A stretch of 64,000 bases of DNA from NCBI RefSeq assembly GCF_039555335.1, contig NC_092642.1, forward strand, positions 18,133,208 through 18,197,207, given 5' to 3'. Below are positions 1 to 64,000 of this stretch, piece by piece. A program made the position numbers and the translations under genes. Below the pieces are notes generated by a model that ran no database searches, was not told where the DNA came from, and worked only from the letters and a program-made list of their open reading frames with translations. How positions within the stretch are numbered: position 1 is the first letter of the stretch; the number at the start of each line of letters is the position of its first letter. The stretch is from Amphiura filiformis (taxonomy: Eukaryota; Echinodermata; Ophiuroidea; Amphilepidida; Amphiuridae).

Positions 1-199
1 ATATAACCCGGCATTTAAACGTTTTCTGTAAAACATTTTGTGATTGCTGGGCAGTTGATTATCAAAAAATGTTTTTCAATGTTATGAAAACGTTTTATAC
101 CCTTAATATACCCTTTATATAACCCGACATTAAAACGTTTTCTGGCAACGTTTTATAACCTTTTGTGAATGATGCCGAAAACGTTTTGTGTTTGCTGGG
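1..199. mobile_element. AACGTTTT-rich inverted-repeat transposon, truncated copy
   Basis: The right end, AACGTTTTGTGTTTGCTGGG, matches the ends of the copies at 9326-9899 and 28147-28492. A second right end appears near base 54, so two copies overlap here. The rest is outside the window. Confidence 0.7.
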
Positions 200-249
200 G
201 ATATACGCTGATTTAAATATTACTAATTTGTTCGTGTTGTCATGTATTA

Positions 250-705
250 CTCCCCATTCCAGAAAAATACAGCATTCAACTGGCAATTCAAGTAATATTT
301 TAATATTTGGTCATTCTTAGGGCGTTATTTGATCTTTTTCGTATTCTGTGACAATCAAGCCCTAAGACTTGAACAAAGACTAATTTCAAGTTAAGCATTC
401 TAATTTTTCAATCTTTTTCATAACCAAATAACAAATATTACATATGATATTAATATTATGAGCTAACTCTTACCCTATACTCAAGATTTTGAATGCTTAG
501 ATTTGTGCCAAGTCTTACAATTTTGTGACTATAATTGTAAGAAAACGTGCAAAATTGCATGGATTTGGACCAAGCTTTCCCTCAAATTGCAAAAATGTTA
601 AAATTTGACTTTTATTGCCAGTTAGAACTTAAGGATTAGGATTTAGCTATGTTTCATTTAGGCAAAAAAGATAATAAAAAATAGTGTTTTTCTGGAATGG
701 GGGAG
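250..705. mobile_element. MITE, family with CTCCCCATTCCAGAAAAA ends
   Basis: The ends are inverted: CTCCCCATTCCAGAAAAA at the left and its near complement at the right. TA flanks each side, as expected of a Tc1/mariner-type target duplication. The inner arms also match (GCCAGTTAGAACT). A diverged relative lies at 16408-17094. There is no coding capacity. Confidence 0.75.
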
Positions 706-1572
706 TAGTTTCTCTATGTAACGCATCTAAAGACTTCAAAAGTGTTCAACATCGTTATTGGAGAGAATCAATGCTCTAGTAGAGCCTCTACTTACCTGCT
801 GATTTTTTGACACTAAAAGGCAGCAACTCCCAAAGTCTCTGGCTCATTATTCGGTTGTGAAAATCAAAATCAAATTTACCGGTCAATTACGGAGTATATC
901 GCATCAAGTGGTTGAAAGCATGTTAACAAACGTCATCCTTATATATGTTAGGCTGTGCTGGAGGGTAATACCATAACCATAATACTGCGAACATTAGAAT
1001 GACGCGTTTGTGAAGATAATTGTTTTGTTTCCGTGGAAAAAAAACCGATAAAAATATATTGATTGAGAAAACAAAACTGGGAATAACTAACCACTGTCTT
1101 TCAGGCTAAAAGGATCTGGCCCGATGGGAAATCCGGCCTTGTGTCTAAGGCAGGTTCATCCCAGGGAAAAACTACTGCTTTTTCCTACCAAAACCATTTT
1201 TGGCATATATGTTACTTTTGATGAAAGAAGTGAAGTAAAATAAGCCCAGGTGCCACCTCAATTTTAACTTAAATCAAAGATGGCAGCCAAAATCCCCAAT
1301 TCCACTAAATTCCCTAAAAACTCTTGTTTACATACTTAGAATGTTATGGAACTATTTCATTTTACCTTCAACTTATAACGGTTAACATTTGCGCACAAAA
1401 ACAAAAATAGGTCATTCGCTAAATGGACTCACCATTTATTTATGATGAAATGACACAGTGACTTCCTGTATCGTTATGTACATAGTATTCAAGTATTACA
1501 TCTTAAAGGTGCTTGTATGTTCATTGAACCATGATGATCAAAATAATAATCACATAATAATAATCTACTGTT
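706..1572. other. No gene seen
   Basis: This is AT-rich sequence without a convincing open frame or clear repeat structure. Confidence 0.5.
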
Positions 1573-2373
1573 GTGCTCAATAATGCTACGTACAAGGAAA
1601 AGGCAAGTGAACTTTTAAGAGATAGAAACACTTATGAGAACATTAAAAAGGACCCCAGAGCTAAATATAAGACCAAACTAGTAAATCAACTGAAAACTCT
1701 TATGTTTTGCCCAAGTGCACAAACCAGCCTGCCCTCTGAGACCGATCGTTGTAAGTAGGCCTAGATGGTCTACCACCTACAACAAAGCCAGATGTCAATG
1801 GCCAAATACGTAGCCAATATTCTGTCCCCTCTTTTCGGCAAGTCCAGTACTCATTTAAAGAACAGTGAAGAACGTGTTAACAAGCTGTCTCAGTTCAAAC
1901 TTAGTTCTAGCAAATGTCTTGTGTCATACGACGTAACTGCCTTATTCACCTACGAACACCACCGTGGCATGGGTGTTTCGCCCAATGATAAATCGAAGAC
2001 TCTGGAACGTACTGGGACAATATACAACATCAAATGCCAGGACATCCGATCACAGTATGTCGGTGAAACTGAGTGTACACTGTCCAAACGAGTGCCGGAT
2101 CATAAACGAGAAGCGTTGCCTGTTGGTTCCTACATGAAAGCGGTCAAACACACTTTTGAACATAAAGATGTCCACATTTTTGACTCGGATCCTATATTGT
2201 ACCAGAGTGGAGTATTATGGAAGCCATTTACATCACCGCCGCCAATCCGGACCTCAACAAAGACTTGGGCCGCCAACCCCTTCCCCAACTATAAGCAGCT
2301 TATCGGGTCACGTAAATTTCACGTGAGTGTTTTTTCTGCTTGCTTGTGTGAATCAGTTAAGAATTTACACTAG
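1573..2373 (+). mobile_element. Penelope-like retroelement fragment (reverse transcriptase plus GIY-YIG remnant)
   Basis: The conceptual protein shows the N-terminal spacer of the reverse transcriptase (KKDPRAKYKTKLV), a motif-A-like SYDVTALFT, and then a GIY-YIG endonuclease start (TGTIYNIKC, QYVGETECTLSKRVPDHK). That order, reverse transcriptase then GIY-YIG, is typical of Penelope-like elements. Most of the central reverse transcriptase domain is absent, so it is an old, inactive fossil. The element edges are not defined. Confidence 0.8.
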
Positions 2374-2592
2374 TAATAAATATATCACAAACTGTATTTA
2401 AAGGTCTTGGCAACTTTATTCAACTTCGTATTTTTTCTTATACATTTTCAGCGTTACTTATACTTTCCCTTTCAAGAAAGGCAGAGAAAAGGGAGGAGGA
2501 GAGAGAAAGAGAGGAGGGGAAAGAAGAAGAAAAGGAGACATTACCCTCCCTGGTCATGGTTAGGAGAAAGGAAAAGAAACATCTTGCCCCCT

Positions 2593-2778
2593 GTGGAATA
2601 CAGACCGACACGGTTATAAAATTGTTTTTGTAATTTGGTTTCGGCAAATTTTCCCCATAAAAGTTTTTGCGCACTTCGCGCAACTGTGGAATACAGACCG
2701 ACACGGTTATAAAATTGTTTTTGTAATTTGGTTTCGGCAAATTTTCCCCATAAAAGTTTTTGCGCACTTCGCGCAACT
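2593..2778. repeat. Two tandem copies of a 93-bp unit
   Basis: The stretch 2593-2685 is repeated directly, almost unchanged, as 2686-2778. Each unit ends in TTTGCGCACTTCGCGCAACT, a small hairpin. It lies about 200 bp past the Penelope-like fragment. Its origin is unknown. Confidence 0.85.
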
Positions 2779-4008
2779 TTATTTCACTTTCCCATCATGC
2801 ATATTTCACCAGTTACACATTATGCAGACCACATTGTCAAAACAATAAGGGATTATAAAATCTCGCCCAATGCTAATTAAAGACATATTACAAATATCAT
2901 AAATGAATTACTAAGGTACCGTTGCTCTCTTCCTTTTAGACGGTCAATACAAACACCTCCAACTGTGATCGGAGGTCCAGAGTTCAACCATCTATAAATT
3001 TCACCAACTGATTGCTCTTTCAAACTCTTCCATCGCGTCTCTCCTTAACCCATGAAGACAAATAAGTCCCCCTCTATTCAACACATTGTAAAACAAACAA
3101 ACAAAAAGTGAAACCTTTAAGTGTACCTTTATGTATGTATTATGTAAAACGACGAATAAAAAATAACACAGCAATCTCAAATAACTTTACATAGCTAATG
3201 TGTCGTTGCCATTATTTCAGTTTTTAAGAGCTGAATTATATGGTATTACATGAAAACGTTCATAAAAAGAAACACATATAAAACACAGTACCAATACGGT
3301 ATTGCACAAGGACACAGCTAATTGTATCAAAAACACATTCACAAAACCCGCTTTTCCGACTAGCAGATAACATGAGAGAGCACAGAGTGCAAACAAAATT
3401 TACATTTCATTCAAAAGTCTTGCGAGGAAGGCTATTGCACTGTTCCGGTAACTGCTTGTATCTTTCTGATTCTTACATTATAGCAAACCGAACACACACA
3501 TATTGAGTGTTCTGTCATCAATGGAGTCTCGGTTGAGGCTGATCATTGTGTTAACTTGTGATTGCCGACAGAGATCAATCTAGACATGCAGTTTTCGGTA
3601 ACCACTTCAAGCATATGATCAACATGATCAGCAATTACAAGATAAGGGAAGGTGGTTGCCTTTTGAAGTTTGAGGGATTTTCCTTCGATCAAGCATCCAG
3701 GTCTTGCAGGTTCCCATTGGATCTTACTGGGACTGTTGATCTGATTTATCTTTCCGAGGCTTAGGTCAAAAGTTGGTGACAATATCATCAATAACATCGT
3801 CCCTTGTGGGACTTGACATAACAACGTTGCCCATTTTGATGGGACTGACTGATAATCAGTTAACTCAGTCAACATGCGGCTTTGTAAATTGCAAAGACAC
3901 TAAAACTAAGTCACAAAAATAAAGTGGTCGATAGATGGAGAATTTTGTACATTATAATTTCATTACCACCATACCTCTCCATGACAAGATGACCAAGCTC
4001 ACCAAGGA
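2779..4008. other. No separate gene seen; probable 3' flank of the TRIM-NHL gene
   Basis: Short open frames on both strands (about 3543-3875) overlap each other and show no family signal. The part next to the TRIM stop codon may be 3' UTR. Confidence 0.45.
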
Positions 4009-6060
4009 TCAGTTTCTAGAGAAAACCTTCACACTTTTCTCCTCAACAACGACCAATGTGTTGTCATCATCAGTCAGAGTCAGACCAGCAGGGTATTCAA
4101 CGTGCTTTATTATGCATCCTAGGTATTGACCTGACTTGGAATATCGGTAGATGCCTCCACAACCACCTCCATACGCACAGTTTGCCAAGTAGATTTCATC
4201 ATCTGATGTATAACAAATACCACAAGGATTCCAGGTATTCACACTTGGAGGAGGGTTGAGTGTATGGATGATATTGCCATTGGTATCAAGAATATGTGCT
4301 GTACCTCCCCATCCACTTGAGACAATGATATGATCCTGTGATGGGACTGCAATATAGCACGGTGATATCGGCACCTTAATGCTACTGATATGGGATCCAT
4401 CTAACAAATGCTTACTGATATACTGTTGTGTATATTCACCTACAAATACGCATCCCTGATTATCTATTGCCAGACCTATGAGTTCTGCATTCTGTGCCGT
4501 ACATGATACATTGCTGGGAGACCTGGTGGCGAATTGATACTTAAAAGTGCCTGTTGTGTCACAAACATTCACATGAGATGTCTGTTGTGTGGTGAATATC
4601 CTTCCATATGTGCTAACTACTACATTCCAAGGGTAAGATTTTTGTCTAGACTTCAATCCTTGGCCGATATCTAGCTTGCATTTGAAAGTACCAGATTGAT
4701 TGAACACTTGCAGAACAGAAGATATATCCAAATCAGTTACAATGAAATATCTATCCGATGTAATTGCTATATCACGACCACACGATAACTTTCCAAAACC
4801 AAACTGTTTGATCAGTTTCCATGTTCCATCATTCGTCGTTCCACGCACACCTGCGAGAACCTCTTGTATATGCCTATCAACCCCTGTTGCTGTTGCGGAT
4901 GAGTCTGACTTTTGTGTTGCTGGTGTTGCTGTTGACTTTGTTTTACCATGATTATATTCATTCTTTTTGCTACCAACTGACAAATATCCCAGACTTAGCA
5001 TGGGAGATAGCACGTATTGATTCCTTGTGAATTCAATTTCTCCAAGATTTTCATCGACATCATCTACCTTCATATCTCGTAATTGATTCAAGCAGCTCTT
5101 CAAGGAAGAGAAGATTAGAGCAAAGTCATTATCTGATCCACTTTGTGTCACCTCTGATGCCATCTGTAAAGGAGTCTGTAAACGTATTTGCTGTAACTGA
5201 AGAATGTCCTTCTGTGCGTCAATCTGATTGATGTTCTCTGTTGCAGCCTGGGTAATTTGTCCCTCTATATCGATCTCTTTCTGCTGTATCTGAGCTAGCA
5301 CTTTCTTTCGAAATTCTTCAGCAGCTAGATGTAGGTCTGCTTTAGCTTTCTCGACACCTTTTTGTAGCTCATTTCGGACTTTGTCAACACACTTCAAAGC
5401 CTTTGCAACCACCTGGCTTATTTTCCCACACTCTGTTGATAGTTGTTTGATTTCGGACTTTTGATCGTCGGTGCTACTTTTAAGCTTGATCCTGGTGTGT
5501 CCCAAGTGGTCAACATCAGTGCATCCGACACATACAAGTACATCACACGTTTTGCAGAAAAACTCTAGAATCTGTCCCTTGTGTTTTCTACAGTATTCTT
5601 GTCTCATAACGCTCTTGATATCAACCTTTCCTGACTGAAGATCTGCAAAATTAACAGTTTTGTGATTCTGCATGATGACAACTTTCTTGTGTCTCATTCC
5701 ACATTCTTGACATATGAACCCACAACAGTCTGTACAAAAAGCCTCGGCATGTGTGTCTATTGCGTTGCAGTAAGAACACACAAATCTTGCATCCTTTGAT
5801 TGCAACTTCGCAGCCAGTTCTTCGCGGTCTTTTAGTGTATTGATTAGAAAGTTGGTGATAAATCCGTTGATTCCTTCTGTTGGAATGGTGGAATGCTGGC
5901 GACAGAGTGGACACATTACGATATCCTTTCCGTCTTCAACCCACTTAGTCAGGCATTTTAGACAAAAGAGTGCAGGCAAGGAAGGGACTTGGGTTCCTCA
6001 ATCACAGAAAAACAAATACCACATTTGATTACATCATTATTCGTATAAAATTTTGATTCA
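4009..6060 (-). pseudogene. TRIM-NHL-like RING/B-box protein with a frameshift in the RING
   Basis: The main reading frame (5979-4009, 656 codons) holds the second half of a RING finger (CLKC, CPLC), B-box 1 (about residues 66-110), B-box 2 (about 126-165), a coiled coil (about 170-320) and a C-terminal region with NHL-type beta-propeller character (about 380-656). The first RING half (KCGICFSVIEEPKS, LPCLHSF) lies in another frame just upstream, at about 6033-5980. The two halves meet at a run of four T residues on the coding strand, where a fifth T would keep the frame. So this is either a one-base assembly error or a real lesion. TRIM-NHL proteins are E3 ubiquitin ligases and RNA-binding or immune regulators. 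The true start is not clear: no Met lies close before the RING, a possible splice acceptor lies near 6077, and a gap follows at 6227-6426. Confidence 0.8.
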
Positions 6061-6226
6061 GTCGTGCAACAAATCCCTGGATGAGGGGTCACATAGCTGT
6101 GGCTTCTTTCTTTATCGACTGCCTGTGGAAGTCTCTTGACAATTGTCTTCGAGGCATGCTGACTCCCGTAAGTGTGAAATCTATAAGGAATCAAACAGAT
6201 AAGGAAATAGTCATAGATTTTAATAC

Positions 6227-6426
6227 NNNNNNNNNNNNNNNNNNNNNNNNNNNNNNNNNNNNNNNNNNNNNNNNNNNNNNNNNNNNNNNNNNNNNNNNNN
6301 NNNNNNNNNNNNNNNNNNNNNNNNNNNNNNNNNNNNNNNNNNNNNNNNNNNNNNNNNNNNNNNNNNNNNNNNNNNNNNNNNNNNNNNNNNNNNNNNNNNN
6401 NNNNNNNNNNNNNNNNNNNNNNNNNN
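6227..6426. other. Assembly gap (200 N)
   Basis: There are exactly 200 unknown bases, probably a fixed-size scaffold gap. It lies upstream of the TRIM-NHL gene and may hide its first exon or promoter. Confidence 1.
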
Positions 6427-7063
6427 TGACCCTCCATATGGCTCCGTCTAGAAGTGCCTTATGAAAGGATAGATGCAACGTGAGCTTGTGTGTATGAACA
6501 GTGGTAGAATCTTTTTGCTCTGGTATGAACGTTTCGACAGTATTTTTGGTGGAACATGAATTTTAATTTTGTTATTCTTTATTCAGAATGTTGAAATAAT
6601 ATTAGTAATAACTGCCGGGAAGGGTTGCTGTCCATTTTAAGCTGAAATAACAAGGTAAAGTAAAAGAAACCACACTGGTTATTTTGGCCATTTAACATAC
6701 AGTTCTATGGGAGGACATAAAGTCAATTATGACTTTATGTCGAACTTTGCTCTGTTGACCTACAAAGACAACAAATTTGGCCGATTCCATTTAGGTGCAA
6801 GTTGGGACGTGTGTAAACATTACAAATATGTTTTAAAAAATCAGCTTTGATATTTCATATTTTAAGATCGTACATTATGGCTTTAATGCATTGACTCAGG
6901 GTATTTATCATATTAGGAAATGCTTATCGTTCCAAAAAATTAATTTGAAATCGACTCATAGTTATGTTCTTTTAATCATAGGAGTTCTACATGAATTACA
7001 TGTATAAGGAGTTTCTAGCAGTTATCCACTCCTGACTTTGCTTTTGGTATAGTTACTATATAT
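6427..7063. other. Repeat-derived flank of the minisatellite
   Basis: 6520-6560 resembles the end of the GTTTGGACAGTATTTT transposon family. 6711-6895 resembles 55095-55300, sharing a palindromic ATAAAGTCA..TGACTTTAT-type motif and flanking sequence. 6970-7063 is copied again inside the adjacent minisatellite. No gene is seen. Confidence 0.5.
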
Positions 7064-10000
7064 TATCTACTGCTGATATTGATATTGATGAAGTAGCTAT
7101 CTACTGCTGATATTGGTATTGATGAAGTAGCTATCTACTGCTGATATTGGTATTGATGAAGTAGCTATCTACTGTTGATATTGGTAATGATGAAGTAGCT
7201 ATCTACTGCTGATATTGGTATTGATGAAGTAGCTATCTACTGCTGATATTGGTATTGATGAAGTAGCTATCTACTGCTGATATTGTTATTGATGAAGTAG
7301 CTATCTACTGCTGATATTGGTACTGATGAAGTAGCTATCTACTGCTGATATTGGTATTGATGAAGTAGCTATCTACTGCTGATATTGGTATTGATAAAGT
7401 AGCTATCTACTGCTGATATTGGTACTGATGAAGTAGCTATCTACTGCTGATATTGGTATTGATGAAGTAGCTATCTACTGCTGATATTGGTATTGATGAA
7501 GTAGCTATCTACTGTTGATATTGGTATTGAGGAAGTAGCTCTTTTAATCATAGGAGTTCTACATGAATTACATGTGTAAGGAGTTTCTAGCTGTTATCCA
7601 CTCCTGACTTTTGGTATAGTTACTATATAGTATCTACTGCTGATATTGGTATTGATGAAGTAGCTATCTACTGCTGATATTGGTATTGATGAAGTAGCTA
7701 TCTACTGTGATATCGGTATTGATAAAGTATCTTTCTACTGCTGATATTGGCATTGATGAAGTAGCTATCTACTGCTGATATTGGTATTTATGACGTAGCT
7801 ATCTAGTGCTGATATTGGTATTGTTCAAGTAGCCACCTACTGCTGATATTGGTATTAATGAAGTAGCTATCTACTGCTGATATTGGCATGGATGAAGTAG
7901 CTATCTACTGCTGATATTGGCATTGGCGAAGTAACTATCTACTGCTGATATTGGTATAGATGAAGTTGCTATATATTGCTGATACTGGCATTGATGAAGT
8001 AGCTATCTACTGCTGATATTGGTATTGGCATTGATTAAGTAGCTATCTACTGCTGATATTGGTATTGTTGAAGTAGCTATCTACTGCTGATATTGGCATT
8101 GATGAAGTAGCTATCTACTGCTGATATTGATATTGATGAAGTAGCTATCTACTGCTGATATTGGTATTGATGAAGTAGCTATCTACTGTTGATATTGGTA
8201 TTGATGAAATAGCTATCTACTGCTGATATTGATATTGATGAAGTAGCTATCTACTGCTGATATTGGTATTGATGAAGTAGCTATCTACTGTTGATACTGG
8301 TAATGTTGAAGTAGCTATCTACTGCTGATATTAGTATTGATGAAGTAGCTATCTACTGCTGATATTAGTATTGATGAAGTAGCTATCTACTGCTGATATT
8401 AGTATTAATGAAGTAGCTATCTACTGTTGATACTGGTAATGATGAAGTAGCTATCTACTGCTGATATTGGTATTGATGAAGTAGCTATCTACTGCTGATA
8501 TTGGTATTGATGAAGTAGCTATCTACTGCTGATATTGGTATTGATGAAGTAGCTATCTACTGCTGATATTGGTACTGATGAAGTAGCTATCTACTGCTGA
8601 TATTGGTATTGATGAAGTAGCTATCTACTGCTGATATTGGTATTGATGAAGTAGCTATCTACTGCTGATATTGGTATTGATGAAATAGCTATCTACTGTT
8701 GATATTGGTATTGATGAAGTAGCTATCTATTGCTGATATTAGTATTGCGGAAGTAGCTATCTACTGCTGATATTGGTATTGATGAAGTAGCTATCTACTG
8801 TTGATATTGGTATTGATGAAGTAGCTATCTATTGCTGATATTAGTATTGCGGAAGTAGCTATCTACTGCTGATATTGGTATTAATGAATTAGCTATCTAC
8901 TGTGATATCGGTATTGATGAAGTAGCTATCTACTGCTGATATTGATATTGATGAAGTAGCTATCTACTGCTGATAATGGTATTGATGAAGTAGCTATCTA
9001 CTGCTGATATTGGTATTAACGAAGTAGCGATATACTGCTGATATTGGCATTGATGGAGTAGCTATCGATTGCTGATATTGACATTGACGAAGTTGCTATC
9101 TACTGCTGATATCGGCATTGATGAAGTAGCTATCTACTGCTGATATTGACATTGATGAAGTAGTTATCGACTGCTGATATATTTGGCATTGAAGAAGTAG
9201 CTATCTACTACTGATATCATAGCTATCTACTGTGATATTGGTATTGATGAAGTAGCTATCTACTGTGATATTGGCATTGATGAAGCAGCTATCTACTGCT
9301 GATATTGGTATTAATTAAGCAGCTACCCAGCAAACAGAAAAACGGTTTAAAACGTTTTAAATAAGTTATAGTTTGGCTTTTGGTTTAGGTAAAAACGTTT
9401 TAATAACATTAAAATGTCGGGTTATATAAAGGTCATGATAACGTTTTAAAACGTTTTGTACGAAAACACACTACAACAATATTTGTAATTGTTTTCAAAA
9501 AATGTTATTGTAAACTATTTTTGCAAACTTTTTTGGCAAATATTGTGTCAATACAAAACATTATGTTAAAATATTTGAACCCAGCAAACACAAAAATGTT
9601 TTTAAAATGTTTTTTTTTTCAAATCCTTTATAACATTTAAATGTCGGGTTATATAAAGGTCATAAAAACGTTTTTAAAACGGTACTGAAAATATTTTGGG
9701 CAAACATTTTTCGCAAAATATTTTTTCAACACCAAAATAACATTCTGTTTAGAATGTTTTGTATCAAGTTTTCAAAAATGTTTTTGGAATGTTATTAAAA
9801 CGTTTTTATACCCTTTATATAACCCGACATTTAAACGTTTTCTGACAACCTTTTATAACCTTTTGGGAATGATGTCGAAAACGTTTTGTGTTTGCTGGGT
9901 ATCTACAGCTGATATTGGTATTGATGAAGTAGCCATCTACTGCTGATATTGGTATTGATGAAGTAGCTACCTACTGTGATATTGGTATTGATGAAGTCAC

Positions 10001-10422
10001 TATCTACTGTTGATATTGGTATTGATGAAGTAGCTATCTACTGTGATATTGGTATTGGTGAAGTAGCTATCTACTGCTGATATTGGTATTGATGAAGTAG
10101 CTATCTACTGCTGACATTGGTATTGATGAGGAAGCTATCTACCGTTTGGTATTGATGAAGTAGCTATCTACTGCTGATATTGGTATTGATGAAGTAGCTA
10201 TCTACTGCTGATATTGGTATTGATGAAGTAGCTATCCACTGCTGATATTGGTATTGATGTAGTAGCTATCTACTGCTGATATTGGTATTGATGAAGTAGC
10301 TATCTACTGCTGATATTGGTATTGATGAAGTAGCTATCTACTGCTGATATTGGTATTGATGATGTAGCTATCTACTGCTGATATTGGTATTGATGAAGTA
10401 GCTATCTACTGTGGTATTGGTT
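7064..10422. repeat. 34-bp minisatellite, roughly 75-80 units, with a transposon inside
   Basis: The main unit begins GATGAAGTAGCTATCTACTG and is 34 bp long. Units diverge by a few bases and some by short indels. The array is interrupted at about 7541-7630 by a second copy of its own left flank, and at 9326-9899 by a transposon. The unit holds stop codons and shows no unique spacers, so it is neither coding nor CRISPR. Confidence 0.95.
9326..9899. mobile_element. Inverted-repeat transposon inserted in the minisatellite
   Basis: The element starts CCCAGCAAAC, ends GTTTGCTGGG, and is flanked by TA on both sides within array units. A second left end at 9580 shows that it is composite: a 320-bp copy (9580-9899) next to part of another. 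AACGTTTT motifs recur inside. It is a non-autonomous, Tc1/mariner-type candidate. Confidence 0.85.
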
Positions 10423-11430
10423 TTTATTATACTGTGCACAAAAGGTATATGTACACTTAACACAAAAACAATAACTGGAAAGCACTAAACCTAAATTAAA
10501 TACACCATGTTGAAAATTTTGCTCTGCGTGTTTTCATACCTCCCTTTGCAAGTAGTGGCTTTATTTTCCCAACAATTTGAATGAAAAAAGAGAGCAATGA
10601 AAAAAGGTTCTTCAAATGTGTAAATCAACCACAATTTTATGCTGTGTAATTTTGAGCACATGAAAATGACATCTTAATCAAAATTTAGTTTTAAAAAAAT
10701 CTTTAAAAAAAAAAAAAAAATTATTCTGCATTCGTTTTTAAAACTGCCATATGGTGCAATACCATAGCATCTCGAGAAAAATGTGAGTCCAGTTGATTAG
10801 TTTCTGATTGCAATTATCCATCTACTGATTACTATATTTGTACTTTGTTTAGTGTCTTTAAGATATTGCTTCTGTAAGTGTATAGATATGTGCACAGTAT
10901 GATTATATACTCCTGATATTGATGGTGAATTTGTCATCATTTGTCATGTTCTTGAAAGAAAATGCTGCAAGTGGGACCACAATAGAACAGCCCCGCAGGG
11001 CAAGTAAGAAAGTGTGAACTCCTGGGTCGAAGATTCATGCATTTAAAATCAAATAATTGGATTTTTGTCAGAAAGCGTTTCTCGGAGATTTTTGAATTTG
11101 TCGTAATAGCGTGATAGTGTTATCATTTTGTGCCACTTTTACTGGTGAAGAGAGTTTTGCATGTAAATCAGCGATAGCATCAAGTTTATCAAGAGTTCTT
11201 TCGTGAAATCAAAAGAATGCATCAATTACACAACACATTTGTTTTACTGTTTTTACTATTTTATCATGATGCAGGAATAATGATTCTCCTTTTCCATAGG
11301 AAAGATAAATAAATATTTCACATTCTGCTGTAAAATTAAATACATGTGCACGTCAATGATTTTATCATGGTAAATACTGTTCTCTTAGTCACTCAAGACA
11401 TGTTAAAAGACAAGCAAATATTGCACACTA
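10423..11430. other. No gene seen
   Basis: This is AT-rich single-copy-looking sequence with an A-run near 10705-10720. I see no coding signal or clear repeat. Confidence 0.5.
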
Positions 11431-11698
11431 AGGTCCGTATGCACAAAAGAGGGTTAGAGAGGGTCTAACTGTTTAGACCTGGTCTAACTGGAATTAAATT
11501 CCATCAGGAATGGTCCTTAACTCTTATTTCCTTCCTAGAGTAGCTAGCAAATTCTAAAGATTTTAATGCAACGTTCAAAAATAATACAAAATAACCATGA
11601 TAACTAAAGCAAATGTTAAGTAAAATGTATGGTACTAAATTCCATTTAGACCAGGTCTAACTTTAGACCCGGTCTAACTCTTTTGTGCATACGGACCT
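11431..11698. mobile_element. MITE, 268 bp, AGGTCCGTATGCACAAAAGA ends
   Basis: The terminal inverted repeats are almost perfect for about 22 bp and are followed by inner TTAGACC/GGTCTAA repeats. TA lies at 11429-11430 and 11699-11700. It has no open frame. Confidence 0.88.
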
Positions 11699-11745
11699 TA
11701 TAAGTTTATATTACTTGTTGGGAGAGAAATTAGACAAAATAATAC

Positions 11746-11820
11746 ACTGATGTTGATGCGAATAATGCGTCTAATGCACGAGCCCGAAGGGAGAGTGCAT
11801 TAGACACATCAACATCAGAT
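11746..11820. repeat. Short inverted repeat (hairpin)
   Basis: TGATGTTGATG...GTCTAATGCAC is mirrored by GTGCATTAGAC...CATCAACATCA around a short loop. It is probably a transposon remnant. Confidence 0.7.
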
Positions 11821-12210
11821 ATGTCATTAATTTTACATGTACAGCTCTCTTCCCTATTAAAAGTGGCACAATTGTGATTTTACCATTTTGTTGTTAAATA
11901 AACATATCTCAAGATTGCAACAAGCAAATTGAACAGAACAAACGGCACTTGAGAGCTAAGACTGCACCCATGACGTTGATGTAAGCATAAAGTCACAAAA
12001 CTATTTTCTAATTGCCAAAGAGGGCGCTTTTCACTTGCACAATTTTTTTTTTTTGAGACAGGCTGTACATATCTTACTTGTATCAAATGCGCTATAAATT
12101 TTGAGGAAAATGCAAAAATAGGCACCAAACTGGCCAGGGGTGTAGTACCCCCTTAAACAATTTCTTTTCTATTACCGATTACTTTAAGGGATCTAAAATC
12201 AGCGTTTATT

Positions 12211-12824
12211 GCGTTTCGACAGTATTTTTTGTGGGACATGAGAGCACATCCGACCTATCGAATTGTATTCTGAATACGAAGCATGTCTTTCTGATATCAA
12301 ATAATTTTCATTTTTTGAAAATCACAATATAATACAAATTTTATGACAAATTATAAAAATTTGATATTTTTCAAATTTTTGATATATAACAGTCCTCGAA
12401 GTAAATTATATAAATCTAATGATATATTCTTAAAGTGTATGTAGCAGGAGGAAAAGCCGACGGTCAATTGAAATTGTTGACCTTTCATATTGAAGATATG
12501 GATTTTTTTCTCAAAAAGACCTAATTTTTTTTGGTGTTTTGGGAAAAAATCCATATCTTCAATACGAAAGGTCAAAATTTTCAATTGATCGTCGGCTTTT
12601 CATCCCACCTACATACACTTTAAGTATAAATCATCAGATTTATAAAGTTTACTTCAAGTACTGTTAAATATCAATTTTTAATGATTTGCCATAAAATGTG
12701 TATTAAATTGCGAGTTTCAAAAAATCAAAATTATTTGATATCAGAAGGACATTCTTCGTATTCAGAATGCAATTCGATATGTCTGATGCGCTCTAATGTC
12801 TCAAAATAAATACTGTCCAAACGC
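12211..12824. mobile_element. Long-arm MITE, 614 bp, GTTTGGACAGTATTTT family
   Basis: The two halves are near inverted copies of each other: ends GCGTTT(C/G)GACAGTATTT and inner arms around AACAGTCCTCGAAGTAAA. Related full copies lie at 37895-38507 and 48445-49061, and a half copy at about 32571-32693. Confidence 0.88.
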
Positions 12825-14351
12825 CCTTAAATACTCACAGAAACGTCAAGAGGCATAATCCTAATACAATTTGCCTGCTCTATGATAAATTGTTTTCATT
12901 GATTATAAATTTCAATCAAAATTATCAATACTAGGTCCTATAATTATTTTATCAACAACAAACTATTGTCGTCTTGCTTGATTTACACACACAAGCCTAA
13001 ATACAAATATTACTTGAAAAGCCGGGACAGGATCTAACGGGGTATTAATGAATATTTAATGAACCAGTTTCATTTATGTATCGATTCATATCAATTTGGA
13101 ACAATTCAGATATCAATATTTCATCATTTAGTGCTCCGTTATAATATTATCGATAATCAATACACCATCAAAAAGGCGCTTTAGCTTGGCAAACCCTATG
13201 TGACGAACATCAATATTTAGAGTCTAGAAATTGTTTATTTTCACTTCAATATTTTCATTTGTATGAATTATCTCTCAATAATTAAGAATATGAAGCAACA
13301 AATTGCAAGAGCAAATTTACAAATCATCAGTATTGCAGATTTTTAAAATGAAGAAAAATGTTAATTACATTGGACTACACAGATAATCAGTTGCGTAAAA
13401 ATATGTAAGCACGAAATGTAATTGATTATAATCATATTGCTATGCCACCACATATCGATCATCACAATCAAATTGCTATATTTTCAAGCAAAGTATTTCT
13501 ACAATTAATTAACTATTTTTCTTGGATAACCTTGCTCAATTGCGATTTTTATTTGAATATGTCTTTGTCTTTTCGCATGATACCAAGAAAGGTAATAGGT
13601 CAAACAATTTTGACAATTGAGATAAATTAGTCATCTTTTTTACTATTTAAAAATGATTATTTTTGGTTTTTAGAATCAAACACTTCTGGCAACAATTATT
13701 TCATATTTGCAAAATGATCCATAATCATAAGCTGCCGGTGTCTAAACAAAGGTCTACATTAAGTCACGATTACCCCCAAGAAGCACAAACACCGTAAGAT
13801 CAGAGTCTGTCTTGTATTTCTCAAAGCGAGGAGTTATTTGGAAATTAATAAGTCAATTTAGCAACGTGAGATCTGGGGCGCTACCACTATCTCCGTGTGT
13901 TCTTCAAGACATCAGATTCACCTGTTAATTGTTCTTGTAATGGGCGTTGTTAATTAACTAATCATGCTAATGGCGGAGCAGAAGTGCACCACACCCTTAC
14001 TGACATATCATTCGTTGATTGTTTTCATTGGCGATGTTGCTGAGTGATATCCAACAAGAAATCGGGACGCTACAAGCATGACAAGTCTTGAAGACTCGAC
14101 CCCGTTTTGAAGACTCGACTGCGTGGATGTTACAAATTTAGGCTACAAAATGGTCAACATTATGGCCAAACGACCCACGCACAATGGCCATTTAATAATG
14201 GTTATATTCACTCTCAGTGAGGAACAGAATTCTTGGAACAAGGATGAACCATCATTATGATGTATCATCATGAGCGCATTTTGACGACACGTCGATACCT
14301 TAATCAGACGACAATTTTTCACTAAGATACGAAAATCGTCTACAGGTAACC
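12825..14351. other. Intergenic sequence upstream of the 638-codon gene
   Basis: No convincing gene is seen. The last few hundred bases must hold the promoter or a 5' exon of the plus-strand gene at 14352, but I see no clear core promoter motif. Confidence 0.45.
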
Positions 14352-16268
14352 ATGACATCAACCGCTCGCAAAGATGCCGAATTTCATTACAAACGTAAAT
14401 TAGACAAATGGAAGTCGCGATCTGCCCGTATCATCGGCAAAGCTCAAGCTTTGAACAGAACACAAGACAAGAAACTTGAACATGAATTAGGTATGATAGA
14501 CAAAACACGCGAATACTGCGTCCGTCGGACTCAGGAGGATATCTGGAAAGTAACCGGGTCGGACTGTCCAGTACCGCGTCTACCCAAACCGTCGGATTTG
14601 CCGTCGTATATGGCAGGGGCACGACCTGCAGCTGTTACTTTGCCGTCTCCAGCTGAATTAGCGTCGTTGTTGCCCAAAAAGATTGTACGGCAGCAACCTA
14701 AGAATAAGAGAAAGAACTACACACATATACCAAGGAAGCGGTTGTCGCTGATGAGCTCTTCCGAGATTCAAGTCTTCCACTATCGTCGCTTGCTTGAAAG
14801 ACAACAAGAGATCAAATCTCAGGTTGTCACTATATTTTCTTCTTTGGTGACTGAAGAATCTGAAGATAACAAAAAGAATGACACCGCTAAAAACAGTACA
14901 CAAGGTGCTTCGGAGTCTTCTGCAGTAAGTACTACGCCTAAATCATCTGCGGCACCGAAGGTACCATTTAGTGCCAAATGGGCTTTTGCGAGAAATAATT
15001 TAAAGGCAATTACTGAACAAAAAGAGCCGGAACCGGAATCGAAAGATAAAACAATAAATTTAGATGAAAATAATAATAATAGGAATGAACAATCGGCTGC
15101 TCCGGGGTCTATCAAAGTCGAGGTAACCAGTATAACGATTACCCGAAAACCGATACCAAAAAACGAAACTACACCTAAACGTCGTCTTAGTATTGATGAG
15201 ACGCCAAACGTTTATGGAAACCAACCAGCAAACAAACAGAGTCCAATATCAACACCAGCGCCTTATCGGTCTTCCACACTCAAAGTCCAACGCAACCTAC
15301 GTCCTCATTCTAGCTATGTTAAACCAACCGCCACAGACGCACGAATCTTGAAGAAGCCACGACCTTCAACCTCTACAGGTGTGAATGACAGCAGGTATTC
15401 AGACCGGCTATCTGGAAAGAGCAACAATGTACTCAGAACAAATTACGTCGAGATGTATCAAAAACAAATGCATGAACATAAAAAGAGAATGTCCGGTGGT
15501 GGGAATTTATCTGATCAATCTAGACGAAATTCAGTGGTATCATCATTCACATCTGTCAGGAACACATCAAGTATGAAACTCACCGACGTGGAAGATTTTC
15601 ACTCGGAGGAGGAATCCGAAGAAGATGCTCCCAAACAATCGATCATATCACGAATTGCTTCGAAAGTACCAGTTACGTCTAAACATGTATCCCCACTGTC
15701 AAAAACGGCAGCATACAGTCCACCGTTATCACCAGGTGCCCTGACCGCTAAAGACTCATCATCGTTTGGTGCAAAGGGCGCATTAAACGTGAGCCCATCT
15801 GCAGCAGGACTGCAAAGTCCGAACACTCCGTTGGGTGATCCAAGCGCCAGAGGTATTCGTCAAACAGGTGCTACACCTGTAATACAGAAGCGTGAATCGA
15901 CTTTGATGAAAGAAACATCGGCGTCAGCACGACACAAGACTCGCAGGATCTCATTGCAGAGAACTGCATCTGGAGTGATTGTATGCGAGAAATTGTATAA
16001 CGAGATCCAACAAAGGAGAAATGCTAAGAAAGAAGAGCTTGGTGTTGCCGAAGACACTATTGAGGGTGTTGCAGATGTAAAGAATGCAACAGATCTGTAT
16101 GAAGAGATGAAACACTGTAGGTATTTAAGGGGTAATGAAGATAATTCGGCATCCTATCAACCATTGGGCAATCAGTTGAAGGCATTGAGTCTAAATGGTG
16201 TACCTTCTGATAAGAAAGGGACTTTCTTGAGTAGGTTAAACGAAGAGTCGAATACAAATGCTGAGTAA
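14352..16268 (+). CDS. Unrecognised 638-residue protein, largely disordered, single coding exon
   Basis: The open frame runs uninterrupted for 638 codons and is the longest in the window. I do not recognise the family. Residues 1-75 are rich in Lys/Arg and probably helical, followed by Pro-rich segments (75-110), a second basic helical part (about 115-160), and then about 350 residues rich in Ser, Thr, Pro and Asn that look disordered. An acidic patch (HSEEESEEDA) is near 417-426, and a helical end (KLYNEIQQRRNAKKEEL) is near 547-563. Basic kinase-type sites recur: RKRLS (128-132), KRRLS (276-280), RRNS (391-394) and RRIS (531-534), plus several SP/TP sites. There is no signal peptide or membrane segment. 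The ATG follows CTACAGGTAACC, which could be an intron acceptor, so a 5' non-coding exon is possible. It has no visible link with the Wnt8 genes. Its length makes chance unlikely. Confidence 0.75.
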   Translation: MTSTARKDAEFHYKRKLDKWKSRSARIIGKAQALNRTQDKKLEHELGMIDKTREYCVRRTQEDIWKVTGSDCPVPRLPKPSDLPSYMAGARPAAVTLPSPAELASLLPKKIVRQQPKNKRKNYTHIPRKRLSLMSSSEIQVFHYRRLLERQQEIKSQVVTIFSSLVTEESEDNKKNDTAKNSTQGASESSAVSTTPKSSAAPKVPFSAKWAFARNNLKAITEQKEPEPESKDKTINLDENNNNRNEQSAAPGSIKVEVTSITITRKPIPKNETTPKRRLSIDETPNVYGNQPANKQSPISTPAPYRSSTLKVQRNLRPHSSYVKPTATDARILKKPRPSTSTGVNDSRYSDRLSGKSNNVLRTNYVEMYQKQMHEHKKRMSGGGNLSDQSRRNSVVSSFTSVRNTSSMKLTDVEDFHSEEESEEDAPKQSIISRIASKVPVTSKHVSPLSKTAAYSPPLSPGALTAKDSSSFGAKGALNVSPSAAGLQSPNTPLGDPSARGIRQTGATPVIQKRESTLMKETSASARHKTRRISLQRTASGVIVCEKLYNEIQQRRNAKKEELGVAEDTIEGVADVKNATDLYEEMKHCRYLRGNEDNSASYQPLGNQLKALSLNGVPSDKKGTFLSRLNEESNTNAE

Positions 16269-16407
16269 ACAGGCTGGTGTAAATTTGACGACCAATCTGC
16301 GTGAGACGACGTACTGCAACGTGTACACCTTGGAAAGTGCATGGCGGTATATGGCAAACTTCTAGATCTGCCGATTGCCGCGAAGTAGCGTCTCACCTTT
16401 CAGCTCA

Positions 16408-17094
16408 CTTCCGATTCCAGAAAAATTGCATTAAAAACATATTATCCTGTTTTGACAAATGAAACATATAGCTAATTCCTTATCCTATATTTAGTTCTAA
16501 CTGGCAATTAAAGAAAAAAATTAATATTTGACCAAGTTTGATATAAAATTGGATTGATTGAGCCCATATTTATTGGTCGAGCTATGAGTTTAAAAAATAT
16601 TGGACGAGACGTAAAATCCAATTTTTATCATTATTATGTTTTGGATCCATATTTTCACAGGCTTGGACTCATCAAAACATAATAATGGGGGGGGGTTGTA
16701 GGGTGTTTACCTGTGCTGTGACAATCAAACTCAAAAACTTTTACGAAGATTTATTTCAGGTTATAATGCATTCTAATTTTTGTAAAACACATTTAGTATT
16801 ATCCTTTCACAATTATTTATAAAAATTGACATAAAATATTAAAATTATGAGCAAATTCTTATATAGCCAACATTTTTAGTCCTTAGACTTGTGCTGAGTC
16901 TGTGAATTTTGTGACTTCAATAATTGTTGGAACTTGCAAAATTGTATGTTTTGGCCAATTTCCCCTCAAATTGCACAAAATTGGACATTTGTTGCCAGTT
17001 AGAACTAAAGGATTAGGATTTAGCTATATTTCATTTGGTAAAGCAGGATAATATTTTATTAATCCATACAAATTTATTTTTCTAGAATCGGAAG
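16408..17094. mobile_element. MITE, 687 bp, CTTCCGATTCCAGAAAAA ends
   Basis: The inverted ends (CTTCCGATTCCAGAAAAA and TTTTTCTAGAATCGGAAG) and the shared GCCAGTTAGAACT arms relate it to the element at 250-705. It lies 140 bp after the stop codon of the 638-codon gene, so it may be part of that gene's 3' UTR. Confidence 0.75.
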
Positions 17095-17959
17095 AAGACA
17101 CGGAAGGCTAAAAACGTTTTCTGTAAAACATTTTGTGTTTGGCTGTCTCCATTCTGGTCATGTTATCATTAACTCTCTTCACGCGGGTGTCGACTGAAGA
17201 CGACATGTTTAAAAAAAAAATCAAAAATTCAAAAATTTCAGAAATGTACATTTTCATGACCATATTTGGAACCAGCATGAAAATTGCATTAAAATTAGTA
17301 CAAACAAGCCTAGTATTGGTTCAGAAGTTCTTAAAATAGCTCTTGATATTTTGAGAAAATATTTCAAAACTTTAACTTTTTCCGTTGATGAAGCGCATGG
17401 CTAGCACGCAGCTAGCATTAAGCTATAACAATCGTTCTTGACGTTATTATATCGAACAAAAACAGTAAAGCAAAAACGCCAATTATTTTTTATATTGCTC
17501 AAATCAAAAACAGTATATTTGTCATTTTGTGTATTCCACGAAACGAAAGGGATATACCAACAACATATAAAACAGCCAAAAATAACCAAAGAAACTATTT
17601 TCTTTTCTAAACACGTACATGTACGCCTCGAAAAATGGGCGATAATTTGCAATAATTGATGTTATAAACAATTTAGACTATTTTTGAGGTGCCAAATATT
17701 ACGATTCGGTTGTTATTTATATGTAAGAAAAACATACGAAGCAGAGGTTTATTGAAGTAAAAAATCTCCTCTTGCAAAATGTACATAATGTAACTTTATA
17801 TTTGTTTGAAAATTTATAACATGTATGCTATTATATAAGCCAATCACATTGCCAAAAAGATGTTTTCTAATGTAGCTTTTGCTCCATTTATTTGTATTCT
17901 ACGTGTATAACACTCGAATTTATACGATTGTTACATGAAATATACTTCATGGTGAAGTA
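17095..17959. other. No gene seen
   Basis: A fragment of the AACGTTTT transposon lies near 17111-17145. The rest is AT-rich with only chance-length frames. Confidence 0.5.
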
Positions 17960-18179
17960 CCGTAAAACCCCGTCTACAAGCATATATAGTGTTTTTATGA
18001 AAGCTAAATTATTTCGAAGCAAGCGTAACTATACCAATACAATAGATTGGTCTTAAAATAATACTTGTTTATATATACTTGGATCCGTAATTTATTTGCT
18101 CAAACTCCATAATGGCGCCTAGATTAATGTATAGCTTTCATCAGAAGCACACTATATGCTTGTAGACGGGGTTTTACGG
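17960..18179. mobile_element. MITE, 220 bp, CCGTAAAACCCCGTCTACAA family
   Basis: The ends are long inverted repeats (about 30 bp, ending GGGGTTTTACGG) flanked by TA at 17958-17959 and 18180-18181. Copies of the same family are at 36439-36657 and 46993-47211. Confidence 0.92.
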
Positions 18180-19019
18180 TATACGATTATGTCTGTAAGC
18201 TACGTATAATTACAATGTGCCTGACTCTCAATCATTAGAAAGGGTAAGACAGCACTCTTTTATTTCAAGTATTATAAATGTTCTGTGAACTTGTACATAT
18301 AGTTATGACACTGCGCTCAAAAGATGCATAGGTCTTAATTAGGGTGCACGTACACGGGCAGGGGTGCTCATGTGTATGTTTAAAATGCAGTACACTTTCC
18401 GAGAGGATCCGGGACCTGGAAAACGCACGTTATCACCAAGTTTGTTGCATCAAGTTTATTGCATGTACTCAACTGTTAAAAATAAATAATTGAGAGTTGA
18501 ATGCATGGTGCACGGTGATTTTCAATTCTGCGTATGTGCATTTTTGTGTATTTAGTTAGCTCTGATCTACCAAATAGGCCTAATTATACAAATGAAAAGC
18601 TTAACTATAATCATGTAAATTACTTCGCTCATCTCAGCTAAAATCATAAATGTTATAGTTTTTTCGCGCGTTTGACATGTACTGTAAATTTCACATCATT
18701 TGTTGAATGGCTCTCGTTAAATTGCCAAATGTTTAACAATAATTTTAAAGTTAATGAAGATGAACATTTTTTACTTATTCTCAGATTGGACTTGTAGATT
18801 AATAAAATATAGTTTGATAATCAGTGATTTGTCTCGTTTGTAGTTGAAAATGCCCAGATTTTAATCCAACTGGTCTCCAATTGTTCCTTTGGCAAAATGA
18901 ATCAAAATGAGAAAAGTTGCATTGTTTTGGATGTTTTGTTACACAAGTAACGTCACAAAAAAATGAATTTGCTATGTTACCAAGGTAACAGACCATCTGA
19001 GAACTATATTCTTTATTTA
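18180..19019. other. No gene seen
   Basis: AT-rich intergenic DNA with no coding signal or clear repeat. Confidence 0.5.
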
Positions 19020-19247
19020 ATGTTCTTGCAAGAGGAGTAATCTGAAACCATTTGTATCAAAATCAGAGAAATTGTTCAATGTTTGTCCCCTGTAGAATCC
19101 AAATTTTGACATCTGACCGTTTCCCCTATAACTCAAGAACTGTACATCGAAATAGGTTAAACTATACTTTTTTTGTTTCATCTTGACGAGATAACTACAT
19201 TGGCAGGCCTATGGTTTTTAACAAGATTTAACAAACTACCTGGGACA

Positions 19248-19676
19248 TACCGTTCTTGAGTTATAAGCAAAACGATCAAATCTTGGGGGATGGTCAGTTT
19301 TTTTTGGCCACACAGGGATCAAAACTTTAAAATGCTCCGATTTCAACGAAAATGGTCTCAAATTATTCGTCCTGTATAAAACAAGTAAAATAAGGAATTG
19401 TTGTAACCATGTAGGATGCTTCGATACCTGGGAAACATCACGCTATATAGGTAATGGTCAATATGTGCATGTATAGGTTGTACAGGGGATTGACCTTTAT
19501 TGCCCAATCGTGTCAATAACAAAGCATTTTAGACAGTGCAAACGATTCCTTTTTGACTTTTTGAGACCATTTACGTTGAAATCGGACTATTTTTAACTTA
19601 AACTTTTGACCCCTGTGACAAAAAAAACAAAAAAAACTAACCACCCCACATTTCTGCTTATAACTCAAGAATGGTA
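19248..19676. repeat. Inverted repeat with arms of about 116 bp
   Basis: 19248-19363 is mirrored by 19560-19676 (motifs TTCTTGAGTTATAAGCA and CCGATTTCAACG) around a loop of about 195 bp. A direct relative of the outer motif (TATAACTCAAGAA) also occurs near 19131. It is probably a decayed transposon. Confidence 0.7.
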
Positions 19677-20210
19677 TTTTGCAGGTAGGTCAAACTATAC
19701 TTTTTATCCTTGAAATGAGAGGAATATTATTTGTTGTGCTTTTTAACCAGATTCAAATTTGACCATTGTGTTGACCTTTGACCTTGAATATGGTCGGAGT
19801 GCCGGGAATTATTTTTGTAAACATCTTTTATGTTTTTTATCTTTTATCTTCTATATATTTTCTATAGTTTACAAGTTGATCACGTTGGAGCCTTTTCAAA
19901 CAATTGATTACTACGATAATACGATATACGGATATTTTGTTATCTCCTTGGTTGTTTTATTTCAACTCATGACACAACATAAATACTAAAACAAAAGTGA
20001 CAGTAAAACACATGACCAGTCCATGTGAATTATTAGTATCCAAAATAGGGTTTGTCCTATACATTAAAAATATTAACACTTATTTACAAAATATACAATT
20101 TATTTACAAGTTTAAAACGGAGTGAGCAGAATGGTTATTTCTTAGATCGTGTATAAGAACTGTCCAGTAATTAATGTTCGATTATTAAATTATGTTGTCG
20201 CTTGCAACTA

Positions 20211-20573
20211 CAGGGTGTCCCTGAAAGAACTGTATCGTCGGAAACTTAATTGTTTGGCTATTTTAACGCCAAAATTAAACAAAACTAAATAACTGGTGTG
20301 GTTGAGAAACAAATCAGCTATCACATACTTTTTGAATGAGGCGTCTATTTGTCATTGATAGATATTTGACTCCGTGAAACGGATTGAAAATGAGTCAGGT
20401 TCGTAAAGTTCTTTTATTTAAAAAACGGAGCGGTCAATTGTCAAAATAGTACGTGATATCTGATATATACCTCAATCACATCGGTTATTTAGTTATGTTT
20501 GGTTTATGCTTTAATATATATATTTATTTTAAAAATCCGTTCCCGACGATACAGTTCTTTCAGGGACACCCTG
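20211..20573. mobile_element. Non-autonomous mariner-like element, 363 bp
   Basis: The perfect inverted ends begin CAGGGTGTCCCTGAAAGAAC, and TA target duplications lie at 20209-20210 and 20574-20575. CAGGGTGTCC is a typical mariner terminus. No transposase frame is seen. Confidence 0.9.
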
Positions 20574-20612
20574 TAGACTTTACCATTATACGCAGCGTAT
20601 GCCCGGTTCATA

Positions 20613-21609
20613 GGGGAGACCGGGGATGGACGTTACAAAATTTACATTTTGCCCCATATAATTCCAATGAAAGAACTTACACACTCCATCTTGGGTCTGT
20701 GGTTAGCCCATTATGTTTACTAAAATTTGGGGCATACAAAACATGAAAACATCAAACAACTAATTAACTACTAATTAACTAATGAAGGTAATTTTTTGTA
20801 ACAACTTACCCCGCATACCGGGTAAGTTGTTACACCATGTGGGGTAAGTTGTTACAATATTACAAAATTTTATGGTCCTTTTATAGGCCTTTAGAAGCAT
20901 TTAGATCATTTTTATTCTATAATAAGTTCATTTATATTAAACTATGATGCTCTTATATTATGGTCAGCCGCTTCAACTCGCAGAGAATCACCATATTCCA
21001 ACACACGTTGGGCAGCAGCCTTCCATAACATTAAGAGGTGTTTCCCCCTCTCTGTCTTCCTTTTCCAGATTCTTGGCATCATTAAGAGCAGAACAATTAC
21101 AGCTCTAGGTAAAGCAAAATACACAGTAAACATATGAAATATTTAAACCTGAAAATTGAAACAAAATTTAGTTCAACACATGTAAAATGTAATTGGGTAG
21201 GTTGTTACATGGGGTAGGTTGTTACAGTGTAACAACTATCCCCATAGGGAGTTTTACACACATAAGCCATTATAACACAACCCTGAGGCAGAATTACAGG
21301 TCATGACTCGGTGATATATTAGTGACCTACACATACTATATTTACCATAACAAGCTAGCATTATGCACCTCCAGTTGTTAGAGCTATTACAATATTACAG
21401 TTTTGTCAAAAAGTTACTAGGAAAGGACAAAAAAAGTTTTTTTGACTTAACTTTTTAGTAGAACAATGGAGAAAGCTCGCGATTGGCAGTATACCCCATC
21501 GATGTGTAAGCAACATATGGATGTCAGTTAGCCTGCCCTCTCTTATTCCAGCTTGGCACACTGAGAGGTGTAACAACTTCCCCGTGTAACTTCCATCCCC
21601 GGTCTCCCC
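20613..21609. mobile_element. Non-autonomous DNA transposon, 997 bp, GGGGAGACCGGGGATGGA ends
   Basis: The inverted ends GGGGAGACCGGGGATGGA(C) and (G)TTCCATCCCCGGTCTCCCC are flanked by TA. A motif like GGGGTAAGTTGTTACA recurs in both orientations inside (about 20805-20860, 21190-21245 and 21569-21590). No transposase is seen. Confidence 0.88.
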
Positions 21610-22731
21610 TACTCCATACGCAAGAAAACAAGATGCATGCAAATTACCCAGCTTGTGTATGCCTAAAATAGAACTCCGTAAACGATCAGAACTTGTATAA
21701 CTGTCACACGAATTGTGTATCTCCTACACATATTTTGTGTACATTTTACACGATTGTTCCAGTTGAAATCCATCATCCCCTATATGGAAGACATGACCGC
21801 CGATGGAAGATATGAATTTAATCTTCCAAAGAGTGAGTGTGACTCAAATTATGGTTACCTAAATGTGTGATTCCTTCCATAGGGGTGTATGGATTTCACT
21901 GAAATAGCAAAACTGAATTGCCCAATGTACAGTATAGATCGAAACACGGTACGACCCACTGTAGTGATTCCTAATTATATCGCGGGGTATAACTGAATCG
22001 TATATTAAACTTTAATAACGAGAAACAATTCAACTTATTGCTCAGATATGATTATGATATCGACATTCGCCATTTCTATTCTGTGCAGATGAAATTTGAT
22101 AATATTTCAACAAAACTATCAAATAATTATAGAAAACAAATATAGGCCCTAATATCTCAATATCAATGTCCCAAATACAGACACTTTTACTACCCTAGCC
22201 ATAACTTTATTTTTGGTGTTTTTTAAGCATCTATTTGAACCAACGCATTTTATACAGCGTATAACCTACTGTACTTCGACCAAGTCAATAAATCTGTATT
22301 GTCAGTTTGCATTCAACATATGTACAAAGTAAGCATCAAAATTGACATTGGTAGCAGCAGCGTGTATAATTTCATAAAAATGGCACCCTTGCCAAACCAT
22401 TTAAAAAAAACCTTTTTCAGGTCAAACTTGACAAACTCCAGATAGGTGTTGGTTTGTTTTTATAATATTGCGGACACTTTCTCAAGTCCTCGGTATACTG
22501 ATAACATTAACACGACATCAATTGTTGCGACTCTGCAAAGATTAGCATATCGCCATCATTTTACAAGCCCTTTTCAGTTCGCATGGAAGTATGAAAAATC
22601 ATGTCCAACTTACATAGTAAGCAGCATATCATTATCAAACTGACAGTTTTGCATTTCACATCATCAAAGAATTTTCCAGTTCGTTACAATGATGGCACTA
22701 ACGTTGTATACCAAAACTGTCCAGTTCAAGT

Positions 22732-25700
22732 TCATATAATCTCGCATGTGTAAATGGTCTTCTCCGTTTTACATTTATCACACTTCACATTACAACACCA
22801 GTGGAATTGACAATTACACCTAGACTCCACCTCAATCTTTGTCTTCATTACTCTCAGTCCGCATTTAGTGCATAGTCTCTTGCAACTGTGATGCTCCCAC
22901 GCGGCTAGTTCATCAAGTGAAGTTTTATCTTTAGGACTCCGCAGACACTCACGGCCTTCCGTACCGCGGGTACCGATGGTAGAATTTTCGTTACAGTAAT
23001 CAGGAGACTTCTCCAAGTAGACCAAATGTCTCTTTTTCAAAACCGTTGAATCCTCGTTGGTTCCTGCCGTTCTCGAAGCAACCTTTCCATTGATGAGTTT
23101 TCCACGAACATAATCTACTCGGATAGCATCCAGGTATTTCTTCTTGAGTATAGATCCGATGACACGGAAGTCAGCGAGTTGGTCCCAGCAGGTTTGGATC
23201 GAGCAGCTTCCTGACACACCATGACACTTGCATTGCCGTTGCATGTTCTTACGAACAACCTATAAAGAAGTAAATAGTATACAATTAAGAAATAGATTTA
23301 ACATTGAAATTTGTACCTGTTAGCAGTGGTATTTTCCCCATCAGGATCTCATTAAAGGGTTCGGTCACACTCGATAGACAAATTGATTTGGAATCGTAAC
23401 ATTATACTCTTTCGTCTACTGAAGATAGCAAAACATTTCTACATTATAGTTTTTATGTTGCGCTTGGTTCAGCGACGTGACGGACAAAATATATAATATT
23501 CGTACATTTTGTATTCTTTTGCCCAAAAGAGTCAAGTTCTATTATTGCAACATATACTTGTAAGCATGATAATACATCATGCAAAAAGAGCTATTGGAAA
23601 CTACTAACACAGACGCCTCAAAAATATAAAGAAAATCTTTTTTGCGTTTATATTTCAAATGAAAACAAAGTTCTATTAATGATGGGCCATCGCACGTGAC
23701 TCAAACTGGATATTTTCAGTCGATTAAGATTAGATCAAATATTAAATCATCTTACCTTTCTTCCTACTTCGTTGTTATGGAGATTGGTGACAGCTCTCGC
23801 ATCTTCACCCGTCTCTAAACCGTCGATGAAATTCTTGGAAATCCTCTCAGCGAACTGGACATCATCACTACAACCACCCCACTGCCAGTCATCACCGCCT
23901 AAAACAAAGTGAAAGGAAAAACATATAATATTAGTTATAATCTCTGATTTTTTTTGCTGGAATATTTCAATTTTGGACACACACCTTGATCATGATTGGG
24001 TGAAAAAACATGGAAATCTGGGTTATTCCTTCATGTAATTTTACACGAAATTAGGGTTAGGGTTAAGTTTAGGGTTGGGATTACGGTTAGGATTAGGGTT
24101 AGGTCTAGGATTAGGGTTATGATTATGATTAGGATTAGGGTTAGGATTAGGGTTAGGATTAGCTTACACGAAATAATTACATGAAGGATCGACCGAAATC
24201 TGGAATAACCCAATTGCGAGTAGGCCCTACGTACGAGGACGTTAGGGCTCACTACGGTATATAATATGCGTTTTCTTATTGATAGAGAGTCTCGTGTTAC
24301 CAGTTGGGTGGTGGGCCTTTTATGGTACAAGTGAGTTAGAATTCGAGGTAGGATATAAAAGATATCAACATACGTTTCTTTTTTCTCATCTTCTCTGGTT
24401 TCTTACCCTGTTGTCCGACTTTGCTGTTGTCGCACCCACATTTGCTGAAGTCGCCCAGACTACAATTCTTGGTCAACGTGAACACAATAGCGGCGGTGCT
24501 GATGGCATGAACAAAAGACATCTCACGAGTCGCTGTAAAGAAGCACAAAATAACAAAATCTCACAATTATTAACTGAAATAAGAACATTGGAATCAAAGC
24601 AAACAGTTTTGAAATACTCATGTGTACGACTACGAATATTAACACTCTTTCGTGAATAAAGTTAGCCTCGGTTCGAAACTTCTGGGCTCTGGGATGGTTT
24701 TTTTTTTTAATTTCAGAAAATTGCTGATTCCAACCACTGCACCAGTTTTTATGTCTTACTCACAACACTGTAAAGTTCTCAATATGGCAAGAAAAAATTA
24801 GAAGGAGCCTACAATACACTGAGTTGTGAGTAAGAAATAAAACAGTGTTGAAGACATAAAAACTGGTGCAGTGGTTGAAATTAGCAATTTTCTCTGGTTA
24901 TTTTCTCAGAACCATGACAACGACGAGAGGTAGTAATCTGATATTATCATTTACAGATCAGAGGTGGGTGGGCAGGATATGAAGACACCTGAATAAAAAA
25001 AAACGGGAAAAAATAGAAAGAAAAAACCACCATCTCAGAGCCCAGAAGCCTCGAATCGAGGCTAGAATAAAGTTAGCTTACGTATTTTTTTTGCCGAAAG
25101 TATTTGAAGCGAAATAGTAGACTTGATCAGTTCCCTCGGATTGCGATGTCCAACTGGACAGCGAGGAGAGTAGTGCCGATACCGAGGCGCGCAGCGCCGA
25201 GGTGAGAAGAGGCCATAGCGCCGACATCGAGGCCGAAGGCCGCCAGATTGTGGATTATCAGTGTTGGAGGACTCGGGACTCGGACTCGGACTCGAGTCCG
25301 GACTCGAGTCCTTTTTTCAAGGACTCGGACTCGGACTTGGACTCGGAAGCTAAGGACTTGGACTCGGACTCGGACTCGGACCCCAAGGACTCGGGGACTC
25401 GGCTTCGAGTCCTCCTCGAGTCCGGTAAAATAGGGTCTTTTTAGGTCTTTTATTTTCGTTCATTGTAAACTTGATCAATGATCACATCACATGATTAATT
25501 CAAGTAGTTTTACATGCAAATAAATTCAGTTTGTAAATCAAAGTAGGCCTACAATCAAAAAAGCAAGATTGCTTTCAGTTATATCTTTAATTGGTTAAAT
25601 GGATTTTAATCATATTCGTTTGTTTTGACATGACTGCTTTGTTAGACGCAAGTCTAGAATGTACATGAATAATAATAATACTCTGTGGCACTCAAGTTAA

Positions 25701-28700
25701 ATTTTGGTAGGGGTGTGCGGCGCCGAACTTTGGGAACTATAAGAACTGATTTGGGGGCAAAATAGGGGCTTGATGAACGGAAATTTGAACATTTTTGTGG
25801 AGGTCTGTGAACTAAAGTTGGGCCAAATTATAGGCTTTGGAGCTAACAAATTCAAAATATTTCCAAATATGAGCTCAAGACCTACAATTTTCAGAGTGTT
25901 AGGCTCAATGAACTGGAGCATGATGCAAATGTGTTAAGGGACTGCCGGAAGCCTGAAAAGGGACCCCTGACTGCATCTTTTGCCTCTCTAAAACACAAGC
26001 CTAATAAGTTACTGTGAGTCTGTGATTATACTCTGTTTCCAAGGTATGCTACCTAAGGGTAAAAAATTTTGACCGATCGAAAGGGAGGCGAAAGGGAGGG
26101 TGGAAGCATTTTTTGACACTGGGGGAACAAGCAATTTTTGGCACATATGGCCGGGGCACCTTTCAAATTAAATGCTCTAAAAAGGCTTAGAAAACAGTAC
26201 GGAAAGGCTTACATAATACAGATTTCCCTGCTCGCGCGCTGTGCTCGAAACATAATTATCTAAACCTTTTAAGGTTTGTAAATTGGGATCCCCCCAAAAT
26301 GGCATGTGCAAAGATTTTTGGCAGGTCGGGGGGGGAGTTAACGATTTTGGCAGGCCGAGAAGGGATAAGCATTTTTGGTAATTTCACTCCTCCCCGGGCT
26401 CAGCATAATTATTGCACAGCCCCAAAACAATACTAGGCATGCTAGGTGGGACTAGCAAATTATGTATTTACAAGAAAATAATATAGAACTAAAATTCTGG
26501 TTAAGTATAGGCTATACGTTGATAAATTATTGGTGAAAACCCCGGGCTTTAATTTGATACATAAGGACTCGGACTCGGACTCGGACTCGAACATTGAAGA
26601 CTCGGACTCGGACTCGGACTCGGACATCAGAAATTGGCAGGGACTCGGACTCGGACTTGGACTCGGACACCAAGGACTCGGACTCGGACTCGGACTCGGA
26701 TGACGAGGACTCGACTACAACACTGTGGATTATATGGTAGTAGCACACCTGGTAAATATTTGCTCGTGTGTTATGGGTAGCGGCAGAGGCTCTATACTAG
26801 AGCTACCGGTAATGAAGGTAAATTTTTACAGGATATATATGGCTAAGTTCTTTTAATGTTTTGAGAATTACAGAAAAAAATCTTAATTGCAGGTTAAATC
26901 AACTTACGATGCAATTCGGTGAATAACGACAGCGAGTTGTCGGGACAATTCCATCGATCCCACTTGAATTGATGTTTACACTCCGACATGGCGTGGCCTG
27001 CTCCAGCTGCTAGGCTGTCAGAGTAAGACAAATAGGTCTGTGGAAGAGATGACAAAAAATTTGAGATCGATGTCAAATGGTGGAGTTAGAAGAGTTTGTT
27101 TAAGATTACTCTTTATAAATCAAATCACCATCATAGCATAAGCTTTTATTTTCAACTTTGCCGCAACTGAGATAAAGTTATACGTTTAGCCATATCATGT
27201 GGCCGGGTGTGTGTGTGTGTGTGTGGGGGGGGGGTTCAGTGGCGGATCTAGATCAGTCAGAAGCTGAGACGAATATACCTAACAACTTTTAAAAAGCACG
27301 CACATAATTCATAATCATAAGAGATCCATTCATCGAACCATATCGATCCTTTCAATAAACATACCCAACACGATGCTAATTAGATAATGATACCTAAAGA
27401 AAGTTACCGCCATGAAAAGGGGTCATAAATGACATTGACAAAACCCTCCATAAAATGATGCTTTAAGTCCCTTTCCAAGTTAACCCGCTTTTATTAAGTT
27501 TTATCGCTTTTGTCAAGATTTGGAATTTTGTCTAATTTAAGAATCAGTGAAGATGTAAGGCCGGTTAAAATTAATGTGTTGGTTCTCGTCCCCTCCTTTC
27601 CCAATTTCTGGGATTTGCAAAGATTTTTTGTTTTTAGATTTTAATATTTTTTAGACTTTGGAATGATTTATGAAAATCTCATGCATATGAATAAGTTTAT
27701 TAGAGAATAGGGATCACTTCCAAGTCTATTTGTGGTAATCTATATAGGTGGTTTATCCCTCAGAATCTCACACTTAAAAAGGGCCCATCCTTTCCTTAAG
27801 CACTGTTGGAAAAGACTGAAAACTACTGATAATGCTCATTTGACATTGAAAAAAAAACTCATTCCCTCATCAATTCATGAAAATCCTCTGGACGAGAACC
27901 AACATTAATTTTATACGGCCTAGTAATCTTCTCGGTATAAGAACTGCGTGCTAGCCAAAGGGTGTAACATCAAAAGTTTTCGAGATATTTTCTCAAAATA
28001 TCAAGAATTATCTTAAGAACCTCTAACCCAATACTAGGCTTGTTTGTACTCATTCTAATGCATTTTTCATGCTGATTCCAAACATGGCAACGAAATGGAC
28101 AATTTTCAACATTTTATAACTTTTTGTCTATAGTCAAAACCTTTCTCAGCAAACACAAAACGTTTTTAAACAGGTTTATTTTGGGTTTTGGTTTTGGTAA
28201 AAAAACGTTTTAATAAATTTAATAAATGTCGGGTTAAATAAAGCTAATGAAAACGTTTTGTATGAAAACACACTACAGAAACATTTTTTGAATGTTTTCG
28301 AAATGTTTTGTCAACATTTAAATAACGATATGTTAGAATGTTTGCAGCAAATTATCAAAACTGTATTTGAATGTTATGAAAACGTTTATTTATACCCTTT
28401 ATTATATACTTTATATAACCCGACATTTAAACGTTTTCAGGCAACCTTTCTAACCTTTTGCGAATGATGTCGAAAACGTTTTGTATTTGCTGTGTAGAGG
28501 GCTAACGATTGCAACAAATATATTAAAATACAACATTGGATGGTATAAACAATAATAATGCTTCTTACCTTTGAACCAGCTAGAAGCAGGTTACTTGCTT
28601 GCGACCTGTCAAAAACAAACATTTTAATCTTAAGACTTAATTTGTGTTTTTAAAGGCAATATGTCAAGCTTCTGAAATATTTGGTAAATTTAGTATGGAT

Positions 28701-29281
28701 ATAAAGCTGAAATCGTGCAGATTTCATATAATTTTATTTAAAAATACAAACAATTATCGCTAGTTTTTGAGTAATCCACCGCGTATTTACTAACCGACAC
28801 GATTAAAGCCCACCTCGTGTGAAAAAAATGCATTAAAGTTACTATTATTATAATTATGTTTTGCATCATTTTAACTCGACATAAACTCGTAAACTATCTA
28901 TCAAAATTGTTCAATCTTATGTTGTTCAATGAAAGACACTATTTCTGTTATAAAGTCATTTATGCTATCATAATATTGTTTTTATTTACAATTAAAGATC
29001 TAAATGCGTGCGTGAGATGCATCCCTAACATCGCGATACTAAAAAAATCGTTCATGGTATCATAATATTATTTATTATTACAATATAAAACGAATGTGTG
29101 CTTTTAAGATGCCCTAACTTCATGGTACCGAAAAACAAACACTTAATTTACTACTCAAAGAACTTGCCCTATGAAATGCATGATCTATATTGCAAAATAC
29201 TTACCAGCCATTAATGAAGCAATGTACCTGCATCGCAGATAGCAAACAAAAATATAAAACTGCAGCAACTTGACGAAACAT
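22732..29281 (-). CDS. wnt8: Wnt8 family secreted signalling protein, tandem gene 1 (six coding exons)
   Basis: Exons in transcript order are 29281-29205, 28605-28569, 27037-26908, 24532-24407, 23898-23756 and 23259-22732, all with GT-AG borders and matching phases, giving 346 residues, close to the usual Wnt8 length (about 350). The start is the ATG of an N-terminal hydrophobic signal peptide (MFRQVAAVLYFCLLS). Wnt hallmarks are seen: the ECKHQFKWDRWNCP block in exon 3, GGCSD in exon 5, and [10 protein letters not shown] in exon 6, where Ser187 fits the serine that is palmitoleoylated by Porcupine in this family. The Cys-rich C-terminus (RCNCQFHWCC) is complete, and an NST glycosylation sequon is present. 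Wnt8 over other Wnts is judged from TREMSFVHAI, NNEVGRK and SPDYC. The protein would be secreted and bind Frizzled/LRP5/6. Introns 2-4 are swollen by transposons compared with genes 2 and 3. Exon joins are inferred; no transcript was seen. Confidence 0.93.
24019..24213. mobile_element. Small inverted-repeat element carrying a TTAGGG-like array, in Wnt8 gene 1 intron 4
   Basis: About 115 bp of degenerate TTAGGG/TTAGGA repeats (24051-24166) lie between inverted sequences: TGGGTTATTCC at 24019 with its complement GGAATAACCCA at about 24203-24213, and CCTTCATGTAATT with AATTACATGAAGG inside. Genes 2 and 3 lack it, so it arrived after duplication. Confidence 0.75.
24664..25063. mobile_element. MITE, about 400 bp, in Wnt8 gene 1 intron 3
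   Basis: The outer inverted repeats (GCCTCGGTTCGAAACTTCTG and its near complement at about 25040-25061) enclose inner ones (CCACTGCACCAGTTTTTATG and its complement). An 11-bp direct repeat, AATAAAGTTAG, lies at both sides, so the target duplication is either that or TA. Confidence 0.75.
25259..26725. mobile_element. hAT-type non-autonomous transposon with (GGACTC)n arrays, in Wnt8 gene 1 intron 3
   Basis: The ends are CAGTGTTGGAGGACTCGG and, reversed, CAGTGTTGTAGTCGAGTCC. The 8-bp target duplication TGGATTAT is perfect (25251-25258 and 26726-26733). CAGTG termini and 8-bp duplications fit hAT. GACTCG-type hexamer arrays lie near both ends (about 25270-25420 and 26564-26712) in the same orientation. 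No transposase frame is seen. Confidence 0.9.
27202..27235. repeat. (GT)n followed by a G-run
   Basis: A short GT microsatellite and about ten G residues lie in intron 2 of Wnt8 gene 1. Confidence 0.9.
28147..28492. mobile_element. AACGTTTT-rich inverted-repeat transposon in Wnt8 gene 1 intron 2
   Basis: The ends are CAGCAAACACAAAACGTTTT and, reversed, CAGCAAATACAAAACGTTTT. It is the same family as 9326-9899 and carries the shared internal motif TAACCCGACATTTAAACG. It has no open frame. Confidence 0.85.
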
Positions 29282-29393
29282 GATGAAGAGTATTCCGCAG
29301 AATGCTGATAAAGTATGCTATATTCCAGTATCAAAGTATGATTCCAGCAGATGTTAAAGTATCCTATATTTTGTTTTAGTTGAATAGCGTAAT

Positions 29394-29553
29394 GAGATGT
29401 TGTTCTGACGGTAGCTACAGTAAATGTGAAGTTGTAAGGAGGTTGAAGTTGAATTCCATAGGAGGATCTTCCTTTGTATATCCCGAAAAGACAATCGACA
29501 TGAGTGCACATCAAACGTCGGCCGCCACTTCCTCTCTATTTCCATGAGACAGG
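29394..29553 (-). promoter_or_regulatory. 5' leader/promoter block of Wnt8 gene 1 conserved with gene 2
   Basis: On the plus strand this block shares ATGTTGTTCTGACGGTAGCT, GTTGAATTCCATAGGAGGAT, AAGACAATCGACAT, CATCAAACGTCGGC and TTTCCTCTCTA-like motifs in order with 56469-56662. It lies 110-270 bp before the ATG. It is either 5' UTR or proximal promoter; conservation between paralogues does not tell which. Confidence 0.6.
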
Positions 29554-32809
<3,256 letters not shown>

Positions 32810-33055
32810 CCAGAAAATTGATTTCAATTCTATTCAAATTCAATTCTTTCTACACCTGGAGTCTTGCTATCCAATTCCAATTCAATCCACCTTGCTTTAG
32901 CATTAATTCAATTCGATTCCAATTCAATTTTTCAATTTCAAAATCATTTCATTTCAATTCCAATCCAATGCAGTGAAATTAACAGCTTATCAATTTCAAT
33001 TCAATTCTGAGCATTCATTTCAATTCCAATTCAATTCCAATTCCAACTAGTGGCA
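32810..33055. repeat. Degenerate TTCAATTCCAA repeat
   Basis: Irregular ATTCCAATTCAATTC motifs are packed over about 250 bp. Similar patches occur at 35775-36020 and 46330-46575. Confidence 0.8.
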
Positions 33056-33114
33056 AATGGTGGTCATAGACCACAAACCTAGCTGGGGCGTGTTGGTGTT
33101 GTGGAGGTATCTGA

Positions 33115-33860
33115 CCCCTGCAAATGTTCCAAAATGTTCCCCTGGTCATGAGGTTTGTTGTCACCGAGTTTGAGTCCCGTACTCCTTATACATGTCCAGA
33201 AAATGCAATGTTAAGATTTGACCCCAGATGACCTTTGACCTGACCCCTGCAAAATGTTCCAAAAATATTTCCCTGGTCATGAGGTTTGTTGTCACCGAGT
33301 TTGAGTCCCGTATTCCTTACAGATGTCCAGAAAATGCAATTTTGATATTTGACCCCAGATGACCTTTGACCTGAACCCAGCAAATGTTTCCCTGGTCATC
33401 AAGCTTGTTGTCACCAAGTTTGAGCCCCGTACCCCTTCCAGAAAATACATTTATAAGATTTGACCTCTGCATGACCTTTGACCTGACCCCTGCAAAATGT
33501 TCCCTGATCATGAGATATGTTGTTACAGAGTTTGGCCCCATAACCCTTACAGATATCCAGAAAATGAAATTATAAAAATTTGACCCCAGATAACCTTTGA
33601 CCTGACTCCTGCAAAGTGTTCCAAAATGTCTCCCTGATCATTAAGTTTATTGTCACCAAGTCTGAGCCCCGTACCCCTTACAGATGTCCAGGAAATTCTA
33701 AAATTTGACCTCTGCATGACCTTTGACCTGACCCATGCAAATTGTTCCCCTGGTCATGAGATTTGTTGTCACCGAGTTTGAGCCCCATACTTCTTACAGA
33801 TGTCCAGATAATGCAATTGTAAGATTTTGCCCTTTAATGACCTTTGACCCCAATTCTGTA
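33115..33860. repeat. Tandem repeat of about 120 bp, around six copies
   Basis: GACCTTTGACC recurs at about 33230, 33361, 33473, 33592, 33719 and 33839, each with GTTGTCACCGAGTTTGAG and a GTCCAGAAAATG motif between. The left edge of the large duplication falls inside this array. Units two onward reappear at 43952-44400. Confidence 0.85.
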
Positions 33861-34147
33861 TGCAAGTTCTGGGCGTGGGGTATAGCCGATGCATATATGC
33901 AAATGACATCATTGTACTATATAATATGTGGCAGAAGAAGCATTTTGAAGGTATTTGGTTAAATACAGGAAATGCCCCCTTAATGACCATTTACCCCAAT
34001 TCTGTTTAGACCCTATGGGCGCTGGATATAGCCAATACATATGTGCAAGTTACGTAATTGTAGGGTGTAACATGTAGGAGGAGAAGCATTTTCAAATTTA
34101 TTGCCAGAAAGAAAGAAAGAAAGAAAGATCCGATAGCATTACAGTAC

Positions 34148-34180
34148 GTAGCTGGGGGGTTGTAAACCCCCAGCTAGGTA
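34148..34180. repeat. Short hairpin GTAGCTGGGG...CCCCAGCTAG
   Basis: There are two complementary arms around TTGTAAA. The duplicate is near 44696-44724. It is a possible transposon end, since TAGCTGGGG also occurs near 33081. Confidence 0.7.
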
Positions 34181-34251
34181 ATACAGTTGCAGTTTGTGTT
34201 AATTGGCCAAAGGCACACTGCAAAAACTGTGTCTAGAGATTGAACACTTTT

Positions 34252-34321
34252 TAACATTTAGACATGTTTAACATTTAGACATGTTTAACATTTAGACATG
34301 TTTAACATTTAGACATGTTTA
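34252..34321. repeat. 17-bp tandem repeat, four copies
   Basis: AACATTTAGACATGTTT is repeated head to tail, and again at about 44806-44872 in the second unit. Confidence 0.9.
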
Positions 34322-34889
34322 CAAATTGAGGACAAGATGGTGGCTAGAATGGTCTTTAATATATGGACACTGTTTTTGCAGTGCATGTTTAAATTTTACT
34401 ACCAATTTTATAACACTTTAGTCAGCAACACAAAGACAAAATCAAGTACACTACTTGTCACAAAAGCATTTACTCACTTTTTACATTCAAACAATGCAGT
34501 GATCATTGACCTCTGGGTCCTATTTTATGAAACTTTGGAACTTCTTTGTTCTTAGGTGACTGACTTCCTAATATTTGTCTTAACTTCTTGTCCACCATGC
34601 ACATTATTTTCTAAACTAAAGGTGTGTACGATCGACAATGGGACTCTGTCCCCACACTGACCTCAAAGATGTCAAAAATCAAGGTTTGGATACTATTAGA
34701 TAGCCCCTACTTGTCTCCTGCTCCTCCTAAGATTTTACACCCAAAATCCTTGTACTTTTGAAAAAGTGTGAAAAAAGCTGTCAAAGATAAAAGCATTTTC
34801 TTTAATGTTTTTCTCACAATTTGTTCAAATGTACTATGATTTTGAGCATGAAAATTAGGAGCTTGAGAAAAATAGGGGCTTATGATAGT

Positions 34890-35318
34890 CCTGGGGGGGG
34901 CACTCAACTTTGGAAGTGACAGGTATGTGCCTACCGGAGTCAAGTAGGGGCCTATCGGGTACAAAGCGTTATTTTAAAAAGGGGGTCATTGGGTACAAAC
35001 AAAATAAAAAAGGGGTCATTAGGTACAATATTTTGAAAAAAGGGGGTCATCGAGTATAAGATTTTAAAAAAGGGTCATCGGGAAGAAAATTTTGAAAAAA
35101 TGGAGCAAAATTTTGACAATTTCGGCATAATTTTGAAAAAATTGAGCAAAATTTGACAGTTTCGGCATTTTTTTGTTCCATTTTGATGATGCTATTCTAG
35201 AAAAAAGGGGGTCATTGGGTAGCCTCAACCAAAAAAATAGGGTCATTGGGTAGCCGCAACTAAAAAAAAGGCACAGGCACATACCGTCACTTCCAAAGTT
35301 GAGTGCCCCCCCCCCGGG
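34890..35318. mobile_element. Non-autonomous transposon, 429 bp, CCCGGGGGG ends, unit 1 copy
   Basis: The inverted ends run about 30 bp (GGGGCACTCAACTTTGGAAG). The target duplication is 8 bp (ATGATAGT, with one substitution on the right side). Inside are repeated GGGGGTCATTGGGTA-type motifs. The duplicate at 45437-45874 confirms the borders. The 8-bp duplication suggests hAT; the superfamily is uncertain. Confidence 0.85.
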
Positions 35319-35774
35319 GTGATAGTGCCAAAAGTTTGAGATCTTTGGCAAGTTGGGGGATCTCATACTCACATTATTGATTATATCAAGCAATTTAAAA
35401 CATTGGAAATGCTAAGAATCAATTGGCATCATATTAGAAGATATTAGTGTCTTTATGAACATTACAACATATCATTTTTCCACATGACAAGAGAGACAGT
35501 AGATATTCTTAAAGAAAGATTAAGAAGAATACCTGTGTATGAGAAATGATATCATACTTTTAATTTTCTTCAATGTGTATTTTATGCTATCATTTTTAAA
35601 TGAAAGCTTTCCAGAATACTTAGTTGCAATATGTTTTGTAACACTATTGATGCTAAATTTTTAATGTGTGTCTCTTGTGTGAATAGACCTGGAAGTGTGT
35701 CAGAATTCAAAACGGGGGAAGGGCACTTTTTACAGGTGGAATGATCTGGAATCACAGACATCTGCTTGTGAATT

Positions 35775-36020
35775 GAAATGCTGAATTGAAATCAAAGCTG
35801 AATTTCATTTCAATTCCACTTCATTCTTCATCACTCAACATGATTTCAATTCCAATCCAATTCAATTCTTCATTGCTCATGATGATTTCAATTCCAATCC
35901 AATTCAATTCATGCCCAAGCCCACTCATTTCGATTCCAATTCAATTCCAATGCATTGAAATGAAAATTGCCCAAAATTCATTTCAATTCAATTCAATTTC
36001 AATGCATTGAATTAACACTA
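35775..36020. repeat. Degenerate TTCAATTCCAA repeat, unit 1 copy
   Basis: This is the same motif type as 32810-33055. It is duplicated at 46330-46575, and the open frame through it is repeat-driven. Confidence 0.8.
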
Positions 36021-36221
36021 GTATGGAATAATAGACAAATCAAGACATTGCTACACAATAATTCTTCTCTGCGTTGAAAAACTTGAAATCAATATAGGAA
36101 TTTTGTGTCTTATTTTTGTTATTTTGATTTAAAAAAATATAGATATAAAAACGGAATTTCTTGATTTTCAAAGATCTTACTAACGCGCGCGGCAGCTTTG
36201 GGACTCAGGATTTTATTAAGG

Positions 36222-36740
36222 TGGTACTACACCCCTGGCCAATTTTGACAACTAAGATATGTATATTATAGGGGCAAGGACTACAACTACTGCACTGAAA
36301 ATTCAGTAACTCAAGGCGTAGTTATATTGATCAAATACTGGTTTTCCCTCATTTTTGACTGTAACTCCACAACTGTTGTCTGTGCTGAAATAAAATTTCT
36401 AGTGCAGTAGTTGTAGGCCTTGCCCTATAATATACATACCGTAAAACCCCGTCTACAAGCATATATGGTGTTTTTTATGAAAGCTAAATTAATTCGAAGC
36501 AAGCGTAAATATACCAATACAATAGATTGGTCTTAAAATAATACTTCTTTGCATATGCTTGGATCCGTAATTTATTTGTTCGAACTCCATAATGGTGCCT
36601 GGATTAATGTAGCTTTCATCAGAAGCACTCTATATGCTTGTAGACGGGGTTTTACGGTATCTTACTTGTCACCAATGCGCTATGATTTTTGAGAAAAATG
36701 CAAAAATATGCACAAAATTGGATGGCCTTTTATTAGGCAT
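36222..36740. mobile_element. Transposon with a second MITE nested inside, unit 1 copy
   Basis: The outer sequence begins near GGTGGTACTACACCCCTGGC and continues after the nested element with CTTACTTGT(C)ACCAATGCGC. A reversed fragment of the same family is at about 12060-12160 (GGCCAGGGGTGTAGTACCCC). The nested CCGTAAAACCCC element lies at 36439-36657 with TA on both sides. The unit 2 copy is at about 46776-47293. Confidence 0.75.
36439..36657. mobile_element. MITE, 219 bp, CCGTAAAACCCCGTCTACAA family, unit 1 copy
   Basis: Same family as 17960-18179, with a TA target duplication, nested within another repeat. Confidence 0.92.
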
Positions 36741-37894
36741 ATCACCTCAAAAATAATCGCAGCAGAAACACGTTATTTAATGTTCCTACATTATTGAACT
36801 TTATTAAACCATCAAAAGTTAAGCTAATTAATATGCAAAATTGATGCCAATAGAAAACCGTACATGATATAAAGGTGCGGTTTTTTTTGCACACATATGT
36901 ATGCAAAGTTCTTTCAATTGATAACAAAAACTACACAAAAAGTAATTAATTATGCAAATTAGGTAATTACAGCTAATTATGTATTTATGATTTTATTATG
37001 CAAATTAGGCATGAGTAATTTTAGGTTTTTTTTTCAATTTAATGAACGTCTGTTCATTCATCATAAATTTTTTAAGTATGATCCTGTTATGAGGTTGAAT
37101 AAATGAACTGCAGTTAATTATTTAAAAACAATACAAACAAATGACATTTTGACGGTGTCTGGAATATAATTTTAATTTTTACTGTAAACATGGTATGTGT
37201 CACCATTACTCAAAGCCAAGTCCGAAAATTAAAAATTAAAATTCAGTTGCAATGAGACTTTAAATTAACATTTTGTCATCTGGATTAACATGGGAGGACA
37301 ATCAGTAAAAGCAATAGCCATTTTACTGTACCGCGTATACAAAAATAGTATGGCCTTGGACACACACAATGGCTTAGTGCTATTGTGGTTTGGAAAATTA
37401 CTCCCTAAAAATATCATTGATTAATGTTTTGCTTCAACTAGTTTTAGGGAAGTGTTTCATTCGTTGTCGACGGAATTAATTTACATGCTAAGAAAGATTA
37501 GTATTTCAGCTAAATGGTGGTAGTTCCTTTACTTCAATAGGCCTATATTTACTGATTTATGAGCGATCTTCAAAAATCCATAAAAACAGTCAGTAGCTCT
37601 TAATCAAAACAATTTTTAATTTTTGAGGACCCGATGTTAGCCTCGGAAAGGCTTCACACACCATATATTAAAAATTTAAACAATTTGGATAAATGAAGCA
37701 TATGAAGAAATTCATTTAATGACATGGCTGTTTTCTAAAATTGGCCAAATTTGAAGCGCGCCCTTTTCAATTCACTGTTATGCTTGCATGCACAGTGTAG
37801 CAGAATTATTGTGCAGCCACTGTGACATACCTACGATACCAGTCCTTCTAAGGGGTGGGGTTCAGTTCAGTTCAGTTTATTTCACCTTTAAATA
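36741..37894. other. No gene seen (also at 47294-48444 in unit 2)
   Basis: AT-rich DNA with ATTAATTATGCAAATTAG-like stretches. I see no coding signal on either strand. Confidence 0.5.
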
Positions 37895-38507
37895 TGAACG
37901 TTTGGACAGATATTTTGTGGGACATGACAGCACATCAGACATATCGAATTGCATTCTGAATACGAAGAATGTTCTTCTGATATAAAATAATTTTGATTTT
38001 TATAAATTCGCGATATATTACACATTTTATGACAAATGATTAAAATTGATATTTTCGATATTTAACAGTCCTCGAAGTAAACTTTATAAATCTGATGATA
38101 TGCACTTAAAGTATATGTAGGTGGGATGAAAAGCCGACGATTAATTGAACATTTTAACCTTTTGTATTGACGATTTTTTTCCCAAAAAAAAAAAAAAAAA
38201 AAAGGTCTTTTTGGGAAAAAATGTAATCTTCAATATGAACGGTCAAAATCTTCAATTGAACGTCGGCTTTTCATCAAGCTACATGTACTTTAAGTACATA
38301 TCAATAGATTTAGAAAGTTTACTTCGAAGACTGTTAAATATCGAAAATTTTAAAAATATCAAATTTTAATCATTTCTCATAAAATTTGTATTATATCGCG
38401 AATTATCTAAATTATTTGATATCAGAAGGACATTCCTCATATTTATAATACAATTCGATATGTCTGATGCGCTCTTATGTCCCACAAAAATACTGTCCAA
38501 ACGTTCA
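37895..38507. mobile_element. Long-arm MITE, 613 bp, unit 1 copy
   Basis: The ends TGAACGTTTGGACAGTATTT and, reversed, the same at the right are flanked by TA. Internal arms carry CAGTCCTCGAAGTAAACTTT and a poly-A loop. Confidence 0.9.
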
Positions 38508-39556
38508 TACCAGAGCCCCTAATGTTACGAAAGCAAAATAATCGAAGCGGTATAAAGTCATATTTCATCTACACGAGTGTTTTATTTCTCATATAATGTT
38601 AATTGGTATACAAAAGTGACAACAACAAAAAATATAGTTCATGTGAATTAAGTATCCAAAATAGGTTTTGTTATATACATGTTAAAATATTTACATATTA
38701 TTTACAAAATGCACAAATTTATTTGTTCGCTTATACTTGTTTATAAATACATTAGAGCGATGAGCTCGTTTGGTTAAAATCTCACATTTCGTCAACTGCT
38801 CATCCATAAAAATCTTACAAAAATTACTCAACATTGAGTAATTTTGTACTCATTTGTTGAGTTCTGATCTATATGAGCTCAATGTTGAGTAATTTTTACT
38901 CAACTGTTGAGCTGTGACTTTTTTACTCAGTGTTGATTAAAATATGTTTTACAGTGTATGTATTACCCTATCCTCAATGGACTATTGATTAAATCGAGAG
39001 AAAATACTTCAAAGCATCAAGTTGGTACACTACAACAACAGCAGACCAAACACTTAACAAACACATGAACACGTAAATGGCTAATTACATAGGGAGTGTT
39101 AATACTCCAACACTAAAACGCGTTAAAATACAAATATGTTAAAGTTAATTATTAGTACCACGCTATCGTGTTAAAACATGTTTCAACACTATTGTGTTAA
39201 TAATAATAACACATCTTCATACTTTCAAAGTGTTTTAATGCTTTTAAGTGTTCTGCTGTTTTTGCCGTGCATACGACCATTTTCAAATAGTCTGACCCAA
39301 TGCTACAACAAGTTTTCAAAAATGTTATTTAAACGTGTTAAACGTTCACCCTCTACTGTTCCATATGAATGTTATTTAAACGGTTACTGTTTTCCCACAT
39401 AGGGACGGCATTTTTGCACCTTGTGTTGCACCTTGCTGTGCATCATAATGCAATAACCTTACTGTATGTTTTTGTCAGTTAAAACATTAAAGACATATCA
39501 AGTACGTCACAATAGCCTATAAATCCACGATGTGCACAAAACTGTCCAGTTCAAGT

Positions 39557-41410
39557 TCATAAAGTCTCGCAGGCATAAACGGTCTTCTCCGATTTACATG
39601 TATCACACCTCACGTTGCAGCACCATTGGAATTGACAATTACATCTAGACTCCACCACAACCTTTGTCTCCGTTACTCTAAGTCCACATTTAGTGCATAG
39701 TCTCTTACAACTGTGATGTTCCCACGCGGCCAGTTCATCAACTGAAGCATAATCTTTAGGATTTCGCAGACACTCACGGCCTTCCGTACTGCGTGTACCG
39801 ATGGTAGAATTTGCGTTACAGTAATCAGGGGACCTCTCCAAGTAGACCAAATTCGCCTTTTTCAAAACAGTTGAATCCTCGCTGGCTCCTCCTTCTTCAG
39901 TTCTCGAAGCAACCTTTCCATTGATGAGTTGACCACCCGGGGGGGCCACTATAGTGTCAAGAGGGGGTATCAGGCGCGTCCGAGGACTCTCAAAAAGCAC
40001 CCTAAACAAGTATTTCCGAGACTGAAATTTTCCCCTAAACAAGTATAAGTTGCACGATTTGCTACCCTAAACAAGTAGTTGTCTTTTCCCCAACCCTAAA
40101 CAAGTAATTGATGCAATTATTACCCCTAAACAAGTAAACACACAGAACCCAGGCGGCGAGTGGCATGATTGATAGGGCTAGCAATTCGTGGCAAGCCGTC
40201 TGAATTTTGAGCCATACAAGTCTACGTGGTGCTAAAGCTTACCTCAAAGTTCATGCAGTATGTCCAATATTTTCAAGATTTTTGGGCCAATAATTTCCGC
40301 TTTTTGGATCACAGGTCCAACCCTTTTTATTGAAATATTGTAGAATTTATTCTTTGGGATTGGGATGTACCCATTTCTCCACATATCCAAGAGAATTTTG
40401 AACTGCAAGTCCAACGCAAATACGACCATGGCGATCGATTGCAAACCACACATTGAAATTGGAAGAAGACGGCAAACACGGCCAGTTTAGCTTGGTTTAT
40501 TTCCTAATTTCGTCTCGATTTAAAACATCCTAGAGCATTAATTATCATACTGGATTTAGTGGTAAACCCAACCAAAATCCTGAAACTCACTTGATTTATA
40601 TTTTAAGAAAGCCAAAATAGTTCCAAATTATTCCATCGTTGTGTTTGTAAATACCCCGGTAAAATTTCACACATGTCAAAAGTTCATTGACACAGCTTGT
40701 TTACAAACCTAGAAGTTCGTGGTTGCTTTGTTGCTCCTTTAGACCATGTTCCGATCAACCAAATTTTCTGGGCTGGAAGCCACCAAGAATATGAATATTA
40801 ATGAGTTTAAAGAGGTTCGGCCAATCAGAAATCCTCTTATATTTTTCCTCATAATTTATTGACTCCACAGTTAAGAAAAAGCATGCTGATTGGTTGTATA
40901 TTCTGAACAAGTTGTGACCTCGTCCGGGGACCTCGTGTTTAGTATGCTAGCTGGGCCAGTATAGGGATCTGTCATCTCTGACAGCTAAAAGATGGCTTTT
41001 AACTGCTTTTGGGGTGCAGGAAGAAGACACTTTCCTTTCACTTTTCATGAATGAAGGAGAAAGCACAAAATCCAAAACTTGGCAAAACTACCCTAAGTAC
41101 GTAAGAGCTCCAAAAACATACCCTTTTACACCAATTTTACATGAATTTGATACCCTATTCACGTTACGCACGTAACGTACCCTAGTTTTACGTGAATTTA
41201 CGGACGCGCCTGATACCCCCCTTCACCATTACAGTGGCCCCCCCGGGGTTGACCACGAACATAATTTACACGGACGGCATCCAGATATTTCTTCTTGAGT
41301 ATAGATCCGATGACGCGGAAGTCAGCGAGTTGGTCCCAGCACGTTTGGACGGAGCAGCTACCTGACACACCGTGACACTTGCATCGTCGTTGCATGTTCT
41401 TACGAACAAC
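39557..41410 (-). pseudogene. Orphan duplicate of Wnt8 exon 6, split by a transposon
   Basis: This is a second copy of gene 2 exon 6 with its 3' splice acceptor, and it is almost base-for-base identical to 50121-50654. The coding sequence is interrupted between the exon parts 41410-41248 and 39935-39557 by the element at 39936-41247. No exons 1-5 accompany it, because the 5' edge of the duplication falls within intron 5. If spliced to exon 5 of gene 2 in place of the intact exon 6, it would encode the CHGVSGSC region and then run into transposon sequence, losing the cysteine-rich C-terminus. That would be a severely truncated ligand. It is best read as a dead exon or as an allele misplaced by the assembler. 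Confidence 0.88.
39936..41247. mobile_element. 1,312-bp non-autonomous transposon inserted in the duplicate Wnt8 exon 6
   Basis: Comparison with the empty site at 50121-50654 fixes the borders exactly. The ends are CCCGGGGGGGCCACT inverted, within terminal repeats of about 47 bp, and the target duplication is GTTGACCA (39928-39935 and 41248-41255). CCCTAAACAAGTA occurs five times near one end (about 39999-40135). No transposase frame is seen. The 8-bp duplication fits hAT or P-like elements, and the termini resemble those at 34890-35318. Confidence 0.95.
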
Positions 41411-41518
41411 CTGTTAAGAAAAAACATAAGAAAAACGTTAAACATTGAAATTTACAATCAGCCGCGGCCTTTTCTCACATTAAAGGATTGCTCAATAACA
41501 ATTTAATTCGTATGTAGA

Positions 41519-43935
41519 TGGTCGAATCCAACCAAAAGTGTCCACGGGCCAAAAATAAAAATCCGAAATAAAAATGTCTCCACAATGTTTTCCTTTTGCC
41601 CATTGATTGATGACATATTGGCCTTATAGGAACCAAAAGTGCCATTACTAATCTTGAAAAATAAACCCAGGACGTGTGATAGTAAATGTGATATCAAAAC
41701 CCAATGTTACCTACGAATACCACTAGGATGCTTTCATTATCGCAATACTAATCAACCTAAAACGAATGGAATATTCCCATTAACGCTTTTTTCGTGTAAT
41801 GTAGACCACAGGGTGTCAGGAAAATGCTAGCTCAACCTGAAAATATTTGTTTTTATTTTTATAACGCGATTAATATGATTTTAGTCAATTTATGCTAGTT
41901 TATTTTTGAAAACGAAGTTTAGGTCAGTTTCTGTATTTTATTTATCAAATGAGTATGAATCAATTTACACATTGTATAAGAACGAGTAGGATAATGCTTT
42001 CAAGAATACTAGGAATTATACGCATACACCTAACGCTTTATACAATGAAAAGGTGAAGAAACCCGGGTATTCGTAGGTAACATGAGCGATTTAACAATAT
42101 CTATATTGAGTTTAGAGGTTTAAATGTTGCTATTATGGTAATGAATTAATAAAATGGTAGTTTTAGATATCTTTCAGATGGTACGTCCAAATGAATAAAT
42201 GCCATTACCTTAGATCAAAAAATTTTTGATGCTTTTAGCAAGATTTTGACCACTTCATTTTGATAATAAGTAGTTAATCAGCAATTTTACATAATAAATA
42301 ATTGTTGAATGAATCCGTATATGGGTAATAATAGTGTCCTGGGGTACCGCTTTAAGTTTTGACAATTAATTTCCATTGGTAGGGACACTTCATTACACAT
42401 GTCATGTATTATGCTGTATTCGTAAGTAACATTTCAGTATTTGTAGGTAAGAATTAGACTTTTGGTGGATATCGCAATCAAATCTTCATTTTATAAAGCA
42501 CTTTGAATGTATTATTTTCTTTATGTGCGTTTATTGATACTTGAGACCCTATCATGTATATTTAATGTCGGTTCACAGTGGTTGAAAGAGGATTGAAGTA
42601 AGAAACAAAGGCACTAAAGTGACTTTAATTTGCTTAATTGCACACAAATCGCTTAAAACCGTTATTGCAGACTTGTGAAGTCCATCTTGGTGTCAGTTAC
42701 GTCTTGTGGCCTTTCATTTGAGGGCAACTATAATTAGCTTTGTACTAGGGTCCACCACTGTGTTGTCTAGATCATGAGACAATGAGAAAAGTCGTTTTTG
42801 TCCATGGTATTCGTAGGTAAACTTAGCGAAAACGTCAAAAGTTACCTTCGAATAAACCAATTTGGACACGAATTACTCAAACCAGAAGGTCGGTAAACGT
42901 TTAAAATGAAACACACATGACAGCTGACAAATCCAAGTATTTATCCCTTCTAATCTTCTTCGAATCTGATTTTTCTTTCAAATGAGCAGACCGTCGTCTA
43001 TTTCAGTACATATTTTTCAACAATTAAGCCGTATTCAGTTTTGCATGGTGGGCATGTATGTGAATTCGCAACTTTCATTGACATATGATTTGATAGCAAA
43101 CATACAGGCCTTCGTTATGTACCAATATGGGCATTGGCATGAATGGCGGTGCTGTCATGATGTCAAATTGTATTCGTAGGTAACATTCGGTTACCGAAAT
43201 TTACCTACGAATACTTGCTTTTATTGTTGACATCTCAGAAATATTTAAACGCAGGCTATTGAAACTTGATAGAAATAAAGAGTGTATTACCCTGCACCTA
43301 TTGCTTAACTATTGTTTACTATTCTCTCAGTTTGTGGAAATGACACAGCTTTTAACATGTATTCGGAGGTAATGCATATTTTTTACCAAACCTACCTTTG
43401 TGCCATTTAGAATTTCTGGCAGCTAAACACAATAATAAAGATGTCCGAATGCAATGCATTTCAGTATTGGACATATCAAAGCTTGTATCAATTGCTCATT
43501 TATTAGTGATTTCCATTTTTTAAAGATATATTTAGTGCTATGAAAAATTGTATTCGTAGGTAATGAAAAAAAATACCACTCAAAAAATTATCACAAAAAA
43601 TGCACAATTATGTACAAATATGTGAAAAATTGAATAGGCAATCTTTGAATATACACCTTTCAGGAAATCAATTTAGATTCAATCCAATGACTTCTTTTCA
43701 TAACTGATTTAGATGTTTTTAAAAATACTTTAAGAAATATTTTGAAAAAATGGGTAAAAATAGCATGTTTTGGGGTCTCTGTGTCTAAGTTTTTCACAGA
43801 AGGGGTCTTATTATATATGGCGCGAAGCGTATGATCAAGGCGAATAAACACAATACAAAAACAAATGCCAATTGATTAATACTTTTAAGTTATGGCCCTG
43901 AACATGCCGTGTACACTTTTCATTGGATTCGACCA
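41519..43935. mobile_element. 2.4-kb non-autonomous transposon, unit 1 copy
   Basis: Duplicate of the element at 50764-53182, in the intron fragment attached to the orphan exon 6. Confidence 0.75.
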
Positions 43936-45436
43936 GTATACATAACGCCATGTTGTCACCAAGTTTGAGCCCCGTACCCCTTCCAGAAAATACATTTATA
44001 AGATTTGACCTCTGCATGACCTTTGACCTGACCCCTGCAAAATGTTCCCCTGATCATGAGATATGTTGTTACAGAGTTTGGCCCCATAACCCTTACAGAT
44101 ATCCAGAAAATGAAATTATAAAAATTTGACCCCAGATAACCTTTGACCTGACTCCTGCAAAGTGTTCCAAAATGTCTCCCTGATCATTAAGTTTATTGTC
44201 ACCAAGTCTGAGCCCCGTACCCCTTACAGATGTCCAGGAAATTCTAAAATTTGACCTCTGCATGACCTTTGACCTGACCCATGCAAATTGTTCCCCTGGT
44301 CATGAGATTTGTTGTCACCGAGTTTGAGCCCCATACTTCTTACAGATGTCCAGATAATGCAATTGTAAGATTTTGCCCCTTTAATGACCTTTGACCCCAA
44401 TTCTGTATGCAAGTTCTGGGCGTGGGGTATAGCCGATGCATATATGCAAATGACATCATTGTACTATATAATATGTGGCAGAAGAAGCATTTTGAAGGTA
44501 TTTGGTTAAATACAGGAAATGCCCCCTTAATGACCATTTACCCCAATTCTGTTTAGACCCTATGGGCGCTGGATATAGCCAATACATATGTGCAAGTTAC
44601 GTAATTGTAGGGTGTAACATGTAGGAGGAGAAGCATTTTCAAATTTATTGCCAGAAAGAAAGAAAGAAAGAAAGATCCGATAGCATTACAGTACGTAGCT
44701 GGGGGTTGTAAACCCCCAGCTAGGTAATACAGTTGCAGTTTGTGTTAATTGGCCACACGCACACTGCAAAAACTGTGTCTAGAGATTGAACACTTTTAAC
44801 ATTTAGACATGTTTAACATTTAGACATGTTTAACATTTAGACATGTTTAACTTTTAGACATGTTTACAAATTGAGGACAAGATGGTGGCTAGAATGGTCT
44901 TTAATATATGGACACTGTTTTTGCAGTGCATGTTTAAATTTTACTACCAATTTTATAACACTTTAGTCAGCAACACAAAGACAAAATCAAGTACACTACT
45001 TGTCACAAAAGCATTTACTCACTTTTTACATTCAAACAATGCGAGTGATCATTGACCTCTGGGTCCTATTTTATGAAACTTTGGAACTTCTTTGTTCTTA
45101 GGTGACTGACTTCCTAATATTTGTCTTAACTTCTTGTCCACCATGCACATTATTTTCTAAACTAAAGGTGTGTACGATCGACAATGGGACTCTGTCCCCA
45201 CACTGACCTCAAAGATGTCAAAAATCAAGGTTTGGATACTATTAGATAGCCCCTACTTGTCTCCTGCTCCTCCTAAGATTTTACACCCAAAATCCTTGTA
45301 CTTTTGAAAAAGTGTGAAAAAAGCTGTCAAAGATAAAAGCATTTTCTTTAATGTTTTTCTCACAATTTGTTCAAATGTACTATGATTTTTGAGCATGAAA
45401 ATTAGGAGCTTGAGAAAAATAGGGGCTTATGATAGT

Positions 45437-45874
45437 CCCGGGGGGGGGGGGGGGGACTCAACTTTGGAAGTGACAGGTATGTGCCTACCGGAGTCGCGAA
45501 GTAGGGGCCTATCGGGTACAAAGCGTTATTTTAAAAAAGGGGGTCATTGGGTACAAACAAAATAAAAAAGGGGGTCATTAGGTACAATATTTTGAAAAAA
45601 GGGGGTCATCGAGTATAAGATTTAAAAAAAGGGTCATCGGGTAGAAAATTTTGAAAAAATGGAGCAAAATTTTGACAATTTCGGCATAATTTTGAAAAAA
45701 TTGAGCAAAATTTGACAGTTTCGGCATTTTTTTGTTCCATTTTGATGATGCTATTCTAGAAAAAGGGGTCATTGGGTAGCCTCAACCAAAAAAATAGGGT
45801 CATTGGGTAGCCGCAACTAAAAAAAAGGCACAGGCACATACCGTCACTTCCAAAGTTGAGTGCCCCCCCCCGGG
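45437..45874. mobile_element. Non-autonomous transposon, 438 bp, CCCGGGGGG ends, unit 2 copy
   Basis: This is the duplicate of 34890-35318. Here the 8-bp target duplication ATGATAGT is perfect (45429-45436 and 45875-45882), and the terminal G-run is longer. Confidence 0.88.
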
Positions 45875-46992
45875 ATGATAGTGCCAAAAGTTTGAGATCT
45901 TTGGCAAGTTGGGGGATCTCATACTCACATTATTGATTATATCAAGCAATTTAAAACATTGGAAATGCTAAGAATCAATTGGCATCATATTAGAAGATAT
46001 TAGTGTCTTTATGAACATTACAACATATCATTTTTCCACATGACAAGAGAGACAGTAGATATTCTTAAAGAAAGATTAAGAAGAATACCTGTGTATGAGA
46101 AATGATATCATACTTTTAATTTTCTTCAATGTGTATTTTATGCTATCATTTTTAAATGAAAGCTTTCCAGAATACTTAGTTGCAATATGTTTTGTAACAC
46201 TATTGATGCTAAATTTTTAATGTGTGTCTCTTGTGTGAATAGACCTGGAAGTGTGTCAGAATTCAGAACAGGGAAGGGCACTTTTTACAGGTGGAATGAT
46301 CTGGAATCACAGACATCTGCTTGTGAATTGAAATGCTGAATTGAAATCAAAGCTGAATTTCATTTCAATTCCACTTCATTCTTCATCACTCAACATGATT
46401 TCAATTCCAATCCAATTCAATTCTTCATTGCTCATGATGATTTCAATTCCAATCCAATTCAATTCATGCCCAAGCCCACTCATTTCGATTCCAATTCAAT
46501 TCCAATGCATTGAAATGAAAATTGCCCAAAATTCATTTCAATTCAATTCAATTTCAATGCATTGAATTAACACTAGTATGGAATAATAGACAAATCAAGA
46601 CATTGCTACACAATAATTCTTCTCTGCGTTGAAAAACTTGAAATCAATATAGGAATTTTGTGTCTTATTTTTGTTATTTTGATTAAAAAAAATATAGATA
46701 TAAAAACGGAATTTCTTGATTTTCAAAGATCTTACTAACGCGCGCGGCAGCTTTGGGACTCAGGATTTTATTAAGGTGGTACTACACCCTGGCCAATTTT
46801 GACAACTAAGATATGTATATTATAGGGGCAAGGACTACAACTACTGCACTGAAAATTCAGTAACTCAAGGCGTAGTTATATTGATCAAATACTGGTTTTC
46901 CCTCATTTTTGACTGTAACTCCACAACTGTTGTCTGTGCTGAAATAAAATTTCTAGTGCAGTAGTTGTAGGCCTTGCCCTATAATATACATA

Positions 46993-47211
46993 CCGTAAAA
47001 CCCCGTCTACAAGCATATATGGTGTTTTTTATGAAAGCTAAATTAATTCGAAGCAAGCGTAAATATACCAATACAATAGATTGGTCTTAAAATAATACTT
47101 CTTTGCATATGCTTGGATCCGTAATTTATTTGTTCGAACTCCATAATGGTGCCTGGATTAATGTAGCTTTCATCAGAAGCACTCTATATGCTTGTAGACG
47201 GGGTTTTACGG
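46993..47211. mobile_element. MITE, 219 bp, CCGTAAAACCCCGTCTACAA family, unit 2 copy
   Basis: Duplicate of 36439-36657, carried by the large duplication. Confidence 0.92.
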
Positions 47212-48444
47212 TATCTTACTTGTCACCAATGCGCTATGATTTTTGAGAAAAATGCAAAAATATGCACAAAATTGGATGGCCTTTTATTAGGCATATCACC
47301 TCAAAAATAATCGCAGCAGAAACACGTTATTTAATGTTCCTACATTATTGAACTTTATTAAACCATCAAAAGTTAAGCTAATTAATATGCAAAATTGATG
47401 CCAATAGAAAACCGTACATGATATAAAGGTGCGGTTTTTTTTGCACACATATGTATGCAAAGTTCTTTCAATTGATAACAAAACATCCACAAAAAGTAAT
47501 TAATTACTCACATTAGGTAATTACAGCTAATTATGTATTTAAGATTTTATTATGCAAATTAGGCATGAGTAATTTTAGGTTTTTTTTCAATTTAATGAAC
47601 GTCTGTTCATTCATCATAAATTTTTAAGTATGATCCTGTTATGAGGTTGAATAAATGAACTGCAGTTAATTATTTAAAACAATACAAACAAATGACATTT
47701 TGACGGTGTCTGGAATATAATTTTAATTTTTACTGTAAACATGGTATGTGTCACCATTACTCAAAGCCAAGTCCGAAAATTAAAAATTAAAATTCAGTTG
47801 CAATGAGACTTTAAATTAACATTTTGTCATCTGGATTAACATGGGAGGACAATCAGTAAAAGCAATAGCCATTTTACTGTACCGCGTATACAAAAATAGT
47901 ATGGCCTTGGACACACACAATGGCTTAGTGCTATTGTGGTTTGGAAAATTACTCCCTAAAAATATCATTGATTAATGTTTTGCTTCAACTAGTTTTAGGG
48001 AAGTGTTTCATTCGTTGTCGACGGAATTAATTTACATGCTAAGAAAGATTAGTATTTCAGCTAAATGGTGGTAGTTCCTTTACTTCAATAGGCCTATATT
48101 TACTGATTTATGAGCGATCTTCAAAAATCCATAAAAACAGTCAGTAGCTCTTAATCAAAACAATTTTTAATTTTGAGGACCCGATGTTAGCCTCGGAAAG
48201 GCTTCACACAAAAAATATTAAAAATTTAAACAATTTGGATAAATGAAGCATATGAAGAAATTCATTTAATGACATGGCTGTTTTCTAAAATTGGCCAAAT
48301 TTGAAGCGCGCCCTTTTCAATTCACTGTTATGCTTGCATGCACAGTGTAGCAGAATTATTGTGCAGCCACTGTGACATACCTACGATACCAGTCCTTCTA
48401 AGGGGTGGGGTTCAGTTCAGTTCAGTTTATTTCACCTTTAAATA

Positions 48445-49061
48445 TGAACGTTTGGACAGATATTTTGTGGGACATGACAGCACATCAGACATATCGAATT
48501 GCATTCTGAATACGAAGAATGTTCTTCTGATATAAAATAATTTTGATTTTTATAAATTCGCGATATATTACACATTTTATGACAAATGATTAAAAATTGA
48601 TATTTTCGATATTTAACAGTCCTCGAAGTAAACTTTATAAATCTGATGATATGCACTTAAAGTATATGTAGGTGGGATGAAAAGCCGACGATTAATTGAA
48701 CATTTTAACCTTTTGTATTGACGATTTTTTTCCCAAACACCAAAAAAAAAAAAAAAAGGTCTTTTTGGGAAAAAATGTAATCTTCAATATGAACGGTCAA
48801 AATCTTCAATTGAACGTCGGCTTTTCATCCCAGCTACATGTACTTTAAGTACATATCAATAGATTTAGAAAGTTTACTTCGAAGACTGTTAAATATCGAA
48901 AATTTTAAAATATCAAATTTTAATCATTTCTCATAAAATTTGTATTATATCGCGAATTATCTAAATTATTTGATATCAGAAGGACATTCCTCATATTTAT
49001 AATACAATTCGATATGTCTGATGCGCTCTTATGTCCCACAAAAATACTGTCCAAACGTTCA
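48445..49061. mobile_element. Long-arm MITE, 617 bp, unit 2 copy
   Basis: Duplicate of 37895-38507, with a shorter poly-A loop. It lies just beyond the inferred poly(A) site of Wnt8 gene 2. Confidence 0.9.
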
Positions 49062-49129
49062 TACCAGAGCCCCTAATGTTACGAAAGCAAAATAATCGAA
49101 GCGGTATAAAGTCATATTTCATCTACACG

Positions 49130-50120
49130 AGTGTTTTATTTCTCATATAATGTTAATTGGTATACAAAAGTGACAACAAAAAAAAATATAGTTCATGTGA
49201 ATTAAGTATCCAAAATAGGTTTTGTTATATACATGTTAAAATATTTACATATTATTTACAAAATGCACAAATTTATTTATAATGTCAGTTCGCTTATACT
49301 TGTTTATAAATACATTAGAGCGATGAGCTCGTTTGGTTAAAATCTCACATTTCGTCAACTGCTCATCCATAAAAATCTTACAAAAATTACTCAACATTGA
49401 GTAATTTTTTACTCATTTGTTGAGTTCTGATCTATATGAGCTCAATGTTGAGTAATTTTTACTCAACTGTTGAGCTGTGACTTTTTTACTCAGTGTTGAT
49501 TAAAATATGTTTTACAGTGTATGTATTACCCTATCCTCAATGGACTATTGATTAAATCGAGAGAAAATACTTCAAAGCATCAAGTTGGTACACTACAACA
49601 ACAGCAGACCAAACACTTAACAAACACATGAACACGTAAATGGCTAATTACATAGGGAGTGTTAATACTCCAACACTAAAACGCGTTAAAATACAAATAT
49701 GTTAAAGTTAATTATTAGTACCACGCTATCGTGTTAAAACATGTTTCAACACTATTGTGTTAATAATAATAACACATCTTCATACTTTCAAAGTGTTTTA
49801 ATGCTTTTAAGTGTTCTGCTGTTTTTGCCGTGCATACGACCATTTTCAAATAGTCTGACCCAATGCTACAACAAGTTTTCAAAAATGTTATTTAAACGTG
49901 TTAAACGTTCACCCTCTACTGTTCCATATGAATGTTATTTAAACGGTTACTGTTTTCCCACATAGGGACGGCATATTTTGCACCTTGTGTTGCACCTTGC
50001 TGTGCATCATAATGCAATAACCTTACTGTATGTTTTTGTCAGTTAAAACATTAAAGACATATCAAGTACGTCACAATAGCCTATAAATCCACGATGTGCA
50101 CAAAACTGTCCAGTTCAAGT
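49130..50120 (-). other. Inferred 3' UTR of Wnt8 gene 2
   Basis: The poly(A) signal AATAAA on the minus strand is at 49140-49135 within GAAATAAAACAC, as in gene 3. The block 49135-49330 is conserved in the other paralogues. Within it, 49386-49500 has TTGAGTAA/TTACTCAA inverted repeats, and 49640-49960 is rich in GTGTTAA/TTAACAC motifs; both look like inserted MITEs. The copy downstream of the orphan exon is 38576-39556. Confidence 0.6.
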
Positions 50121-53100
50121 TCATAAAGTCTCGCAGGCATAAACGGTCTTCTCCGATTTACATGTATCACATCTCACGTTGCAGCACCATTGGAATTGAC
50201 AATTACATCTAGACTCCACCACAACCTTTGTCTCCGTTACTCTAAGTCCACATTTAGTGCATAGTCTCTTACAACTGTGATGTTCCCACGCGGCCAGTTC
50301 ATCAACTGAAGCATAATCTTTAGGATTTCGCAGACACTCACGGCCTTCCGTACTGCGTGTACCGATGGTAGAATTTGCGTTACAGTAATCAGGGGACCTC
50401 TCCAAGTAGACCAAATTCGCCTTTTTCAAAACAGTTGAATCCTCGCTGGCTCCTCCTTCTTCAGTTCTCGAAGCAACCTTTCCATTGATGAGTTGACCAC
50501 GAACATAATTTACACGGACGGCATCCAGATATTTCTTCTTGAGTATAGATCCGATGACGCGGAAGTCAGCGAGTTGGTCCCAGCACGTTTGGACGGAGCA
50601 GCTACCTGACACACCGTGACACTTGCATCGTCGTTGCATGTTCTTACGAACAACCTGTTAAGAAAAAAACATAAGAAAAACGTTAAACATTGAAATTTAC
50701 AATCAGCCGCGGCCTTTTCTCACATTAAAGGATTGCTCAATAACAATTTAATTCGTATGTAGATGGTCGAATCCAACCAAAAGTGTCCACGGGCCAAAAA
50801 TAAAAATCCGAAATAAAAATGTCTCCACAATGTTTTCCTTTTGCCCATTGATTGATGACATATTGGCCTTATAGGAACCAAAAGTGCCATTACTAATCTT
50901 GAAAAATAAACCCAGGACGTGTGATAGTAAATGTGATACCAAAACCCAACGTTACCTACGAATACCACTAGGATGCTTTCATTATCGCAATACTAATCAA
51001 CCTAAAACGAATGGAATATTCCCATTAACGCTTTTTTCGTGTAATGTAGACCACAGGGTGTCAGGAAAATGCTAGCTCAACCTGAAAATATTTGTTTTTA
51101 TTTTTATAACGCGATTAATATGATTTTAGTCAATTTATGCTAGTTTATTTTTGAAAACGAAGTTTAGGTCAGTTTCTGTATTTTATTTATCAAATGAGTA
51201 TGAATCAATTTACACATTGTATAAGAACGAGTAGGATAATGCTTTCAAGAATACTAGGAATTATACGCATACACCTAACGCTTTATACAATGAAAAGGTG
51301 AAGAAACCCGGGTATTCGTAGGTAACATGAGCGATTTAACAATATCTATATTGAGTTTAGAGGTTTAAATGTTGCTATTATGGTAATGAATTAATAAAAT
51401 GGTAGTTTTTAGATATCTTTCAGATGGTACGTCCAAATGAATAAATACCATTACCTTAGATCAAACAATTTTTGATGCTTTTAGCAAGATTTTGACCACT
51501 TCATTTTGATAATAAGTAGTTAATCAGCAATTTTACATAATAAATAATTGTTGAATGAATCCGTATATGGGTAATAATAGTGTCCTGGGGTACCGCTTTA
51601 AGTTTTTGACAATTAATTTCCATTGGTAGGGACACTTCATTACACATGTCATGTATTATGCTGTATTCGTAAGTAACATTTCAGTATTTGTAGGTAAGAA
51701 TTAGACTTTTGGTGGATATCGCAATCAAATCTTCATTTTATAAAGCACTTTGAATGTATTATTTTCTTTATGTGCGTTTATTGATACTTGAGACCCTATC
51801 ATGTATATTTAATGTCGGTTCACAGTGGTTGAAAGAGGATTGAAGTAAGAAACAAAGGCACTAAAGTGACTTTAATTTGCTTAATTGCACACAAATCGCT
51901 TAAAACCGTTATTGCAGACTTGTGAAGTCCATCTTGGTGTCAGTTACGTCTTGTGGCCTTTCATTTGAGGGCAACTATAATTAGCTTTGTACTAGGGTCC
52001 ACCACTGTGTTGTCTAGATCATGAGACAATGAGAAAAGTCGTTTTTGTCCATGGTATTCGTAGGTAAACTTAGCGAAAACGTCAAAAGTTACCTTCGAAT
52101 AAACCAATTTGGACACGAATTACTCAAACCAGAAGGTCGGTAAACGTTTAAAATGAAACACACATGACAGCTGACAAATCCAAGTATTTATCCCTTCTAA
52201 TCTTCTTCGAATCTGATTTTTCTTTCAAATGAGCAGACCGTCGTCTATTTCAGTACATATTTTTCAACAATTAAGCCGTATTCAGTTTTGCATGGTGGGC
52301 ATGTATGTGAATTCGCAACTTTCATTGACATATGATTTGATAGCAAACATACAGGCCTTCGTTATGTACCAATATGGGCATTGGCATGAATGGCGGTGCT
52401 GTCATGATGTCAAATTGTATTCGTAGGTAACATTCGGTTACCGAAATTTACCTACGAATACTTGCTTTTATTGTTGACATCTCAGAAATATTTAAACGCA
52501 GGCTATTGAAACTTGATAGAAATAAAGAGTGTATTACCCTGCACCTATTGCTTAACTATTGTTTACTATTCTCTCAGTTTGTGGAAATGACACAGCTTTT
52601 AACATGTATTCGGAGGTAATGCATATTTTTTACCAAACCTACCTTTGTGCCATTTAGAATTTCTGGCAGCTAAACACAATAATATAGATGTCCGAATGCA
52701 ATGCATTTCAGTATTGGACATATCAAAGCTTGTATCAATTGCTCATTTATTAGTGATTTCCATTTTTTAAAGATATATTTAGTGCTATGAAAAATTGTAT
52801 TCGTAGGTAATGAAAAAAAATACCACTCAAAAAATTATCACAAAAAATGCACAATTATGTACAAATATGTGAAAAATTGAATAGGCAATCTTTGAATATA
52901 CACCTTTCAGGAAATCAATTTAGATTCAATCCAATGACTTCTTTTCATAACTGATTTAGATGTTTTTAAAAATACTTTAAGAAATATTTTGAAAAAATGG
53001 GTAAAAATAGCATGTTTTGGGGTCTCTGTGTCTAAGTTTTTCACAGAAGGGGTCTTATTATATATGGCGCGAAGCGTATGATCAAGGCGAATAAACACAA

Positions 53101-56100
53101 TACAAAAACAAATGCCAATTGATTAATACTTTTAAGTTATGGCCCTGAACATGCCGTGTACACTTTTCATTGGATTCGACCAGTATACATAACGCCATGA
53201 ACATGAACACAGTCATCTCTCGTCTACTGAAGATAGCAACATCAATATTATAGTATATATGGCGCTATGTGTTGTGATATCTGAGTTAGCACATTAGTGG
53301 AACCAAAGTGTTTGGACTTCTTTACATCTCCGATGATAAAACTAGAATTTGTTCCATTTCTATTATGCCCCTGATTCCCACGATACGCCAAAAATGCACC
53401 GAATCAATCGCAACTTGCCTCAAACCCAGGGATTCAAATTACTGCTGTCGGCAAATTGCACCAAAATGGTGCATTAAGTAACAGCATAATGATATTTTTA
53501 AAATGCAACCTTAAAACAATATGACAATTGGCTTTTCTAGTTTTGTCACTTTGACATGTAAGGATGCGTTTATTAGGCATACATTATAATGGGATAAGAT
53601 TTAGTCGCCTTACCTTTCTTCCAACTTCGTTGTTATGGAGATTGGCGGCAGCTCTTGCATCATCACCAGTTTCTAATTCGTCTATGAAATTCTTGGAAAG
53701 TCTCTCGCCGAAATTGACATTATCACTACAACCACCCCATTGCCAGTCGTCACTACCTGAGTGAGGGAAAAACAAACAAAATATTAGTTTAAATAACATT
53801 AAATGGACAAAAAGTTGCTGGAATTTGTCACTTTTGAACGAATCCATGCCTCTGAAGAATGAAGGCCTAATGGCTTTTACGAAACAGATCTGTAAAGCCA
53901 TGTTGTACAAGTCCAAAATGTTATGCATTTCTAATCTGTTTCAAGAACCATCATCCAAAATAACTTTAATTAAAGTAAAGAGTCACATGGCAGAATTGCA
54001 AAGCTAGAAACCGACATATTGATATCAATAATGTTCTTACCCATTTGTCCGATTTTGCTGTTGTCACATCCGCATTTGGTGAAGTCGCCCAGACTACAAT
54101 TCTTGGTCAATGTAAACATAATTCCGGCAGTGCTGATGGCATGGACGAAAGACATCTCACGAGTCGCTGTATAGATGGAGAAACAAAAATCACAAAACTA
54201 TAATATATTAACATGATAAATTGGAATAGGAACAAACTAAACTTAACATTTGCCCTTGTGCAAAAGATAATTTTGTGTTAACTCTACATTTCAAAATTTC
54301 AAAAAAAGAGTGAAAATACTTTTTTTTTCTTGTGGACGAAATGTTACCCCATACAAAGGATTTATGACTAATGAAGATTTTAACAGAAAATTAATGTAAA
54401 AAGGAATATAATCTGTGCTTTTAGGAATTTATGATTTCACTACTACTATGACAATTGAACATTTTTTTCATTATGTATTTTATTAGGTAAAATCAACTTA
54501 CGATTCAATTCGGTGAATAACGACAGCGAGTTGTCGGGACAATTCCATCGATCCCACTTGAATTGATGTTTACACTCCGACATGGCGTTGCCTGCTCCAG
54601 CTGCTATGCTGTCAGAGTAAGACAAATAGGTCTGTGGAAGAGATGACAAAAAGTGATTAGAATTATGTTATTATTGTCAGGTTCAAGTTTAGGCCATTAG
54701 GATGAATTATTTTTTAATCTTAACTTTTAAAAATATAAAATGATATTATTGCATTATTTTTAAATTTGCTGAATAGAGAAGGGTATGAAAAGTACAAAAT
54801 TCATACAAACGTAAAAATTCAAAATCAAATCAACTTTTTTTCTTCTAAAATGATAATATGCAATCATTGTGAAAGTTCCCAATACATTTGGACGCGAAAA
54901 ACATTGGGAATTTGCAAAGAAACAACATCATAAACTTCACCTCTATCACTCGAAACATCTCGCACTAGTATATTACTAGGACAGCGAGTGCGGCCTCAGA
55001 GTTAGTCTCCTACGCGGCCAGTTTGGTTACGCTCCCTCCACATGTGGAGGGAGCGTAACCAAGCTGGTTTTGTACGAGACTACGGTTTGCGATCGTGGCC
55101 GACATAAAGTCATAATCTAAAATTATGACTTGATGTCGGACCAACAGAAAATCGTCCCGTTTTACTACAAATAGGACGAATTTGACAGTTTGCTCATAGA
55201 TTTAAGTTAGAACATGTGTAAGTATTACAAATATGCCAAAAATCGGTTTTGAAAAAATAAAGGTAAATTCTGAAAAAGATCGTACATTATGACTTTAATC
55301 AAGCATTAAAAAGGGATCCGAAAGAAATATAAATAATCCTAAGAAGCAAGTATGCGATCAGGTTTATTTATTTATTTAGTTTATTAATAAAGCAATAGGC
55401 TTAGGCCATAAAAGAATTTCCTGATCCAATAAGCAAAAGCAGCAAGACTAGATCGATTGATCAATGCCAATAAAGTAAGCAATCGATATCGATGAGTCAG
55501 TCCTTTCATGAACAGACCCACCAGGATGCTAATTAGATAATGACGTCAAATTCATTACCAAGTTACCGCCATGAAAATTAACAACCCCATATCGACCTAA
55601 AAACTTGGCAATTGTCATTCTAAGCCTTTTCCAAGTATTAAGTCAACCAGCACCGTATATGGTATGCAAAAGTGAAGTCATGATGACATCGTATGTTTCC
55701 TTTTATATCACAAGATTCAGAATTTGTGATTTCCCCATTTGTAACTTTTTATTACGATGAAACAGACTTCTTCAATGAATCCTTCAAATCCAAGTTACAT
55801 TCTAACAAAAAAAACCAGTCGATTTACTTCAGCTTTAAAAATACTCTCGGGAAAAACAGACAAAAATTGTAACAGACAACAACAATTCTTACCTTTGAAC
55901 CAGCTAACAGTAGATTAGTTGCTTGTGACCTGTCAAATAATTCAAAAAGAAAACAATCTTTTTAGACTAAGTAATCATCAACATAAACAATGTTACATTT
56001 GACTGAAGATTGCCTAATAACAATTTTTATATTCAGAAATTTCCCCACTTACAAGTGTACGGTTTTTAACAAATAAAATCAGTATACGTGTATTAATAAG

Positions 56101-56355
56101 TTATAATAACTATTAAGAAAATATGTTTTTAGACGCAAGTGAGATGCATTCCTTACTTGACAATATTGAAAACCTACTTGAAGAACTACTAGATGTATAA
56201 TAAAACTTTACCAAATTACAATTATTTAACTCCAAGAAAACTGTAAAATAAAGAATTTTTTGCATATACTTAACTTACCAGCCATTAATGAAGCAATGTA
56301 CCTGCATCGAAGATAGCAAACAACAAGACAAAACCGCAGCAACTTGACGAAACAT
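50121..56355 (-). CDS. wnt8: Wnt8 family secreted signalling protein, tandem gene 2 (six coding exons)
   Basis: Exons in transcript order are 56355-56279, 55929-55893, 54631-54502, 54166-54041, 53756-53614 and 50654-50121, giving 348 residues. Exons 1-5 have exactly the lengths and phases of gene 1; exon 6 is 6 bp longer. The signal peptide, the WNCP block, the lipid-acceptor serine in CHGVSGSC (Ser187) and the C-terminal cysteines are all intact. It looks closer to gene 3 than to gene 1 (both have [22 protein letters not shown] and CNCQFQWCC). Intron 5 is about 2.96 kb, against 0.4-0.5 kb in genes 1 and 3, because it holds a 2.4-kb transposon. A near-identical second copy of exon 6 lies about 9.2 kb further downstream as part of a large duplication. 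Expression and regulation are not visible directly, but the 5' leader and 3' UTR end are conserved with the paralogues. Confidence 0.93.
50764..53182. mobile_element. 2.4-kb non-autonomous transposon in Wnt8 gene 2 intron 5
   Basis: The inverted ends are TGGTCGAATCCAACCAAAAG and, reversed from the right, TGGTCGAATCCAATGAAAAG, followed by GTGT(C/A)CACGG. Genes 1 and 3 lack this sequence: their intron 5 joins the flanking conserved blocks within 0.4-0.5 kb. Inside, a GTATTCGTAGGTAA motif occurs about ten times in both orientations. No transposase frame is seen, and the target duplication is not clear. Confidence 0.75.
55003..55082. repeat. Inverted repeat with a perfect 40-bp palindrome, in Wnt8 gene 2 intron 2
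   Basis: 55023-55062 is perfectly self-complementary (half: TTGGTTACGCTCCCTCCACA). The arms continue imperfectly to TAGTCTC...GAGACTA. It is probably a small transposon remnant. Confidence 0.9.
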
Positions 56356-56468
56356 GATGAAGAATATTCCGCAGAGTAATAATGTAATTCAAAATATTGA
56401 GTATATTCCAATTTCCAATATGAACGTATTATTTCAACAAATATTAAAGAAATAACACTAAGCGAGAT

Positions 56469-56662
56469 AAGATGTTGTTCTGACGGTAGCTAAAGCAATT
56501 GTGACGTTGAAAAGAACTTGCAGTTGAATTCCATAGGAGGATCGACCCATATATGTATTGAAATAACTTCCTTTGCGTGTGCCTAAAAGACAATCGACAT
56601 CAAACGTCGGCTGCCGCGCCCAAAGTTCGCCGCGCCATTTCCTCTCTAGTTCATTGAGACGG
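56469..56662 (-). promoter_or_regulatory. 5' leader/promoter block of Wnt8 gene 2 conserved with gene 1
   Basis: This is the collinear counterpart of 29394-29553. The shared motifs are separated by small indels, including a GC-rich insertion near 56612-56640. It lies 115-310 bp before the ATG. Confidence 0.6.
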
Positions 56663-56859
56663 AAAAGAAAGAAAAGAAAGAAACGATCGAAACGCGCCTG
56701 CGCATTTCCTTGTGTAAAGTACAAGTAGTAGGCCTACATTGAATATTTCATCTAATCGAATTTGTGGGAAATATGAAATAATTGACGCGGGTTTGCAATA
56801 TAATTGAGAGCTTAAAACCGAACTTTATATGTAGAACAATTTATGTTTTAAATTTAAAT

Positions 56860-57087
56860 ATTTAATTCGTTCTGGAAAATGAATATAATCTCTGTTGTTT
56901 TTATTTCTTTTTTGAACATGGGATAATAATATATATTATATTATTATTACTATCAATAATTAATCAATCAAGTTTGATTGATGATAGTAATACTAATAAT
57001 GATACAATATTATTATTATTATTATTATTATTATCCCATGAAAGAAATATAACAGAGATTGTATTCATTTTCCAGAACGAATTAAAT
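56860..57087. mobile_element. Palindromic MITE, about 228 bp, ATTTAATTCGTTCTGG ends
   Basis: The arms are inverted over about 70 bp (ATTTAATTCGTTCTGG at the left, CCAGAACGAATTAAAT at the right) around an ATT-rich loop with an (ATT)n run. It lies 0.5 kb upstream of Wnt8 gene 2. Confidence 0.88.
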
Positions 57088-57300
57088 GTTAAAACTTAAT
57101 AATTATTACTTATCTGCAAAAAACAGCAGATCAACACTTAATAAACACTTGTTTATAAATTAACACCGTATAGCCTACGTTCACTGTACAAGTAAGTGTT
57201 TAATCAGTATATTAAGTGTTGCTCTGCTGTTTTGCAATGCAGGCCTACTTATATATATCACGTTTTTACAATGCTATGCATGTTATTTCTGTATGCATTC

Positions 57301-57770
57301 ATTTTAAACATGTTGCCATGGCAACAGAAGATAGCTAAAATATATGTTTCACTTTATTCTACTGTTTATGGTTAGCTTTTATCAACCTTGACATATCTGC
57401 AAAGTTTCAGGTTCGAATTCATAAAAATAACCGGGTCAGACTCATTTTTTACCAAATCTGTGGATTTTAAACACGTTACCATGGCAACAGAAGATCGCGA
57501 GAACATTATGCTTCACTTTATTTTACTATATATGGTTAGTATTTATCAACCTTGACACACCTGCAAAGTTTCAGGTTCGAGTTCCTAAAAATAACGGAGT
57601 TAGACTCATTTTTTACCAAATCTGTGGATTTTAAACACGTTACCATGGCAACAGAAGATAGTGAAAATATAAAATTCGCTTTATTTTACTATATATGGTA
57701 AGTTTTTATCAACCTTGACATATCTGCGAAGTTTCAGATCCAAGTTTAAAAAAATAACGGAATTAGACTA
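57301..57770. repeat. Tandem repeat of about 163 bp, three copies
   Basis: CCATGGCAACAGAAGAT recurs at 57315, 57478 and 57642. Each copy is followed by TTTATCAACCTTGACA and CAAAGTTTCAGGTTCGA-type sequence, and the third copy decays. It lies about 1 kb upstream of Wnt8 gene 2. Confidence 0.9.
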
Positions 57771-60084
57771 ATTTAAACCCTTTTTTTCCTTCATTTTCAT
57801 CAAAATCACAAAAATCATTGTTTTTTGACATTTTAGCCAAGATTTTGGTCACGCGACTTGTAAATGAGAATTGGTATGCCCAAATATGGAATCATTATTG
57901 TGTTAGCTTTCCAAATATGGGTACATATATATGAGTTTCGAGGTCGTTTTTTAAAGTTACGACCATTTATATGCAAATTGGCAGGATTTTCCCATAGACT
58001 TACTGTATAAGTTAACTTTAGACACAATTTAGACACAAAATGGCGCCCATGTCTCAAATTTGAATACCCCGCCATGTCGCAACTCTCCATATATAGGGAC
58101 TCTAATATCCACATAGCAACAGCATCTTTGCGCCTTGTGTTGCACCTTGTTGTGCATCATAATGCAAGAACCTTGAATGCATGTTTATTATGTTTATTAT
58201 TCTTGTTATAATTTCGAAATATAATGCTAATAAAATTGCACTGAATTGAATTGAGGGCAAATTGCCTTTTCCAGTTCCTGGCTGGACGCTATCATTGACA
58301 TCGTCGAGTTCAAAAATTCCGCCTTCAACTTTCGGCATACCGGATTAGGACACCGCGTAAGATGTGGTATTGTGGAGGTGGAAAAAAATCCCTATGTAAA
58401 TCAAATCTTTCTTTCTTTCTTTCTTATGAAACCACCTTTACTTTTCTCGTTTAATTTCTTTTGATGACAAATTAAAGCATGTGATTTGAATAAAGAGTAG
58501 ATTCCCATGTTAGTTTTCACTGATCACGTTGTAAGAGGAAAAAAAGAAACTTTTCCTGTCAATTCTACCCTTCAATATATAATAATCATCTCAATTTTAG
58601 AAGAAAAGAAAGAAAAAATCCAAATAAGCAAAGCTAAATCTAATAATTAAAGAAATATTGTATATATTTTTTTAATTTGAGAAAGATCTTAATCATCTAA
58701 AAAATGGATGCTTTTACAGTATTGATTCCTTCGAGTTCAAACATCCCGCCTTCAACTTTTGGCATAATAGGATTTAGGACACCGCGTAAGATGTGCCGTT
58801 GGTGATTGACAAGCAAGTTGCAGAAATTCAGAAAAATAAATGAATCATGACCAAGTATCTGTCATTCATTTACAAATCGTACTTGTTATTGGCTTTTATA
58901 TAAATAATATTCATTGTAATGAATATTCATCAGTATGCTTGGTAGGCGTATTTGAGCTTTTTTGTCGCAATAATATTAATGACTTGTTTATGAAGCTAAA
59001 GTCATCGCCTCAATAATATTAATTAGTGTTGATTATTTTTGTGCAATTTGACTTTTTGTAAGTAAGGGATCTAAAGAAGCATATCTTTTACAAGAAAATA
59101 ATATACCTGTTAGGCTAAAAATACCAAGTTTGTTTCCTATTATATAGGTAGCCTGCAAATCAGAGGATGATTTAAGGAAGCCCCATAATGCACTGCAAAC
59201 GTGTAATCACTAGAGTTTCAACTGCCACTTTACTTTTCAAATCCCATTGAATTCTGTGCAAAAGATGTTGTTTAAGAATTGTGCGTGTGTCATTATTACT
59301 TGGTCGATTTCAGAACAAAAGTGATGTATGCATAAAGGATAATTCACACCTTCTGTAGGTAACATAAAATGTGAAATCGACTAGCATTTTGAATGCGTTT
59401 TTATTGTAAATATATCAGTCCAAATTCAAATTAACCATGCCCGTTAATGCAATGTGCGAGCAGTGGTGTCATGTTCACTCACACAGCTGTGCTAACCGCA
59501 AGTCAACACAGTGGCGTGGTGGGAAGTGCTTTATCCTCTGCCTGCAAATCTTAATGCAAAATGCGTTATTTTAATTTTTAGAATCATGGTGTATGGTAAC
59601 ATATGCCTGAAATGATTGATATTCATTATGAGTAGATTTGATATAAAATTGATAGTTATTGGCGTAAATTGAGGATTCATTCATATTGTTATGAGAAATA
59701 AGCTTTTACAACAATTGTTACATTGTTTTGGAAGGACGATAATTAACGCACACGATTATTTTTGTTCTTGATATCGTATATTGATCTTAACGTTTGTTAT
59801 TTTGTTCCCATTTTAAGATTTGGGCTGCAAAAAGGAAGAAGAAGGGTGACACAAATATTATCAAAGAAAGAAAGGGCGGGAAATTGTTTAAAAATATTTA
59901 AAGGCCGTGAAACAGGTTTTAGGTTGCTAGCGCTATACTCGAGACATGGAATGTCATTTATAAGTGCCACCCCTCAAACTATCGGGGGATTTACCCCCTC
60001 CCCCATATATCCTGAAATCAACACATATGAAAACAATGATGCAAAAAGAAAGCGAGACGGTAATCATTATGTAATATCTGCATT
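57771..60084. other. Intergenic region between Wnt8 genes 3 and 2; no gene seen
   Basis: 58125-58180 (CCTTGTGTTGCACCTTGTTG) matches the 3' UTR of gene 2 near 49985-50030, a stray duplicate of paralogue sequence. A direct repeat of about 75 bp lies at 58300-58376 and 58728-58804. The rest is AT-rich without coding signal. Confidence 0.55.
58300..58804. repeat. Pair of direct repeats of about 75 bp
   Basis: CCGCCTTCAACTTT and GGACACCGCGTAAGATGTG are shared by 58300-58376 and 58728-58804, with about 350 bp between them. The spacer is too short and non-coding to call an LTR element. Confidence 0.75.
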
Positions 60085-61195
60085 AATTTGTGTTTTATTT
60101 CGAAAAGCACATGTCATATAGCAACAAAACACATGGTTAAAGTCAATGTAAATTAAAGTATCTAAAATAGTTTTTGTTATAATATACATATTTACATGCT
60201 ATTTACAAAAGGTACAATTTTATGTTATAAGTCTACACGTTTACAACACTACGACAATCTCGTGCAGTCCATGTCAGTCCTAAAATATTTGTTATATTTA
60301 AAATATTTACATATTATTTACAAAATCTTAGTTACAACGTCAGTTCGCTTACACGTTTATAAATCCATTAGAGCTCGTTTATTCTAGAAGTAATGTTAAA
60401 ACCCTACACGTTTTAAAACGTTTTATATGAAAAAAACACTACAACAACATTTTTAAGTGTTCTAGCAAAATATTTTTAGCAAACATGTTTTCAAAATATT
60501 TGGTCAACATTTATAACATTATGTTAGAATGATTTGCACTAAATTTTCACAAATATTTTCTGAATGTTATCAAAACTTTTTGTATAACCCGATATTTGAA
60601 CGTTTTTTGTAAAACATTAGGTGCTTGCTGGGTACCTACACATTACAACATGTTGCAGTCGTCATATTTAGCTTGTGATTTTCAACTATTGATTTCTTTT
60701 GAAAGTTATTCAAACTTTTACCGTTTACTCCAAATTTTAACGTCTTTTGTAAAACTTAAACTTCATTATAATACAAATCTCATAATAATTTATTATGTGG
60801 TTCAAAACTAGTATACATTTATTGGCACATAATACCGGCTTATGTCTAAAAGAAGTATATTATACTCATTTTGAAATGGTGTACCTTTATCCCGAAATTT
60901 AAGTGATTTCTGTAAGATAGTTTGTATTTGATGGCTTACTACACATTTATACAACATAATTGCAGCCGTCATATTTGGCGGACATACCCTGTTTAACATT
61001 ATTCATTTAGCTTGTAGTTTTACAACATTTCAGTTCATCAAAGTTCATCGAGTATTAAATAAAATATCAAAGCTCACATAGCAGCAGTATAATGGCATCT
61101 TGCAAGAACTTTAAATGCTTGTTCTTGTCAGTCAAAGACATATCAAGTTCCGTGGCACAAAATTCACGAGTTGCACAAAACTGTCCAGTTCAAGT
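60085..61195 (-). other. Inferred 3' UTR of Wnt8 gene 3
   Basis: The minus-strand AATAAA is at 60099-60094 in the context GAAATAAAACAC, and the following block matches gene 2. A left-truncated AACGTTTT transposon (about 60405-60632, right end GCTTGCTGGG followed by TA) lies inside it. Confidence 0.6.
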
Positions 61196-64000
61196 TCATA
61201 AAATCTCGCAGGCATAAACGGTCTTCTCCGATTTACATGTATCACACCTCACGTTGCAGCACCATTGGAATTGACAATTACATCTAGACTCCACCACAAT
61301 CTTTGTCCTCGTTACTCTAAGTCCGCATTTAGTGCATAGTCTCTTGCAACTGTGATGCTCCCACGAGGCTAGTTCATCAACCGAAGCATCATCTTTAGGA
61401 CTGCGCAGGCACTCACGGCCTTCCGTACCACGTGTACCGATGGTAGAATTTGCGTCACAGTAATCAGGGGACTTCTCCAAATAGACCAAATTCGTCTTTT
61501 TCAAAAGAGTTGAATCCTCGCTGTTTTCTCCTTCTACAGTTCTCGAAGCAACCTTTCCATTGATGAGTTGACCACGAACATAATTTACACGGACGGCATC
61601 CAGATATTTCTTCTTGAGTATAGATCCGATGACGCGGAAGTCAGCGAGTTGGTCCCAGCACGTTTGGACGGAGCAGCTACCTGACACACCATGACACTTG
61701 CATCGTCGTTGCATATTCTTACGAACAACCTGTCAGGAAAAAACAAACAAAAAAAACACGTTAAACATTGACATTTAATTAACATTAAAGCGCGGATCAG
61801 GATCTCACTCAATAGATAATTCATTTGGGTACATAACATCCTCTCTCGTCTACCGAAGATAGCAACATCAATATTACATCACAATTTGCTTGTTGCGGTC
61901 CGCCGACATACATATACAATATTGTACATACATTCTAATGAATTTAAAAGTTGACCAAATATTGTATACAACAATATAGGCTACTTATAGTTAACAATTT
62001 TTGTCACATCGTAATGTTTTATTACAAACAAAGATATTAGTGTTTTGTCTTTACTGGTCAAATAAAATGGCAACACGTAGATACTAAATAAACACTAGTT
62101 CCAAAACATGTTAGTCGTCTTACCTTTCTTCCAACTTCGTTGTTATGGAGATTGGCGACAGCTCTTGCATCATCACCAGTTTCTAATTCGTCTATGAAAT
62201 TCTTGGAAAGTCTCTCGCCGAAATTGACATTATCACTACAACCACCCCACTGCCAGTCGTCACCACCTGAGTGAGGGAAAAACAAACAAAATAGAATTTA
62301 AAATAACGTTTAATGGACAAAAAGGCACTTTTGAACGAATCCATGCCTCTGAAGAATGAAGGCCTAATGGCTTTTACTAAACAGATCTGTAAAGCCATGT
62401 AGTACAAGTCCAAAATATTATGCATTTCTAATCTGTTTCAAGAACCATCATCCAAAATAGTCACATTTTACCAGTCGTTATGGCATATTGATATCAATAA
62501 TTTTCTTACCCATTTGTCCGACTTTGCTGTTGTCACATCCGCATTTGGTGAAGTCGCCCAGACTACAATTCTTGGTCAATGTAAACATAATTCCGGCAGT
62601 GTTGATGGCATGAATGAAAGACATCTCACGAGTCGCTGTATAGATGGGAAAAACAAAACAACAAATCATTAACATAATTAAGTGGAATAAACTTAACATT
62701 TGCCGTTCAGCAAAATAGAACATATACTCTTTGGTTAACTTCAAATATTCAAGTATCTGAGTGAAAAGCATCCTTGATAAAACGTTCCATCGTGGACGAA
62801 ATGCTACTTCATATTTACTCGTAACTAACTGAACTCAAAACGGTAAGTTTTGGGTCTTTATGTATTTATCACTCTTAAATTGCAGGTAAAATCAACTTAC
62901 GATTCAATTCGGTGAATAACGACAGCGAGTTGTCGGGACAATTCCATCGATCCCACTTGAATTGATGTTTACACTCCGACATGGCGTGGTTCGCTCCAGC
63001 TGCTATGCTGTCAGAGTAAGACAAATAGGTCTGTGGAAGAGATGACAAGTGATATGATTAGAGTTCAATGTTATTATCATCAGGTTAATACTGAAATTTG
63101 GCCTAATTAGTAAGGGTATGAAACATACAAAACTCGCATAAACGTCAAAACAGAAATACGCGAAAATTGTATCCAATTAAATAGACATTATTGCATTATT
63201 TCCGATTTTGGCGAATAGGGACAAACGTCAAAAAACAAGCACAATTTCAAAATTAAACTTATTTCGTTCCACACGTATTAAAAAGGGGTCAGATATAAAT
63301 AATAATCCTAACAAGGCAAGTATGTGAATATCAGTTCTTTCTGTTCATTTCTGGTTACTTATGTTTTGCAATGGTTTCCTGATCTAAACAAAATCCATTA
63401 ATACTACTAAGCTACTCTCCACTTGTAATAAACGTGTCAAATTAGTTTCTTTAGTAAATCATAAAAACAAGTTAAGTCACATTCTAATGAGAAAACAGTA
63501 GATCTACTCAGGAAAAAAATAACATTCAACTTGTAACATATATTTCAAATTCCAATTATGTCAGATGGTAAACGACAATTCTTACCTTTGAACCAGCTAG
63601 CAGTAGATTAGTTGCTTGTGACCTGTCAAATAACCAAAAAAGAAAACAATCTTAATAAGACTTATACTCAATACAGTGTTAATAAAGCTACACGATCCTT
63701 TGTAAGTATTTTTAAACAAATTCATCAGGTTTAGTAATTAACATAGTAAGTTTTCTTCAAACTATAGGTAGGCCTATTATTCCAAATTTACTTATCTAAT
63801 CCATTCATTTATTTTCGTGTGCTCAACAAAGTGTAATAGAAGAAATAATTACATGTTTTTAGACGCACGTGAGATGCATTCCTAACTTAGCAATACTGCA
63901 AAACTACTATATAGATATATAATAAAAATTTACCAAATTACATTTTAACTCCAACAAATGTATGACATTTTTTTTGCAAAATACTTACCAGCCATTAATG
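61196..64000 (-). CDS. wnt8: Wnt8 family protein, tandem gene 3, 5' end cut by the window edge
   Basis: Exons in transcript order are 64000-63989 (the last 12 bases of exon 1 only), 63622-63586, 63030-62901, 62635-62510, 62266-62124 and 61729-61196. Splice borders and phases equal those of genes 1 and 2. The signal peptide and start codon lie beyond the window. All visible Wnt motifs are intact: [38 protein letters not shown] with the lipid-acceptor serine, and the terminal CETL-like end, here CEIL. Introns are the shortest of the three copies (intron 3 is 265 bp, intron 4 is 243 bp, intron 5 is 394 bp), which may be closest to the ancestral state. No coding defect is seen, so it is likely a functional paralogue. 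Confidence 0.92.

Follow-up and report, generated by a model that had tools for sequence, protein, structure and literature searches.

Wnt8 is a secreted signal and an early ligand of primary-axis patterning, and it is often single-copy in invertebrates. The closest described tandem arrangement is the wnt8a pair of teleosts (zebrafish, medaka, and pufferfish), in which both genes are intact, lie head-to-tail, and differ in expression, and a bicistronic transcript is reported for the zebrafish pair, as far as the accessible part of that source goes (PMC3896364). According to the accessible portions of other surveys, Wnt8 is single, or Wnt duplicates are absent, in three amphioxus species, Saccoglossus, Acanthaster, Patiria, and a brachiopod, and arachnopulmonates have no Wnt8 duplicate even after whole-genome duplication. 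In stolidobranch ascidians, lineage-restricted tandem copies of Wnt5 are described in the available text of PMC6060547. The sea cucumber Apostichopus japonicus has two Wnt8 protein records, PIK51023.1 and PIK51024.1, which "seemed to be duplications" in the accessible text of PMC9957329. The consecutive accessions suggest that these two are perhaps neighbours.

Here we describe a 64,000-nucleotide stretch of Amphiura filiformis DNA (the window) that carries three Wnt8-type genes, g1, g2, and g3, head-to-tail on the minus strand. As in the teleost locus, at least two intact Wnt8 genes lie head-to-tail; here there are three, with the window edge truncating exon 1 of the third. Unlike the two-gene teleost locus, the array also holds an orphan exon, and its genes are 4.8 kb (g3 to g2) and 20.8 kb (g2 to g1) apart, as calculated from exon coordinates. 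It resembles the ascidian Wnt5 case in that a single Wnt subfamily was amplified in tandem in an invertebrate, but the subfamily is a different one, and the ascidians surveyed lack Wnt8, in the part of PMC6060547 that is available. Wnt8 duplicates are mentioned for Apostichopus japonicus as well, and the accessible part of the cited account gives no gene order, exon structure, selection analysis, or third tandem copy. Among the literature matches listed (titles and abstracts, without most subscription papers), none concerned three tandem Wnt8 genes. A sequence-only reading of this DNA had named the zebrafish pair and a Wnt8 that is usually single in sea urchin, amphioxus, and hemichordate, and it omitted the Apostichopus duplicates mentioned in PMC9957329. 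It had also proposed a lineage-specific expansion; tandem expansion is supported, and it may be lineage-specific, with indirect support from the single Wnt8 of the surveyed groups, insofar as the available texts describe them.

The exon maps (Table 1) confirm the tandem arrangement on one strand that the same reading had proposed, as well as the equal lengths and phases of exons 2–5. Each copy has six exons, exons 2–5 measure 37, 130, 126, and 143 bp in all three genes with matching phases, and GT-AG borders flank every one of the 15 introns. The frames of g1 (346 aa) and of g2 (348 aa) are uninterrupted from ATG to stop, and that of g3 is open over 326 aa, with 12 nt of g3 exon 1 inside the window. 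The 37-bp exon 2 was located by comparing the copies with each other, being too short to appear in a list of open reading frames based on 60 aa. A direct splice from exon 1 to exon 3 was rejected because it gives an in-frame TGA, a problem that the common 37-bp exon resolves. Searches of the window with the three proteins (tblastn, E up to 1) gave no match left of 22735, which makes g1 the leftmost Wnt8 copy within it. The whole window had no Rfam match at gathering score, and no Pfam family was found in a 654-aa neighbouring ORF or in a 202-aa ORF at 1765-2373. Relatives of g1 exon 6 were sought in viral_contigs (9 pattern matches) and genome_contigs (43 pattern matches), with none confirmed in either set.

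Table 1. Coordinates of the Wnt8 genes, their exons, and the rearranged DNA in the window.
Feature	Position	Strand	Length	Remark
g1 span	29281-22732	-
g1 exon 1	29205..29281	-	77 bp	ATG and signal-peptide-like start
g1 exon 2	28569..28605	-	37 bp	microexon, SQASNLLLAGSK
g1 exon 3	26908..27037	-	130 bp	almost the same as in g2 and g3
g1 exon 4	24407..24532	-	126 bp
g1 exon 5	23756..23898	-	143 bp
g1 exon 6	22732..23259	-	528 bp	includes stop; CHGVSGSC lipid-site motif
g2 span	56355-50121	-
g2 exon 1	56279..56355	-
g2 exon 2	55893..55929	-	37 bp	microexon
g2 exon 3	54502..54631	-
g2 exon 4	54041..54166	-
g2 exon 5	53614..53756	-
g2 exon 6	50121..50654	-		intact
g3 span	from beyond 64000 to 61196	-
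g3 exon 1	63989..64000	-		final 12 nt; remainder outside window
g3 exon 2	63586..63622	-	37 bp	microexon
g3 exon 3	62901..63030	-
g3 exon 4	62510..62635	-
g3 exon 5	62124..62266	-
g3 exon 6	61196..61729	-
Left duplication unit	33406..43951	.	10.5 kb
Right duplication unit	43951..53199	.	9.2 kb	contains g2 exon 6
Exon 6A	39557..41410	-		orphan exon copied from g2 exon 6; exons 1-5 absent; interrupted by insert
Inserted element in exon 6A	39936..41247	.	1,312 bp
Target-site duplication, left	39928..39935	.	8 bp	GTTGACCA
Target-site duplication, right	41248..41255	.	8 bp	GTTGACCA

Identity of the copies as Wnt8, also part of the sequence-only reading, is supported by protein searches and by a tree, in a comparison that covered Wnt8, 3, 5, 7, and WntD and lacked 9 of 13 Wnt subfamilies (Wnt1, 2, 4, 6, 9, 10, 11, 16, and A). 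A phmmer search of solved chains with g1 gave 388.7, 387.8, and 369.5 bits for the Wnt8 chains 4f0a, 8ctg, and 7kc4; the best other score was 214.2 bits for Wnt7a, with Wnt3a, Wnt3, Wnt5a, and WntD lower. The outcome with g3 was alike, Wnt8 chains scoring above other Wnt subfamilies. The whole g2 protein was placed by the tree instead, in which it joins g1 and g3. The tree carries a long-branch warning, and its support, 94/93 for the trio and 77/74 for g2 with g3, is weak inside the window clade. When exon 6 was scanned alone, the Wnt domain (PF00110, cut-off 20.3 bits) scored 155.6, 143.3, and 148.1 bits in g1, g2, and g3. All three contain an NST motif and CHGVSGSC, the latter reading CHGISGSC in XWnt8; the serine of this CHG-I/V-SGSC hairpin is presumably the lipid-modified site. 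At 23 columns separating two Wnt8s from Wnt3a and Wnt7a, the Wnt8 state is found in 11, 13, and 13 (g1, g2, g3), the other state in 3, 2, and 2, and neither in 9, 8, and 8. From WSQ onward each copy has 22 cysteines, within the 22–24 conserved residues given for the Wnt pattern in the accessible part of PMC5786327. Every copy matches each of the 21 cysteines in the aligned XWnt8 chain, and the three match 23, 23, and 22 of the 25 in the Wnt8a row, which includes the signal region.

Protein identity is 93.6% between g2 and g3 (305/326), 85.5% between g1 and g2 (296/346), and 86.1% between g1 and g3 (279/324), bearing out the earlier suggestion that g2 and g3 are mutually closest. Purifying selection holds the copies: dN/dS is 0.233 for g1-g2 and for g1-g3 and 0.394 for g2-g3, and both g1-g2 (Fisher P 1.5e-12) and g2-g3 (P 0.005) show less change than expected under neutrality.

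Divergence of the copies is uneven from exon to exon. In exon 3, which was singled out post hoc after six exons were inspected, g1 and g2 have no synonymous difference over 26.3 sites (dS 0.00, random-codon P 0.00015) and g1 and g3 have one over 26.0 sites (dS 0.04, P 0.0037), while g2-g3 is not unusual (P 0.35). The longest run of identical codons lies within exon 3 in g1-g2 (P 0.007) and g1-g3 (P 0.005); for g2-g3 the corresponding P is 0.056. In the other g1-g2 exons dS is 0.14–0.80, and exons 4–6 have 0.29–0.52 against both of these exon 3 values. The unevenness probably reflects short gene conversion confined to exons, with exon 3 as the clearest case, and this would most simply explain why introns are more diverged than coding exons. 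At a dS of 0.3 introns are expected to align, yet introns 1, 2, and 4 of g1-g2 have p 0.50–0.55 against 0.54–0.57 for shuffled partners, in global alignments that are forced and overstate divergence. Some intron similarity is retained: one common block of intron 2 in g1 and g2 has 78% identity, intron 5 of g1-g3 is, at p 0.434, clearly less diverged than the shuffled control (0.563), and the g2 and g3 introns keep local blocks of 68–100% identity, with 26 differences over 243 sites in intron 4 and K of 0.12–0.74 across the four introns aligned.

The same pattern could arise without conversion if the genes diverged under purifying selection, with exon 3 under additional silent-site constraint and the introns turning over rapidly through indels. 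Identity beside exon 3 extends just ~20 bp into each intron, as splicing control predicts, exon 3 silent change could be low through splicing or regulatory constraint, and the per-exon dS values outside exon 6 are based on 10–28 synonymous sites each. Set against the exon 3 contrast and the poorly aligning introns, we regard this account as a plausible though somewhat improbable one. Under exon-limited conversion, a stronger form can be put forward tentatively and with some doubt: the array may be old, its introns and control DNA largely diverged and its exons repeatedly homogenised by exon-sized conversion, leaving one nearly constant Wnt8 ligand under several independent regulatory regions.

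Between g1 and g3 lies a segmental duplication whose two units differ by 31 mismatches in 9,214 compared sites and meet at 43951-43952 in gapless sequence, without N and with 2 bp in common. The left unit is ~1.3 kb longer because of an insertion. It carries exon 6A, an incomplete copy whose coding sequence is defective; the earlier claim of no coding defects is upheld for g1, g2, and visible g3 but had omitted this broken extra last exon. Terminal inverted repeats of 47 bp (89.6%) mark the inserted element, which has five copies of CCCTAAACAAGT close to one end and no open stretch of more than 80 residues. An entire fourth gene at 39557-41410 was rejected, as the unit stops at a point within g2 intron 5 and includes no further Wnt exon. 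Exon 6A and the transposon within it show recent rearrangement of the locus.

Two haplotypes joined in series by the assembly would also give neighbouring copies, mainly in the case of the duplicated 9.2-kb unit and less so for g2 and g3. Alleles of an outbred marine animal can ordinarily differ by as much as 31 in 9,214 sites, and the assembly is a scaffolded one in which a single gap of 200 N occurs at 6227-6426. The gapless junction between the units speaks against such an artefact, and the genes are far apart for alleles, g1 differing from g2 or g3 at ~14% of residues and g2 from g3 at 6.4%, with the intron K values given above. We consider an artefact of this kind quite unlikely. The locus is very probably a genuine array of three intact, tandem Wnt8 genes that arose by successive local duplications, with exon-limited conversion probable as well. 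In the proposed history g1 would have split off first and g2 and g3 afterwards, a later tandem duplication of the 9.2-kb unit would have copied only the last exon of g2 and surrounding DNA, and a DNA transposon would subsequently have broken the spare exon 6A. Gene conversion probably kept parts of the proteins alike as flanking DNA drifted.

Each gene is presumably transcribed and, judging from its sequence, would encode a secreted, lipid-modified, N-glycosylated Wnt8 ligand acting via Frizzled. Some copies might instead be unexpressed recent duplicates heading to decay, with one in use. The instability of the locus, where partial duplication and insertion have already left one exon dead, would fit this, as would the dN/dS of g2-g3, the highest among the three pairs; every visible frame is open, however, and change is below neutral in both pairs noted above, which makes decay unlikely. 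Divergence of one or more copies in receptor use, giving ligands of different specificity, is quite unlikely. Near the C-terminus g2 and g3 have FQW and g1 has FHW, and the copies vary in the stretch that follows the NC-linker, but both states are known in Wnt8s, FHW occurring in XWnt8 and FQW in human Wnt8a, so that a receptor switch through FHW to FQW was dropped. Across the aligned NC-linker (XWnt8 222-234, with limits from the available part of PMC10089208) the copies differ by one residue. XWnt8 N230, the main LRP6 contact, aligns with a lysine in all three, in a region where the alignment is loose. Any division of labour would lie mainly in expression (dose, place, and time) and less in receptor choice. 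Two TCF-like sites occur upstream of g1 (29282-29700) and none was found upstream of g2 (56356-56800), so the two genes have no such site in common.

If exon-sized homogenisation of the array is real, the copies of a key axial morphogen would be undergoing concerted evolution. With three copies in intact frames, the locus is a natural test of changes in axial morphogen dose and regulation.

Repeated Wnt exons lie on the minus strand of the window, as seen in its ORF list and in self-comparison, and gene models were built by reading exon borders and comparing upstream introns between copies. These give three head-to-tail genes, g1, g2, and g3, bearing out the sequence-only reading, which had claimed a tandem array of at least three Wnt8 genes on one strand with exons 2–5 each of the same length in every copy. 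Each gene has internal exons of 37, 130, 126, and 143 bp, and exon 6 measures 528 bp in g1 and 534 bp in g2 and g3. The 37-bp microexon (exon 2), flanked by AG and GT, is not only observed but required, because without it exon 1 leads to an in-frame stop. The models encode 346 (g1), 348 (g2), and 326 (g3, visible part) residues. A tblastn search of the window with the three proteins as queries (E up to 1) turned up no further Wnt sequence left of g1.

Positions of the Wnt8 genes and other features in the window
Feature	Position	Strand	Remark
g1	29281-22732	-	gene model, six exons
g2	56355-50121	-	gene model, six exons
g3	beyond window edge to 61196	-	gene model, six exons
Left duplicated unit	33406-43951
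Right duplicated unit	43951-53199
Element splitting exon 6A	39936-41247		1,312 bp
131-bp minisatellite	33111-33849
Palindromic element, ~610 bp	12211-12824, 37893-38509, 48443-49063		copies match on both strands, 78-84%
GGACTC hexamer arrays	25321-25381, 26565-26700		g1 intron 3
ATTAGG/TTAGGG array	24050-24162		g1 intron 4; short, telomere-like
AAAG tetranucleotide array	31103-31385		72 copies
34-bp satellite arrays	7064-9217, 9900-10421		~63 and ~16 copies, same consensus
TRIM-like ORF with B-box domain	4009-5997	-	near 200-N gap 6227-6426
Long ORF	14304-16268	+	654 aa stop to stop, without Pfam match

Solved Wnt chains were searched with the whole g1 and g3 proteins, not whole g2. Wnt8 scored highest with g1 (4f0a, 388.7 bits; 8ctg, 387.8; Wnt8a 7kc4, 369.5), followed by Wnt7a (214.2), Wnt3a (212.2), Wnt3 (207.5), Wnt5a (204.7), and WntD (76.3), and g3 gave the same picture (Wnt8 377.8 vs Wnt7a 213.1 bits). 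The copies are 55–56% identical to XWnt8 and 38–42% to Wnt7a and Wnt3a. A seven-row tree, which carried long-branch warnings, grouped all three with the two Wnt8s (support 100/100; window trio 94/93). The Wnt8 comparisons covered Wnt3, 5, 7, and WntD, to the exclusion of Wnt1, 2, 4, 6, 9, 10, 11, 16, and A. Judged from sequence, the array is real and correctly named as Wnt8.

Nei-Gojobori estimates of dS, dN, and dN/dS were 0.300, 0.070, and 0.233 for g1-g2, 0.290, 0.068, and 0.233 for g1-g3, and 0.081, 0.032, and 0.394 for g2-g3. The proposed closer kinship of g2 and g3 holds; the tree supports the pair at 77/74. Fisher tests of changed vs unchanged sites, applied to two pairs, gave P 1.5e-12 (g1-g2) and 0.005 (g2-g3); together with the dN/dS values, these indicate that the copies are constrained as proteins. 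By homology, each would yield a secreted Wnt8 ligand. All contain CHGVSGSC, the motif of the lipid-carrying hairpin, and two motifs of N-glycosylation type. XWnt8 touches its coreceptor mainly through the NC-linker (residues 222–234), and in an affinity-matured variant the primary contact is N230 (PMC10089208). The aligned linker shows one difference between the copies, but all three have lysine opposite N230, in a loosely aligned stretch, so canonical LRP6 binding is only plausible. As finger motif, g1 and XWnt8 carry FHW; g2, g3, and human Wnt8a carry FQW. Since known Wnt8s have both states, the motif was rejected as a sign of new specificity. Differences between copies would be expected mainly in expression. 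Some 190 bases upstream of the ATG match between g1 and g2 together with exon 1 (76%, BLAST), and further blocks are visible in alignment; no TCF-like site common to the two upstream regions was found.

Two units of one tandem duplication occupy the interval from left of g2 into its intron 5, aligning with 9,183 matches, 31 mismatches, and 29 gaps (largest 1,320 bp). The unit is 9.2 kb without and 10.5 kb with the insertion behind this largest gap; the left unit starts within the minisatellite, and the join at 43951-43952 lacks N and shares two bases. Because the end point of the units falls in g2 intron 5, the left one holds just a copy of exon 6 (exon 6A). The reported absence of coding defects stands for the three genes, but exon 6A, a broken extra last exon, went unmentioned: from the splice acceptor its frame stops after 70 residues, 54 of them Wnt by reading the sequence. 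The element splitting it has 47-bp terminal inverted repeats (89.6% identity), an 8-bp duplication GTTGACCA at each side, five copies of CCCTAAACAAGT close to one end, and no open stretch exceeding 80 residues, and is most simply read as a putative non-autonomous DNA transposon. Target duplications of 8 bp are compatible with hAT- or P-like elements; no transposase deciding between them was found for this element, nor a second copy within the window. Two of the three ~610-bp palindromes are one and the same copy, present in both units. Intron 5 of g2 (50655-53613) spans 2,959 bp vs 496 in g1 and 394 in g3, and seems to have lengthened first, most of it being copied by the duplication afterwards.

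Divergence is uneven along the genes. Exon 3 shows 0 synonymous differences in 26.3 sites between g1 and g2, with dS elsewhere of 0.14 (exon 1), 0.80 (exon 2), 0.47 (exon 4), 0.52 (exon 5), and 0.30 (exon 6). In 20,000 random draws of 43 of the 346 codons, a synonymous count this low had P 0.00015; P was 0.0037 for g1-g3 and not significant for g2-g3 (0.35). The longest identical-codon run, a test with no exon named beforehand, gave P 0.007 (g1-g2) and 0.005 (g1-g3), both runs falling in exon 3, and 0.056 for g2-g3. In that last pair, 51 identical codons precede the second coding half of exon 6, where codon differences cluster (50300-50654 vs 61300-61729). Intron p-distances approach those of shuffled partners for g1-g2, 0.52/0.55/0.50 vs 0.56/0.57/0.54 in introns 1/2/4 (3 and 5 left out for length). 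For g1-g3 they are 0.48/0.50/0.55/0.43 vs 0.53/0.54/0.54/0.56 in introns 1/2/4/5, so that kinship is still visible in intron 5. For g2-g3, K in introns 1–4 (5 left out) was 0.45, 0.74, 0.41, and 0.12 vs dS 0.081, values that global alignment inflates, since local blocks retain 68–100% identity. With moderate confidence, we suggest that exon-limited gene conversion over an older array explains this pattern; the main rival is that constraint on silent sites, instead of conversion, kept exon 3 alike.

In the available portions of the literature, wnt8a forms a tandem pair in teleosts, and zebrafish has a bicistronic transcript of it (PMC3896364); stolidobranch ascidians have tandem Wnt5 copies, the remaining non-vertebrate chordate Wnts surveyed being single (PMC6060547). 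The same portions give one gene per subfamily in Saccoglossus (PMC5786327), only single Wnts in Acanthaster and several unnamed duplications in Apostichopus (PMC6390002), no Wnt duplications in Patiria (PMC9957329), one wnt8 in Terebratalia (PMC11414264), and no Wnt8 duplicate in arachnopulmonates (PMC8664421). Wnt8 was not found in Holothuria glaberrima (PMC9957329), and the available text of a sea cucumber genome paper (PMC5638244) holds nothing on Wnt8. Two Wnt8 records of Apostichopus japonicus that seemed duplications (PMC9957329) are, on these sources, the nearest invertebrate precedent. Tandem Wnt duplication is thus already known, and what this array adds is the count, three genes and a dead last exon; exon-limited conversion is one lead from the array worth testing.
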